DNA of 64,000 bases from Rhizopus arrhizus (lineage: Eukaryota > Mucoromycota > Mucoromycetes > Mucorales > Rhizopodaceae), in contig JAKZZE010000038.1 of the NCBI GenBank assembly GCA_024220505.1, positions 1 to 64,000 of the forward strand, written 5' to 3'. Position 1 is the stretch's first letter; every line of letters starts with the position of its first letter. This document shows, piece by piece, positions 1 through 64,000 of the stretch. Under the pieces are notes generated by a model. It saw only the letters and a program-made list of their open reading frames with translations. It made no database searches and had not been told where the DNA came from. Position numbers and translations under genes: made by a program.

Positions 1-329
1 TGAAAGCTAGATTTATATCATGTTCTGTGAAGCATTTATTGACAATTAAAGAAGCATCTCATGTAATATTTAAAAAATATTGCTCTCTTAACAATACAAC
101 ATTTTGCTCAAATTTCATTACAAATTTTACTACAGATAGATTGAAATTAGCTCAACTTTTAAAATATACGCGTTCCTTTGCAAACAGTATGCATTTTTGA
201 TGAAACCTGTATTTTGATCAAGTCATTAATTGTTAGGAATGCGTTTAGCATATCATCTGTTCTTTTTTTTCTTTTTTTTCTTTTTATTGGCATTATTAAA
301 GATTTCTTTATGAAAACTGCCAAATCACA
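1..329. other. No gene seen
   Basis: AT-rich sequence with no open reading frame that shows a recognisable domain. The two small overlapping ORFs on opposite strands near 160-400 are low-complexity, hydrophobic and run into the neighbouring repeat, so they are not called. Confidence 0.5.
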
Positions 330-395
330 GGGTTTTACGAGTATAGCCATAGTAGTAAGCTTAACCCTAGCCACAAGCATAAGCATAGATCACTA
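330..395 (+). repeat. Left part of a decayed 422-bp satellite unit
   Basis: The segment contains the motif series ..TAGCCATAG..CTTAACCCTAGCCACAAGCATAAGCATAG.., a degenerate match to the half-unit motif (CTTAACTTTAG, CATAGGCC, TATAAGCATAGCC) of the tandem arrays at 10750-12464 and 17300-19013. It ends at the TA target of the Tc1 element, and the rest of the unit resumes at 2045. Confidence 0.55.
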
Positions 396-2044
396 CACTA
401 GGTGAAAAAATAGGGACAACCTTTTCGAAAATTTCATTTCATGCAGCATATAGCATTAAGAGAAGGTCGCCTCATGACGCTAGCAATATGTTAAACCGAG
501 GTTAATGTATGAAGTATTTCATCAAAATATGATGAGCCAACTATGGAAAATGAGGGAGTAATGCATATATAATTGGCCGAATTTTAGATACTCCACAGCT
601 CAGTTTTAGACCATATTTCGTACTCTTCTAGTTTGACCTGGAATATCAGCTACAATTAAAATGCAAACCGATTCTAATATTAGCTATGCACGTTCCTATA
701 ATTAATAATATAAAATGAATGCTGTTTTCTTTCATTCATATATTCTTTTTTTTTCGTTATATTCTTCTTACTTCCTGCGAAATTTCTCTTACTTATGCTT
801 CGCGCTTTACCTCAAGACACGCAAGACAGCATCAAGTCTGCACTTATGAGCAATAGAAGCCCAAAGGATATTGTTGGTAAATTTGGTATCCATCCCAAGA
901 CAGTTAGGAGATATAGAAACAAGTTATTTGGGCCAATGGTACCCGCAACACGTGGTAGACATACACTTGTGTCATCTGCTACGAAGGAATATATCATGGT
1001 ATTACTGATTAAAGGAGCCCTAAAGACAGCCAAGGACGTACATCGGATGCTCATACAACTTGGGTATTCTATGACTTACCGTTCAGTAATAAACGTCCTT
1101 GTATCAATGGATTTTTATTCTAGGCGTAAAAAGAAGCAGCCTCTTTTACCTAATAACCACCGCAAGCAGAGGTTAGCATGGGCAAAGAAGTATCAAAACT
1201 GGTCTATACAACTGTGGCATCAAGTAGTGTTCTCCGATGAAACGAAGATCAACATTTGGGGATCTGATGGCTGCAGATACTATTGGACCCAGCCTGGTGA
1301 TGTCCTTCGTCCACACCACATAGATCTTTCAATGAAGCATGGTGGCGGCAAATTGGTAATGTGGGGATGTATAACTAGTGAGTGATCAGGATATGCGTGC
1401 CAGGTATACGATGGTACCATGGACTCCTTGGTGTACCAGCATATTCTTGGAACAACTTACATGAAAACGCTGAAGTACTATGGTATGAACAAGCGCACCA
1501 TTTACCTTCAACAAGATAACGACCCAAAGCACAAGTCCAAATCAACAATGTCATGGCTCCAACAAAACAAGGTCCAGTACATTAACGATTGGCCACCTAA
1601 CTGTCCGGATCTGAATCCTATAGAGCATATGTGGCACTTGCTGAAACTTAGGTTAAGCCTTTATGAACGAAAGGCCAGAAACATCGACGGGCAATGGGAA
1701 CGAGTTGACTTTGAATGGAACAAGCTAGATAAAGATGTTTGTAGAAGTTACATTGACAGCATGCCTGATCGCATAGCAGCAGTAATCAAATCAAAAGGGA
1801 GATTTACTCGTTATTAAATAAATACTACTCATTTTATAATATAACGATTATAAAATTATTGCGACTATTTCCTCTTTTCTTCCGCCATATGTTATCCTGA
1901 TCAGTTTTATATGTGGGAAACGTAATACTCACTACCTAAGGCTACGCTCTATAGGCATGGCTTGGATGTCGTACGGAGTGGAGGAGAAAAAAAAAAAGTT
2001 AAAAATTATTTTAGGGTAGGTTGTCCCTATTTTTTCACCTAGTG
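396..2044 (+). mobile_element. Tc1/mariner element 1 (short TIRs)
   Basis: The element is 1649 bp long and has perfect 27-bp terminal inverted repeats, 396-422 and 2018-2044, beginning CACTAGGTGAAAAAATAGGG. A TA dinucleotide lies directly outside each end (394-395 and 2045-2046), the classic Tc1/mariner target duplication. The single transposase frame at 795-1817 is on the plus strand and has one premature TGA. Identical ends suggest a fairly recent insertion, even though the transposase is now broken. It is inserted in a degenerate unit of the local 422-bp satellite. Confidence 0.93.
795..1817 (+). pseudogene. Tc1/mariner transposase with one in-frame TGA
   Basis: The frame is open for 341 codons apart from a TGA at 1383-1385. 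Translation on both sides of the stop matches Tc1-family transposase. The N-terminal part (codons about 1-100) has helix-turn-helix DNA-binding character with ...PKTVRRYRNKLF. The catalytic DDE domain shows VFSDETKINIWGSDG (first Asp), LQQDNDPKHKSK (second Asp) and CPDLNPIEHMW (Glu). I count 35 residues between the second Asp and the Glu, one more than the usual Tc1 value of 34. It ends KGRFTRY, the normal Tc1 C-terminus. The enzyme would bind the terminal repeats and cut and paste the element into TA sites. The stop falls between the first two catalytic residues, so no active protein is expected without read-through. Confidence 0.9.
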
Positions 2045-2190
2045 TATGTGTAAAAAGGTCTTTTTGTCCCATATAGATATCAAACAGTGTGCATCCAGTG
2101 TGTCTGTCATCACTCCAATCACTCTGATCATTCCGAAAGTAAACGTGTAACCACAGGATTTCAGGGTATAACCATATTAGAGAAAAAAAA
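2045..2190 (+). repeat. Right part of the decayed satellite unit interrupted by Tc1 element 1
   Basis: The sequence resumes with TATGTGTAAAAA..CTTTTTGTCCCATATAGA..GTGTGCATCCAGTGTG..ATCACTCC and later AACCACAGGATTTCAGGGTATAACC. These follow the same order and spacing as TATGTGTAAAAATGGCTTTATCCC..GGGTGCACTTAGTGTTGG..ATCACTCCG and AACCACAGGATTTTAGGGT in the satellite arrays. The Tc1 element therefore sits inside one satellite unit. Confidence 0.7.
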
Positions 2191-2750
2191 GAGCAATTTT
2201 AGGATGATGTCAAACCTTTTAGGTCCAAGTGGATACTATATCAGCTCGTCAACCAGACGTCGACTAATTCAAAACAGGTTATGAAACTACCACTTTACAA
2301 AAAAAGTGGAAAGACGAAAGAAAGAGAAAGAAATTAAAAATCTCCTTCCCTTTAATAGTGCGGGATTAAAAATATTGTAGAAATTTATGCCTTTTCCCTG
2401 TCACAAAATTTTTATTCAAATCAGACGGTCACAGATAATCCTAATTTTTCTTTTCAAGCACTTGGCCAAGTAAATAGGCAGCAGGAATAATTTATCTAAT
2501 GAAGGTTCGTCTGTCAAAGTGAATCGCACTGTCTAGTGTGTTTTGACTTATTTTTGTTGCTATGATTTGGGGATTTTTCCTTTTGGTAACGTCTGTTAAA
2601 TTATATATACAAAAGCCAATAGCCGATTAGAAGCAAAAATGGCGCAAAAATGGTATCATAGTCCACCAATAATAACAACCGATTATGGAATTGCGTGATT
2701 TCTGTCAGTTATTGTGTTATCGTTACATTTTCGCCGTCCACTTCATATCG
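2191..2750. other. Intergenic, no gene seen
   Basis: AT-rich upstream region of the 2837-5595 gene. I see no ORF with coding character and no repeat that recurs elsewhere in the window. Confidence 0.45.
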
Positions 2751-2760
2751 TTATAAATAC
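2751..2760 (+). promoter_or_regulatory. TATA-like box upstream of the unknown 800-residue gene
   Basis: TTATAAATAC lies about 77 bp before the start codon at 2837, followed by a T-rich stretch (ATTCTTTTTTTTTTGC). The position suits a fungal core promoter; the assignment is by motif and distance only. Confidence 0.4.
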
Positions 2761-2836
2761 CGTGGACTAATTTTTCATTCTTTTTTTTTTGCTTTATTAT
2801 CTTTCTCATTTATTCTTTTTTTCTGCTACTCACACT

Positions 2837-5595
2837 ATGTCTGACTTATATCTCGAACCTTATGTTGAAATTGTCTCCCACGATAACTCTAGTGAGTTTG
2901 TAGAGCCGTTTGTTGAAATCAGTACTCGTACACGTTCGCGTGAAGGTAACTTAATTATTTGGCATCCATAAATATCTGACATTTCTTTTAGATGAAGCTG
3001 AACATATCGTACGCCCCGTCAATGCTTTGTCCATATTGGATCGTCAACGGTATTTTAACTCCCAAGGTACATTTGCGAAATACTTTGTATATAAACATTA
3101 AATGAATAATTTATAGCCTCTATGGGAGTTGAGGAGTTTGTGAACTGCTCATCTGATGCTAATCAACAAACATTCAACGATATATTTCAGCATATCCTTG
3201 GATGCGTTTATGACGGTGCCAGTGATCAATTATCTCCTGCATTTGTAGATAACGTATGTAAAGCAGTTCCTGGTGAAGTCAGTGTTTCCACAGACATCGA
3301 CTCCTTTGCATATGTTAGTCATGATGTACCACTTAGAAACTCCTGTGGCCTTATTGTCAGGCCATTATATTCAAGTAGTTACATGTCGGATACTGGTGTA
3401 ACTTGGTCTCACGATGTTTATACCAAGAATGTCAGTGTTGGCGTCCACAGGATCCCTAACGTGCAGCTTTTAAAGACTGAAAAACTTCAGGTATATCATC
3501 TACTTTTAAGGTGCAACAATTTAACAAATGCTTATAGGTTTGTATTTGTTTCCCTCGTATTTACCAGGAGCTTGCTACAACCGAAGGTGTAAGTCCATCA
3601 TATCATGTACCCAGTCACTATCATGTTCAGTTTGTGGACCTTGTTCTCCTTCCGGCTTTGGGTGTAGTCTTTGATACTTCAGTGGTGCCTGTACCTCTAG
3701 ATTATGAGTCTGCTGCTCATTCCGGTATGGGAAAAAGCATGTACATTAGCATGAAAGAGTTTGCTAGGCTAGACGAAGCAATGAAGAGTATTCTATCGCA
3801 TAATCCAGGCTTAAATTCTGTTTTTGGTGATTTCTTTTTTGTAACCTGGGGAATGGGCATAAAATCTCGATTTTCTGGGGATGAGACATTTATTGATGCT
3901 TTGGCTTCCCAAGGTTTTGTATGGGATCGTGTTGACCTACAGAACTTTTATTTGGACTTAGGAGTCAACTTTGGATGTCCTCAGCACGGTGTTTCTGGCA
4001 TTTGGTCCACAGGTGATAGTAGAACCTTTCGCGCTATAATAGAGAAGTTTATTGGTTCAAAAGAAAGCTTTGTTTTAAGAAAGTATCGACATGATCCTTT
4101 TTGTGATCACTTGGGTATTGGTGGCTTTAGGTATTCAAGTTCAAAATCTGATTTTATCAGGGTCACTGCATACTCTCATTCAAAAGAACCGTTTTATCGC
4201 CGGTCTGCTATGGGTGAAAGGCATGGAGAAGACTTCCAACCGGATGAAGTACTTAAAGTTTCACCACACTTTATCAAGCATGTAGTAAGTAAACAATTTA
4301 TATAGTATACCAGACTTAAGCGTCTAATGATATATAGAAAAAAATAAAACACTGCTTAGCATTAATGAAGTCCAAATCTTATGGAGTGCGACTCGAGGTG
4401 CGCTTTACGGCAAATAACTGGGACACTTTATACTACCGTACTATGAAATTGGCCAAGTACGTATTTGTCATAGCATATGCAAATATTCTAACGTCGTTTT
4501 TTTAGAGATGAACTTCCAGTCCACATTAATTGGTACAAGTCCCATGCTATTTGGTCGTTTGTAGAGAACCGTTTAGATGCGCTTGTTGCAATAGCCAAGA
4601 ACTTCCACAGCCAAGCAGAGACAAGGTATACAGCAAGCCAACTCACAGGTGTGGCTTTCGTTGCGTTTATGCTGTCGTCGCTAGTACATCGACCGTCCAA
4701 TCGTAACTGGTGGCTTCCCTTCGCTGACCAACTGAAAGCCCACCGGTGCCGCAAGTCAATGGCTTTGTTTGTACCTGGTCTCTTCACGTTATCTAAAGAT
4801 AACACTCGCTGGTCCTGTGCAGTAAGCTTAAAGCAGCATCTACACGGTGTCTTGCATAGGGACGTCTTGAACAAGATGACTCCTGATCTGCAAGATACTC
4901 TTGAACTGCCTAAATGGCATTACAATGCGCCCACCAATATAAGAATGAAAGAAGTGGAAACAAGTATAAACTTTGATCTTAATTTATATGCTCCATACAT
5001 AGATCTTTCTAACAAAGAAAATTACTACTGGAACCGTGCTGTGCTCTTTATAAGCCATTATGGCTTAACCGATGCTTCTGTAGAGCCTTTTGTCAATTTG
5101 ATGATGCACGAAGTTATTTCCAAATTTTCGAAATGGACCAAATACTGCAAGGACAAAGAGTCATATCAAAAGCTGCAAGCGTATGGCTCAAACTTCTTTC
5201 GTGATAAAAATTATATAAAAGACATTATAAAGGTACTATAGTAAATCTTTGATCTTTTTTTTATATTAAACTTCTTATAGGACGGTCATTACAATATCAT
5301 CAAGTCTGCTCATACAAGACGACAAATAGAAAACCTACTTCTCCCCAGCTACAATGAAATATTAAGTAACACCGAGTCTGTTGCTTTCCAACACCCTTTA
5401 AGCTCATGGAAATTAATTCAGTCTCGGGCGTGTTATGTAGTTTTATGCCTAAATAATCCACATTTGCAATCAGACCTCAACAGATTTCGTCAAGCCATGC
5501 TTAAATATATATTTAGCAAGTTTATGTTTATACCAAGAATTGCAAAGGACAGAATATGGACTGTAAGCAAAGGGCTACTCTTTTATGAAATTTAA
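2837..5595 (+). CDS. Seven-exon gene, 800-residue protein of unknown family
   Basis: I do not recognise this family. The model joins 2837-2945, 2992-3066, 3117-3490, 3568-4284, 4371-4456, 4506-5232 and 5281-5595. All six introns (45-86 bp) have GT/AG ends and every phase fits, giving 801 codons with no internal stop. This makes a working gene likely. The protein starts MSDLYLEPYVEIVSHD. The middle is rich in aromatic and polar residues (..SPSYHVPSHYHVQFVD.., ..VTWGMGIKSRFSG..), and the second half has basic, His/Trp-rich stretches (..LKQHLHGVLHRDV..). No signal peptide, membrane segment or cysteine cluster is evident. The last exon could extend further, because a GTAAGC lies just before the final 11 codons. 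It stands alone among mobile elements, so a transposon-encoded or expanded accessory protein is possible. Confidence 0.72.
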
Positions 5596-6122
5596 CTTTT
5601 TATTTATTTATATTATGTCTTTTTATGTACAATATGCAAAAAAATAAACATCCTTTAAAATGTACTATTCCTTTCTAAAAAACTTTAATTATCTGTTTAT
5701 TTTACGGCGATTGTTTAAGTTGAAGAAATATCTCGCTAACCGTCGTAATACCAGCATAATATATTATCCAAAGAAGGGCCTTGTTAACTTTTTTAGGTAA
5801 AATTGCTGTTTGCCTGAAGATTCACTGGACATTCATACCTACTACTATGTTGCATTACTGATACAGTATTCATACAAATAGGATGGTTCTGGTATGAGCT
5901 TTTATAAAGCGGGCACTTATATCAGACATATAGGGAACTGTGCTACTTCGCATTATATAAAATTATAAATTTCATCAAATTTTTGACAATGCAATATCCT
6001 TTTGTTTTGGGAGTAGCTGTTATGAACGTAGTTACTTCTATACGATGCCAGAAGATGAACAAGTATAACCGTCCTTTTTACAATATGAATATTTTTTGTC
6101 AGAGCAAAAGATCTATGCTAAC
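5596..6122. other. Intergenic, no gene seen
   Basis: Downstream flank of the 800-residue gene. It is AT-rich with no coding ORF and no repeat that I can match elsewhere in the window. Confidence 0.4.
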
Positions 6123-6462
6123 TATCATGTTTTGACATGTCAATAAGATACAGTCTTATCATTCTGGACTAAATCTTTACAAATGAGTTTGAATAAGAAT
6201 AGATCCTGATAATTCTCACTGCCCTAAACAGCCAAGCTTCACTTTCATCTCAACAGTTGTTTATTAACATCAGTTTATAAAATTTTTCGTATACATGTCA
6301 AATCATATCGGTCGTAACTACTCTTTGTCATCTAATCTCAGGTCTTGCTCAACTAATATAAATAGCCTTGAAATCTTTTTTTAATAAAAGTATTCCACGT
6401 TATAACTATCGTTTGGTCTCGTTTGTTCTTCTTTGTCCTATTTTTATACTTAAAACACTTTA
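6123..6462 (+). repeat. Solo LTR-like repeat, family B, copy 1
   Basis: About 340 bp closely matching 17457-17797, which has TG...CA ends and a 5-bp target duplication. Shared landmarks are TTGACATGTCAATAAGATACAG, ACTGCCCTAAACAGCCAAG, TATACATGTCAAATCATATCGG and ATCTCAGGTCTTGCTCAA. The ends here are mutated (TA...TA instead of TG...CA). The flanks CTAAC and CTACC match at 4 of 5 bases, consistent with an old target duplication. Confidence 0.7.
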
Positions 6463-8579
6463 CTACCTATCGGCGTAAAGTCCCACAGCATATCTTTCTG
6501 GTTGTATGTCCTACTGCAGCCAAGTTTCCGTGTATCAACTCCGAGAGTTGAAAGAGATGAGTATGAAAATTTAATGATTTGGCTTTCAACTAGCCTAAAA
6601 TATTACCAATGGCTATATGGATATATTTAAGTTGTCAAAAGACATTATGGAAGATCACATAGCATACTTGACTAAAACTATGCTCATTTTTCATTATGTA
6701 TGTAATCAAATGCAACTTCAAAATCCCTTGCCATTTTTTGTTTGCTAAATATTATAAGCTATTCTTTATCGTTACATCAAAATTTATGTTGATGGAAATA
6801 CTATTTTGCATCAAAAGTATACTATTAGACAACTGCTAATCTTGACCGTAAAGTTTGACCCTGAGAGCAACAGTATCCTCGCAAATTTAGCCAATGCTGA
6901 TATTTACATGCGCTAAATCGCGTTTATTGTAGATTTCTCATGTTGTCTAATTTTTTGATTACTCGGACTACGAGAAATAACCTCAAAGTCGATTTTTGAT
7001 AAACCCATTCAGCACTTGGAATCCTTATTGTGCTCTTATTGTTTACGTACTATATTCTTTATGCTTTAAGCATCTACTTGACAAAAATACATGCCTATCA
7101 TCGTTCCTTGGTATGCCATGAAGATAATAACTAACATATATACACTGTTTTCCCTATATGTTCCAACCTTCGAATGTCTTTTTTCAGTTATTAAGTTGAT
7201 GTACTTGTCAGGGTTTAAATATTTAACAGGTTCAATCAGTCCCAAAAGCGTTTATTAATAAGTCTACACATACGTGTTTAATTTCCTAGCTGTTAAGTTT
7301 TACATCATTTAGGTTTGCATCGTACTATGCAATTGAAAAAGCATAAAGTTGCCTATACTGAGACATGCGCTACTTAATTTCGAAGACAAGAAAGCCCCAA
7401 GTCCAAGCCTAGAAGCACAGACACATCTCCTAATAGGAGGGCCAACCCAACTTTCACCATATATCAGGCAATCCTTATCACAAAATGAGTTGACAGATGG
7501 CCATTACGTTATGCTCTGTATGAGAGCTTTAGATGCTTGGTTATTGCTCCTTCACTCTTCTCATAGTAACTCTGTATATTTTCCTTCCCACCAAACTAAA
7601 AATATTTCTAGGTATGCCATTGATGGATACTATAGAAGTTGTCCGGCTTCAAGCGAGGCGATTGACCGCGGTAGATAGTAATGTAAAATATCCGGCTTGT
7701 TTATGATCTGCAATCAACAGAGATAACCCCTAGTTTAACATCCTATCTGCCTTCCTTTTTACGAAGAAAAGGTAAAATTCTAATTCATTATTAAAATTGG
7801 AGCGAAGAAGCATTTGTTTAACGACGGCTTGGCGAAACTCATAATTTTATTGCTTAGAACACTTTAAATTTAGCTTCGCCTGTTACATGTGCCGATAAAG
7901 CATTGCCGAATATTGATTATTTATTTTGTAGTAATTTCGTCGGTCCATAGACAGATTAACAAAATTGCATTTATCTCCACGGCTATGCACGTGATATGCA
8001 TGAAACTTGCACCAAAGATGTAGAAAAAAATTAGCTTTTTGCCGGTATAATTTTTGCAAACATCAAAAAAGTTTTCGCGAAGATATTCAAAGTTTTGCTC
8101 AAACTTCTAATTTCTGAGTTTAAATCAATTTAACAATAGAGCCGCTCTGCTAGTTTTTAGCAGAAAAGTAGTTGTCAACATGCTAAATTTGTTCTAAATC
8201 ATTCATGTTGGCTTCGACACGTATATGCAAGAGCTTATGAAGTACTATATAAGTAAATATATTCTTCTAAAACATTGAGATGAAACAACTAATTATGTTT
8301 CAAAATGGTAGGAGGTCTTAAATTTTGCGAAATCTTATACGCGATGGGAAAAGAAACAACGAATTTGAGTAAATGCTACACATATATAGGTAATATCGGA
8401 ACAAGAATAAAATATATATAGTATAAAAACTTACCTTTCAGAAAGAAAGTTTGCTTTTGGTAAAGAATGCTGACATTGATATCATCTCTAATGGTTGGTG
8501 GTAAATCACATCCATTTGTGAGCATAAAGTAAGTCATAGACCAATAGAGGCCTTTACATATGTTGTTATTTTTCATTGT
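6463..8579. other. No gene seen
   Basis: AT-rich region of about 2.1 kb. A 109-codon frame at 7349-7678 begins at a non-ATG codon and matches nothing I recognise. A 66-codon minus frame at 8376-8576 is followed by an intron-donor-like sequence, and the same context (ATATATA..AACTTACCTTT.AGAAAG) recurs at 28825-28860 inside the CACTA-like element. This suggests a shared decayed element rather than a gene. Confidence 0.4.
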
Positions 8580-8970
8580 TCCAGTAAAAATTAATAAAAC
8601 AATCAGTTTACTTGAAAATTAAAACGGTGTGCTTGTATCCGTTTATTTTAACTGTCTTCGAGCAAAAGGTGAACAAAGCTTCTTTATACTTTTATTACTT
8701 TTAGAAGAAACACGTATCTATTAATTATAATGTAACAGCATGTGTACATTTATAAAGACTCTTCGTTAGGTTAATGTTTTCATTTGAATAAGGAGACTTA
8801 ATAGCTATTCTTTTACTACTCCCAGTTTTTTTGGTTTCATCTTTTCCAGAAGAAACTGTTTTGTTACGTTCTCTTACATGCGTCAGATGGTCTAAACCTA
8901 GGCCCACAGGTTATCTTCCTATTATTAACTTTTTTTAAATAAAGCAATCGCAAAAAGCTTTTGGTTCGTC
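8580..8970 (+). repeat. Dispersed repeat matching the interior of the CACTA-like element
   Basis: The sequence aligns with 31410-31840. Shared landmarks are TGTGCTTGTATC.GT, CAAAGCTTCTTT, TATAATGTAA.AGCAT.TGTA, ATTTTCATTTGAATAAGGA and TTTTGTTACGTTCT.TTACATG. It is probably a fragment of a relative of the 27661-32164 transposon. No inverted terminal repeats were found around it. Confidence 0.6.
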
Positions 8971-8994
8971 ATTTTTTGACATATTGTTCTATTC

Positions 8995-9850
8995 TAGCAT
9001 ACTTTAGCTATGTCTTATCTTCAAGTTTTAAGAACCTAAAACAGTGAATTCTTTCCCAAGGGTTTCTTACAGCCTTTTCCCTATTACTCGGTCATGACTA
9101 GTTCTACTCCTTTAACTCACTACAAGCTGTTCTAATATAGCTCCTGATGCAATGAGACATAAATGAAAAATAGATCTACTTAAGAAATAATTATAAACAG
9201 TCCACTTGCATAACCAGGAACAAGTCGTAAGTGTTGTAAACATAGTTATTTTCTATATGATATCAGTTGTATTAAAATAAATAACGATACACAAAAAGAT
9301 TAAACTATTATTGAACAATTCCACACTTTTCCAAATTTAGAACAATAAAATCAATATCTGTCATCCTAGAGAGTCTAATCAATTGTCAACCCCAAAAGTA
9401 ATTAGATCAAAAATAATGGACTGGTTATTATTTCTATTGTTCAATTTCAGATGCATATATTAGAATATCGACAAGCTTTAGCTTAATCATTGGTTCTTCA
9501 GCACGACATCGTGACCGAGTCTATATCTTTTATATCTACGCTCACAAAGAATATAAATAGATGCCAACTTTTTATCCATAAAGCGAGGCCTTTTCGCAAT
9601 ATAAAGAAATCTGCAATAAAGAAGGATTTTAATTTTATATTGCTGCTATTGTTTTTTTGTTTAATTTTTTATTTAATCTTGCGATTAAAACAGTAAGATC
9701 AAAGTTTATTCATACTAAATCCACATCTATAATTAATTAAAGTCTATTGAAAGGGACTTAATTGAGACGCCATGAAAAGGATGCAAAAAGTAGATGCATC
9801 AGTATTAAATAAGGACAGGTCTTTCAACATTTCGTCAAATTTTTTAGTCT
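8995..9850 (+). repeat. LTR-like repeat D, split by a solo LTR
   Basis: The parts 8995-9231 and 9698-9850 together align with 48170-48550. Shared blocks include ACTCCTTTAACTCA.TACAAG.TGTT, TAATATAGCTCCTGATG, AAACAGTCCACTTGCATAACCAGGAACA and CATGAAAAGGAT. The alignment is continuous once the 461-bp LTR at 9232-9692 and one copy of GTAAG are removed. The block near the end, ATGAAAAGGATATAAATACC in the other copy, looks like a TATA region, so this may itself be an LTR. Confidence 0.65.
9232..9692 (+). mobile_element. Solo LTR, family A, with intact 5-bp target duplication
   Basis: The LTR is 461 bp, starting TGTTGTAAACATAG and ending GCGATTAAAACA (TG...CA). It is flanked by a perfect 5-bp duplication GTAAG (9227-9231 and 9693-9697). 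Related copies lie in inverse orientation at 15928-16389 and 49293-49752. A TATA-like stretch is present (AAGAATATAAATAGATGCC). No internal retrotransposon sequence remains, so it is a solo LTR left by recombination between two LTRs. The 68-codon frame inside it is an LTR shadow. Confidence 0.9.
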
Positions 9851-9854
9851 TCTA

Positions 9855-10203
9855 ATTTTGCGGCTTGACACATACGTCAATAGGATATAGTCTTAATATT
9901 CTCGACAGAATATTTTACAAATGAGTTTGAATAAGAATAGATTCTGATAATCCTCACTGCCCTAAACAGCCAAGCTTCACTTTCATCTCAACAGTTGTTT
10001 ATTGACATCAGTTTATAAAATTTTTCGTATACATGTCAAATCATATCGGTCGTAACTATTCTTTGTCATCTAATCTCAGGTCTTGCTCAATTAATACAAA
10101 TAGCCTTGAAATCTTTTTTTAATAAAAGTATTCGACTTTAGAACTATTGTTCGGTCCCTTCGACTCTTCAGTATCCTCTTCTTATATTTAAAACGCGTTG
10201 TAG
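9855..10203 (+). repeat. Solo LTR-like repeat, family B, copy 2 (degenerate)
   Basis: The segment aligns with the family B LTR at 17457-17797 through ACAAATGAGTTTGAATAAG, CACTGCCCTAAACAGCCAAG, ATACATGTCAAATCATATCGG and AATAGCCTTGAAATC. Its ends are poorly conserved, so no target duplication can be defined. Confidence 0.6.
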
Positions 10204-10749
10204 TTTACAAACCTTGCCTTCAGAGCTAAAATGTCAATCCTTTAACAATTGATTGCAATACAGTTTCCCAAAAATGACCGACTGTAACGGAAGATACATA
10301 TTTTAAAGCATGAATACGCACCGCACAATAATACTAATCAAACGACAAAATTTTTTCGTTTCATAACGCCGATAGCATCACAACATAAATTCAATAAAAG
10401 AAAAGGAAGTTCAACGGTTGATCCAAAAAAGTAGTAACCGGACAGGATACTGATGATTAGTAAGGCGCTACTAGCTGACGAATGACGTCATAATTCCAGT
10501 GACCAATTTCAATGCTTAACACTATCCTCAAATTTGTCACCTACTATATTGGACACGGTCTATAAACATTTTTGGCCCTCTAATAATGCCGTTCACTGCA
10601 AAAATCTATCAAGGCTTTGGAACAAACAATCGACTACACAAATACAAAACGTAATTGATACAAACCTATTCGTACACATTTTCAAAAATACATAAAGTTA
10701 CCATCTGCAGATAATAAACTGGACAGAAAGCCACAAAGACCTCTTACAA
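10204..10749. other. No gene seen
   Basis: AT-rich stretch between the LTR repeat and the satellite array. I see no coding frame and no further repeat. Confidence 0.4.
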
Positions 10750-12464
10750 AACCACAACCACAACTGCAGTTCCAAACCATGCAAATAATCAGAGATCCAA
10801 CCTTAACTTTAGTCATAGGCCAAATTATAGCTATAAGCATAGCCATAGGCACAAAAATAGTGGGCTATGTGTAAAAATGGCTTTATCCCATTTATAGAGC
10901 AAATAGGGTGCACTTAGTGTTGGTTATCACTCCGCTTAACTTTAGCCATAAGCCAAATTTTAGCTATAAGCCTAGCCATAGGCACCAAAATAGTGGGCTA
11001 TGTGTAAAAATCAGTTTATACCATTTATAGAGCAAATGGGGTGCACCTAGTGTTCGTTATTACTCCGAAACGTAACCGGCCAACACTGAATTTCATATTT
11101 TTGCTATAGCCGTGACTCTAACTTTAGTTACCGTCAAGAAAAGTGCTCCAACCACAACTCCAAAATTAAGCGGGCAACCACAGGATTTTGGGGTTTAACC
11201 ATGCAAATAATCAGAGATCCAACCTTAACTTTAGTCATAGGCCAAATTATAGCTATAAGCATAGCCATAGGCACAAAAATAGTGGGCTATGTGTAAAAAT
11301 GGCTTTATCCCATTTATAGAGCAAATAGGGTGCACTTAGTGTTGGTTATCACTCCGCTTAACTTTAGCCATAAGCCAAATTTTAGCTATAAGCCTAGCCA
11401 TAGGCACCAAAATAGTGGGCTATGTGTAAAAATCAGTTTATACCATTTATAGAGCAAATGGGGTGCACCTAGTGTTCGTTATTACTCCGAAACGTAACCG
11501 GCCAACACTGAATTTCATATTTTTGCTATAGCCGTGACTCTAACTTTAGTTACCGTCAAGAAAAGTGCTCCAACCACAACTCCAAAATTAAGCGGGCAAC
11601 CACAGGATTTTGGGGTTTAACCATGCAAATAATCAGAGATCCAACCTTAACTTTAGTCATAGGCCAAATTATAGCTATAAGCATAGCCATAGGCACAAAA
11701 ATAGTGGGCTATGTGTAAAAATTGCTTTATCCCATTTATAGAGCAAATAGGGTGCACTTAGTGTTGGTTATCACTCCGCTTAACTTTAGCCATAAGCCAA
11801 ATTTTAGCTATAAGCCTAGCCATAGGCACTAAAATAGTGGATTATGTGTAAAAATCACTTTATCTCGTTTATATACCCAATGGGGTGCACCTAGTGTTCG
11901 TTATCACTCCGAAAAGTAACCGGCCAACACTGAATTTCATATTTTTGCTATAGCCGTGATTCTAACTTTAGTTATCGTCATGAAAAGTGCTCCAACCACA
12001 ACTCTGAAATTAAGCGGGCAACCACAGGATTTTGGGGTTTAACCATGCAAATAATCAGAGATCCAACCTTAACTTTAGTCATAGGCCAAATTTTAGCTAT
12101 AAGCATAGCCATAGGCATAGACATAGTGGGCTATGTGTGAAAATCACTTTGTGTGATTTATAGAGCAAATGGGGTGCACTTAGTGTTGGTTATCACTCCG
12201 CTTAACTTTAGCCATAAGCCAAATTTTAGCTATAAGCCTAGCCATAGGCACTAAAATAGTGGATTATGTGTAAAAATCACTTTATCTCGTTTATATACCC
12301 AATGGGGTGCACCTAGTGTTCGTTATCACTCCGAAAAGTAACCGGCCAGCACTGAATTTCATATTTTTGCTATAGCCGTGACTCTAACTTTCGTTAATGT
12401 CATGTAAAGTGCCCTAACCACAACTCTGAAATTAAGCGGGTAACCACAGGATTTTGGGCTTTAA
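10750..12464 (+). repeat. 422-bp satellite, array 1 (about four units)
   Basis: A direct tandem array. The landmark GCGGGCAACCACAGG recurs near 11170, 11592, 12014 and (as GCGGGTAACC) 12437, giving a period of 422-423 bp. Each unit is two diverged half-units that both contain AACTTTAG.CATA.GCCAAAT.ATAGCTATAAGC.TAGCCATAGGCAC, GGGCTATGTGTAAAAAT and a GGGGTGCAC.TAGTGTT..TTAT.ACTCC block. A unique block CCAACCACAACTC..AAATTAAGCGGGCAACC follows. No ORF is conserved between units. The array stops abruptly at about 12464, where an ISXO2-domain gene begins. Whether it is centromeric, subtelomeric or simply a local satellite cannot be told from sequence. Confidence 0.9.
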
Positions 12465-12960
12465 CCACCGTCTGTGTCGTTATCTGTTGCTTCATCAACT
12501 AACCCTGTTATTATTGTTGATCACCATGATGAAGTACAGAAAACACATTTATCAACTGAACAAAATACAAATTTGGATGAAGCATTTATTTCCATCAATA
12601 ACGATCATAATGAGGAATTATTGGAAATAGAAGATCTTGAAGTTGATGAAGAGTTACATCACAGTACCATTTTGCCAGATAAGTGGAGCAGAGAGCAAAA
12701 TGTCCCCATTATGTCCACAAGAACGTTTTTTTTTAACTTTTGGAACAGAAGAAGCGTGTAAGCAGTAAGTATAAAAGTATAACAAAATACTCTTGTATAC
12801 AATATTGGTAACTCTATTTTTTTTATAAAGTGGATTTTTTATTAATAATGGAATTTATTATGGAGGCAACATTGTTTACCATTGCAATGGTGCTGAAGGA
12901 AGTATTACCTACATGGAACAAACAAGAACTACTAAACATTGGAGATGTAATGACATGATA

Positions 12961-14615
12961 CAGTGACCCGCAAAACTGTCACAATGTTTCGTAATTTTCT
13001 CTTCTAGGGCTTGTATCACCATAGTTGTTAAGCTAATGTACACCTTATTGTATATCATTCGATAGCTAAAACCTTGTACTACCAAAAAATGTAAAACTAA
13101 AACAAATTAAAACAGCGCAGACGGAGATAGAGGGGATAGAAAACAAGCGGTGCATTGGGACAGCTTTGCGGCACTTTTGAAAAAAAAACAAAATGGTTTA
13201 TTTATTTGACATTAATAGTCAGTCCAGCGTCCTTTATTCTTGATACATTGCTTTATACGCTTAGGCATTGTTTCTATGACTTTTTGGCACTCTTCCGGCT
13301 TCATTAAGTCGTACCAAACTTTAGTTACTCGTTCGTATAGTTCATTCATGCCTTTTGGTGCTGTTTCATAATCATTCAACCTTCTCTTTAACAATGGCCA
13401 CATATTTTCAATTGGGTTTAAGTCAGGGGACTGTGCTGGCCACTCTAGGATGTTGTAGGATTGCTGTTCAAGGTATTCTTTGACTAATTTGGACGTATGT
13501 TTAGGATCATTGTCGTGTTGGAAAATCACCTGATGTCTTTCTAGCCCTAGCTTATTGGTTCCATACTCAATCGTACGCTCCAGTTCATCCTCTAAAATCT
13601 CTTTGTACAGTGTTTTATCCATATTACCATTGATTTTGCACATCCCACCAACCCCAGCATAGGTAATGGCACTCTACAGCATGATATTGCCTCCACCGTG
13701 TTTAACGGTCATCTTCACGTGATGGGATTTCAGGCTTTCTCCGGATCAAATCCAAGTCCATGTGCGTCCACCAGAGTCAAATCTATTGATTTTCGTCTCC
13801 CCTGACCAAACAACGGGTTTCCAGTCATCTATTGTCCAGTCCTTGTGAGCCATACACCATGAAAGTCTCTTACGGATGTTTTTCGCACTAAGCAAAGACT
13901 TCTTTGGCTTCCCAATCGCACCAAGACCGACCTTATGGAGGGTTCCGCACACGTTTTCCGCACTTACTTTTCTTCCAGTGTCTTTTTCTAGCTCCTTAGC
14001 CACCTTTGTTGCACTGGATATGCGGCTTTTGGTCACTTGGCGCACACAATAGCGTTCATCAGCCGCAGATAGTAACTTGGGTCGACCGCCTTTTGGCTTT
14101 CCAAGTCCAAAGCAATGGGTTTTTCGGAGTCTCCCAACAGTACTCTTACTTAAGCTAGCAATCCTTTCCACTTCTCGAACCGACTTACTTTGTTTAAGTA
14201 AAGAAATTGCTTGAACAACTGTATCTTGAGAGACTTGTTTCATGTTGAGATATAATGAGCGAGTAATAAATCAGTAGGAGTTCAAAACTTCAGCAGTGAG
14301 TAAAGTTCGACTTAGAGACATACAATGCACATTTGTAAGAAGCTTGGTACATCTATACAAATTGTGGGTCACTATTTCATGGTTTTTTTTTTTTTTCAAA
14401 AGTGCCGCAAAACTGTCCCAATGCACCGCTTGTTTTCTATCCCCTCTATCTCCGTCTGCGCTGTTTTAATTTATTTTTGCTTTACATTTTTTGGTATTAC
14501 AAGATTTTGGCTATCGAATGATATACAATAAGGTGTACATTAGCTTAACAGCTATGGTGCTACAAGCCCTAGAAGAGAAAATTACGAAACATTGGGACAG
14601 TTTTGCGGGTCACTG
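12961..14615 (-). mobile_element. Tc1/mariner element 3 (about 228-bp TIRs)
   Basis: The element is 1655 bp and lies between TA dinucleotides at 12959-12960 and 14616-14617. Near-perfect inverted repeats span 12961-13188 and 14388-14615, beginning CAGTGACCCGCAAAACTGTC. The inner end of each repeat again carries a motif resembling the terminus in opposite orientation (GGACAG.TTTGCGGCAC). The transposase runs on the minus strand at 13212-14243. The insertion interrupts the ISXO2-domain gene. Confidence 0.93.
13212..14243 (-). pseudogene. Tc1 transposase with two stops and a lost catalytic Asp
   Basis: The 344-codon frame from ATG at 14243 carries an in-frame TGA (13746-13748) and TAG (13674-13676). 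The N-terminus is a paired-type helix-turn-helix (..KQSKSVREVERIASLSKSTV..) followed by a basic linker (GLGKPKGGRPK). The second Asp (IFQHDNDPKHTSK) and Glu (SPDLNPIENMW) are present with 34 residues between them. The motif that normally reads SDETKIN reads SGETKIN, so the first catalytic Asp is Gly. The product would be inactive even if the stops were bypassed. Both stops can be explained by C-to-T changes (CGA to TGA, TGG to TAG), though I infer this from family consensus. It ends KGRWTDY, as in other Tc1 proteins. Confidence 0.9.
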
Positions 14616-15471
14616 TAGTTAATCAGGAAACCGGTGAAAAATGTTGCAATGGACGTCAAATAGCTGTACGAAATGCTTCCTTTTTTGGTCATCGAAACTT
14701 ATCAAGCTATGATACACTATCCATTCTTTACTTTTGGAGCTTAAAAACACGCCGCATGACAATTTCTACCATCGTTGGATGCTCTCCTAAGGCAGTACCT
14801 AAAACATTAACAGATTGGTACCAAGTCTTACAAAAAGATTTACAGCAAAACGACTGTAAAATTGGAGGCTATGATGTGGATGGAAATCCAATCGTGGTAG
14901 AAATTGATGAATCAACGTTTGGAAAAAGATCGTATCATCGTGGACACCGTGTGAAGGGTGTTTGGGTGGTTGGTGGTGGTGTGAAAAAGACACCTGAACG
15001 AAAGTACTTCCTTGTTCTACTTAATAACAGAAACACGGAAACGATGGATACAATTATTCAAAATATTGTTGCAGATGGATCCATAGTACATACAGACTGT
15101 TGGCAAACATATGAAAGTATGGTAAACCTTGGAATGAATCTAATACATCGAACTGTCAACCATAATGTAACATTTCGTGAAGGAAATCGGCATACCAACA
15201 CTACCGAGAGTAAGAATAAGATTACTATATACAAAAGTTTATAGTTCAAAATCATTCTAAAATTTCTTTAGGAACTTGGAATGGAATAAAAATGAATGTA
15301 ACTCCTGCCCTCAGAACGAAGAAAATGGTACCTTGGTTGCTTATTGAATTTATTTGGCAAAGAAAGCACCATAACAATATCTTTAACGGTATAATAAGTT
15401 GCCTTAAGAACTTTAGCATCGATCGAGTTCAACGTAATCCTGCCTGGTTAGCAGAACTTGCTGCAGAATAA

Positions 15472-15927
15472 ATAATATTAATAATAAGAAATAAAAATAA
15501 AAACGTTTGTTGAAATGTTGTTGTTAATATTATCTGCAGCAAGTGTTATAAACACTTTATGTAAAAAAATAGCCAAAGTGTTAAAATAATCAATTAAACA
15601 AAACATATTGCGATAATATTCGTTTTTGTGCGTCTACAACATTAAATACGCTCATTCTAAAACGATTAGATGCTGAACCAATAGCCCTAACAAGTTGGAT
15701 TCCAAAAAAATAGTACAGTATTGAGCACAATTTCGGTTTTAAACTGTTATGATCAGATTTTGCTGCATAAATCAAGCTTATTACAGAATAGTAATAAAAA
15801 AGTCAAAACAAAAAAGAGAATACAATGAAGTATGTGTTTCAAGGGATTTGTTCCTGAGAAGAAAACAAGTATTCGATTCAAAAAAATATTGTACAGAAAA
15901 AAAGTGAAGAAAATTATATGTTTCCGT
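15472..15927. other. No intact gene; possible coding fragment on the minus strand
   Basis: AT-rich sequence. A minus-strand frame at 15590-15775 (..IQLVRAIGSASNRFRMSVF..) has amino-acid composition that looks protein-like, but I recognise no family and there is no matching exon nearby. Confidence 0.3.
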
Positions 15928-16389
15928 AGTTTTAATCGCAAGATTAAGTAAAAAAATTAAACAAAAAAAACAATAGCAGCAATATAAAATTAAAATCCTT
16001 CTTTATTGCAGATTTCTTTATATTGCGAAAGGACCTCGCTTTATGGATAAAAAGTTGGCATCTATTTATATTCTTTGTGAGTGTAGATATAAAAGATATA
16101 GACTCGGTCACGATGTCATGCTGAAGAACCAATGATTAAGCTAAAGCTTGTCGATGTTCTAATATATGCATCTGAAATTGAACAATAGAAATAATAACCA
16201 GTCAATTAACTTTGATCTAATTACTTTTGGGGTTGACAATTGATTAGACTCTCTAGGATGACAGATATTGATCTTATTGTTCTAAATTTGGAAAAGCGTG
16301 GAATTGTTCAATCATAGTTTAATCTTTTGTGTATCGTTATTTATTTTAGTACAACTGATATCATATAGAAAATAACTATGTTTACAACA
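15928..16389 (-). mobile_element. Solo LTR, family A, copy 2 (inverse)
   Basis: About 462 bp forming the reverse complement of the 9232-9692 LTR with high identity, ending TTTACAACA at 16389. The other end has lost the terminal TG (reads AGTTTTAATCGC). No target duplication is visible (TCCGT versus ATCAT), and there is no polypurine tract next to it, so it is a degraded solo copy. Confidence 0.8.
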
Positions 16390-17198
16390 ATCATAATAAA
16401 GTATAATATCAATAAGCCTTTTTCTAAAGTATTTTATGGCTCCTTATAATCCTCAACACCAAATAATACAACTAAAAAGAAATAAACTGATATTGTTATT
16501 GGTTTTTCAAATAGAATATTTTTAATTTTGTTAATTTTACAAATAGGAGTAAGTCTTTTTGCTCCAAGTATTTTTTTGACTAACTATTAATCAACCATAA
16601 TTTAAGAATTTCTAGTATTCATTTGTTAAAATTTGATATTCTCTTAGTAAGTTATCCTTAACATTGATGGTTTCCATTTTTTTATTTACTAAAATTCAGT
16701 CTTGTACATTAAGATAAAAATACGAGTGATAATTGTTTATCGTTATACAGTAAAAAGTAATAGATGGATGTATATGATTATTTTATCATTTTGACTTTTA
16801 ATAAAAGTCCACAATTTTGGTGCTTTGTTAACTTTCATTACAAATAAAAAATGATTACTATAAAACAAAATCATCATCAAGAAGGCAATTATTCCATGAT
16901 GCATGAAAAAGCAACTTTTTATTATAGCTTTCTTCTAAAAAAAACATATAAATTTGATATCAAATCTGACATCGATCGAAGGAAGAAAAACCCCATACCT
17001 TATAAGCAATTACATAATGAGCTTAAGCAGGTTACATCTTACCTTTTCTCACAAAGAGATCAGAACGCAAGAGTGCATATTGCTTTCCGTTACAATCACT
17101 GGAATACTTCTAATCATAATATGCAAAAATAAGTTTTGTTGGCCAAAACTTTTTCCAATATTATACTGAATGTTGTCCAGTTCATTCCTCGACTTGAC
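16390..17198. other. No gene seen
   Basis: AT-rich region. Two overlapping small plus-strand frames near 16851-17169 lack any recognisable feature and are not called. Confidence 0.4.
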
Positions 17199-17275
17199 TA
17201 TTGTTTGACCTAGTGGCAACGCTACGGTGATGCTAGCCATTAGGCGAGAGTTCGAATCCAGTAGCCAATATTAAT
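17199..17275 (+). ncRNA. tRNA-related sequence, probably a decayed SINE head
   Basis: It contains an A-box-like GACCTAGTGGCAACGC and a B-box-like GAGTTCGAATCC with tRNA-like spacing. The T stem does not pair, and only about four acceptor pairs are possible (ATTG/CAAT). It is therefore not a functional tRNA gene and more likely a SINE or tRNA relic. Confidence 0.35.
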
Positions 17276-17299
17276 CTTACTTCGATACTGTTAGGTGGT

Positions 17300-19013
17300 T
17301 TTGCATCCATTTAGCGATGGATGGGGTGCGGCTAGTGTTTCTACCACAACTCTGAAATTAAGCGGGCAACCACAGGATTTTGGGGTTTAACCTTAGAAAT
17401 AATCAGAGATCCAAGCTTAACTTTAGTCATAGGCCAAATTTTAGCTATAAGCCTATTGTCATGTTTTGACATGTCAATAAGATACAGTCTTATCATTCTG
17501 GACTAAATCTTTCCAAATGAGTTTGAATAAGAATAGAACCTGATAATTATCACTGCCCTAAACAGCCAAGTTTCACTTTCATCTCAACAGTTGATTATTA
17601 ACATCAGTCTATAAAATTTTTCTTATACATGTCAAATCATATCGGTCGTAACTATTTTTGTCATCTAATCTCAGGTCTTGCTCAACTAATATAAATAGCC
17701 TTGAAATCTTTCTTTAATAAAAGTATTCGACTTTAGAACTATTGTTCGGTCTCGTTAATTGTTCTTTATCTTATTTTTGAATACTTAAAACACTTCACCT
17801 ATCCATAGGCACAAAAATAGTGGGCTATGTGTAAAAATGGCTTTATCCCATTTATAGAGCAAATGGGGTGCACTTAGTGTTGGTTATCACTCCGCTTAAC
17901 TTTAACTATAAGCCAAATTTTAGTCATAAGCCTAGCCATAGGCACAAAAATAGTGAGCTATATGCAAAAATCACTTTATCTCGTTTATATGCCCAATGGG
18001 GTGCGCCTAGTGATGGTTATCACTCCGAAAAGTAACCGGACAACACTGGATTTTACTTTTTCGCTATAGCCGTGACTCTAACTTTAGTTATCGTCGTGAA
18101 AAGTGCCCTAACCACAACTCTGAAATTAAGCGGGCAACCACAGGATTTTAGGGTATAATTTTAGAAATAATCAGAGATCCAAGCTTAACTTTAGTCATAG
18201 GCCAAATTTTAGCTATAAGCCTATCCATAGGCACAAAAATAGTGGGCTATGTGTAAAAATGGCTTTGTATGATTTGTAGACCAAATGGGGTGTGTCTAGT
18301 GCTGGTTATCACTCCGCTTAACTTTAACTATAAGCCAAATTTTAGCTATAAGCCTAGCCATAGGCACAAAAATAGTGAGCTATGTGTAAAAATCGCTTTA
18401 TCTCGCTTATATACCCAATGGGGTGCGCCTAGTGTTGGTTATCACTCCGAAAAGTAACCGGCCAGCACTGAATTTCATATTTTTGCTATAGCCGTGACTC
18501 TAACTTTAGTTATCGTCGTGAAAAGTGCCCTAACCACAACTCTGAAATTAAGCGGGCAACCACAGGATTTTAGGGTACAACCATGCAAATAATCAGAGAT
18601 CCAAGCTTAACTTTAGTCATAGGCCAAATTTTAGCTATAAGCCTATCCATAGGCATAAACATAGTGGGCTATGTGTAAAAATCGCTTTGTGTGATTTATA
18701 GAGCAAATAGGGTGCTCTTAGTGTTGCTTATCACTCCGCTTAACTTTAGCCATAAGCCAAATTTTAGCTATCAGCCTAGCCATAGGCACGAAAATAGTGA
18801 GCTATCTGTAAAAATCGCTTTATCTCGTTTATATGCCCAATGGGGTGCGCCTAGTGATGGTTATCACTCCGAAAAGTAACCGGACAACACTGGATTTTAC
18901 TTTTTCGCTATAGCCGTGACTCTAACTTTAGTTATCGTCGTGAAAAGTGCCCTAACCACAACTCTGAAATTAAGCGGGCAACCACAGGATTTTAGGGTAC
19001 AACCATAACCATA
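17300..19013 (+). repeat. 422-bp satellite, array 2, interrupted by a solo LTR
   Basis: The same satellite as 10750-12464. GCGGGCAACCACAGG occurs near 17362, 18130, 18552 and 18974. The first gap is 768 bp, which becomes 422 after subtracting the inserted LTR and its 5-bp duplication (346 bp); the others are 422. The array ends in several direct copies of a six-base motif (AACCAT) at about 19000-19026, and the truncated LINE starts there. Confidence 0.9.
17457..17797 (+). mobile_element. Solo LTR, family B, with 5-bp target duplication CCTAT
   Basis: The LTR is 341 bp, beginning TGTCATGTTTTGACATG and ending AAAACACTTCA. It is flanked by CCTAT at 17452-17456 and 17798-17802. Removing the insert and one CCTAT restores the satellite phrase ATAAGCCTATCCATAGGC seen in the neighbouring units. 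This defines the family's true ends and shows that the 6123-6462 and 9855-10203 repeats are also LTRs. Confidence 0.9.
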
Positions 19014-20386
19014 ACCATAACCATAACCTGTTGACGTCGTCGGTTCCGAATCACCTTCACCTTCGACATCGCACGAGCAAGTTCGCCACGGGCCAGAGAG
19101 TCACAGAAAGCACGCCAAGAGAGACGCTTAGCAGACTTGAGAGCACTACGGAACCGGGCTTGAGCAACCTGATGTCGATCCCACCACAAGGCCTTGTCGA
19201 TGCCAATGGCACGACGCCACTTGCGGTAATGGTGTTCACGAACATCGGCGAGTTCTTGCAAGTGCGCATTCCAGAATGGCTTCCATTGGGAAGGTCGAGA
19301 AGAGCGAGAGCCAACCGACTTGTCGAGTGCACTATAGATCGCCTCATTCAGAGTGTCATTGAGAGCGTCTATAGGCGGAGCAGCAGAAGGAGGACTTGAC
19401 TTCAGAGCTTTGAGCTGATCAACCAATGGAGAGACCAAGGACTGGAATGTGGCCACGTACAGACTACAGACATCAGGTTCCTTCAACCGAGAGAGGTTCC
19501 ATAGCCGACGGGCAGAAGAAGAAGAAGAAGAGAGAACGGGCTGCGATGGATAACCATCAGGGACTGCATAGTCAAAGGACAAGGACAACAGTTTGTGGTC
19601 AGAGCCAAGAGAGAGATCACTATAGACTTGCATCCGAGGGGACCGAAGGACAGAGGTCATGTTGGTCAAGAAGTAGTCGATCATACTTTGCTTGACTTGA
19701 CCACCACGAAAGGACAAGAAGGTAGGCACCCCAGGAGCGAGGGTCGAGTTCAGAACAGAGAGACCATGTTCTTCACACCAGCGAAGCAGCACCGAACCTC
19801 GAGTATTGGCAACGGAATCACCCGTTAGTGCACCAAGACGCGCGTTCAGATCACCACAGATGATCGTGTCGTCTGTCAAGGGCAACGAAACCAACACAGA
19901 AGAGACCTCGTCGTTGGACAAGGAAGGGGGCAAATACAGGCAGATGAGACGCAAGGAGCGACCCAACCGCAGACCCAGAGCATACTTGGTATGAACCGGG
20001 AACTGTACCACAGCCATCGGACACCGAGGAGACACCAGAGCAGAGACACCTTGAGAGCCACGATAGCTGTTGATCACAGGAGAGCCATACAGATTGAACT
20101 GGGTCCAAGAGGTACGGATCCTGTGAGGCGGAAGCAACCAGGTTTCAGTGATAAACACCAGAGAGAACGACTGGCAGTGACGAAGAAGATCTTCGGCTGT
20201 GGATTCTTGAAGCCCATTGGCATTCCACAAGCCGATTGTAAGCGGTATAGAAGAAGTTGATGAGGATGACGAAGGAGAGGAAGAACCATGGGAGTCATGA
20301 GAAACCAAAGGAGAGGAAGGAGCTGGGACCATACCAGTAGCAGAGACCGAGGATACATTATAATGACAAGTATTACTACTCATCAT
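18992..20386 (-). pseudogene. LINE ORF2 fragment: endonuclease only
   Basis: The 464-codon frame includes the complete apurinic-type endonuclease domain: IGLWNANGLQ, FITETWL, ICGDLNARLG, SMIDYFLTN and GSDHKLLSLSF. It stops after RNRRRQQV, where intact copies continue GFTHPDGPAAG into the reverse transcriptase. The last codons (MVMVMVMVVP) are read from the hexamer repeats of the junction. No reverse transcriptase or C-terminal zinc knuckle remains, so it cannot support retrotransposition alone. It starts at the TAATG overlap with ORF1. Confidence 0.88.
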
Positions 20387-21567
20387 TATAATGATCCAAA
20401 GCTAGAGCGAGAGGCAGGACGGTGATGTTCATAGTCATCAAGAACCATGTCGTCGTCGGGTTGATCGCGGTGACGAGGGAACGAGGGACGATCTTGCTTG
20501 GAGGCCAAGACGTCAGAAACAGCCTCGTCTGACACCATGGCGTTGGCCAAAAAGAAGCGCGAGACAGCAACAGCAACAGGATAGCGCAAGCGCTCAAGGG
20601 TACGAAGACAGCGTTCATTAGAGATATAGGCCATCTTTTCTTGACGTACCTCAAGAGACGCAGAAGCGAAAGCAGGGTCAGCAACATTGTCAGGGTCCAA
20701 AGGATCGAACTGATCAAGAACCTTAATCTTTGCTTTCTCCAGCAAAGAGACGAGAGCAGGCTTGTACTGAAGATGTACAAGTAGACCAACAACGGAGTGG
20801 GCGGGGAATGAAACGTCTAACACCCGCCAGGTATCAACACCCAAGCGACCAAGACGACGACGAGCTTCGGTATATGTCATTTTACGGGATCGAGGTATGT
20901 AGACATAGTCAAATCCTTGCTCACCAGTTACAGGCTGGAAGCCACGAGCAGCAGCAGCACGACGACGGAGTTTGTTCTTTGTAGAACGAGAAACAACAGT
21001 AGCCCAAGACGAGGCAGCAGTACCCAAAGAGGGCGAAGGAACGGACTCTTTAGCACTAGTAGAAGCGGCAGCAGAAGAAAGAGCGGCATTTGAACTTGGG
21101 GTGCTGGTAGGGACCCCGGAAGATTGTGCGGCCAGTTGGGCCCGCAAGGAAGCAATCTCATTGGCTTGAGACTGGTTAGCTTCGGCAAGGCGAGCGTTCT
21201 CACCTCGTAGGGTTTCAAGCTCCAGCTTGAGCTGCTCTAAGGCAGAGAGACGAGCAGTGACAGCTTCTAGTGCGTGACTGAGACTTTGAACTGTGACTTC
21301 GTGGTCGGACGAATTGGGTCCGGCGGCGGCATTCAGGATTTTAGATCCTCTAGTATTTCTTGTTGTTGACATTTGGATGCAAACTTTCAGCAATGATTAA
21401 ACAACAAGTAGCAAAGATATCAGAATAAGAGTTGAACCAAATAAAAGTATAGATCAAAAGGAGTCGATTGATGTAAAAATTGTTGATGGATGGATAGATT
21501 TGACAGAGATATCGGCTTTCCAAAAAAGAGTCAAGTTTACCTTTTTAACCAAAAGCGAAAGAAAAGT
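19023..21567 (-). mobile_element. LINE copy 1, missing its 3' half
   Basis: Same family as the three complete LINEs to its right. Its 5' end at 21567 directly abuts the tRNA-derived 15-mer (21568-21582). ORF1 and the endonuclease part of ORF2 are present. The element then stops after the codons for RNRRRQQV and joins a run of AACCAT repeats at the end of the satellite array. Loss of the 3' part is opposite to the usual 5' truncation of LINEs, so a later deletion or recombination is more likely than incomplete reverse transcription. Confidence 0.88.
20386..21372 (-). CDS. LINE ORF1 protein (copy 1, mosaic)
   Basis: The frame has 328 codons from the ATG shared by all copies (MSTTRNTRG). The N-terminal half holds a coiled coil (about residues 30-80, ..SALEQLKLELETLRGENARL..) followed by a Ser/Ala-rich linker and a basic segment KNKLRRRAAAARGF. 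No CCHC knuckles are present. The role is presumably RNA binding and particle formation, as in other LINE ORF1 proteins. Residues about 210-310 (..VLDQFDPLDPDNVADPAFASASLEV..) differ strongly from the other three copies, while both flanks are nearly identical, so the gene is a mosaic. Its stop overlaps the ORF2 start by one base. Confidence 0.8.
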   Translation of the reverse strand: MSTTRNTRGSKILNAAAGPNSSDHEVTVQSLSHALEAVTARLSALEQLKLELETLRGENARLAEANQSQANEIASLRAQLAAQSSGVPTSTPSSNAALSSAAASTSAKESVPSPSLGTAASSWATVVSRSTKNKLRRRAAAARGFQPVTGEQGFDYVYIPRSRKMTYTEARRRLGRLGVDTWRVLDVSFPAHSVVGLLVHLQYKPALVSLLEKAKIKVLDQFDPLDPDNVADPAFASASLEVRQEKMAYISNERCLRTLERLRYPVAVAVSRFFLANAMVSDEAVSDVLASKQDRPSFPRHRDQPDDDMVLDDYEHHRPASRSSFGSL

Positions 21568-21582
21568 GGCTTCTTGGTTTAG
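21568..21582 (+). repeat. 15-bp tRNA-Pro target stub (site 1)
   Basis: GGCTTCTTGGTTTAG, identical to nucleotides 1-15 of the tRNA-Pro gene at 43917. It lies between the 5' end of LINE copy 1 and the 3' end of the next SINE. The same stub recurs at 22131, 22684, 32221, 32761, 37789 (one change, GGCTTCTTTGTTTAG), 38343 and 43362, and as the start of the tRNA itself. Confidence 0.95.
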
Positions 21583-22130
21583 ACGAAAGTTTTTTTTTTT
21601 TTTATTTTTATTGGTCAAATATGCAGGCGACATTTGTGTCATTAATTGCTTGACCACAGAACGAACTGGGAAAGCATACAAACTGTTAAGGGGGAAGGGA
21701 AGGGAGGGTAAGCAAGGCAATTATTTTGGCTGAAGCGACAGACGAAGACTTGGGACAGAGAGAGAGAGACATGCTTCATTAAGCCCGAGGTGGGCATCCT
21801 TGCAACGCTGATAATGCTGCTCACCAAACAGCACACAACGCAGACCGACCAGAACAGCAGCGGCGTCAAAACCCAGGGAGGAAAGAGAGAACAGAAAGGG
21901 ATGCCAACGGGGACACCGAAAGGGAGGGAAGGTGGACCAGATACCCAGCTGGCACGCAACGCAACACACAGGCGGGACACACCGAAAGCCAGAGACGACG
22001 CACGTTAAGGAAGTCATGTGACCGTGCGTGGAAGAGACGGTGCGAGGAAGGCAGGATTCGAACCTGCATGTCCAATGGACACTCAACCCATACGGTAGCG
22101 TCTTAACCACTACGACAAACACCCACACCT
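21583..22130 (-). mobile_element. SINE family 1, copy a
   Basis: A 548-bp element bounded by the 15-mer stubs at 21568 and 22131. Read on the minus strand it starts with a class II tRNA-like head: A box GTCGTAGTGGTTAAG, variable-arm-like GTGTCCATTGGACA and B box GGTTCGAATCC. A body of about 400 bp follows. It ends in an A/T-rich tail ..TGACCAATAAAAATAAAA.. then CTTTCGT at the target. The 135-codon frame running through it is non-coding shadow. It is transcribed, if at all, by RNA polymerase III from the internal boxes. Confidence 0.9.
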
Positions 22131-22145
22131 GGCTTCTTGGTTTAG

Positions 22146-22683
22146 ACGAAACTTTTTATTTTTATTGGTCATATATGCAGGCGACATATGTGTCATTAAT
22201 TGCTTGACCACAGAACGAACTGGGAAAGCATACAAACTGTAATGGGGGAAGGGAAGGGAGGGTAAGCAGGGCAATTATTTGGCTGAAGCGACAGACGAAG
22301 ACTTGGAACAGAGAGAGAGAGACATGCTTCATTAAGCCCGAGGTGGGCATCCTTGCAACGCTGATAATGCTGCTCACCAAACAGCACACAACGCAGACCG
22401 ACCAGAACAGCAGCGGCGTCAAAACCCAGGGAGGAAAGAGAGAACAGAAAGGGATGCCAACGGGGACACCGAAAGGGAGGGAAGGTGGACCAGATACCCA
22501 GCTGGCACGCAACGCAACACACAGGCGGGACACACCGAAAGCCAGAGACGACGCACGTTAAGGAAGTCATGTGACCGTGCGTGGAAGAGATGGTGCGAGG
22601 AAGGCAGGATTCGAACCTGCATGTCCAGAGGACACTCAACCCATACGGTAGCGCCTTAACCACTACGACAAACACCCACACCT
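22146..22683 (-). mobile_element. SINE family 1, copy b
   Basis: A 538-bp near-identical copy of the SINE at 21583-22130, with the same tRNA-like head, body and AATAAAAATAAAAAG tail, between 15-mer stubs at 22131 and 22684. The shorter T-run accounts for most of the length difference. Confidence 0.9.
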
Positions 22684-22962
22684 GGCTTCTTGGTTTAGAC
22701 GAAAATTTTTATTAATATATATTAGGAGTATATTGACAAGCGATAAATATCATGATAGTCATACTCAAGAAACAAAAGAGAAAAGATAAGAAACAAAAAA
22801 CACTCGCAGGGCACACAAGAGCGAAAAAAAGGAAAGAGAAAAGGCCAATGGAAGCGCTAACTACTGAGCAACTCGTCAACACCATGGTCTCCTCCGCATC
22901 GTGCACTAAAATGGTTTGGCAGTGGGAGGTAGAAGCCAGAGGGTGGATCAGAGCGCTTGTCA

Positions 22963-25900
22963 TTATGGAACAGCAGCAGCAGAGGACTTGTCAATCCAGA
23001 CTTGACCTGGAGCAGATGATGAGTGGTACTCGGTGTCAGGATGACAGATCTTGTCAAAGTGACAGAGGATCTGACAAAGAGCGGACCAGAAAGGCGGACA
23101 CCGAGCAGAAGCAGAGACAGGCAGCAAGTTCAAGACATAGTCTATGTGGTGACCCACATAGTCAGGCGGCGGAACAGGCAAGCAGCACCAAAGAGCAGAA
23201 GGAACCAAGGTACAGACCATAAGATGAGAACGAGAAGTATCGCCAAAACCACAGGAACAGGGAGCAGGCTTACCTGGGATCCAACCCATGCGCCATCTGA
23301 TAAGACGAGACCGGTCAGCACGGGAGGCAGGCAAGTACAGGATGGGATCCACCCGAAGAACAGGACGACAAGCGCGAATCAGAACCTGGGGGGTGGACTG
23401 TAAGAAGCTTTGAAATTGACCTTGGCGATACCTTCGCAGCCAAGAAGCAAGACGAGAAGACGAAAGAGGAGCATCCGAAGGGTAGTCGAGTACGATTTGC
23501 CGCTTACGGAGCTGTGTCAGCAATGAAGACGAGACAGAAGAAGACAGCAGAGACAAGAGACAGTCATCAGGAAGGCCATTGAATCGAAGGCAGAACTTCA
23601 GAACCAAGGTATCTGCTCGAAATGTCATTGACGGCAGATTAGTGATATGGCGGAGGACGACAGTCGAGGCAGTTCGGTGACCGCCGACAAGCATTCGTAG
23701 ACACCGGTCTTGAGCACGGTTGAGCTCTTCACCGTCCTTTCTTGTAAGTCGAGCAATAGCAAGGCCGTACTCGAGCTTAGGACGGATGAAGGCAGCAAAG
23801 AGACGAGAAGAGAGAAGCAGAGTAAAGCCTTGACGGTTAAGGCCCATAGAGTGAAGCTGAGCCATAGCCGCCAAGGTACTTGAAGAGCGATGCTTTATCA
23901 TGGCAGACACTGAGATACCTTTACCATCAAAAGGGACACCAAGATAAGTAAACTCCTCAGTTGTAGGAAGATCTTGACCATACAACGACATTGACACAAA
24001 GCGACTTGATGTAGCAGTAGGTGCATTTAGGACGGCACACTTTGGTGGACTCCACTTGTAACCAAGAGTCAGAGAATGGATCTGCGCTAGGTCCAGCATA
24101 TGCCGAACTTCGCTAGCAGACCCAACCAGCGCCACATCATCCGCATACAACAGACTGTTGATGGGTGTGGGCGACGGAGACGAGGAAGACAAAGCAGCAG
24201 AACCAACCAAAGGACCAAAGGGAAGACCATCGGAGACCAGAGCACCAGGACCAGGAGGACCAGAAGGAGACACCGATAACACCGAGGTGGTTGTTGCAGA
24301 AGCAGCAGAACGAAGCAGAGCTGGCAATGTGTTGACATAGATAGAGTACAGGTGAGGACTCAAGACAGAGCCCTGAAGGACACCTGTACTCGGCACAAAC
24401 GGATCAGAGACATTGTTCTGCAACAACACAGACACCGAGACATCATCAAACATGTTGGCCAACAAGGACACCAAGGACAGAGGAGCAGAAGAGGCGAGCA
24501 TCGATTGCCATATGATACGACGATCGACTGTATCATAGGCTGACTTGATGTCCAGGAAAGCGACCACAGGATAATGATTGTGTCGGCGTCGGTAAGAGTG
24601 CATCAGATCATGAAGACAGAGAGCTTGATCCAATGCACTACGCTGGTGACGGAAACCACCTTGAACTACATCGAGCGGAGGAGAGACATCTTCAACAAAG
24701 AGAAAGAGACACATCTCAAAGAGCTTGCGGACGATGGAGGTCAAGGAGATTGGACGATAGTTCCCTGGCGAGGTAGGATCACCCTTTTTATGGATGGGGA
24801 CCACCTGTGCTTGACGCCAGAGAGAAGGGGTATACGACCACTGGTAGCAGATACTGAAAAGCAAAGAGAGCAGTGGGGCCAGAACAGACTTGATGGGGAG
24901 GAGCATCTCCGTACGCAAGTGGTCAGGACCAGGAGCCTTACGCAGAGGGAGACGTCGCATCAGTGAACCCACACTGTCAGCAGAGAACGAGGGCATACCA
25001 GGGTCTTGACTATCGAGGTCAAAAGGCACCATACCAGAGACAGAGGGCAGAGGGTCAGGACGCCTTGACGGAAGACCGTCACCAGAGTAGACCGAGGCAA
25101 GGTGTTGACGCATCGCGTTCGCACCTGCAGCAGGGCCGTCAGGATGAGTAAACCCAACCTGTTGACGTCGTCGGTTCCGAATCACCTTCACCTTCGACAT
25201 CGCACGAGCAAGTTCGCCACGGGCCAGAGAGTCACAGAAAGCACGCCAAGAGAGACGTTTGGCAGACTTGAGAGCAGAGCGGAACCGGGCTTGAGCGACC
25301 TGATGTCTATCCCACCACAAGGCCTTGTCGATGCCAATGGCACGGCGCCACTTGCGGTAGTGGTGTTCACGAACATCGGCGAGTTCTTGCAAGTGCGCAT
25401 TCCAGAATGGCTTCCATTGGGAAGGTCGAGAAGAGCGAGAGCCAACCGACTTGTCGAGTGCACTATAGATCGCCTCGTTCAGAGTGTCATTGAGAGCGTC
25501 TATAGGCGGAGCAGCAGAAGGAGGACTTGACTTCAGTGCTTTGAGCTGATCAACCAATGGAGAGACCAAGGACTGGAATGTGGCCACGTACAGACTACAG
25601 ACATCGGGTTCCTTCAACCGAGAGAGGTTCCATAGCCGACGGGCAGAAGAAGAAGCAGAAGAGAGAACGTGCTGCGATGGATAACCATCAGGGACTGCAT
25701 AGTCAAAGGACAAGGACAACAGTTTGTGGTCAGAGCCAAGAGAGAGATCACTGTAGACTTGCATCCGAGGGGACCGAAGGACAGAGGTCATGTTGGTCAA
25801 GAAGTAGTCGATCATACTTTGCTTGACTTGACCACCACGAAAGGACAAGAAGGTAGGCACCCCAGGAGCGAGAGTCGAGTTCAGAACAGAGAGACCATGT

Positions 25901-26532
25901 TCTTCACACCAGCGAAGCAGCACCGAACCTCGAGCATTGGCAACGGAATCACCCGTTAGTGCACCAAGACGCGCGTTCAGATCACCACAGATGATCGTGT
26001 CGTCTGTCAAGGGCAACGAAACCAACACAGAAGAGACCTCGTCGTTGGACAAGGAAGGGGGCAAATACAGGCAGATGAGACGCAAGGAGCGACCCAACCG
26101 CAGACCCAGAGCATACTTGGTATGAACCGGGAACTGTACCACAGCCATCGGACACCGAGGAGACACCAGAGCAGAGACACCTTGAGAGCCACGATAGCTG
26201 TTGATCACAGGAGAGCCATACAGGTTGAACTGGGTCCAAGAGGTACGGATCCTGTGAGGCGGAAGCAACCAGGTTTCAGTGATAAACACCAGAGAGAACG
26301 ACTGGCAGTGACGAAGAAGATCCTCGGCTGTGGATTCTTGAAGCCCATTGGCATTCCACAAGCCGATTGTGAGCGGTATAGAAGAAGTTGATAAAGATGA
26401 AGGAGTGAATGAACCATGGGAGCCATGAGAACCAGAGGAAACCAAAGGAGAGGAAGGAGTTGACTGATCTGGGACCATACCAGATGTAGAGACCGAGGAT
26501 GCATTATAACGACAAGTATTACTACTCATCAT
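22963..26532 (-). CDS. LINE ORF2: endonuclease and reverse transcriptase (copy 2)
   Basis: 1189 residues. An apurinic-like endonuclease spans about residues 52-275, with Asn61 (WNANG), Glu86 (ITETW), Asp184/Asn186 (GDLN), Asp242 (MIDYF) and Asp268-His269 (GSDHK). A reverse transcriptase spans about 530-840, with KAPGPDHL, NYRPISLTSI, FLDIKSAYD (659-667) and the catalytic LLYADD (YADD 796-799). Near the C-terminus is a zinc-knuckle-like CSCGFGDTSRSHLMVC (1092-1107). No RNase H domain is apparent. The enzyme would nick the tRNA-Pro target and copy LINE RNA onto the cut end. CLFLFVEDV replaces CLFPSVEDV of the other copies. All key residues are present, so it may be active if expressed. Confidence 0.93.
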   Translation of the reverse strand: MMSSNTCRYNASSVSTSGMVPDQSTPSSPLVSSGSHGSHGSFTPSSLSTSSIPLTIGLWNANGLQESTAEDLLRHCQSFSLVFITETWLLPPHRIRTSWTQFNLYGSPVINSYRGSQGVSALVSPRCPMAVVQFPVHTKYALGLRLGRSLRLICLYLPPSLSNDEVSSVLVSLPLTDDTIICGDLNARLGALTGDSVANARGSVLLRWCEEHGLSVLNSTLAPGVPTFLSFRGGQVKQSMIDYFLTNMTSVLRSPRMQVYSDLSLGSDHKLLSLSFDYAVPDGYPSQHVLSSASSSARRLWNLSRLKEPDVCSLYVATFQSLVSPLVDQLKALKSSPPSAAPPIDALNDTLNEAIYSALDKSVGSRSSRPSQWKPFWNAHLQELADVREHHYRKWRRAIGIDKALWWDRHQVAQARFRSALKSAKRLSWRAFCDSLARGELARAMSKVKVIRNRRRQQVGFTHPDGPAAGANAMRQHLASVYSGDGLPSRRPDPLPSVSGMVPFDLDSQDPGMPSFSADSVGSLMRRLPLRKAPGPDHLRTEMLLPIKSVLAPLLSLLFSICYQWSYTPSLWRQAQVVPIHKKGDPTSPGNYRPISLTSIVRKLFEMCLFLFVEDVSPPLDVVQGGFRHQRSALDQALCLHDLMHSYRRRHNHYPVVAFLDIKSAYDTVDRRIIWQSMLASSAPLSLVSLLANMFDDVSVSVLLQNNVSDPFVPSTGVLQGSVLSPHLYSIYVNTLPALLRSAASATTTSVLSVSPSGPPGPGALVSDGLPFGPLVGSAALSSSSPSPTPINSLLYADDVALVGSASEVRHMLDLAQIHSLTLGYKWSPPKCAVLNAPTATSSRFVSMSLYGQDLPTTEEFTYLGVPFDGKGISVSAMIKHRSSSTLAAMAQLHSMGLNRQGFTLLLSSRLFAAFIRPKLEYGLAIARLTRKDGEELNRAQDRCLRMLVGGHRTASTVVLRHITNLPSMTFRADTLVLKFCLRFNGLPDDCLLSLLSSSVSSSLLTQLRKRQIVLDYPSDAPLSSSRLASWLRRYRQGQFQSFLQSTPQVLIRACRPVLRVDPILYLPASRADRSRLIRWRMGWIPGKPAPCSCGFGDTSRSHLMVCTLVPSALWCCLPVPPPDYVGHHIDYVLNLLPVSASARCPPFWSALCQILCHFDKICHPDTEYHSSSAPGQVWIDKSSAAAVP

Positions 26533-27518
26533 TATAATGATCCAAAGCTAGAGCGAGAGGCAGGACGGTGATGTTGATAATCATCAAGAGCCATATCTTC
26601 AGCCATGTCATCGTAGTGGCGGACAGTCTTGGGACGATCTTCCTTGGCAGACAGAACTTCAGATACTGTCTCATCAGAGACCAAAGCTTGTGCTAACAGG
26701 TAGCGAGAGACAGAGACAGCAACAGGATAGCGCAAGCGCTCTAAGGCCTTACGAGAACGATCATCATTGATAAGCGAGATAGCATGGCTACGCTCGTCAG
26801 CAGAAACAGAGTCAAACTTGGGATCAGCCAGGTTAGCAGGATCAAGTGGATCAAAGGTATCCAAGCTAGGGATCTTGGCCTTTTCCAACAAGGACAGAAG
26901 AGCAGGCTTGTACTGCAGATGTACAAGAAGACCGACAACAGAGTGGGCAGGATAGCAAACATCCAAGATGCGCCAGCTATCCACACCAAGACGAGAGAGA
27001 CGACGACGAGCTTCAGTGTAGGTCATCCTACGAGAGCGAGGTATGTAAACATACTCGAAGCCTTGTTCACCAGACACAGGCTGGAAACCACGAGCAGCGG
27101 CAGCACGACGACGGAGTTTGTTCTTTGTAGAACGAGAAACAACAGTGGCCCAAGAAGAGGCAGCAGTACCCAAGGTGGGCGAAGAAACGGACTCTCTAGC
27201 ACCAGTAGGAGCAGTAGCAGAAGAAAGAGCGGCATTTGAGCTTGGGGTGCTGGTAGGGACCCCGGTAGATTGTGCGGCTAGCTGAGCACGCAAAGAAGCA
27301 ATCTCATTGGCCTGAGACTGGTTGTGTTCGGCAAGGCGAGCATTCTCTCCTCGCAGAGTTTCAAGCTCTAGCTTGAGCTGCTCTAAAGCAGAGAGACGAG
27401 CAGTGACAGTCTCCAGTGCGTGACTTAGATTCTGAACTGTGACTTCGAGCTCGGACGAATTATGTCCGGCGGCGGCATTCAGGATTTTGGATCCTCTAGT
27501 ATTTCTTGTTGAAGACAT
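26532..27518 (-). CDS. LINE ORF1 protein (copy 2)
   Basis: The first in-frame ATG starts MSSTRNTRGSKILNAAAG, and I prefer it over upstream non-ATG codons because it is shared by all copies. The protein has a coiled coil near residues 30-80 (SALEQLKLELETLRGENARL), a Ser/Thr/Ala-rich linker, a basic stretch NKLRRRAAAARGFQP and a folded-looking C-terminal part (YIPRSRRMTYTEARRRL..). There are no zinc knuckles. It probably coats LINE RNA. The stop codon TAA overlaps the ORF2 ATG (TAATG), so ORF2 is likely made by termination-reinitiation. Confidence 0.85.
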   Translation of the reverse strand: MSSTRNTRGSKILNAAAGHNSSELEVTVQNLSHALETVTARLSALEQLKLELETLRGENARLAEHNQSQANEIASLRAQLAAQSTGVPTSTPSSNAALSSATAPTGARESVSSPTLGTAASSWATVVSRSTKNKLRRRAAAARGFQPVSGEQGFEYVYIPRSRRMTYTEARRRLSRLGVDSWRILDVCYPAHSVVGLLVHLQYKPALLSLLEKAKIPSLDTFDPLDPANLADPKFDSVSADERSHAISLINDDRSRKALERLRYPVAVSVSRYLLAQALVSDETVSEVLSAKEDRPKTVRHYDDMAEDMALDDYQHHRPASRSSFGSL

Positions 27519-27925
27519 TTGGATGCAAACTTTCAACGACGATTAAGCAACAAGTATAAGAGATATCGAGATATGAGTTGAACCAAATAAAAGTATAGAT
27601 CAAAAGGAGTCGATTGATGTAAAAATTGTTGATGGATGGATAGATTTGACAGAGATATCGCACTGCAAATAATTGGAGATATTAAACGCAGTTTTTTAGC
27701 ATAAATGAGCGCAACTACGCGAAGTTTAACGCAAATCCGCGGAATTTTATTGCTGTTTTAAACGATTTTCGAGGCAGAGCAGTAATCGTTAAATAACTTT
27801 TACGCAAGCAAGAGGAGGTCATTTAGTGTTCTTTTACTGAAGCATTTTTTACGTTTTAATCAATGATAGTCAACGTTTGGGCAACGAATGATACTTTTTA
27901 AAACATTACTTTATATGTCTTTTTG

Positions 27926-28136
27926 TTCTTTTATCGACCGCTCATATTGCCTAATATACTTCTTCATCGAACACTCATATTGCCTTATATACTTCTTTGT
28001 TGACCACTTATATTGCCTTATATATTTCTTTATTGACCACTCATATAGCTTATATACTTCTTTATGAACCACTTATATAGCTTTATATACTTCTTTATTG
28101 GCTATTCATATTGCAATAAATATTGCTTTATATACA
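27926..28136 (+). repeat. Subterminal minisatellite of the CACTA-like element
   Basis: Roughly six imperfect direct copies of a unit of about 33 bp with consensus close to TTCTTTATTGACCACT followed by CATATTGCCTTATATAC. Subterminal repeats are typical transposase-binding regions in CACTA elements; that function is inferred here. Confidence 0.75.
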
Positions 28137-28849
28137 CAAAAAATAGGTATTTGGTTTATAAAAAACAGCTTTTTTTTTATTTAAATAAAATAACAATAAC
28201 AATACATGGTATTTCTTTGCTAGTAGCGTTTTAAAAGTGTAATTGACTTACCTAATGTCATCAGGATAGCAGCATCTAATCTAAAAATACATCAATTAAT
28301 CTCGTGGAACTCAAAAAAAAATTTTTAAAAAAAAAAGCCAAGCTCAAGGATTCAGAGACACAAGGATTCGAGGACTTGGGCACTCAAAGCAAAAGAAAAA
28401 ACATCAGTACTTAAGAACCAAAGCAAAGACAGAAAAGAGATAGACGAGGCCAAAGCAAAGCAGCATTCATCTATAATAGTTATTAGCTATCGTGTATATA
28501 TAATGAAAGTAATAGTACCTTTATTTAGATGGGCTAAGAGAAAAACCTTGCTAAGCTTTACCAACAAGTATAAAAAAAAGGAAGCAGAACGCATCTATAG
28601 TAAATATTAGCTATCGAGTATATAGTAAAAGTAATAGTACCTTGCTTTAGATAGACCATGAGATAAAAAAAAAGAAAAAAAAGACACCAGCCAAGCTTAT
28701 AGCAACAAGTAAAAAAAGAAGCAATGATAATCCTGGAAGAGACTTTATAAAGACCATTTAAACTATAAAGAAAGCAACCAACACAAATTTACTAAAGAAC
28801 AAATACCATAAGAATAGAAATAGAATATATATAATGTTAAGAACTTACC

Positions 28850-28950
28850 TTTTAGAAAGAATTGTTTTTTTTAAAAAAAAAAAAAGAAGAAAAAAAAAAG
28901 AAGAAAAAAAAAAGGAAAAAAAAAAGGAAAAAAAAAGGAAAAAAAGTACA
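28850..28950 (+). repeat. Purine-only low-complexity tract
   Basis: A run of A-rich sequence broken by single G or GG (AAGAAAAAAAAAGAAG.., AAAAAGGAAAAAAAAAGG). It lies about 300 bp upstream of the four-exon gene and has no coding content. Confidence 0.7.
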
Positions 28951-29257
28951 TTTTTTATAACTCATTTTACATGGGTTACAATTACCCATTAACGGTTAAC
29001 AATAAGTTTTCTTTAACACTGTTTAACTATTGAAACATTCAGAGAGGCTATTCATAAACAGTTTAAATTCTTTTTTTTTATTTAAATGTAATATCTTTAA
29101 CACCAAAGACTTTTTTTCTTTGCTTCTTTTGTAAAATAAATGTAAGTATCACCTTGTTTTGTACTCATCTTCAATTTATTTTGTACCCCTGTTTTTTCTT
29201 TTTTTTTTTTCTTTTTTTTTCCTTTTTTTTTTTTCCTTATATAATTTGTTTTAAAAA

Positions 29258-30505
29258 ATGTCTCGTCGTGCTGCCACCCCCATCAACGTTCCCAGTAATG
29301 CCCCTAAAAGGGCAAGAATATCTTCAAGCATTACTGGATCATCATCCACTGTTGTCCCGTCCTCTTCTCCTGCTCCCACTGCTGTTGCGTCTTTTGACAG
29401 CTTTGAGCCTTCTCGCCTGCAAGGCGCAGTTGGCTCTTCTGCAAATGGCCAAACCCTTGAGGCCATCTTTGCTCAGATGCAGCAGCAGGAGCAGATTCAA
29501 CGCCGACAGGAGGAGAATCAACGTCGGCAGGAGCTGAAGATTGAGCAGTTAACGCAATTGCTGCAACAACAGCAACAAGGGCAGCAACAGCAGCAGCAGC
29601 CTCCACAGCAGCCTCCACAGCAGCAACCTTCTGAGGTCAAAGAGAATAAGGCCTCGACAAGTGTAATTTGAATTTAAAAGCTAAATTAGCATGTGCAAAA
29701 TAATAACTAAATTTTTGTTTTACCCTTTTTGAAATATAGGCTTTCATATTGAAGTACTACAGAGAGCATCTGGTCCCTCGGGGTATCACCTTTGACCTGA
29801 AGGAGGTCTTGCGCTACAAGCAAAACGCAAAGGTCAGAGATTTGCTTGTAGCAGCTGCCAAGAAGGAGCCATTTTCTGCTGGCATTACTGTTTCTGACAT
29901 GCGCAGCATGGTCAGAAACAAATTCAACTACATGGTGAGAGAAAGTAAGGGGCTAACGGCTACGTCAGAAGAATCAACGCGTCGTAGTCGTGTGCATGCA
30001 GTAAGTAATTAATATTTAAAAATTGAAATATATAGTGTTTCAAGTACTTACATTACTTCTTTACATTAGAAGCTCGCCATGAGGCGAAATGCTTACAATG
30101 CAGTCCCAGAGGAATTTGAAGCTCGTTTTCCTTTTGGAAAAAAGCTTCTGATAGCCGATTGGACCTCAGAGGAAGAAGATGGTCCTGAGGATGAACATGG
30201 TCCTGTGTTTGTGGTAAAAAGACCACTCTTTCGAAGTAAAGCAGTAAGTAGTATTTTTGTTATAGTATTCATTTTCTAATATACCTTTAACTAATCTACA
30301 GGTGGACGAACTCCATGCTTCTCTTCAAAAAGCATGGAGAGATTCCTTGTCGAAAAAAGGCACTATCAATAGAACAAGAAGGGTGGTGGACTACTTCGAC
30401 AAGGAGTTCCCCACAAACCTTGACCATGAGGATTATCCCTCTTGGGCCTTTTCTTCTCCTGGCCTTGGCTTTTCCTCTTCTGCTGCTGCTAATCCTATGC
30501 AGTAA
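29258..30505 (+). CDS. Four-exon gene of unknown function carried by the CACTA-like element
   Basis: I do not recognise the family. Exons 29258-29662, 29740-30000, 30070-30243 and 30302-30505 join in phase 0 across three GT/AG introns of 58-77 bp to give 347 residues. Residues 1-70 are Ser/Ala/Pro-rich with a basic patch (NAPKRARISS). Residues about 75-130 form a Gln-rich, probably coiled-coil segment (..MQQQEQIQRRQEENQRRQ..). The rest is charged and globular-looking: REHLVPRGITFDLKEVL, SMVRNKFNYMVRES, an Arg/Ser motif TRRSRVHA, EARFPFGKKLLIADW and a C-terminal ..TRRVVDYFDKEFP... The pattern (dimerisation segment plus basic region) would fit a DNA-binding or regulatory accessory protein, which is inference only. 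It is preceded by T-rich promoter-like sequence. Confidence 0.72.
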
Positions 30506-30535
30506 GCGTTTACTTTCTCTTTTCTCTTTCCCCCT

Positions 30536-30539
<4 letters not shown>

Positions 30540-30570
<31 letters not shown>
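30540..30570 (+). repeat. Poly-T tract of about 31 bases
   Basis: An uninterrupted T run directly after the stop codon region of the four-exon gene. Similar 28-35 base A/T runs occur near 56920, 59732, 61412 and 63421. Confidence 0.8.
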
Positions 30571-30574
<4 letters not shown>

Positions 30575-30599
30575 CCTCTTTTGTTGTCTGTACAAATTG

Positions 30600-32160
30600 A
30601 ATAAAAATTTCAAAAAAAAATAACAATAATAGTCTATTGAATGATTCTTTAGTAAAATAAATAATAATAATAATAAAAGAATGTTTGAATAATTTAGCAT
30701 AGTTGTTACATATAAATTCTTCTTGGCAGAGCGAGAGTAAGAAGGTGATTATCAACATATGGACATATAGCAACAGGGTTGAAAATCATGTAAATTGTAA
30801 GTATATTGTTGCTTGTAACTGGATCAAATTGATTCTTCCACACTTGGATGCCAGTAGTAGCGTTCATTTCAAAAAAAAAAATATTCAGGATTTAGTAGAG
30901 GAATAAGATAGAAAAAAATGCATGATCAAAAAAAACTAAAGCAAATATACTAAATTTGGATGTCGGTTCTTAAACAGTAACAGTTTTACGTGTTCTAAAG
31001 AAATTTTTTTTTTCCCTTGTTTTGTTTCAGAGAACATATTTAACATTGAAGATACGAAAGATAAAAAAGAAAGCTCAAGTATTGGTCATATGTAAGTTTA
31101 TAAAAAAAAGGTAATAACCAAGTCTAATGTCAGTTTCTTTTTTTTTTTCCATTAGGAATTCCTAATGGGTCACATTCGGATGACGAACATGAACCTCATG
31201 AGCAAAGTTGTTCTTTTTAACACGATAAAGCTATAAGAATATCAAACTTTTATTGTTGCTTGTTGTTAAAAAGCTGTTTTTGATAAAGTTGGTAATGTTG
31301 ACATGTCTAATGGCTAATGGCTAATGGCAAATTACACCAATGTGCAAACATAAAGTAAGTAATGAACCAGTATAAGCTTAAAAACATATATTCTTTTATA
31401 TTATTTGTCATAAAAAATAATAAAGCAATCTATTTACTTAAAAAACAAAAACGCTGTGCTTGTATCTGTCAATTATAACTGCCTTGTAATAAGATGTTAT
31501 CAAAGCTTCTTTTTTTTTATTCTTTTTAGAATATACACGTATTCTTTTGTTATAATGTAAAAGCATTTGTATTTTTATAAAACATGTTTACTGTTAGATT
31601 ATTATTTTCATTTGAATAAGGAACTTTTTATTGCTATGCTCTCTTTTTTTTTTTTTTTCACTAGGTCTTTTTTTTAACTTTGTCTTTTTTTTTATTTTCT
31701 TTTTTTTTACTAAACGCAACTATTTTGTTACGTTCTGTTACATGTTTCTAATGAACTAAGCTAAAAATCATAGACTGTCTTCCTATTATGTATTTTTCTG
31801 ATCAAAATAATCGCAGAGTGCTTTTGATATCCGCATTTTGCCCTCAAAAAGAAAAAAAAGAAAATATCGGTCTTTCAACGATAGAGGAGAACAGGCTTTC
31901 CAAAAAAAGACTATTTGAAAAAAAAAAGACACTTTTTTAAAACATGAATAACTCTATGAATATTTACCCTACAAAAAATTAATAAGATTGTTAAATTTCT
32001 TTATTTTTTTCGCATCTAAATCTTCTTTCAAAATTCAAAAAGGTGCAATACAGAGTATTTTAATTTTTTTCGTTTACTCAAAGGTATTCAAATCGTTGAT
32101 TTTTTGATGTTAGCAATGATTGTCAATGACTGAGAACGCTGAAAATCACCAATTATTTGC
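30600..32160. other. Right part of the CACTA-like element, no gene seen
   Basis: AT-rich interior with many short homopolymer runs. The section 31410-31840 matches 8580-8970. I see no coding frame with domain evidence and no transposase remnant. Confidence 0.5.
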
Positions 32161-32235
32161 AGTGTCGGCTTTCCAAAAAAGAGTTGAATTTACCTTTTTA
32201 ACCAAAAGCGAAAGAAAAGTGGCTTCTTGGTTTAG

Positions 32236-32760
32236 GTTAAAGATTTTATATTTTATTGGATAATTGCAGGCGACAAATATGTCATTATTGCTATCCACAG
32301 TGATAAACTGGAAAGCATACAAACTATTATGGGGGAGGAGGGAAAGGAAGAAAGAAGGAACGGATTATTATTGGGGGAGCTGGAACCAGAGACGAAGACT
32401 TGAGGCAGAACAGAACGCGCTTCATTAAGCCCGGGCTGGGCATCCCGGCACCGCGGACCAACAACGCTCGACAAACAACCAACGCAGACCAACCGACCAG
32501 AACAGCAGTGGCGTTAAAACCAGTATTATCATCAAGAGCGCACACCAAAGTCCCCCGAAAGGGAAGGAAAGTAGACAGATGCTCAGCTGCTACGCAACGC
32601 AACACACAGGCGGAGAAACAAAAGTGCTTGATGCACTCGGCAAACAGAACATGTAGAGGGGCAGGGAAGGGATAGATCCGAAGATCCTATCAGGGGTCGA
32701 ACTTGCGACCACACCAATAATAGTCAGACGCTCTACCGACTGAGCTACATCCACATCCCC
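32236..32760 (-). mobile_element. SINE family 2 (different tRNA head)
   Basis: A 525-bp element between tRNA stubs at 32221 and 32761. On the minus strand it starts GGGGATGTGGATGTAGCTC, with a class I tRNA-like head: A box TAGCTCAGTCGGTAGAGC and B box AAGTTCGACCCC. Its body shares long blocks with SINE family 1, including CGCCTGTGTGTTGCGTTGCG and, in plus orientation, CTTCATTAAGCCCG..TGGGCATCC and CGACCAGAACAGCAG.GGCGT. The tail (TTTGTATGCTTTCC..TGTCGCCTGCA..CCAATAAAA) is shared too. The last bases before the target are GTTAAAGATTTT in plus orientation instead of ACGAAAG. Confidence 0.88.
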
Positions 32761-33037
32761 GGCTTCTTGGTTTAGACGAAAATTTTTATTAATATATATA
32801 ATGAGTATATTGACAGGCGATAAATATCATGATAGTCATACTCAAGAACAAAAAGAAAAGACAAGAAACAAAAAACACTCGCAGAGCACACAAAAGTGAA
32901 AAAAAGGAAGGAGAAAAGGCCAATGGATACGCTAACTACCGAGCAACTCGTCAACACCATGGTCTCCTCCGCATCGTGCACTAAAATGGTTTGGCAGTGG
33001 GAGGTAGAAGCCAGAGGGTGGATCGGAGCGCTTGTCA

Positions 33038-36000
33038 TTATGGAACAGCAGCAGCAGAGGACTTGTCAATCCAGACTTGACCTGGAGCAGAAGACGAGTT
33101 GTACTCGATGTCAGGATGACAGATCTTGTCAAAGTGACAGAGGATCTGACAAAGAGCGGACCAAAAGGGCGGACACCGAGCAGAAGCAGAGACAGGAAGC
33201 AAGTTCAAGACATAGTCTATGTGATGACCCACATAACCAGTCGGCGGAACAGGTAAGCAGCACCAAAGAGCAGAAGGAACCAAGGTACAGACCATAAGAT
33301 GCGAGCGAGAAGTATCGCCAAGACCACAGGAACAGGGAGCAGGCTTGCCTGGGATCCAACCCATGCGCCATCTAACAAGACGAGACCGGTCAGCACGGGA
33401 GGCAGGCAAGTACAGGATGGGATCCACCCGAAGAACAGGACGACAAGCGCGGATCAGAACTTGTGGGGTGGACTGTAAGAAGCTATGAAACTGGTCTTGA
33501 CGATACCTTCGCAACCAAGAAGCAAGACGAGAAGACGAAAGAGGAGCATCCGAAGGGTAGTCGAGTACGATACGCCGCTTACGGAGTCGAGACAGAAGAG
33601 ATACTGGCACAGATTGAGACAGCAAAGACAAGAGACAATCATCAGGTAGACCCTCAGAACGACGGCAGAACTTGAGCACCAAAGTGTCAGCACGGAAAGA
33701 CATTGACGGTAGATTGGTAATATGCCGAAATACTACAGTTGAAGCAGTTCGATGACCACCGACAAGCATCCTTAGACATCGGTCTTGCGCGCGATTGAGT
33801 TCGTCATAGTCCTTTCTTGTAAGTTGAGCAATGGCTAGGCCATACTCAAGCTTAGGACGTATGAACGCAGCGAACAGACGAGAAGAGAGCAGCAGAGTAA
33901 AGCCTTGACGGTTGAGTCCCATCGAATGGAGCTGAGCCATGGCAGCAAAAGTACCAGAAGCGCGATGCTTTATCAGAGCAGAGACAGAAATACCCTTACC
34001 ATCAAAGGGCACACCAAGATAAGTAAACTCCTCAACAGAGGGAAGGTCTTGATCATATAATGACATTCGAACATACCGACTTGAGGTGGCAGTAGGTGCA
34101 TTAAGGACGGCACACTTTGGTGGACTCCACTTGTAACCAAGAGTCAAGGAGTGGATCTGCGCTAGGTCCAGCATATGCCGAACTTCGCTAGCAGACCCAA
34201 CCAGCGCCACATCATCCGCATACAACAGACTGTTGATGGGTGTGGGCGACAGAGACGAGGAAGACAAAGCAGCAGTACCAACCAAAGGACCAAAGGGAAG
34301 ACCATCGGAGACCAGAGCACCAGGACAAGGAGGACCAGAAGGAGACACGGATAGCACCGAGGTGGTTGTTGCAGAAGCAGCAGAACGAAGCAGAGCTGGC
34401 AATGTGTTGACATAGATAGAATACAGGTGAGGACTCAAGACAGAGCCCTGAAGGACACCTGTACTCGGCACAAACGGATCAGAGACATTGTTCTGCAACA
34501 ACACAGACACCGAGACATCATCAAACATGTTGGCCAACAAGGACACCAAGGACAGAGGAGCAGAAGAGGCGAGCATCGATTGCCATATGATACGACGATC
34601 GACTGTATCATAGGCTGACTTGATGTCCAGGAAAGCGACCACAGGATAATGATTGTGTCGGCGTCGGTAAGCGTGCATCAGATCATGGAGACAGAGAGCT
34701 TGATCCAATGCACTACGCTGGTGACGGAAACCACCTTGAACTACATCGAGCGGAGGAGAGACATCTTCAACAGAGGGAAAGAGACACATCTCAAAGAGCT
34801 TGCGGACGATGGAGGTCAAGGAGATTGGACGATAGTTCCCTGGCGAGGTAGGATCACCCTTTTTGTGGATGGGGACCACCTGAGCTTGACGCCAGAGAGA
34901 AGGGGTATATGACCACTGGTAGCAGATACTGAAAAGCAAAGAGAGCAGTGGGGCCAGAACAGACTTGATGGGGAGAAGCATCTCCGTACGCAAGTGGTCA
35001 GGACCAGGAGCTTTACGCAGAGGGAGACGTCGCATCAGTGAACCCACACTGTCAGCAGAGAACGAGGGCATACCAGGGTCTTGACTATCGAGGTCAAAAG
35101 GCACCATACCAGAGACAGAGGGCAGAGGGTCAGGACGCCTTGACGGAAGACCGTCACCAGAGTAGACCGAGGCAAGGTGTTGACGCATCGCGTTCGCACC
35201 TGCAGCAGGGCCGTCAGGATGAGTAAACCCAACCTGTTGACGTCGTCGGTTCCGAATCACCTTCACCTTCGACATCGCACGAGCAAGTTCGCCACGGGCC
35301 AGAGAGTCACAGAAAGCACGCCAAGAGAGACGCTTAGCAGACTTGAGAGCAGAGCGGAACCGGGCTTGAGCAGCCTGATGTCGATCCCACCACAAGGCCT
35401 TGTCGATGCCAATGGCACGACGCCACTTGCGGTAGTGGTGTTCACGAACATCGGCGAGTTCTTGCAAGTGCGCATTCCAGAATGGCTTCCATTGGGAAGG
35501 TCGAGAAGAGCGAGAGCCAACCGACTTGTCGAGTGCACTATAGATCGCCTCATTCAGAGTGTCATTGAGAGCGTCTATAGGCGGAGCAGCAGAAGGAGGA
35601 CTTGACTTCAGAGCTTTGAGCTGATCAACCAATGGAGAGACCAAGGACTGGAATGTGGCCACGTACAGACTACAGACATCGGGTTCCTTCAACCGAGAGA
35701 GGTTCCATAGCCGACGGGCAGAAGAAGAAGAAGAGAGAACGGGCTGCGATGGATAACCATCAGGGACTGCATAGTCAAAGGACAAGGACAACAGTTTGTG
35801 GTCAGAGCCAAGAGAGAGATCACTGTAGACTTGCATCCGAGGGGACCGAAGGACAGAGGTCGTGTTGGTCAAGAAGTAGTCGATCATACTTTGCTTGACT
35901 TGACCACCACGAAAGGACAAGAAAGTAGGTACCCCAGGAGCGAGAGTCGAGTTCAGAACAGAAAGACCATGTTCTTCACACCAGCGAAGCAGCACCGAAC

Positions 36001-36607
36001 CTCGAGCATTGGCAACGGAATCACCCGTTAGTGCACCAAGACGCGCGTTCAGATCACCACAGATGATCGTGTCGTCTGTCAAGGGCAACGAAACCAACAC
36101 AGAAGAGACCTCGTCGTTGGACAAGGAAGGAGGCAAATACAGGCAGATGAGACGCAAGGAGCGACCCAACCGCAGACCCAGAGCATACTTGGTATGAACC
36201 GGGAACTGTACCACAGCCATCGGACACCGAGGAGACACCAGAGCAGAGACACCTTGAGAGCCACGATAGCTGTTGATCACAGGAGAGCCATACAGGTTGA
36301 ACTGGGTCCAAGAGGTACGGATCCTGTGAGGCGGAAGCAACCAGGTTTCAGTGATGAAGACCAAAGAGAACGACTGGCAGTGACGGAGGAGATCCTCGGC
36401 TGTGGATTCTTGAAGCCCATTGGCATTCCACAAGCCGATTGTGAGCGGAATAGAAGAAGTTGATGACGATGACGAAGGAGAGGATGGACCATGGGAGCCA
36501 TGAGAACCAGAGGAAACCAAAGGAGAGGAAGGAGTTGACTGATCTGGGACCATACCAGATGTAGAGACCAAGGATGCATTATAATGACAAGTATTACTAC
36601 TCATCAT
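33038..36607 (-). CDS. LINE ORF2: endonuclease and reverse transcriptase (copy 3)
   Basis: 1189 residues with the same order as copy 2: Ser-rich N-terminus, endonuclease (WNANGLQ, ITETWL, CGDLNARL, IDYFLTN, SDHKLL), linker, reverse transcriptase (KAPGPDHL, NYRPISLTSI, FLDIKSAYD, LLYADD) and C-terminal CSCGLGDTSRSHLMVC knuckle. It differs from copy 2 in clustered blocks in the last third, for example RYVRMSLYDQDLPSVEEF versus RFVSMSLYGQDLPTTEEF, and SEGLPDDCLLSLLSQSVPV. This suggests recombination among lineages. All catalytic residues are present, so the enzyme may be functional and could also mobilise the SINEs nearby. Confidence 0.93.
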   Translation of the reverse strand: MMSSNTCHYNASLVSTSGMVPDQSTPSSPLVSSGSHGSHGPSSPSSSSSTSSIPLTIGLWNANGLQESTAEDLLRHCQSFSLVFITETWLLPPHRIRTSWTQFNLYGSPVINSYRGSQGVSALVSPRCPMAVVQFPVHTKYALGLRLGRSLRLICLYLPPSLSNDEVSSVLVSLPLTDDTIICGDLNARLGALTGDSVANARGSVLLRWCEEHGLSVLNSTLAPGVPTFLSFRGGQVKQSMIDYFLTNTTSVLRSPRMQVYSDLSLGSDHKLLSLSFDYAVPDGYPSQPVLSSSSSARRLWNLSRLKEPDVCSLYVATFQSLVSPLVDQLKALKSSPPSAAPPIDALNDTLNEAIYSALDKSVGSRSSRPSQWKPFWNAHLQELADVREHHYRKWRRAIGIDKALWWDRHQAAQARFRSALKSAKRLSWRAFCDSLARGELARAMSKVKVIRNRRRQQVGFTHPDGPAAGANAMRQHLASVYSGDGLPSRRPDPLPSVSGMVPFDLDSQDPGMPSFSADSVGSLMRRLPLRKAPGPDHLRTEMLLPIKSVLAPLLSLLFSICYQWSYTPSLWRQAQVVPIHKKGDPTSPGNYRPISLTSIVRKLFEMCLFPSVEDVSPPLDVVQGGFRHQRSALDQALCLHDLMHAYRRRHNHYPVVAFLDIKSAYDTVDRRIIWQSMLASSAPLSLVSLLANMFDDVSVSVLLQNNVSDPFVPSTGVLQGSVLSPHLYSIYVNTLPALLRSAASATTTSVLSVSPSGPPCPGALVSDGLPFGPLVGTAALSSSSLSPTPINSLLYADDVALVGSASEVRHMLDLAQIHSLTLGYKWSPPKCAVLNAPTATSSRYVRMSLYDQDLPSVEEFTYLGVPFDGKGISVSALIKHRASGTFAAMAQLHSMGLNRQGFTLLLSSRLFAAFIRPKLEYGLAIAQLTRKDYDELNRAQDRCLRMLVGGHRTASTVVFRHITNLPSMSFRADTLVLKFCRRSEGLPDDCLLSLLSQSVPVSLLSRLRKRRIVLDYPSDAPLSSSRLASWLRRYRQDQFHSFLQSTPQVLIRACRPVLRVDPILYLPASRADRSRLVRWRMGWIPGKPAPCSCGLGDTSRSHLMVCTLVPSALWCCLPVPPTGYVGHHIDYVLNLLPVSASARCPPFWSALCQILCHFDKICHPDIEYNSSSAPGQVWIDKSSAAAVP

Positions 36608-37593
36608 TATAATGATCCAAAGCTAGAGCGAGAGGCAGGACGGTGATGCTCATAGTCATCAAGAGCCATGTCTTCAGCCATATCATCGTAATGGCGGGCA
36701 GTCTTGGGTCGATCTTCCTTAGCAGACAGAACTTCAGATACTGTCTCATCAGAGACAAGGGCTTGCGCCAACAAGTAACGAGAGACAGAGACAGCAACAG
36801 GATAGCGCAAGCGCTCTAAAGCCTTGCGAGAACGATCATCATTAATCAGTGAGATAGCATGGCTACGCTCCTCGACAGAAACAGAGTCAAACTTGGGATC
36901 GGCCAGGTTGGCAGGGTCAAGTGGATCGAAAGTATCCAAGGTGGGGATCTTGGCCTTTTCGAGCAAGGACAGAAGAGCAGGCTTGTACTGCAGATGTACG
37001 AGCAGACCGACAACAGAGTGAGCAGGATAGCACACATCCAAGATGCGCCAGCTATCCACACCAAGACGAGAGAGACGACGACGAGCTTCGGTGTAGGTCA
37101 TCCTACGAGAGCGAGGTATGTAAACATACTCGAAGCCTTGTTCACCAGTTACAGGCTGGAAACCACGAGCAGCAGCGGCACGACGACGGAGTTTGTTCTT
37201 GGCAGAACGAGAAACAACAGTAGCCCAAGAAGAGGCAGCAGTACCCAAGGAGGGCGAAGGAACGGACTCTTTAGCACCATTATGAGCGGCAGCAGAAGAA
37301 ACAGCGGTAGTTGAATTAGGGGTGCTTGTAGGGACCCCGGCAGTTTGTGCGGCCAGTTGGGACCGCAAGGAAGCAATCTCATTGGCCTGAGACAGGTTTG
37401 TTTCGGTAAGGCGAGCGTTCTCACCTCGCAGAGTTTCAAGCTCTAGCTTGAGCTGCTCTAAAGCAGAGAGACGAGCAGTGACAGCTTCCAGTGCGTGACT
37501 TAGATTCTGAACTGTGACTTCGAGCTCGGACGAATTGGGTCCGGCGGCGGCATTCAGGATTTTGGATCCTCTAGTATTTCTTGTTGATGACAT
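36607..37593 (-). CDS. LINE ORF1 protein (copy 3)
   Basis: 328 residues from MSSTRNTRGSKILNAAAG. The coiled coil, Ala/Ser linker and basic NKLRRRAAAARGF region are as in copy 2. The C-terminal half ends ..DYEHHRPASRSSFGSL and is followed by TAATG coupling to ORF2. It has no zinc knuckle or RRM consensus that I can recognise. The likely role is RNA binding in the retrotransposition particle. Confidence 0.85.
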   Translation of the reverse strand: MSSTRNTRGSKILNAAAGPNSSELEVTVQNLSHALEAVTARLSALEQLKLELETLRGENARLTETNLSQANEIASLRSQLAAQTAGVPTSTPNSTTAVSSAAAHNGAKESVPSPSLGTAASSWATVVSRSAKNKLRRRAAAARGFQPVTGEQGFEYVYIPRSRRMTYTEARRRLSRLGVDSWRILDVCYPAHSVVGLLVHLQYKPALLSLLEKAKIPTLDTFDPLDPANLADPKFDSVSVEERSHAISLINDDRSRKALERLRYPVAVSVSRYLLAQALVSDETVSEVLSAKEDRPKTARHYDDMAEDMALDDYEHHRPASRSSFGSL

Positions 37594-37803
37594 TTGGATG
37601 CAAACTTTCAGCAACGATTAAGCAACAAGCAGTAAAGATATCAGAATAAGAGTTGAACCAAATAAAAGTATAGATCAAAAGGAGTCGATTGATGTAAAAA
37701 TTGTTGATGGATGGATAGATTTGACAGAGATATCGGCTTTCCAAAAAAGAGTCAAGTTTACCTTTTTAACCAAAAGCGAAAGAAAAGTGGCTTCTTTGTT
37801 TAG

Positions 37804-38342
37804 ACGAAAGTTTTTATTTTTATTGGTCAAATATGCAGGCGACATATGTGTCATTAATTGCTTGACCACAGAACGAACTGGGAAAGCATACAAACTGTTA
37901 AGGGGGAAGGGAAGGGAGGGTAAGCAGGGCAATTATTTTAGCTGAAGCGACAGACGAAGACTTGGAACAGAGAGAGAGAGACATGCTTCATTAAGCCCGA
38001 GGTGGGCATCCTTGCAACGCTGATAATGCTGCTCACCAAACAGCACACAACGCAGACCGACCAGAACAGCAGCGGCGTCAAAACCCAGGGAGGAAAGAGA
38101 GAACAGAAAGGAATGCCAACGGGGACACCGAAAGGGAGGGAAGGTGGACCAGATACCCAGCTGGCACGCAACGCAACACACAGGCGGGACACACCGAAAG
38201 CCAGAGACGACGCACGTTAAGGAAGTCATGTGACCGTGCGTGGAAGAGACGGTGTGAGGAAGGCAGGATTCGAACCTGCATGTCCAAAGGACACTCAACC
38301 CATACGGTAGCGCCTTAACCACTACGACAAACACCCACACCT
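37804..38342 (-). mobile_element. SINE family 1, copy d
   Basis: A 539-bp copy almost identical to those at 21583 and 22146, with the same class II tRNA-like head and AATAAAAATAAAAAC tail, between stubs at 37789 and 38343. Confidence 0.9.
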
Positions 38343-38619
38343 GGCTTCTTGGTTTAGACGAAGATTTTTATTAATATATAAGGAGTATATTGACAAGCGA
38401 TAAATATCATGATAGTCATACTCAAGAAACAAAAGAGAAAAGACAAGAAACAAAAAACACTCGCAGAGCACACAAGAGCGAAAAAAAGGGAAGAGAAAAG
38501 GCCAATGGATACGCTAACTACTGAGCAACTCGTCAACACCATGGTCTCCTCCGCATCGTGCACTAAAATGGTTTGGCAGTGGGAGGTAGAAGCCAGAGGG
38601 TGGATCAGAGCGCTTGTCA

Positions 38620-41600
38620 TTATGGAACAGTAGTAACAGAGGACTTGTCAATCCAGACTTGACCTGGAGCAGAAGACGAGTTGTACTCGGTGTCAGGATG
38701 ACAGATCTTGTCAAAGTGACAGAGGATCTGACAAAGAGCGGACCAGAAAGGCGGACACCGAGCAGAAGCAGAGACAGGAAGCAAGTTCAAGACATAGTCT
38801 ATGTGGTGACCCACATAACCAGTCGGCGGAACAGGTAAGCAGCACCAAAGAGCAGAAGGAACCAAGGTACAGACCATGAGATGAGAACGAGAAGTATCGC
38901 CAAGACCACAGGAACAGGGAGCAGGCTTGCCTGGGATCCAACCCATGCGCCATCTGATGAGACGAGACCGGTCAGCACGGGAGGCAGGCAAGTACAGGAT
39001 GGGATCCACCCGAAGAACAGGGCGACAAGCGCGGATCAGAACCTGGGGAGTGGACTGTAAGAAGCTATGAAACTGGTCTTGACGATACCTTCGCAACCAA
39101 GAAGCAAGACGAGAAGATGAAGAGACATCCGAAGGGCAATCGAGGACGATACGCCGCTTACGGAGTCGAGACAGAAGAGACACTGGCACAGACTGAGAGA
39201 GCAAAGACAAGAGACAATCGTCAGGTAGGCCCTCAGAACGACGACAGAACTTGAGCACCAGGGCGTCAGCACGGAAGGTCATCGAAGGCAGGTTGCAGAT
39301 ATGACGAAGTACAACAGTTGAGGCCGTTCGATGACCACCGACAAGCATTCGTAAGCATCGGTCTTGCGCACGATTGAGTTCGTCATAGTCCTTTTTTGTA
39401 AGCTGAGCAATGGCAAGGCCATACTCAAGCTTAGGACGTATGAACGCAGCGAACAGACGAGAAGAGAGCAGCAGAGTAAAGCCTTGACGGTTAAGACCCA
39501 TAGAGTGAAGCTGAGCCATAGCCGCCAAGGTACTTGAAGAGCGATGTTTTATCATGGCAGAGACAGAGATACCCTTACCATCAAAGGGCACACCAAGATA
39601 AGTAAACTCCTCAACAGAGGGAAGGTCTTGATCGTATAGAGACATTCGAATATACCGACTTGATGTAGAGGCAGGTGCATTCAGAACAGCACACTTTGGT
39701 GGACTCCACTTGTAACCAAGAGTCAGAGAATGGATCTGCGCTAGGTCCAGCATATGCCGAACTTCGCTAGCAGACCCAACCAGCGCCACATCATCCGCAT
39801 ACAACAGACTGTTGATGGGTGTGGGCGACAGAGACGAGGAAGACAAAGCAGCAGTACCAACCAAAGGACCAAAGGGAAGACCATCGGAGACCAGAGCACC
39901 AGGACCAGGAGGACCAGAAGGAGACACCGATAACACCGAGGTGGTTGTTGCAGAAGCAGCAGAACGAAGCAGAGCTGGCAATGTGTTGACATAGATAGAG
40001 TACAGGTGAGGACTCAAGACAGAGCCCTGAAGGACACCTGTACTCGGCACAAACGGATCAGAGACATTGTTCTGCAACAACACAGTCACCGAGACATCAT
40101 CAAACATGTTGGCCAACAAGGACACCAAGGACAGAGGAGCAGAAGAGGCGAGCATCGATTGCCATATGATACGACGATCGACTGTATCATAGGCTGACTT
40201 GATGTCCAGGAAAGCGACCACAGGATAATGATTGTGTCGGCGTCGGTAAGCGTGCATCAGATCATGGAGACAGAGAGCTTGATCCAATGCACTACGCTGG
40301 TGACGGAAACCACCTTGAACTACATCGAGCGGAGGAGAGACATCTTCAACAGAGGGAAAGAGACACATCTCAAAGAGCTTGCGGACGATGGAGGTCAAGG
40401 AGATTGGACGATAGTTCCCTGGCGAGGTAGGATCACCCTTTTTGTGAATGGGGACCACCTGTGCTTGACGCCAGAGAGAAGGGGTATATGACCACTGGTA
40501 GCAGATACTGAAAAGCAAAGAGAGCAGTGGGGCCAGAACAGACTTGATGGGGAGGAGCATCTCCGTACGCAAGTGGTCAGGACCAGGAGCCTTACGCAGA
40601 GGGAGACGTCGCATCAGTGAACCCACACTATCAGCAGAGAACGAAGGCATACCAGGGTCTTGACTATCGAGGTCAAAAGGCACCATACCAGAGACAGAGG
40701 GCAGAGGGTCAGGACGCCTTGACGGAAGACCGTCACCAGAGTAGACCGAGGCAAGGTGTTGACGCATCGCGTTCGCACCTGCAGCAGGGCCGTCAGGATG
40801 AGTAAACCCAACCTGTTGACGTCGTCGGTTCCGAATCACCTTCACCTTCGACATCGCACGAGCAAGTTCGCCACGGGCCAGAGAGTCACAGAAAGCACGC
40901 CAAGAGAGACGCTTAGCAGACTTGAGAGCAGAGCGGAACCGGGCTTGAGCAACCTGATGTCGATCCCACCACAAGGCCTTGTCGATGCCAATAGCACGAC
41001 GCCACTTGCGGTAGTGGTGTTCACGAACATCGGCGAGTTCTTGCAAGTGCGCATTCCAGAATGGCTTCCATTGGGAAGGTCGAGAAGAGCGAGAGCCAAC
41101 CGACTTGTCGAGTGCACTATAGATCGCCTCATTCAAAGTGTCATTGAGAGCGTCTATAGGCGGAGCAGCAGAAGGAGGACTTGACTTCAAAGCTTTGAGC
41201 TGATCAACCAATGGAGAGACCAAGGACTGGAATGTGGCCACGTACAGACTACAGACATCGGGTTCCTTCAACCGAGAGAGGTTCCATAGCCGACGGGCAG
41301 AAGAAGAAGAAGAAGAGAGAACGGGCTGCGATGGATAACCATCAGGGACTGCATAGTCAAAGGACAAGGACAACAGTTTGTGGTCAGAGCCAAGAGAGAG
41401 ATCACTGTAGACTTGCATCCGAGGGGACCTAAGGACAGAGGTCATGTTGGTCAAGAAGTAGTCGATCATACTTTGCTTGACTTGACCACCACGAAAGGAC
41501 AAGAAGGTAGGTACCCCAGGAGCGAGGGTCGAGTTCAGAACAGAGAAACCATGTTCTTCACACCAGCGAAGCAGCACCGAACCTCGAGTATTGGCAACGG

Positions 41601-42180
41601 AATCACCCGTTAGTGCACCAAGACGCGCGTTCAGATCACCACAGATGATCGTGTCGTCTGTCAAGGGCAACGAAACCAACACAGAAGAGACCTCGTCGTT
41701 GGACAAGGAAGGGGGCAAATACAGGCAGATGAGACGCAAGGAGCGACCCAACCGCAGACCCAGAGCATACTTGGTATGAACCGGGAACTGTACCACAGCC
41801 ATCGGACACCGCGGAGACACCAGAGCAGAAACACCTTGAGAGCCACGATAGCTGTTGATCACAGGAGAGCCATACAGGTTGAACTGGGTCCAAGAGGTAC
41901 GGATCCTGTGAGGCGGAAGCAACCAGGTTTCAGTGATGAAGACCAAAGAGAACGACTGGCAGTGACGGAGGAGATCCTCGGCTGTGGATTCTTGAAGCCC
42001 ATTGGCATTCCACAAGCCGATGGTGAGCGGAATAGAAGATGATGAAGAGGATGATGATGGACCATGGGAGCCATGAGAACCAGAGGAAACCAAAGGAGAG
42101 GAAGGTGTTGACTGATCTGGGACCATACCAGATGTAGAGACCGAGGATGCATTATAACGACAAGTATTACTACTCATCAT
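38620..42180 (-). CDS. LINE ORF2: endonuclease and reverse transcriptase (copy 4)
   Basis: 1186 residues, three fewer than copies 2 and 3, through a shorter Ser-rich N-terminus (HGPSSSSSSSSIPLT) and a loss in the C-terminal region (DCPSDVSSSSRLA). The endonuclease residues (WNANG, ITETW, GDLN, IDYF, SDHK), the reverse transcriptase motifs (FLDIKSAYD, LLYADD) and the CSCG..SHLMVC knuckle are intact. The sequence between residues about 850 and 1030 mixes blocks typical of copy 2 (MIKHRSSSTLAAMAQ) and copy 3 (LYDQDLPSVEEF), another mosaic sign. Confidence 0.93.
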   Translation of the reverse strand: MMSSNTCRYNASSVSTSGMVPDQSTPSSPLVSSGSHGSHGPSSSSSSSSIPLTIGLWNANGLQESTAEDLLRHCQSFSLVFITETWLLPPHRIRTSWTQFNLYGSPVINSYRGSQGVSALVSPRCPMAVVQFPVHTKYALGLRLGRSLRLICLYLPPSLSNDEVSSVLVSLPLTDDTIICGDLNARLGALTGDSVANTRGSVLLRWCEEHGFSVLNSTLAPGVPTFLSFRGGQVKQSMIDYFLTNMTSVLRSPRMQVYSDLSLGSDHKLLSLSFDYAVPDGYPSQPVLSSSSSSARRLWNLSRLKEPDVCSLYVATFQSLVSPLVDQLKALKSSPPSAAPPIDALNDTLNEAIYSALDKSVGSRSSRPSQWKPFWNAHLQELADVREHHYRKWRRAIGIDKALWWDRHQVAQARFRSALKSAKRLSWRAFCDSLARGELARAMSKVKVIRNRRRQQVGFTHPDGPAAGANAMRQHLASVYSGDGLPSRRPDPLPSVSGMVPFDLDSQDPGMPSFSADSVGSLMRRLPLRKAPGPDHLRTEMLLPIKSVLAPLLSLLFSICYQWSYTPSLWRQAQVVPIHKKGDPTSPGNYRPISLTSIVRKLFEMCLFPSVEDVSPPLDVVQGGFRHQRSALDQALCLHDLMHAYRRRHNHYPVVAFLDIKSAYDTVDRRIIWQSMLASSAPLSLVSLLANMFDDVSVTVLLQNNVSDPFVPSTGVLQGSVLSPHLYSIYVNTLPALLRSAASATTTSVLSVSPSGPPGPGALVSDGLPFGPLVGTAALSSSSLSPTPINSLLYADDVALVGSASEVRHMLDLAQIHSLTLGYKWSPPKCAVLNAPASTSSRYIRMSLYDQDLPSVEEFTYLGVPFDGKGISVSAMIKHRSSSTLAAMAQLHSMGLNRQGFTLLLSSRLFAAFIRPKLEYGLAIAQLTKKDYDELNRAQDRCLRMLVGGHRTASTVVLRHICNLPSMTFRADALVLKFCRRSEGLPDDCLLSLLSQSVPVSLLSRLRKRRIVLDCPSDVSSSSRLASWLRRYRQDQFHSFLQSTPQVLIRACRPVLRVDPILYLPASRADRSRLIRWRMGWIPGKPAPCSCGLGDTSRSHLMVCTLVPSALWCCLPVPPTGYVGHHIDYVLNLLPVSASARCPPFWSALCQILCHFDKICHPDTEYNSSSAPGQVWIDKSSVTTVP

Positions 42181-43166
42181 TATAATGATCCAAAGCTTGA
42201 ACGAGAGGCAGGACGGTGATGCTCATAGTCATCAAGAGCCATGTCTTCAGCCATATCATCGTAATGACGAGCAGTCTTGGGTCGATCTTCCTTGACAGAC
42301 AGAACTTCAGATACTGTCTCATCAGAGACAAGGGCTTGCGCCAACAAGTAACGAGAGACAGAGACAGCAACAGGATAGCGCAAGCGCTCTAAAGCCTTGC
42401 GAGAACGATCATCATTAATCAGCGAGATGGCATGGCTACGCTCTTCAGCAGAAACAGAGTCAAACTTGGGATCGGCCAGGTTAGCAGGATCAAGAGGGTC
42501 GAACGTATCCAAGGTGGGGATCTTGGCCTTTTCCAACAAGGACAGAAGAGCAGGCTTGTACTGAAGATGTACCAGAAGACCGACAACAGAGTGGGCAGGA
42601 TAGCAAACATCCAAGATGCGCCAGCTATCCACACCAAGACGAGAGAGACGACGACGAGCTTCAGTGTAGGTCATCCTACGAGAGCGAGGTATATAGACAT
42701 ACTCGAAGCCTTGTTCACCAGAAACGGGCTGGAAACCACGAGCAGCGGCAGCACGACGACGAAGCTTGTTCTTGGTGGAACGAGAAACAACAGTAGCCCA
42801 AGAAGAGGCAGCAGTACCCAAGGTGGGCGAAGAAACGGTATCTTTAGCACCGTTAGGAGCGGCAGCAGAAGAAAGAGCGGCATTTGAATTGGGGGTGCTT
42901 GTAGGGGCCCCGGCAGTTTGTGCGGCCAGTTGGGCCCGCAAAGAAGCAATCTCATTGGCTTGAGATTGGTTAGTTTCGGCAAGGCGAGCATTCTCACCTC
43001 GTAAATTTTCAAGCTCTAGCTTAAGCTGTTCTAGAGCAGAGAGACGAGCAGTGACCGCTTCAAGTGCGTGACTGAGATTCTGAACTGTGACTTCGAGGTC
43101 GGACGAATTGGGTCCGGCGGCGGCATTCAGGATTTTAGATCCTCTTGTATTTCTTGTTGAAGACAT
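42180..43166 (-). CDS. LINE ORF1 protein (copy 4)
   Basis: 328 residues from MSSTRNTRGSKILNAAAG, with coiled coil, linker, basic region and C-terminal domain nearly identical to copies 2 and 3 (..IPTLDTFDPLDPANLADPKF..). Its stop overlaps the ORF2 ATG in TAATG. Confidence 0.85.
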   Translation of the reverse strand: MSSTRNTRGSKILNAAAGPNSSDLEVTVQNLSHALEAVTARLSALEQLKLELENLRGENARLAETNQSQANEIASLRAQLAAQTAGAPTSTPNSNAALSSAAAPNGAKDTVSSPTLGTAASSWATVVSRSTKNKLRRRAAAARGFQPVSGEQGFEYVYIPRSRRMTYTEARRRLSRLGVDSWRILDVCYPAHSVVGLLVHLQYKPALLSLLEKAKIPTLDTFDPLDPANLADPKFDSVSAEERSHAISLINDDRSRKALERLRYPVAVSVSRYLLAQALVSDETVSEVLSVKEDRPKTARHYDDMAEDMALDDYEHHRPASRSSFGSL

Positions 43167-43376
43167 TTGGATGCAAACTTTCAGCAACGATTAAGCAACA
43201 AGTATGAAAGATATCGAGATATGAGTTGTACCAAATAAAAGTATAGATCAAAAGGAGTCGATTGATGTAAAAATTGTTGATGGATGGATAGATTTGACAG
43301 AGATATCGGCTTGCAAAAAAAGAGTCAAGTTTACCTTTTGAACCAAAAGCGAAAGAAAAGTGGCTTCTTGGTTTAG

Positions 43377-43916
43377 ACGAAAGTTTTTTATTTTTATTGG
43401 TCAAATATGCAGGCGACATATGTGTCATTAATTGCTAGACCACAGAACGAACTGGGAAAGCATACAAACTGTTAAGGGGGAAGGGAAGGGAGGGTAAGCA
43501 GGGCAATTATTTTAGCTGGAGCGACAGACGAAGACTTAGAACAGAGAGAGAGAGACATGCTTCATTAAGCCCGAGGTGGGCATCCTTGCAACGCTGATAA
43601 TGCTGCTCACCAAACAGCACACAACGCAGACCGACCAGAACAGCAGCGGCGTCAAAACCCAGGGAGGAAAGAGAGAACAGAAAGGGATGCCAACGGGGAC
43701 ACCGAAAGGGAGGGAAGGTGGACCAGATACCCAGCTGGCACGCAACGCAACACACAGGCGGGACACACCGAAAGCCAGAGACGACGCACGTTAAGGAAGT
43801 CATGTGACCGTGCGTGGAAGAGACGGTGCGAGGAAGGCAGGATTCGAACCTGCATGTCCAGAGGACACTCAACCCATACGGTAGCGCCTTAACCACTACG
43901 ACAAACACCCACACCT
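43377..43916 (-). mobile_element. SINE family 1, copy e, adjoining the tRNA-Pro gene
   Basis: A 540-bp copy with its 3' end at the stub 43362-43376 and its 5' end exactly at nucleotide 1 of the tRNA-Pro gene. The far-side copy of the 15-mer is therefore the first 15 bases of the intact tRNA. By the model this is the most recent insertion. Confidence 0.92.
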
Positions 43917-43988
43917 GGCTTCTTGGTTTAGTGGTATAATTCTCGCTTAGGGTGCGAGAGGTCCCGGGTTCGATTCCCGGAGAAGCCC
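43917..43988 (+). tRNA. tRNA-Pro (anticodon AGG)
   Basis: The 72-nt gene folds as a standard cloverleaf. The acceptor GGCTTCT pairs perfectly with AGAAGCC, and the anticodon stem CTCGC/GCGAG encloses loop TTAGGGT (anticodon AGG). The T arm CCGGG-TTCGATT-CCCGG is perfect, and the discriminator base is C. It closely resembles eukaryotic tRNA-Pro(AGG). Nucleotides 1-15 are the sequence repeated at every LINE/SINE junction to the left; the insertion point between nt 15 and 16 lies in the internal A box. There is no intron. It should decode CCU/CCC after inosine modification of A34. Confidence 0.97.
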
Positions 43989-44029
43989 GTAGTACGGTGA
44001 TCTTTCCTTGCGTGAAATTGCATCTGCTG

Positions 44030-44038
44030 TTTTTTTTT
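44030..44038 (+). terminator. Possible RNA polymerase III terminator for the tRNA
   Basis: A run of nine T, 41 bp after the mature tRNA end. It is the first strong T run downstream; a weaker TTT occurs earlier. The distance is longer than usual, so the assignment is tentative. Confidence 0.4.
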
Positions 44039-44114
44039 CCGTTGTAACGGAGATCTTGTGATCTTTTTAGTGTTGTTGTACCGAAAATGGCAATGAAAGA
44101 AGACAAGCAGTAAA

Positions 44115-44690
44115 TGTTGTAACACATGTTGTATTGTAACGAAGATTACAACATAAACACCAGCAATGGCTGCGGTTTGTGATTTTTAATTTTGAACCTT
44201 ATTCTTTTTTTGAACTTTATTTCAAAATCAAACTTTATATCGAAATCAAACCTTATATTGAAATCAAACCTTATATCGAAATCAAACCTTATATCAAAAT
44301 GAAACTTTATTTCTCTTTGTCTATAAAATAGACAAGTTTTTATTTTTATTTTACTTCACTTCTCTTGACTTATATATTTTAACTTTACTTATCTTAAATA
44401 TATTTTATCCAATAAATCAAGTATCTTTATCCCTGAATCTTTTGGTATAATACTCTTAAAATACAAGCAAGACAAGTCCCTTGAAGTCAATTATCTTCAT
44501 TGTAAACATTCTTAAAACTCTTATCAAGTTACCTTATTACAAACAAGTTTGATCTACTTAACAAGATCTGGTGGTCACTATTACCAACAAAATTACCTTT
44601 AAAACTTTTATCAAACCTTTTTTTATCAACTTTAGTACCAATCTAAAAGCCTATTCAAATCCCAAGCCATTAAAGCAACAAAAAATTACA
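44115..44690 (+). repeat. Degenerate LTR, family E, copy 1
   Basis: It begins TGTTGTAACACATGTTGTA and ends ..AAGCAACAAAAAATTACA. It shares AAGTCCCTTGAAG..TCATTGTAA, GTTTGATCTACTTAACAAG, ATCTGGTGGTCACTATTACC and CCTATTCAAATCCCAAGCC with the copy at 45866-46428. A short tandem block of about five 18-bp units (AAATCAAACCTTATATCG) lies at 44222-44300. The start contains an 8-bp inverted pair ATGTTGTA/TACAACAT. Confidence 0.6.
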
Positions 44691-45257
44691 GTATAATGGT
44701 TAATGTAATAAAATAAAAGGTAGAAACAAAGATCAAGAAACAGTTTGAGTACTTTTTGAGACTGATCTTTATTTCAGTTTAAGTTAAAGTAAAAATTATT
44801 CTAATTGAAGGCAGGTATTTATATCTTATTGAGTGAGTGGCTTGATATCTTCTATTGTAAGCGTTCTTCTAATATTTAGGTACTTTAACAAGTGTCATCT
44901 ATAATTATGATTATGAAAACTTTTCATTTGTTCTTTTGTATGTCTGTCATAGATTATCTTTTATTCTGGGAATTCCTCACTGATTTGAATAAGGTTATTT
45001 TACGCGTTATTTCAATTATGTGAAAGATTAGCAATATTCCTGATATTGGATTGGATCTTGTTATTTTAGTTGATACTTCTTCTTATCAAAGAACTCTCAT
45101 TAATACAAAACATATTCTAAAAGAACATGTTTAATTGGAACTGATTGTATGATCTTATTTAAATAAACTTATATTTTATTTTATTTAATTATGATCTTGT
45201 ATTAAGACTTATATTTATGAATGTCAACTACGATCAGTTACTGTTCTACAACAACAC
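44691..45257 (+). repeat. LTR-like repeat C, copy 1
   Basis: The segment aligns as reverse complement with 56229-56730. Shared blocks include GGCAGGTATTTATATCTTATTGAG, TGGCTTGATATCTTCTAT, GATAATCTTTTATTCTGGG-like sequence and TTGGAACTGATTGTATGATC. The TATTTATA block looks like an LTR TATA region. It ends ..TTCTACAACA. Confidence 0.6.
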
Positions 45258-45259
45258 AG

Positions 45260-45863
45260 TGTTGTAACACACACAATGGGAAAATATTAAAAAAAAAATT
45301 GTACCACAAGAATTGAATGAATACAGACAACTGTATGAATACAGACAGTGTCTGAGTTCAGATGGCTATGTAGATTCATACAAAAATTTTCCACACTAAA
45401 AACCAAAAACAACAGATAATCAGAAAACTCAAAAAACATATAAATACCTCGACATTTTAGCAGCAATCAAGACTTACTTACTTACTTCACTCTTAACTTT
45501 TGTTTTATTTTACTTTATTTACTTTACTTTTTGATTATTTGAATAAATATCATATAAAGTAAATCTCTTTTGTTTTTCTTTTATTTTACTTAACATCAAG
45601 AACAAGAAGTCCCTTGAAGTATATACACTTCATTGTAAATCCTTTTTATTTTATTTTATCTTTATTTTACCTTTTTATTTTTACTTTACTTAAAACAGTC
45701 TGATCTACTTATAAGATCTGGTGGTCACTTTACTCAAGCAACTTATATTCAAATCATTACTCTTTTTGGAATCAAATCCTACTTAAATCTTTGATCTTAT
45801 ATCAAGCCTCTCTTAAATCAAACCTATTTAACACTATATAAACCATATAAACTCCAATCTCAC
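45260..45863 (+). repeat. Degenerate LTR, family E, copy 2
   Basis: It starts TGTTGTAACACACACAATGG and shares CAAGAAGTCCCTTGAAG.ATATACACTTCATTGTAA and GATCTACTT.TAAGATCTGGTGGTCAC with the other two family E copies, but its last part differs. It directly abuts copy 3. Confidence 0.5.
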
Positions 45864-45865
45864 AG

Positions 45866-46428
45866 TGTAACACAATGCAGCAAACTTTAGCAGCATTTGA
45901 CTTTTCTCTCTCCAACTAACTCAAATCCAGGAAAATACAAACAAATACGTATGAATACAGATAAATCCAGAAAAATACAAAAAAATACAGAATATCCACA
46001 AAATCATCAAAAACAGCATATAATCAAAAAAGCCAAAAACATATAAATAACATCAATATTTCTTATATTTTAACTTACTTACTTACTTACACTTACTCTT
46101 GACTTTACTTACTTTTATCTTACTTTACTTTTTGATTATTTTAATAAATATCATACAAAGTAAATCTCTTTTGTTTTTCTTTTATTTTATCTAATATCAA
46201 GAACAAGAAGTCCCTTGAAGCAAATACACTTCATTGTAATCCCTTTTTTTTTATCTTTTTACTTTATTTTATTCACAACAGTTTGATCTACTTAACAAGA
46301 TCTGGTGGTCACTATTACCAACAAAATTACCTTCAAAACTTTTATCAAACCTTTTTTTTTTTCAACTTTATTACCAATCTAAAAGCCTATTCAAATCCCA
46401 AGCCATTAAAGCAACAAAACAAATTACA
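45866..46428 (+). repeat. Degenerate LTR, family E, copy 3, next to a gag remnant
   Basis: The segment ends ..AAATTACA. After two bases comes TGGTGGTCACTACGAGGG, placed where a tRNA primer-binding site would be. A gag-like reading frame starts about 140 bp downstream, so this is probably the 5' LTR of a decayed LTR retrotransposon. Confidence 0.55.
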
Positions 46429-46567
46429 TTTGGTGGTCACTACGAGGGAATTAAATCAATAAATCGAATTAAATCAAGAAACTAAATCAAATCAAAAAAT
46501 CTATCAAACTAATCAAAAGAACTTACTCAAAATCGAATCAACAATATCAAAACATTTACTATCAACA

Positions 46568-46759
46568 ATGGCAACAACAGAACGTATCGCGTTGGTGCAA
46601 AACAGCAACCAAATTCAAGGATACCGTCCTAAATTAATCGAATTCTATGGCTATGAAGGCGAAGACTTCCGTCATTTTTAAGAGCTACTGGATTCCTACC
46701 TTGTGCTCAGCAACACACATAGTGACAACCGCAAACTCGCTATTCTCAAATCTCTGTAA
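46568..46759 (+). pseudogene. Retrotransposon gag fragment
   Basis: The frame from ATG at 46568 reads ..IEFYGYEGEDFRHF, stops at TAA 46679-46681, and continues in frame ..LDSYLVLSNTHSDNRKLAILKSL to a second stop at 46757. The pattern (Phe/Tyr-Gly-Glu-Asp-Phe, then L.SYL.LS..HSD.RKLAILKS) is typical of the start of LTR-retrotransposon gag proteins. No protease, reverse transcriptase or integrase follows. Confidence 0.65.
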
Positions 46760-48169
46760 TAAACGAAGATAAAAGAAATAAAAAAGCACCAAAACGATAA
46801 TTACTTTGAGATACTTTTTATTCTTGATTATATCCAAGTTAAAGTTCTCCCTTTTTTTAATGAGGATTTAGGTGGGATATTTATATTCTTTTGAATAATA
46901 ATTCATGGGGACGATTGAGTTAAATCAATTGGTTCTTTCTTGATGTTTCATTCTGGATTGGGGCATTGTCATCATATATTGTTCCATGGAATCTTATCTT
47001 GTATAATTATATTATAAATCGTTGTTCTAAGCTACTAGTGTTGCATTTATAAATAGGCATCCATGGAATCATTGTTTAAGACGGCACTTGTATTTTGTTC
47101 CTGAATGGTTATTGGGTTTGAGTAAACTTGGTTACTAAATTAGTACAGAAAGACTGAAACCTAATAATGGAGACAACAGGAATCATTAAGGCACCAATCG
47201 GATTATTGATAAGAGTATTTCTCAATCATTCGTTTAGATCGATAAAGTTACTATGCAAGAAAAACAATATTCTATTATGACATACATCGTCTCAATGCAA
47301 CTTAATACATTGGATCGTAAAAGAGATTATGCAAAGACTTAATACTATAACAGGTTGGTATTATATACGCAATACATTTGTTTTGCCAAGTATTAAAATA
47401 AGAGACAAAAACTAAAAAGACAATAGTTGTGAAACTAAAGATTATATATTGCTTTATTAATAAAAAACATTTGAGGCTATTTATACTTTTTGGATGTCTG
47501 GGTCTTTACCGCTATTTAAATTGATCAATTAAAAGAAGAATATAGAAGGTAAAGGAAGGATAGTGGATAATCAATAGCCGCTGTCTTCTTGACGAATCAA
47601 GGGACAATGAAGTAGATAAATTATTGATCTAACGATAATTATCGAATAAGGTTGGATTGAACTGCCGTTGTTGTAATCAGGTTCCGATGTAGTCGTTAGA
47701 ACGCCGATAGGGACAACAGGGCAAAGTTGGCTATTGTGGAAATATCACGTTTATCCATGAATGTTCACTTTGCTAGTTGTGTGGATACAACAACATTTAT
47801 TACTCTTTATGATATAATTCATCGTCAGATCTTTATGGTTTGACTATGCTAGTGTTGGATATGTTTGGTTTATAGCATAATTTATTATTTTATTATGTCT
47901 ACCTATAGCATAAGTTATATAAAAAAGTACTAACATTATCATCATGAAGATCTAGTCATGACAAGACAATTCTAAACGACATTTAACAAATAATAGTAGA
48001 ATTTATTTAACAAAAGATAAAACAATAAAAGGAAAAAGAAACAATTATATTCTTCTCTTTTTATTTTGACGACGAGAAGTAGGACGAGTGACAGAACTGG
48101 CGGTAGACATAATGGTATGCTTTCCGACCTTTAATGCCTTTTTCTTCATTTCATTTATGTAACTGTCGT
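46760..48169. other. No gene seen; likely further decayed LTRs
   Basis: AT-rich with no coding frame. Stretches near 46780-46900 and 47390-47500 (..TTATATTGCTTTATTAATAAAAAACATTTGAGGCTATTTATAC..) resemble LTR promoter layouts, but I could not define ends or duplications. Confidence 0.35.
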
Positions 48170-48550
48170 ATCCCAACATACTTTAAACATGATTCATATT
48201 CAATTTATAAGAAATCAGAGTAGTGAATGCTTTTACAAAGATTTATTACAGTCTTTTCTCTATTATTCGGTCATAACTAATTCCACTCCTTTAACTCAAT
48301 ACAAGTTGTTTTAATATAGCTCCTGATGTAATGAAACATAAATGAAAAATAGATCTACTTGAATAATTATAAACAGTCCACTTGCATAACCAGGAACAGG
48401 TCTTCATACTAAAATTTATTCATGCTAGGTCTACAGCTATAATTAATTAAAGTATCTTGAAAAGGATTTAATTGAATCTTCATGAAAAGGATATAAATAC
48501 CAGATACAATAATATTAAATAAAAATATAACTTTTTTAAGTCTCGTTGAA
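48170..48550 (+). repeat. LTR-like repeat D, copy lacking the family A insertion
   Basis: The segment aligns with 8995-9231 plus 9698-9850. At the point where the other copy carries the family A LTR, this one reads continuously ..AACCAGGAACAGGTCTTC..AAATTTATTCATGCTAGG.., so it preserves the empty site. It contains AAAAGGATATAAATACC, a TATA-like block. Confidence 0.6.
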
Positions 48551-49292
48551 TTTTATAGTCTTTTTTATTCTTACGAGATAACACAGTAACCTTTTTTTTT
48601 ATTTTTTTATTTTTTTTATGCTTTTATGCTAATGCCTATGATTTAAGAATCTCTTTTTCCACGTTTCTTTTTTTTTAATTACCATCTGTTTAGAAAAGGG
48701 GAGTTTTAGGTAAAAAATATAATATAGCAACAACGATAAAGAAATACTGTTAGAACTTGGTATCTCTTTATTAAGTTAAGATAACTATGATTAAAATTAA
48801 AAAAATATATTCCACATGTAAAAAGCAAGAGTATTTATAGACATGATACGGATAAAGAATTAGGACAGATTTATAATCAACTTGACAGAATAGATGGTTA
48901 CTATTTCAATTATGAGTTTAGCCTGTTCCTAGCTTGTATTGTCAATTATGCTATTGGGATGGTTTCAGATAACTCTGGATATATAACTATTTAAGGAGAC
49001 GGTACGGATGAATATAATGACCTTTAGTTCCGTGATTGGATATCATTGCTAACAATAATATCTCAGTCAGGATAAATGTTTTCATGACTAATGATGATCC
49101 GGTAAGTAATCGTCATTCCTTATTCAACATGCTCATATTATCAATAAACTAAATTACAACCATGTCATCTTATTTAAGTATGTGAAGTTAATACAGTCCT
49201 ACTGTCAACTGCCTAACAAAACCATAAAATGGCCTGCACAGTGCTATAATTACGTCAGAACTACGAAATAAAAACCATTAGATAGCCCATAC
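48551..49292. other. No gene seen
   Basis: AT-rich. A T-rich block near 48590-48630 and a possible LTR-like TATA region (AAGAGTATTTATAGACATGATACGG) near 48828 are visible, without definable boundaries. Confidence 0.35.
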
Positions 49293-49752
49293 TGTTTTAA
49301 TCGCAAGATTAAATAAAAAATTAAACAAAAAAACAATAGCAGCAATATAAAATTAAAATCCTTCTTTATTGCAGATTTCTTTATATTGCGAAAAGCCTTG
49401 CTTTATGGATAAAAAGTTGGCATCTATTTATATTCTTTGTGAGCGTAGATATAAAAGATATAGACTCGGTCACGATGTCGTGCTGAAGAACCAATGATTA
49501 AGCTAAAGCTTGTCGATGTTCTAATATATGCATCTGAAATTGAACAATAGAAATAATAACCAGTCAATTAACTTTGATCTAATTACTTTTGGGGTTGACA
49601 ATTGATTAGACTCTCTAGGATGACAGATATTGATCTTATTGTTCTAAATTTGGAAAAGTGTGGAATTGTTCAATCATAGTTTAATCTTTTTGTGTATCGT
49701 CATTTATTTTAATACAACTGATATCATATAGAAAATAACTATGTTTACAACA
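49293..49752 (-). mobile_element. LTR, family A, copy 3, with polypurine tract
   Basis: A 460-bp reverse complement of the 9232-9692 LTR with intact TG...CA ends. On the minus strand the bases just before the LTR read TCTGGGGGAGGATAA, a polypurine tract, as expected upstream of a 3' LTR. The copy is therefore a former 3' LTR with a stub of internal sequence rather than a solo LTR. Confidence 0.85.
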
Positions 49753-49880
49753 TTATCCTCCCCCAGACTTGACAATAGTCAGGTCGGCATTCATGCAGAT
49801 ACTAAATGTTATTTTCTTATTGGTTAATTTATGTATCTTGATGCTCAGCAAGTTTATGAAGTCAGCGGCCGCTCTGCTAC
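49753..49880 (-). mobile_element. Internal 3' remnant of the family A retrotransposon
   Basis: On the minus strand, sequence ending ..GCCGACCTGACTATTGTCAAGTCTGGGGGAGGATAA precedes the LTR. A frame through it ends ..DLTIVKSGGG-stop just before the polypurine tract, plausible as the last codons of pol. The remnant is too short to assign to Copia or Gypsy. Confidence 0.5.
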
Positions 49881-49901
49881 ATGAACTTTTTTTTTTTTTT
49901 T

Positions 49902-50160
49902 TTAGTTTCTATTGTTTCTTATTCTTTTACTTTTTCTAAGGACTGTGCTATCTTGTACCATGTCCTTTCTTTTATAGTTCTTGTTTTCTTCAGTCACATT
50001 AGGTCTAGCAGAAGTCTTTTTAGTGTAGTCTATTTCGTTAGCTATCATCTTTTGCTTTCTTGCTTGCTCTAATTCCTTCAACTTTTTTCTCTTAAGCCAA
50101 TATTTATCAATGGGTACTGTGCGGATCTGTGAAAGATTTACCGTCCACATACTATATATA
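49902..50160 (-). pseudogene. Basic protein fragment next to Tc1 element 2
   Basis: The frame runs out of the Tc1 inverted repeat, so it has no start of its own. It reads ..DKYWLKRKKLKELEQARKQ.. and ends ..DSTVLRKSKRIRNNRN. The Lys/Arg-rich C-terminus with LR.SKRI resembles integrase tails of LTR elements, but the match is weak and the family is not identified. Confidence 0.35.
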
Positions 50161-50162
50161 TA

Positions 50163-51835
50163 CAGTGGGTGGACTAATTGTCCCAGTGTTTCAACATTTT
50201 TTACTTTGGACACTGTAACTCGACCAATTCTTAGGCTATGTGACTAGGTTTATGCTCATTAGAAAGGTCGCACTTCGTGCTACATAATATTAAAGAGCCA
50301 TTGTTCGGAGATTGCACAGTCTGAGTTAATCAGCAATAGAAAAAAAACACCGCACTGGGACAATTTTTCCGCTACCTGCTTATTTTGCAATGTGTTCTAA
50401 ACATCGCCTTCTTATCAATCAGAAATCACCGGAACTAATATACAAGTCTTATCTATGATAATCTATGACTCATATCTTTAATGTAAAGTATAAATAGCTT
50501 TATGTTATTCTTTTTTTTTTACATTATTCTTAGTCTCTTTATATACTGCACTTCTTACGACTTTGTCCCGCATCAAATGACTCCTACTATCAGCAAATCT
50601 GTTCAGAAACAAATCCAAATGCTTTTGGCTAGTAATATGACATATGAACAAGTTATGGAACGCATTCCCTGATTGAAAAAGTCAACTTTAGGTAGGTACG
50701 CGAACAAGTTTTTTCCAAACCGAATGAAGGCAGCCCCTGGTAGAAGAGCAACTATTGGTGAAACTACTAAGTCATACATCCGTAGACAAGTAATAAAGGG
50801 TGAATTCAAGACAGCCAAAACAGTACATCAATACCTGAATGGTTTGGGATATACTATTGGTTATTCTGGAGTCTTGAAGCTTCTTAAAAGTATGAACTTC
50901 AGAGCTAAAATCAAAGCGAAGAAGCCTCTGCTCAGTAAACAGCACAAGGAACGACGTTTAGCATGGGCTATGGCCCACAAAGTCTGGACAACCGATGACT
51001 GGAGGCGTATGGTGTTTAGTGATGAGACTAAAGTCAATGTTTTCGGATCAGACGGTTGCAAGTATTACTGGAGTCGACCAGACGATGTATTGCAGCCTCA
51101 TCACTTAGACCTTACAGTTAAAGGCGGCCAAGGAAGTGTCATGGTATGGGGTTGTATTACTTATGATGACCCTGAGTATGCTTGTTGGATACATGATGGA
51201 ACTATGAAAGCTGTGGATTATGTAAATATCTTGGAAACTACACTTATGGACAGCCTAAAGTACTATGGATACAATCCTGAGGATATCTATTTTGAACAAG
51301 ATAAGGATCCCAAGCACACTTCGAAGCTTGCTAAGCAATGGTTTGTGGATAATAACTTCAAGAGTGATCATATCTTTAGCTGGACAGCCCAAATACTCGA
51401 TTTAAATCCAATTGAACACGTATGGCATCACCTTAAACTCAAGCAGAGCGTATATGACACTAAGGCTAAAGGAGTACATGAGTTATGGGAAAGAATCGAA
51501 AAAGAATGGAATACTTTTACAGTGGATGAGTGTAGAAGATATATAGATCGCATGCCGGATCGTTGTAAAGCAGTTATTAGTGCTAAAGGGGGACATACCT
51601 GTTATTAAATAAAATTTATGTTCAAGCGGAAAAATTGTCCCAGTGCGGTGTTTTTTTTCTATCGCTGATTAACTCAGACTGTGCAATCTCCGAACAATGG
51701 CTCTTTAATATTATGTAGCACGAAGTGCGACCTTTCTAATGAGCATAAACCTAGTCACATAGCCTAAGAATTGGTCGAGTTACAGTGTCCAAAGTAAAAA
51801 ATGTTGAAACACTGGGACAATTAGTCCACCCACTG
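50163..51835 (+). mobile_element. Tc1/mariner element 2 (210-bp TIRs)
   Basis: A 1673-bp element between TA dinucleotides at 50161-50162 and 51836-51837. Near-perfect inverted repeats span 50163-50372 and 51626-51835 (210 bp each); the one difference I saw is A/G near 50335. The outer end reads CAGTGGGTGGACTAATTGTC, and the inner end of each repeat carries CACTGGGACAATT in opposite orientation. Each TIR therefore has a motif at both edges, as in the IR/DR-type Tc1 elements. One transposase gene is inside, on the plus strand. Confidence 0.94.
50577..51608 (+). pseudogene. Tc1 transposase with one in-frame TGA in the DNA-binding domain
   Basis: The 344-codon frame from ATG 50577 carries TGA at 50670-50672, inside the N-terminal helix-turn-helix (..VMERIP-stop-LKKSTLGRYANKFF). 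The catalytic residues are present: VFSDETKVNVFGSDG, FEQDKDPKHTSK and LDLNPIEHVW. I count 37 residues between the second Asp and the Glu, against 34 in element 3 and 35 in element 1. An internal ATG exists after the stop, but a protein starting there would lack most of the DNA-binding domain. It ends AKGGHTCY. Confidence 0.9.
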
Positions 51836-51842
51836 TATATAT

Positions 51843-51864
51843 TAAACTCCGCGCGCGGAGTTTA
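51843..51864. repeat. 22-bp perfect palindrome
   Basis: A perfect inverted repeat centred on CTCCGCGCGCGGAG within AT-rich sequence, starting six bases after the Tc1 target TA. The right half GCGGAGTTTATTA is repeated directly at 51920-51932. Confidence 0.8.
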
Positions 51865-52457
51865 TTATGCTTAATATGGTTATTAAGGTCACAGAACACG
51901 ATTCTGTTATTTTCAAGCGGAGTTTATTAGACCAAAAATGGTCAACTGCGAGATTCTCCAAGTTCCATTGTTTTTTTTCCTACTTCCTATTACTCCAGGC
52001 CAAAGTGCGGGCAAGTACAAGATCATTAAAAAAATCCGGGTGGAGATACGACTTCTGACAGTCGAGAAAAAGCCTGTCAAAAATCAGGAATTTGATGACA
52101 GAAGGAGTAGCAAAACGAAAACCGGCAAATCAGCATTCTTGGTCAAATTGCTATGTCGATAGCTTTCAAATGTGGAGGTCGTTGATTCGATTCCCTGTAG
52201 ATGCTCATACATTGTCATCTACTTTTTACATAACTTTTGCTCTAAGTTACTTAGCATTTTTTTTTTCAAAATCTCAAGAGTTTCGGTAAAACTTTTGTCA
52301 TCTCACTACGGTAAAACGAACTTCCGTTGCGGAGATGCTTCCTATCTATAGGCTGATCTCGGAATGATAACAAAGCTTGTAAAAAAGTATAAAAAGAGAT
52401 ACGTTTTTCTTTTTTTTGTTCTTTCCTTCATCTTTTTATCCATTTCATCAAAATCTA
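51865..52457. other. Intergenic, no gene seen
   Basis: Upstream flank of the ISXO2-domain gene. The short frames here show no domain. I could not find terminal inverted repeats that would define a surrounding transposon. Confidence 0.4.
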
Positions 52458-53784
52458 ATGTCTTCCAACGCTGCTAACAACATGCCAACTCTTGCTTATA
52501 TTGCCGAAAGAACTATGACGGCTGACTGTACTATGAAGTAAGTTTGTTTTTAAATGGGAGGGAACGTAACTAAAGGCAACTGGTATAAGGTATTTAAAGG
52601 AAAATGGTGCTTTTTTTTCTACACGCAAGTGTAAAGAAGGCTCTGAAATGCGCTTGAACCAGTCCAGCCGAGATGGATTCTTTTGGCGTTGTGGCTCAAG
52701 GAACTGTGCGTGCGGTCGTAGCCGTATTTCTTACTTGGACGGCTCCTTTTTCCAAGGTCGCAAGTCCATTATTCATCAAACACTCTTAGTAGTGTACCTT
52801 TTTCTGTTACAAGTTCCAAACGGAACAATATCTACTATGACTGGTCTTAGTCTACCGACTGTCCGCAATATTATTACGGACATATACCAAGTAATGGAGG
52901 CAGATCTTCGAATTGAAGATGTTCAAGTCGGTACGTGATGCTTTGTTTACATCAGAGTATGTGATTAACAAGTCATACTTAGGTGGAGTTAACAGTGATG
53001 GGCAGCCAATTGTCGTTGAAATAGACGAAAGCAAGTTTGGGAAGCGAAAGTACAATAAGGGGAAGAGGGTCGATGGTGTTTGGGTTGTTGGAGGTGTAGA
53101 GCGTACGCCCGAGCGTAAGGTGTTCTTGTTGACGGTGCCTAACCGCAATCAAAATACCTTGAAGTTGATAGTCGATACATTCGTAAAGGATGGTAATGAT
53201 TAGAATATGTATATGCTAGATGATCAGTGCAACTAATCATTGATGACAGGCTCGCATGTTATGGTAGATTGCTGGAAAGGCTATAAAGGGATTGACAGTG
53301 ATCCAAGCCGAAACTTGATAGTTGAAACGGTCAATCACTCAAAAACGTTCCGTGATCCCAAGACAGGTGCTTGTACTAATACTATAGAAGGTACGTACTT
53401 GTGTATATCATAGAATTCTTAGACGATGCTAACAACCTGCTACTAGGCACCTGGAATGGTATCAAACGAGGAGTGACTAGTCGTCATCGTACAGCATCGA
53501 TGATGCCATGGAAGTTAGTAGAGTTTATATGGCGTAGAAAACATGCCGGTGATCACTGGAAGGCAATACTTGCTTGCTTTTCGCAAGTGTCGTTCACTAG
53601 AGCAGGCATTGCCAACCAAGGTCCCCTGGTATCTTTGCTGACTACCGTCTTAGAGGATAGCACTAGCGATCAAGGGGAAACGGAACCAATTATTTTCATC
53701 TCAGATGAGGATTCCGATAACGAATACGATGAAGATTATACTCCTACTTCTCGTACCACCATGAAAAAGCTCTGCACTGCTTAA
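52458..53784 (+). CDS. ISXO2-domain (Merlin/IS1595-like) transposase-type protein, five exons, intact
   Basis: Exons 52458-52537, 52590-52930, 52983-53192, 53250-53390 and 53447-53784 join across four introns of 52-57 bp with matching phases to give 369 residues. The N-terminus has a Cys-rich ribbon (..TRKCKEGSEM.., FFWRCGSRNCACGRSR). A helix-turn-helix (TISTMTGLSLPTVRNII) follows, then the ISXO2-like DDE domain: VVEIDESKFGKR, MVDCWKGYKG and NTIEGTWNGIK supply the acidic residues. The family is related to bacterial IS1595 and eukaryotic Merlin transposases. It may be a mobile-element enzyme or a domesticated gene, because I see no flanking inverted repeats. The C-terminus is acidic (SDEDSDNEYDEDY). 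It is related to the broken copy at 12465-15471. Confidence 0.82.
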
Positions 53785-54008
53785 AATAAACAAATAAAAC
53801 TTTCATTGATAACCATGCAAATCAGGGCTATATAGCGTCTATTTTCTAGCTTCATTAATGTCCGACTATTGCCTTGTTTGGATATAAATGTTACACCATC
53901 GGAGAGTAAATTGTCCGGGCTTTCGAATGATGTATAGCTTATGTCTATATGCTTGATTTTAGCTCCGCTACAGGCTTGCAAAAATGTGGACGGTAAATCT
54001 TTCATTTA
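53785..54008 (-). other. Unassigned sequence with a short minus-strand frame
   Basis: The minus-strand frame at 53781-54005 (..LQACSGAKIKHIDISY..) has protein-like composition but no recognised family. It may be part of the same decayed element as the gag fragment to the right, from which it is separated by the MITE-like insertion. Confidence 0.3.
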
Positions 54009-54221
54009 GCCGCAAAACCGTTCGAATGTACCTTTGCGTTTTGATTGTCTGCAGTACTGGTTAGGGTGCGCGTAGGGTGACATATTGTACGTCATCAGAA
54101 AGCCAAGAGTTTGTACTTTTAGGCAATATGTATTATAAGTAGCGCTTAATAGAAATAATATGTCGCAAAAGGCTCAGAAAGAAAAAAATGCGTTTTGTGC
54201 GAACGGTTTTGCTGGCCACTG
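54009..54221. mobile_element. MITE-like Tc1/mariner fragment, about 213 bp
   Basis: The right end, read inward, is CAGTGGCCAGCAAAACCG followed by TTCGCACAAAACGCA, with TA just outside (54222-54223). The left end reads GCCGCAAAACCGTTCG after TTTA. The shared GCAAAACCGTTCG in opposite orientation supports inverted repeats with a damaged left terminus. No coding capacity. The sequence resembles the CAGTGACCCGCAAAAC end of Tc1 element 3. Confidence 0.5.
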
Positions 54222-55252
54222 TAGGTGAAGGACTCACCAAACTTGCCTATGAGAGCGGCCTTGACTCCTTCCCAATTACTGTTCTTGAAATCAGCTACAG
54301 TCAGCTTATGTTGGAGCCAGTTGATATTCCTATCATCCTGGCCATTTTCAATGGATACCTGGAGATATCTCAGCCCGTTCTTGTCAAGGTTGACATTGTA
54401 GTGCTTCAGGATTGTTTCAAACTTCCTGATGAAATCCTTTACCGTTTTAAAGGCATTGTCATTCTTCACATCGTCAGGGCTGACCTTGCTAGAATTGTAA
54501 TACTTAGGACTGTAAGCAGCGCTGACCAACAGGCGAAAGGGAGGAATGACCTTGATGGGGATAGTAGGCTCAGATTCACGAGTATTGTTGGTATTATTCC
54601 CAACCTCATTCATCTTTTGGCTAATTTCATTAGCAATGATCTCATTCAGCTTGGTAATACGCTCCTCATAGTACTCCAAATCGTCCCTGTACTCGCGTAT
54701 TTGGATCTTAAGAGCCTTTCTTTTCGACTCATCCTCTTCCAAATCACGTTTCTCAACTAACTTTTCGATCAAGCCAGTTGTCTCATCATACTTACGATGA
54801 AAGTAATTCAATTTCTCAGAGGATCTGCTCTTATTATTCGAGACAGGCTTAGAGTAACGCGAGGCGTTCTTTTTCTCACCACTAATGGCGCGGCGAGCGT
54901 TGATCAGAGGTGCATCCTCCATCACAACGTCATCTTCAGCAGTGGATAGACTAATGGCGTCACCACGTACCAAAGACGATTCGTCCTTCTTTATGGAAAG
55001 AGAGTTAAGTCTCTCCCCTATAGCACCACTGACTGAGTCAGCAGGAGAAGGCGAACGAGAACGGGAACCAGTGACCATTTCCACGTAGGAAGGTGACCCA
55101 GGACGGTCAGAAAAGTTGTCCAGGCCAGGAGCCACAGGAGAAACAGGGCGAGAAGAAGCAACCTCAGAAACAACAGAGGACAAAGAAGAGACAGAAGAGA
55201 TGGAAGCACGAGATGTGCGAGTGGGGCGGTTGTTGCGGGTGATGACGGCCAT
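54222..55252 (-). pseudogene. LTR-retrotransposon gag-like gene, 3' end cut by a MITE-like insertion
   Basis: From ATG 55252 about 343 codons are open before the insertion boundary. Residues 1-120 are Ser/Arg/Pro-rich with basic and acidic patches. Residues about 155-225 form a strong coiled coil (..LIEKLVEKRDLEEDESKRKALKIQIREY..). The last part has the gag-like pattern DNAFKTVKDFIRKFETILKHY..., NWLQHKLTVADFKNSNWEGVKAALIGKFGES. It then runs into the inverted repeat of the MITE-like element. A CCHC knuckle, which usually follows, is missing. It is probably the capsid part of a Ty3-like element; no pol is attached. Confidence 0.7.
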
Positions 55253-55448
55253 GTTGTAGTAGTAGTTGGAGTAGTTTATTGAAAAAAATGAGATATTTGG
55301 TACTTATAATATGAAAACAGTAAGAAGTCAATAGCTAACAACTACTATTTATTAAGTAAGAAAAAGGAGAGGAACTAATAATTTAGAACGAACCCTGGAT
55401 TATATTGTCTGACTATTAATTATATAATCTGACGTAGGCTGGACTGAG
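55253..55448. other. Short gap between two fragments
   Basis: About 200 bp of AT-rich sequence between the gag start (minus strand) and the DDE fragment (plus strand). I see no defined promoter or LTR end. Confidence 0.35.
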
Positions 55449-56018
55449 ATGAATAATAAAATAATAAATAAAGACATCATTAATGACCAAACACGACAAA
55501 AAGTACGTTATTTCAAGGGAATAAGAAAAATTTTGGAGGAAAGAAGTCTATGGATTGGACATGATCTGGAAGGCAAGAAATGGAAGTTGCATTGTGGGGC
55601 TCCAGATAGAGTTAATCCAATTTGCTGCGCTCTCCATTTTTTAGAGAATTGCCCTGATTTTAAAAATCAAAAGTCTGCTTTGGAGGAGGTGATCATAAAC
55701 TCTGGACACGTTTTTGAGCTGTATCCTAAATACCATTGCGAATGTAATTGGATCGAAATGTACTGGGGTGCAGCAAAAAGAGAAGCTCGCTTGAAATGCG
55801 ATTACTTCTTTAAGTCTCTTGAGGAAAATATCGATTTATTTTTGGATAAAGTCGGCGATTTAACACATATACGTAGGTATTTTAGGAGATCAATGGACTT
55901 TATCGAAGCTTATAATCGATGTACTGATGTCAGAGAAGTTGTTCAAGAGGTGAAAAAGTTTGTCGAGAAAAAGTATTTGTCTCACAGAAAAGTCAGAGTG
56001 CCTTCAGGTTTGGTATAG
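55449..56018 (+). pseudogene. C-terminal half of a fungal DDE transposase
   Basis: A 189-codon frame matching the end of a DDE transposase family widespread in fungi. Landmarks are the ICCALHFL block, DF..QKSALEE, GHVFELYPKYHCECNWIEMYWGAAKREAR (Glu103 is the likely third catalytic acid) and IRRYFRRSMDFIEAYNR. The N-terminal part that should carry the zinc-binding region and the two catalytic Asp residues is absent upstream. It is therefore a 5'-truncated remnant, even though it happens to start with ATG. Confidence 0.7.
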
Positions 56019-56228
56019 TTAACAATAAATATCATTAAAACTAGGCTTTTTTTCTAAGAAAAAAACGTCATTAAGTCCCTCTAATTTCAGGAAATAAGCA
56101 ATGTCTACACTAAATGTCATGAGATGTCCAAAAAAAAAAAAAAAAAAAATACACCTCATGTCCACGATGTCAAAAAAAAAAAAATTGAAACAAAATTAAA
56201 ATTTTTCAGGTTTAAGCTTGGTGGCACG
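56019..56228. repeat. A-rich tracts, no gene
   Basis: Two A runs (about 19 and 12 bases) separated by a short duplicated phrase (CACTAAATGTCATGAGATGTCC / CACCTCATGTCCACGATGTC). Confidence 0.5.
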
Positions 56229-56730
56229 TTAATTAAATAAAATAAAATATAAGCTTATTTAAATAAGATCATACAATCAATTCCAATTAAATATATTCTT
56301 TTAGAATATGTTTTGTATTAATGAGAGTTCTTTGATAAGAAGAAGTATCAACTAAAATAACAAGATCCAATCCAATATCAGGAATATTGCTAATCTTTCA
56401 CATAATTGAAATAACGCGTAAAATAACGCTATTCAAATCAGTGAGGAATTCCCAGAATAAAAGATAATCTATGACAGACATACAAAAGAACAAATGAAAA
56501 GTTTTCATAATCATAATTATAGATGACACTTGCTAAAGTACCTGAATATTAGAAGAACGCTTATAATAGAAGATATCAAGCCACTCACTCAATAAGATAT
56601 AAATACCTGCCTTCAATTAGAATAATTTTTAAACTTAAACTGAAATAAAGATCAGTCTCAAAAAGTACTCAAACTGTTTCTAGATCTTTGTTTTTATCTT
56701 TTCCTGAATAATTATTACCATTATACAACA
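56229..56730 (-). repeat. LTR-like repeat C, copy 2 (inverse)
   Basis: About 500 bp aligning with the reverse complement of 44691-45190. Read on the minus strand it starts TGTTGTATAATGGTAATAAT and contains GGCAGGTATTTATATC. No exact target duplication is visible. Confidence 0.7.
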
Positions 56731-56917
56731 TGTGGCATGTTTAATGATAATTTTTTGTTATATAGTATTAAAGGTGCTGCATGACTGCATCAATTATATG
56801 CAAAAGCTTTAACAAGGAATGAAACAATACAGAAGCTAAACCTAAAGCTCATTCGTAACTAAATCAGCGAGAAAGAGTAAGGTAAATTGGCATTATGATA
56901 AAGAAGGTATAAGCTAC

Positions 56918-56955
<38 letters not shown>

Positions 56956-57415
56956 ACGTACGCCATAAATTTGAATTATGGTTGATAATGTTGCCTGATG
57001 TGCGTCAATATATTTAGGTCGGCTTATCATACAGCATCTGAAAAATATGAAAAACAAAGTTAACATTTTCGTTTTATAAGACGCTAATTGACTTCTATTG
57101 TAGGGATATTTGAACTTTGATAAAAATAAAGAAGAGTCATGATATCCTTTCATATATTAAGAAAATGTTTTTAGAACATCAAATATTCTTACGTTCTTTT
57201 CTAGAAGTTATAAGTTGTAATCACTTCTATTGTTTCGAAATCAATATACCAAATGGTCATTTAAACCAATCTAAAACAAAACCAACTCATTACACACGCA
57301 CTTGCATACGAACATCCAGAAGAACAAATTAAGTAAGTCATATTGTTCATTTAAGTTCAAGATTAATTTCAAACATTTACTGGTTTCCATTATAAGCGGC
57401 TAACAAGGCATATGA
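56731..57415. other. Intergenic with a poly-A run, no gene seen
   Basis: Contains about 35 consecutive A near 56920-56954. The small plus frame 57117-57332 has no recognisable feature. Confidence 0.45.
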
Positions 57416-58607
57416 TTATTCTTCTGATGAAGTTACATCGCCTTGTCTTTCAAGTAAAAGTGTGTCCAAATTTTTTACAGCTTTTTCTAACATCATTGAA
57501 TTATCAATTATTGTCATTTCAGGGCATTTGTATAAATAGAGACGCTATGCAAATGAATTGATTAAGCACACAATAAGCAACTATTTTATTTTATTTTTAT
57601 TTTTACCTCTGGGTCGGTTGCAGATATCATATTATTTCTATTGGTAATGTTGCACATATTAGCTAAGGCATCGAGCATCCTTCCTATAGAGCTTTTCTAA
57701 ATAGCAATTAAAATGTTACTCTCATCATCAATTTTACTTCACATACTTTATCAAAAAAAACAGATAGGGAGCCCATATTAGATGTCTTTGGACATTGAAC
57801 ATAAAGATACATACGAGAAGCAGGGGGAATAGACGAATCGCCTTTTGCTTGAGTTCTCATCTTCATCAATTCCACTATGCTTCCCTTTTTACTCTTTGCT
57901 GGTATTGGCTTTATGATTTTTTGCCTTGTGCTACTGTCAGGTAATTTGAGTGTTTTGGCCATCTTTTCTTGAGCAGCTAATTTCCTTTCAAGTTTTCTTT
58001 TTTCATCAGCAAAAAGACATTCACAATTATGTGTAGAGGGGTGTCTATGCCTAATATGAAGGCGTTGAGATGAGTTGGATACGAGAAACGTACATCAATT
58101 GAATTACTTTAAGCAATAATCTTGACCACATCCTTCACAATATATACGACCAATATGTGGATCAACACTGGAGCAACCTTGAACAGAACAGTTTCGGTCA
58201 AAGTTTATTGTATCAGGCAGAGCATACAAATGAATTTTGCAGTTTGACTTCAAGTGTTCCTCTAGCTGAAATGTAGAAAGGATTAAATATATAACTTATT
58301 GTCTAAAATTATTTTTTACAGCTTCTTTTGGACTTAGGTTTGGTTGTTCTGGTGCCTTGATTAAGTTTGAACATGTAACACATTGTATTAACTGCTTGTC
58401 AACGTGATTCCACTGTGAGCAGTTGTGATTTAAAGGAAGTCTATGCTCTCCACTTTTTAAATATAAGCTTTTTCATCCTTTTTTTAGACATGTAGGTTTC
58501 TCTGTTTACCAAAATGTTTTCTGACAAAATGGACATGTGATTGGCAAAAAGTCCAACGAATTACAATTTTCAAGATTACAGTTCTTACCAACTTGAGGTA
58601 ATTCCAT
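57416..58607 (-). CDS. AN1-type zinc-finger protein, Cuz1/ZFAND1 homologue
   Basis: Exons on the minus strand are 58510-58607, 58320-58452, 58108-58265, 57747-58050, 57607-57696 and 57416-57544. Phases agree and total 304 codons (303 residues). The N-terminal AN1 finger reads VGKNCNLENCNSLDFLPI, then CPFCQKTFCGEHRLPLNHNC. A second Cys/His finger follows: CSVQGCSSVDPHIGRIYCEGC then CLKHRHPSTHNC. After a basic helix comes the C-terminal ubiquitin-like region (VFFDKKSSIGRMLDALANM). Yeast Cuz1 and human ZFAND1 have this two-AN1-plus-UBL order and link the proteasome and Cdc48/p97 to stress granules under arsenite stress. The short ORFs visible in single frames are just parts of this spliced gene. 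Four introns are 48-63 bp and one (57545-57606) is 62 bp. Confidence 0.9.
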
Positions 58608-58702
58608 TAATATAAAAGGAAAAGAAAAAGAAAACAAACTGTTTACAAGATCGTCACAGCGATCTATTTTTATTACATTTCTCTCTCTTTCTTTCACTCT
58701 TT

Positions 58703-59167
58703 CTAAGAAACAACAATATTTGGTGCTTGTTGTTTAGCCTCTGTTTTTGCTACTGTTTTGGCTTGTATTTTTTGTTGATTTCGAATCTTTGCTTTTAATT
58801 CAAGTGCCTTTTCACTAAACAAATTTTTATCCTTTGTTTCCATTAAATATTTATCCAATCCACCCTTTTTATCGATAGTACGCAGTACAGAAGTTGTCAC
58901 TTTGACTTCAATAAACTTTGAGAGCGTTTCTGAATACAAATTTTTGTTTTGAACATTAGGTAACCAGTTACGTCTTGTCTTCTTTTTAGAGAAAGGATTC
59001 TATTAAAAAAAGAAGGAATTAGTAAAAAAAAAAAAACGAAACATATATAGCTCATAGCCTTTCATTACATTGTTGCCAAATTGAATATGTTTTCCTCCAA
59101 ACAAGCCACGTTGAGCACGTTTAAAAGTTGCTCTAGCAAGAGCATAAGCTGGTTCTGCAGACAGCAT
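58703..59167 (-). CDS. Mitochondrial ribosomal protein bL28m (MRPL24/MRPL28 type)
   Basis: Two exons, 59069-59167 and 58703-58999, give 131 residues. The protein reads MLSAEPAYALARATFKRAQRG then LFGGKHIQFGNN and, after the intron, NPFSKKKTRRNWLPNVQ, followed by SVLRTIDKKGGLDKYLMETKD. These are the signature blocks of bL28: RGL.GGK.I.FGN, K.KTRR.W.PNV and VLRTIDK.GGLD.YL. It is a component of the large subunit of the mitochondrial ribosome. I prefer ATG 59167 to the upstream in-frame ATG at 59227 because the extra 20 residues are a hydrophobic Phe-rich stretch from the T-rich promoter. The tail is Lys/Ala/Gln-rich. It is divergently arranged with the HP1-like gene, 114 bp apart. Confidence 0.9.
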
Positions 59168-59281
59168 GTTTAATTTTAGTAAATAAAGAAAAAAAAAGAA
59201 CAGGTGAAAGGGATCACTGTCAGTCACACAACTCAGTCACCACTAGATTTGTTTTAATTTTTTTTTCTTTTATTTTTTAAT

Positions 59282-59728
59282 ATGGTTGATAACCCAGAGT
59301 TTATATGTAATCATAGGACTACTGAAGTAAGAACAAGCAAAATAATAATAAAGTTACCTTTAACCTCTTTTGTCTTATAAAAGTACAGCAAGGAGAATTA
59401 TTATATCAAGTAAAATGGATTGGTTACGATTGTGAAGATACAACATGGGAAACAGAAGACGTGGTTAAAGAGTTAGTATTATTAAGAACAAAAGACATGT
59501 TACTGATTATTTTTTTTGTAGAGAATGGCCTGAGCTATTGGAAACTTATAAAAAGAGCCTTAAAGATAGGTTACCTAGTAAATTGTATGACTTTTCTTCA
59601 GCACAAAATGAGCAAAACGATGACTTCTTTGCATATTTGGAATCAATTGAAGATTGGGAAGAAGCAGTTGATAAAATTGTATATGTTGAAAAATGCAAGT
59701 TACCTGGATTTTTGATATATGTTGAATG

Positions 59729-59763
<35 letters not shown>

Positions 59764-59911
59764 TGTGTCTTAATATGCTGATAACTGTATTTTATGTAGG
59801 AAAGAGGGTATTCGATCTGTACATCATTCGACACAAATCAATGCAAGATGTCCTCAAAAAATGATTGACTTTTATGAAAGACATTTAGCAAAGGAGACTA
59901 TTTTAAAATAA
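59282..59911 (+). CDS. HP1/Swi6-like chromodomain protein
   Basis: Exons 59282-59326, 59389-59471, 59522-59728 and 59800-59911 give 148 residues. The N-terminal chromodomain (about residues 5-45) reads FICNHRTTE-QGELLYQVKWIGYDCEDTTWE and has the aromatic-cage-type Trp/Tyr/Trp positions. A short hinge (KDRLPSKLYDFSSAQNEQND) follows. The C-terminal chromoshadow domain (about residues 85-145) reads DWEEAVDKIVYVEKCKLPGFLIYVEW, KEGIRSVHHS, CPQKMIDFYERHL. HP1 proteins bind methylated H3K9 through the chromodomain and dimerise through the shadow domain to form heterochromatin. The protein is short for the family, with a compact N-terminus lacking the usual acidic leader. A T-run of about 28 lies in the last intron. 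Confidence 0.85.
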
Positions 59912-60150
59912 AGAACCTTTTATTAAATCATGATAATGAGCTTTTTTACGCATAAAATGGCTTGAAATATCACCCTTTTGGTATTGACAATAGGTACTAT
60001 TGGTTTATATTTCCTTTTGGAATGCTTATGGCTGATGTAACGATGCTTTTTATTAATGTATCTTCTAGTTCATTATTATTGTTTGTAAAAAATGGTACTC
60101 ACTATCGCTTTTTCCATAGCTGATCATTACCAGTTGGATTAACTGAATAA
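59912..60150. other. Intergenic
   Basis: A short AT-rich gap between the HP1-like gene and the decayed CCCH gene, with no feature recognised. Confidence 0.5.
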
Positions 60151-61000
60151 TTATGTCCTTCTTGTTCTAACTTGTAGTTCTTCTGATATAAATAAATTAT
60201 CTAAAGAAGAAGGTAACATGGTGTCATTTAAATCATATCCAGGACCATTGCTTATTTTATGGTGTTGTGTATCTGATATGCTTGTGCTAAAGCTATCGGT
60301 TGAAAAGCACCCATTCTTTAATTACAATTAAGGACGATTTCTACTGCTATTACTGACAAAAAGATAATGATCGAATGATTTATGCGTAGAAGAAAGTAAA
60401 TTAATAAGGTCAGTTCCATTTATTCGTAGGCTCTGGTTGCGCTGTAGCAATTTGAAATAGTCTTGATTAAATAAAGGAGCAGAGGAGTGGAATGAGTCAT
60501 TAAATGCATATACTCTATTTTTTACTGCTGGGATGTGTATTGCTAGGCAATGTATTTGATTTGACACTAATCACACCAGCACTTATACTATAAAGCGATA
60601 CTGTATGCAGTAAGGCAAATTTTGTAACAAATTTAGTTTCCTTTCATAAAATACTTACATATTGCACTCTGATTAAATCTGATCTGTGAGAAAATGTACT
60701 GTTTGCTCCTGCTGTACATGTTCCTTGTTTGAAAAACTTGCAAGGAACATGAGATAAACTGGATTCTGTACATATAAGGATAAGATTTACAACCAATTTA
60801 TAATAGCTTTGTGTTTATGTTTACTGTTTACTGGCTTTTGTAGAGAAAAAACTATACAGGCTTTGTGAAATAGCTTTCTTATTTATAGCACAAATAGAGT
60901 GTATGTGTAACGTTTTATATTGAAATAATTGTGATGAGCTCACTGAGAGTAACCCCAAGTTGTCATGGTCAGAAAAAATCGATAAATTAGGATTAGACAT
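60151..61000 (-). pseudogene. Tandem CCCH zinc-finger gene, decayed
   Basis: On the minus strand an exon from ATG 61000 (MSNPNLSIFSDHDN) splices with a good GT/AG intron to HVPCKFFKQGTCTAGANSTFSH. This is a CCCH finger whose third Cys has become Ser. Next comes CKYFMKGN.., a second CCCH finger (expected pattern CK.G..CA..H) disrupted by a one-base loss and by replaced Cys and Gly codons near 60605-60660. Two in-frame stops occur near 60320-60330. The frame then resumes and ends LPSSLDNLFISEELQVRTRRT, a C-terminal motif I associate with fungal tandem-CCCH proteins. Several independent lesions make it a pseudogene. Working relatives are RNA- or DNA-binding regulators. Confidence 0.68.
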
Positions 61001-62031
61001 TTTGTTAAACAACAAAAAGAAAGAGCAATAAGTGAATACATTACTTTCAATACCAAAGAGATGAATCAACATAGTAGTATAAACACTCGTACTAAACGTC
61101 CACATAACTAGGTTCTTGTCAGTCAGTTTTCAAAATATCGATAATGTTGGCATCTCTCGTGTATTATTACGTCAAGACCTTTCTCTTTTAAATGCAAAGC
61201 CTTTTTTCTTTCAGCTTTTCACACGAGAACTCCAGAAATTTTTATTTTTTAGTAAATAATGCGGGGACTTTTACCTAAATATTGACATCGACCATATCTA
61301 TCATTACTTCAAGTACAATCTCGACCTTTGTGTTAATTTGAGATACTTTTATCCAAATCTGCTGTTGCTATTAAAATGTAACAAAATTGCTGCGCTTTTT
61401 TTTATTCTATACTTTTTTTTTTTTTTTTTTTTTTTTTTTGAAATGAAAATATTATGAAACAATTCCACTGAAAAATTGTATTCTTTTAGACATTTGTTCT
61501 TGACAAAGGAAGTAAACATGGTAATATTGATAGTGGTAAATCTCCAGTGGAAGGAAGGTTTTGGAAAGGGCCAAAGCGTCTAGATAAAAGAAAATAAGGA
61601 GAATCTTAGTCCTTATGGTTTGAATGCATCCGATTTTACTCCGCGAGGATAAATGGCAAAACGAGAAAGAAGAATTCAAGATTATTTTGCTAAACTTCAC
61701 TAAATTTAAAACGTTATTATTTATACTTTATGCAACAAACCTTAAATATCTTTATAATAAAAACGTTGAAGTTTATCTTTTAATTCAAACAAGCCAAGTA
61801 CCTAGGAACTAAAATATTCACCGAGTCTTGAACCAATTCTGATATACTCATAAAATCCTATAATCATTTTTTTAGAGCAATCTATTCTATTATCTGAAGT
61901 TGACAAGAACTAAACAATGTTAGATAGCGTTTTAAAAAAGCAAATGAATAGTGAGGATCAAATGGTTTTATTTATGCGTAAATTATTTTCAAAAAGTATA
62001 AATGTTTTCTTCTACAAAAGGGATTGGTGAT
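61001..62031. other. Intergenic, no gene seen
   Basis: AT-rich with a T-run of about 28 near 61412-61439. Overlapping small frames on both strands (61452-61812) show no domain and no splice partners. Confidence 0.5.
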
Positions 62032-63397
62032 TTAATCAAATTTTATGCTGTGGCTTTCAAAACTAATTTGTCCACCACGATAAGATCCTCTCTTTTTCTT
62101 GTTCTTTTCTGCTCTAAATTTATCTCCACGAACTTTGATCAAATCTTGAGAGGCCTTCCATCCATATGAGTTTACACCGGACCCTCCTTTACTGTCGTAC
62201 GTGTTGTCTTTCAATCTCTCATCAAAAAACTCAACCTCTTCTGGCTTCACTCTTTGAAATGGAGTACCTTGCTTTCTTGGCCCTTTTTGTTTTGGTGTTT
62301 CATTGCTAAGATAAATAGCGTCGTTAGTGCCCTTCTTTTGATTAGGCAATAAATAACTTACGTTTTTATGTTAGCCTTTTTTGTAACTGGTGGCTCTGGT
62401 GCAACTTCTTCAGCTTTACGCTTTTCAGTTTTCTTTTCTTCTTTCTCATCATCGGATGATTCGGAGCTAGAGCTATCAGAGTCAGAGCTGCTGTCAGAAC
62501 TAGAGCTGGAGCTATCTTTATTCTTTTCTTCTTCGTCATCAGATGAGTCGCTTTCAGAACTAGAGCTGTCAGAATCAGAGCTTTCAGAGTCGGAACTATC
62601 AGATTCAGAACTGGAGCTCTCAGAAGATTCTTTCTTTGTTTCCTCTTCTTTTTCCTCCTCACTGTCAGAGCTATCAGAGCTATCAGAGCTATCAGAGCTA
62701 TCAGAGCTATCAGAGCTAGATTCAGAGCTAGATTCAGAGCTAGATTCAGAATCCTTCTTTTCCTCTTCATCAGATGAATCACTGCTACTATCAGAGCTAG
62801 AGCTGCTTGAATCTTTTTTTGCTTTTTCCTTTTCATTATCAGATGAGTCGCTGTCAGAAGAACTGGATTCTGCATCTTTCATTTCTACATCTTCAGAAGA
62901 TTCGCTGTCAGACGAACTAGAGTCAGAAGAAGAAGCTGAGTCTTTTTTGTCTTCATCATCGCTATCAGAACTCTTGGATTCTCCTTTCTTTTCTTCCTCT
63001 TCATCAGAAGACTCAGAGTCACTGCTGTCAGAGCTTGAATCGGAGGAGCTATTTTTCTTTTCTTCCTCTTCTTCGTCGGAAGAGGAACTTGAAGAAGAGC
63101 TATCTGTCATTTCAGTATCTTCGTCCGAGGAGGAATCACTAAATGTAAAAGAAAATGTCAATTAAAGTTATACTATAACCTTTGTTAATTTACTTTTTCT
63201 TATAAGCTTCAAAGATAGTTATAAGATCCTTCTTTGTTGTTTCTTTGGTAACCTATAGGAAATAGTAGTCAGTTACATTGTCTATTTATTTAAATCAGAA
63301 ATCTTACAGAGGAATTAGCCTTTTTCAAAGAATTGGCAACTTCATTGTAACCTTTGGACAAGAGATACTTGTAAATGTGAGTGTCAAGAGAAGACAT
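62032..63397 (-). CDS. Nucleolar phosphoprotein, SRP40/NOLC1 (Nopp140) homologue
   Basis: Exons 63308-63397, 63194-63252, 62362-63138 and 62032-62305 are in phase and give 399 residues. The N-terminus is a LisH dimerisation motif (THIYKYLLSKGYNEVANSL), then TKETTKKDLITIFEAYKK. A long central region of about 230 residues is built of Ser tracts alternating with Asp/Glu/Lys (SSSDSSDSESSDEEEEKK type), ideal for casein kinase 2. The C-terminus is the SRP40 domain: TPFQRVKPEEVEFFDERLKDNTY, GWKASQDLIKVRGDKFRAEKNKKKRGSYRGG. Nopp140/Srp40 chaperones snoRNPs between nucleolus and Cajal bodies. The minus-strand exon chain is certain because the Ser/Asp repeats read only in this frame; the antisense frame of equal length is its shadow. 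Confidence 0.93.
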
Positions 63398-63420
63398 GTG
63401 TTGAATAAAGTATGAGAAAG

Positions 63421-63451
<31 letters not shown>

Positions 63452-64000
63452 AGGGGAAAAAAAGCAGACAATCTTCAATGATTTGGTGGCTTAGATATTT
63501 AACTCAGCCACTTTCTAAGGGGAAGCAGTAAATGAAGGATGTGCGTGTTAGCTAAGCAGTGAGTTAACTGGAATATGATGTGGAGATCCGTCTTTAACTT
63601 GTTTGGAATGATAAAGAAGACCTTCACTGATATAGTGTATGTTATATTCTAAAAATACAAGATAAGTAAACTTGTTTCATAAATTTTCCTATACAGTTCC
63701 TTTGATCTAGCACTGCCCAATAATCGTATTTTCCAAACTGTTACTATAACACCCATTTGCTAAAATACATATATAAGTGCTTTGGAAAAGCATTTGATGT
63801 ACTTATTTATACTTTTATCTCTTTTAATCCTCACTTTCATGTCCCAAATGCGTAAAGAATAAGAGTATATAGGTAGGATAACTTTGTGCAGCAAACCACA
63901 AAAAAATTTTAAAGCATATCAAGCAACATTATGTCAAAAACATAAGTTATCTTTTATAAAAAAGTTGAATAAGGTGCAACCGCTTTGTTTGTTTAAGATT
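63398..64000. other. Promoter side of the SRP40/NOLC1 gene and flank
   Basis: A run of 30 A (63421-63450; T on the coding strand) lies 24 bp upstream of the start codon, as a T-rich fungal leader or promoter. Beyond that, AT-rich sequence to the window edge has no gene seen. Confidence 0.45.

Follow-up and report, generated by a model that had tools for sequence, protein, structure and literature searches.

Site-specific LINEs of multicopy RNA genes are well known from R1 and R2, whose insertion kills the individual gene copy. Prokaryotic integrative elements insert in tRNA att sites; there the tRNA stays intact, and the element carries the restoring fragment. Elements of the NeSL type use a restriction-like endonuclease. 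LINEs residing in tRNA genes are known as well: NeSL-1_TV in tRNA-Pro, LIN15_SM in tRNA-Arg and LIN25_SM in tRNA-Glu, according to the passages available of Kojima and Jurka (2015; PMC4640811). Dada DNA transposons also insert inside tRNA genes, several lineages at A-box nucleotides 8–13 across tRNA species (available passages of PMC8869645 and PMC3706591). The dictyostelid TREs keep away from tRNA genes on integration (about 50 bp upstream or 100 bp downstream), while NLTR-A elements, which have an RNase H, are found 2–6 bp 5′ of tRNAs (PMC5006619 and PMC5911963, in part). Dewa, Keno and Mutsu are further site-specific LINEs of multicopy RNA genes, Dewa being targeted to a tRNA-Leu spacer (PMC3706591, in part). 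In the accessible passages of the open-licence PMC literature, which does not cover subscription papers, we recognised no report of LINEs rebuilding tRNA genes.

The window analysed here (the whole stretch, 64,000 nt of Rhizopus arrhizus, JAKZZE010000038.1) has one tRNA detected by ARAGORN, an intact tRNA-Pro(AGG) gene at 43917–43988 on the plus strand (Rfam RF00005, 58.2 bits), which is the current landing site of an array of elements. A preliminary description had placed a 15-mer identical to the start of this gene at nine element boundaries, and all nine sites are indeed present, eight of them exact and the one at 37789 with one change; shuffles yielded a mean of 0.23 matches at two or fewer mismatches. 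Leftwards from the gene, a SINE A (43377–43916; a 100% copy lies at C8:1203697–1204236) abuts tRNA nucleotide 1 with its 5′ end. It is followed by a detached copy of tRNA-Pro nucleotides 1–14 plus G, hereafter a stub (43362–43376), a LINE of 5004 bp (38358–43361), a stub (38343–38357), a SINE A (37804–38342), the stub with one change (37789–37803), a LINE (32776–37788) that in pairwise comparison shows 0 base differences, gaps ignored, from a LINE beside tRNA-Pro on C29, and a stub (32761–32775). Further out are a SINE B with a 3′ end of the GTTAAAG type (32236–32760), a stub (32221–32235), a LINE (22699–32220) interrupted by a CACTA-like DNA transposon (27661 to about 32165), a stub (22684–22698), a SINE A (22146–22683), a stub (22131–22145), another SINE A (21583–22130), a stub (21568–21582) and the outermost LINE remnant (19025–21567), of which only the 5′ half is left and whose 3′ side is without the 15-mer. 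The stubs, recognised by 15-mer match and junction census, lie on the plus strand. The elements (the SINEs recognised by copy search and junctions) lie on the minus strand, antisense to the tRNA, with the 3′ end on the 15-mer and the 5′ end on tRNA nucleotide 1.

The 5004-bp LINE has two open reading frames on the minus strand, ORF1 (42180–43190, 336 aa stop to stop), whose only Pfam match, Mod_r, is below the curated cut-off, and ORF2 (38620–42222, 1200 aa stop to stop), with an N-terminal APE endonuclease domain (Exo_endo_phos_2, 2.6e-10), a reverse transcriptase (RVT_1, 2.4e-24) and, by eye, a C-terminal CCHC-like motif. RNase H is absent among the Pfam matches of the window LINE, and a search for terminal direct repeats of 25 nt or longer yielded two weak internal matches only. 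With APE and reverse transcriptase in ORF2, a 14-nt duplication and no LTRs, this LINE is an APE-type non-LTR retrotransposon. Relatives sought among viral contigs and genome contigs were not found, and homologues are known as proteins only. Three LINE lineages have ORF2 parts only about 40–53% identical; their terminal 17 nt are alike at 15–17 of 17 positions, the preceding 26 nt at 4–10 of 26. The SINEs share with the LINE the target and a short tail. The head of SINE A gave a weak Rfam match to the tRNA-Sec model (19 bits, below gathering, E 0.47); SINE B gave no Rfam match. LINEs at two loci with different neighbours differ by 0.0000, and some element copies are, to judge by this zero difference, very young.

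Genome-wide, the 15-mer occurs 50 times, 49 of these in eight clusters and one solitary. Every detected tRNA-Pro(AGG) gene (7/7) has an element directly before nucleotide 1, a LINE at two and a SINE at five, so that all are post-insertion. The same LINE is placed alike in tRNA-Ala, Asp, Gly, Val and His. Among 40 scored LINE 5′ ends, 39 are no more than 11 bases away from nucleotide 1 of a tRNA (23 adjoin tRNA-Pro and 16 another tRNA), and one is cut by an LTR retrotransposon. The element ends had been described as stopping exactly at tRNA base 1; they do abut it, but LINE 5′ ends vary from one base missing to 11 added bases. All 90 recognised LINE and SINE 3′ ends in the nine arrays and loci L034–L093 come after nucleotides 1–14 of one of 11 tRNA species. 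The census of these 3′ junctions used four tail patterns only, diverged tails being uncounted. It gave 89 junctions mechanically (for one, the 14-mer was drawn from its own junction and afterwards identified as tRNA-Val(TAC)); the last was later resolved as tRNA-Glu(TTC). The target species all share T8, R9, G10, Y11 and A14 of the A box. Thus, tRNA-Pro as the target proved too narrow a view: in at least 11 tRNA species the A box serves as the target. Copy numbers of LINEs and SINEs are lower bounds, since copy searches scored the best candidates only; further SINE A and SINE B copies were fetched in part (20 regions).

The length of the duplication is also to be corrected. At tRNAs whose own nucleotide 15 is A, such as tRNA-Gly(TCC) and tRNA-Ala(AGC), each of 12 detached copies has G at position 15; therefore the duplicated target is not 15 nt, as first proposed, but tRNA nucleotides 1–14, and the 15th base is supplied by the element. 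Both flanks were readable for 56 elements, the far side being unreadable for 34 of the 90; the same tRNA stands on both sides in 54 of the 56. Judged from the junction sequences, the 3′ end of an element follows tRNA nucleotides 1–14 and its 5′ end abuts nucleotide 1 of the next tRNA copy. This bears out the original proposal of an insertion inside the A box whose duplication restores a full tRNA gene beyond the element. One of the 54 is a lone LINE in tRNA-Gly(GCC) on C18, whose outer flank is no known element end.

Several observations count against this picture. Two of the 56 elements have different tRNAs on their two sides, and a third, on C28, emerged on combining the junction census with another analysis; to explain these mosaic units (on C8, C28 and C34) one has to assume that arrays recombined or were misassembled. 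At 9 of 40 junction loci other sequence was found in place of a junction; one of them, L072 on C14, where a LINE 5′ end borders on sequence other than tRNA, is outside the 40 scored 5′ ends. On C26 and C28 Pro stubs are present, and the tRNA search found no tRNA-Pro gene there.

We consider it highly probable that target-primed reverse transcription, directed to the A box, is how APE-type LINEs and their partner SINEs insert, and that its 14-bp stagger rebuilds the tRNA. The endonuclease would nick the tRNA-sense strand after A14, and the 3′-OH at A14 would prime reverse transcription of the element RNA, the last base of which would supply the G at position 15. A second nick would fall 14 bp back, at the −1/+1 boundary, and repair would duplicate nucleotides 1–14, so that a dead stub would remain on the upstream side while the tRNA gene downstream would be whole again, internal promoter included. 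The tRNAs restored in this way are, we infer, transcribed. Some of the added bases at LINE 5′ ends match another tRNA (Pro nucleotides 1–6 at an Ala site, Gly(TCC) nucleotides 1–8 at a Pro site), as if the element RNA had moved between tRNA genes. As the rebuilt gene would be a target again, arrays would extend at the tRNA-proximal end. The placement of interrupted (older) elements along the arrays was not significant (permutation p = 0.11) and sequence ages show no clean gradient; growth solely at the tRNA end is not proven.

That the 15-mer instead belongs to the LINE and SINE sequences, internally or at an end, as a carried tail whose match to tRNA-Pro is a relic of homing or recombination, deserves hardly any credence, although with a single exception the stubs in tRNA-Pro arrays have it unaltered. 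The 5′ ends of 11 different tRNAs are joined to the same element ends, LINE and SINE alike, and the matching tRNA on the opposite side in nearly all readable cases argues likewise; this explanation is already refuted. The arrays could also have arisen mainly by tandem or segmental duplication of DNA and unequal crossing-over of a few tRNA–element units in place of repeated retrotransposition. C26 and C40 have in common a SINE B–SINE A pair, identical and in matching order, which speaks for such events, as do the two mosaics among the 56. However, other arrays differ in element order, the identical LINE pair on C29 and C32 has unlike neighbours, the insertion at Gly(GCC) stands alone, and the few-base additions and trims at LINE 5′ ends differ as independent reverse-transcription events would, which makes DNA-level duplication as the main source very unlikely. 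We find it most improbable that the insertions do harm and that arrays are no more than a sign of tRNA genes the host can spare: an element sits immediately upstream of all the detected tRNA-Pro(AGG) genes, and no untouched copy was found to do the work.

Tethering is a more serious alternative to A-box reading. Here TFIIIC/TFIIIB at Pol III genes, as for TRE5 and Ty3, would bring in the LINE, and the cut site would be a matter of geometry. It is compatible with the use of 11 unrelated acceptor-stem sequences at a constant distance to the A box, and with other elements of the genome that end, Ty3-like, about 9–12 bp 5′ of tRNAs or stubs (partly by eye). But CTCA-type boxes occur in 0 of 73 junctions of LINE family 1 and SINE A as opposed to 11 of 17 junctions of SINE B/C and the other GTTAAAG type. 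Such a difference between element groups in box use suggests that DNA bases are read. Moreover, by eye, family 1 and SINE A are at none of 40 surveyed tRNAs (38 of non-target species and two Gly(TCC)), while they occupy six of the seven tRNA-Pro genes, the seventh having SINE B. The survey drew on at least 63 listed tRNAs, of which 40 were fetched, three more were covered by junction loci and 20 were unread. LINE family 1 at tRNA-Val(TAC), with C at nucleotide 11, is an exception to a strict T11 rule. Tethering without base reading thus seems to us possible but rather doubtful. Under A-box-directed insertion, the cut falls at one and the same A-box position in many tRNA species, and the system therefore offers a direct test of an APE endonuclease reading a degenerate promoter motif.

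In choice of target the R. arrhizus LINE resembles the NeSL-clade LINEs, which likewise target a tRNA gene, one even tRNA-Pro (PMC4640811, in part). In domain content it is set apart from them by its N-terminal APE domain in place of the restriction-like endonuclease. It also differs in that its targets are 11 tRNA species and not one, that SINEs accompany it and that a 14-nt duplication restores the gene, although the available NeSL passages do not give exact cut sites. Dada elements are DDE DNA transposons with 6–7 bp duplications, and the passages available do not mention rebuilding of nucleotides 1–14 (PMC8869645, PMC3706591). TRE5, TRE3 and NLTR-A are tRNA-directed LINEs too (PMC5006619 and PMC5911963, in part). 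Compared with the TREs, the R. arrhizus junctions lie inside the tRNA at nucleotide 14 and not at a distance; the distinction drawn earlier from the Dictyostelium elements is therefore true, although LINEs inside tRNA genes had already been published (PMC4640811, in part). From Dp_NLTR-A the R. arrhizus LINE differs in showing no Pfam RNase H after the reverse transcriptase; the duplication of NLTR-A is not described in the passages available, and a similar trick is possible there. Dewa, Keno and Mutsu have other targets (PMC3706591, in part). In comparison with the prokaryotic att elements, it is the target-site duplication and not an element fragment that restores the tRNA.

What appears to be new here is A-box-wide targeting, its sharing between LINE and SINEs, and the regeneration of the tRNA gene. 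A LINE could in this way insert into the internal promoter of an essential gene at no cost, as the duplication rebuilds the gene and renews the target, and elements accumulate in rows without destroying it. The conserved LINE end becomes the upstream region of each LINE-rebuilt tRNA gene, and SINE heads do so at the others. It may be, though we would call it somewhat less than probable, that throughout the tRNA set the A boxes serve these LINEs and SINEs as a docking site that can be renewed, and that element 5′ ends have evolved to stand in for tRNA leaders. If so, host tRNA supply (all seven detected tRNA-Pro genes) would run from element-made leaders, and the system would be a eukaryotic counterpart of tRNA att sites. 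The system also lends itself to asking whether TFIIIC guides the endonuclease and how the host's tRNA supply copes with elements lying upstream of its genes.

An LTR element was found on C8, 11 bp 5′ of a detached tRNA stub and not of a whole gene. With 382-bp direct repeats (99.7%) and Pfam matches to rve and Integrase_H2C2, that is, an LTR pair and an integrase, this insert is a Ty3-like LTR element. Its spacing resembles, by eye, that at intact tRNAs, as though a complete gene had once stood where the stub is now. A count by end words gave 27 LTR-like stubs of 90, an inflated figure (the SINE A head, too, is matched by one of the six words); inspection by eye leaves seven (perhaps eight) stubs with LTR-like ends among the 90.

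In the window, the 15-mer was recovered at each of the nine positions given in the preliminary description, as was the tRNA-Pro(AGG) gene at 43917-43988 (forward strand). All elements here are antisense to the tRNA, and each unit reads, from left to right, stub (a detached copy of tRNA nt 1-14 plus a G), element 3′ end, element 5′ end and next stub; the final 'stub' of the array is the entire tRNA-Pro gene. In the whole genome (50.26 Mb, 41 contigs, window included) the exact 15-mer occurs 50 times, 49 of them in eight clusters and one solitary on contig C28, while its reversed control has no occurrence. A T-arm pattern with ≤3 mismatches locates seven sites, all named tRNA-Pro(AGG) by ARAGORN, and in all seven a LINE or SINE 5′ end lies directly before nt 1 (eight extra bases intervene in one).

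The target, first described as tRNA-Pro, is broader than that, with 16 of 40 scored LINE 5′ ends abutting other tRNAs. The 40 are the best of 100 candidates, making copy number a lower bound; their neighbours, named with ARAGORN, are tRNA-Pro (23), Ala(TGC) (6), Gly(TCC) (5), Asp(GTC) (2) and one each of Val(AAC), Gly(GCC) and His(GTG). The sole end without a tRNA (C8:1220967) is interrupted by an LTR retrotransposon whose LTRs are 382 bp long. Outside the 40, tRNA-Val(TAC) adjoins a further LINE end, and at locus L072 on C14 a LINE end is followed by non-tRNA sequence. At the opposite junction, we recognised 90 element 3′ ends in nine arrays and loci L034-L093 (43 LINE, 30 SINE A, 12 SINE B/C and five of a further GTTAAAG type); 89 are preceded by a listed tRNA 14-mer with ≤1 mismatch, one such 14-mer having initially been derived from a junction and established as tRNA-Val(TAC) afterwards, and the 90th by tRNA-Glu(TTC) sequence.

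The duplication, previously put at 15 bp, is 14 bp long. Nucleotide 15 is A in the tRNA-Gly(TCC) and Ala(AGC) genes but G in all 12 of their detached copies (nine and three, respectively), so the duplication comprises nt 1-14, and the G at position 15 of the stub is, on this sequence evidence, contributed by the element. The earlier error came from tRNAs with G15, which cannot separate their own G from that of the element. Common to all 11 target 14-mers are T8, R9, G10, Y11 and A14, with which the Pol III A box begins; the other positions vary.

The junctions indicate that the arrays arose by insertion and not by duplication of blocks. Of 90 elements, 56 have readable flanks (34 are unreadable), and 54 of these carry the identical tRNA on both sides (Pro 33/33, other tRNAs 21/23). 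The mismatches are a SINE B on C8 (Glu/Pro) and a SINE A on C34 (Asp/Ala); a third, on C28 (Pro/Ala), is a SINE A split by a CACTA element and emerged when junction and CACTA data were combined. The LINE at 32776-37788 shows no difference (gaps not counted) from one on C29, yet their neighbours differ. LINE 5′ ends differ by a few bases among copies, and some carry foreign tRNA bases: Pro nt 1-6 ahead of an Ala stub, Gly nt 1-8 ahead of tRNA-Pro and, ahead of tRNA-Gly, Pro nt 1-5 with two bases added. The simplest reading would be an RNA begun in the flanking tRNA of the donor copy and then carried to another tRNA species.

Orientation, exact junctions, the 14-nt duplication and the intact tRNA beyond the element are read from the sequence itself. 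The window LINE has APE and RT domains, and a search of it for LTRs found none. We infer that the tRNA-sense strand would be nicked first, after A14, that reverse transcription would be primed at the target, and that a second nick 14 bp back would lead to regeneration of the tRNA gene. The rebuilt genes presumably function, because none of the seven tRNA-Pro(AGG) genes found by the T-arm pattern is without an element. Arrays likely grow at the tRNA end, since an LTR element lies 11 bp 5′ of a stub that is now detached, much as LTR-type ends were seen by eye to lie at intact tRNAs; age tests along the arrays gave no proof of such growth.

Among known systems, tRNA-specific LINEs of the NeSL group have been described (PMC4640811), A boxes are cut sites of Dada transposons (PMC8869645) and dictyostelid LINEs insert beside tRNAs (PMC5006619). 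Passages of the R. oryzae genome paper report Ty3 elements near tRNA genes and LINEs at 3.78%, and draw no link there between LINEs and tRNAs (PMC2699053).

Several LINE lineages are involved. The ORF2 part of a LINE piece beside tRNA-Lys(TTT) is 41% identical to the window LINE, and that of a piece at an Ile(AAT) stub 53%; the Ile-type 5′ end adjoins four of nine tRNA-Ile(AAT) genes located by pattern. In their terminal 17 nt both types (the Lys-type end being taken from a copy at tRNA-Met) share 15-17 positions with the window LINE, and the preceding 26 nt differ. Judging from the junctions, element groups differ in preferred box: CTCA-type boxes occur at 0 of 73 junctions of family 1 (the window-type LINE) and SINE A vs 11 of 17 of SINE B/C and the other GTTAAAG type. 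A survey by eye of 40 tRNAs (Lys 18, Met 6, Trp 5, Asn 5, Arg 4, Gly(TCC) 2) showed none with family 1 or SINE A; among the tRNAs listed, which include at least five Gly(TCC) genes, three of these are occupied and two unoccupied. An additional repeated end, ..GAGAAGCGCAAGTT, adjoins two tRNA-Ile genes (L136 on C3, L139 on C14), possibly marking a fourth LINE lineage. ORF2 has 104 homologues, 26 with an organism name; the closest of these is from Rhizopus delemar (88% identity), and 25 belong to Mucoromycota, which points to a probable mucoralean host close to Rhizopus.

An array at the end of a contig (C26:604268-612456) repeats part of the C40 array (169-186k), with identical SINEs and a LINE 1% different; the T-arm pattern (≤3 mismatches) finds no tRNA-Pro gene on C26. 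The repeat is a segmental duplication, a second haplotype or an assembly fault. In the window near 18990-19025, where the remnant of the outermost LINE breaks off at its 3′ side, lies a short repeat of the CCATAA type. LTR-type ends (..CA) were seen by eye ∼5-13 bp 5′ of several tRNAs and lie 9-12 bp 5′ of seven to eight detached stubs (for example C8:1214848-1220966 and loci L103, L105, L114, L121, L123, L125, L126 and L141); one such insert is a Ty3-like element with integrase. CACTA-like DNA transposons with ends CACTGCAAATAAT and, by eye, a 3-bp duplication lie at 27661-32165 in the window, at C4:207086, C8:211451 and C28:14228, and elsewhere. They entered the head of SINE A at nearly one spot, the loop of a GTCCA..GGAC hairpin (13 fetched copies), and the LINE 5′ region at one spot in five copies, with one some bases off; these spots are an insertion hot spot, perhaps palindrome-directed.
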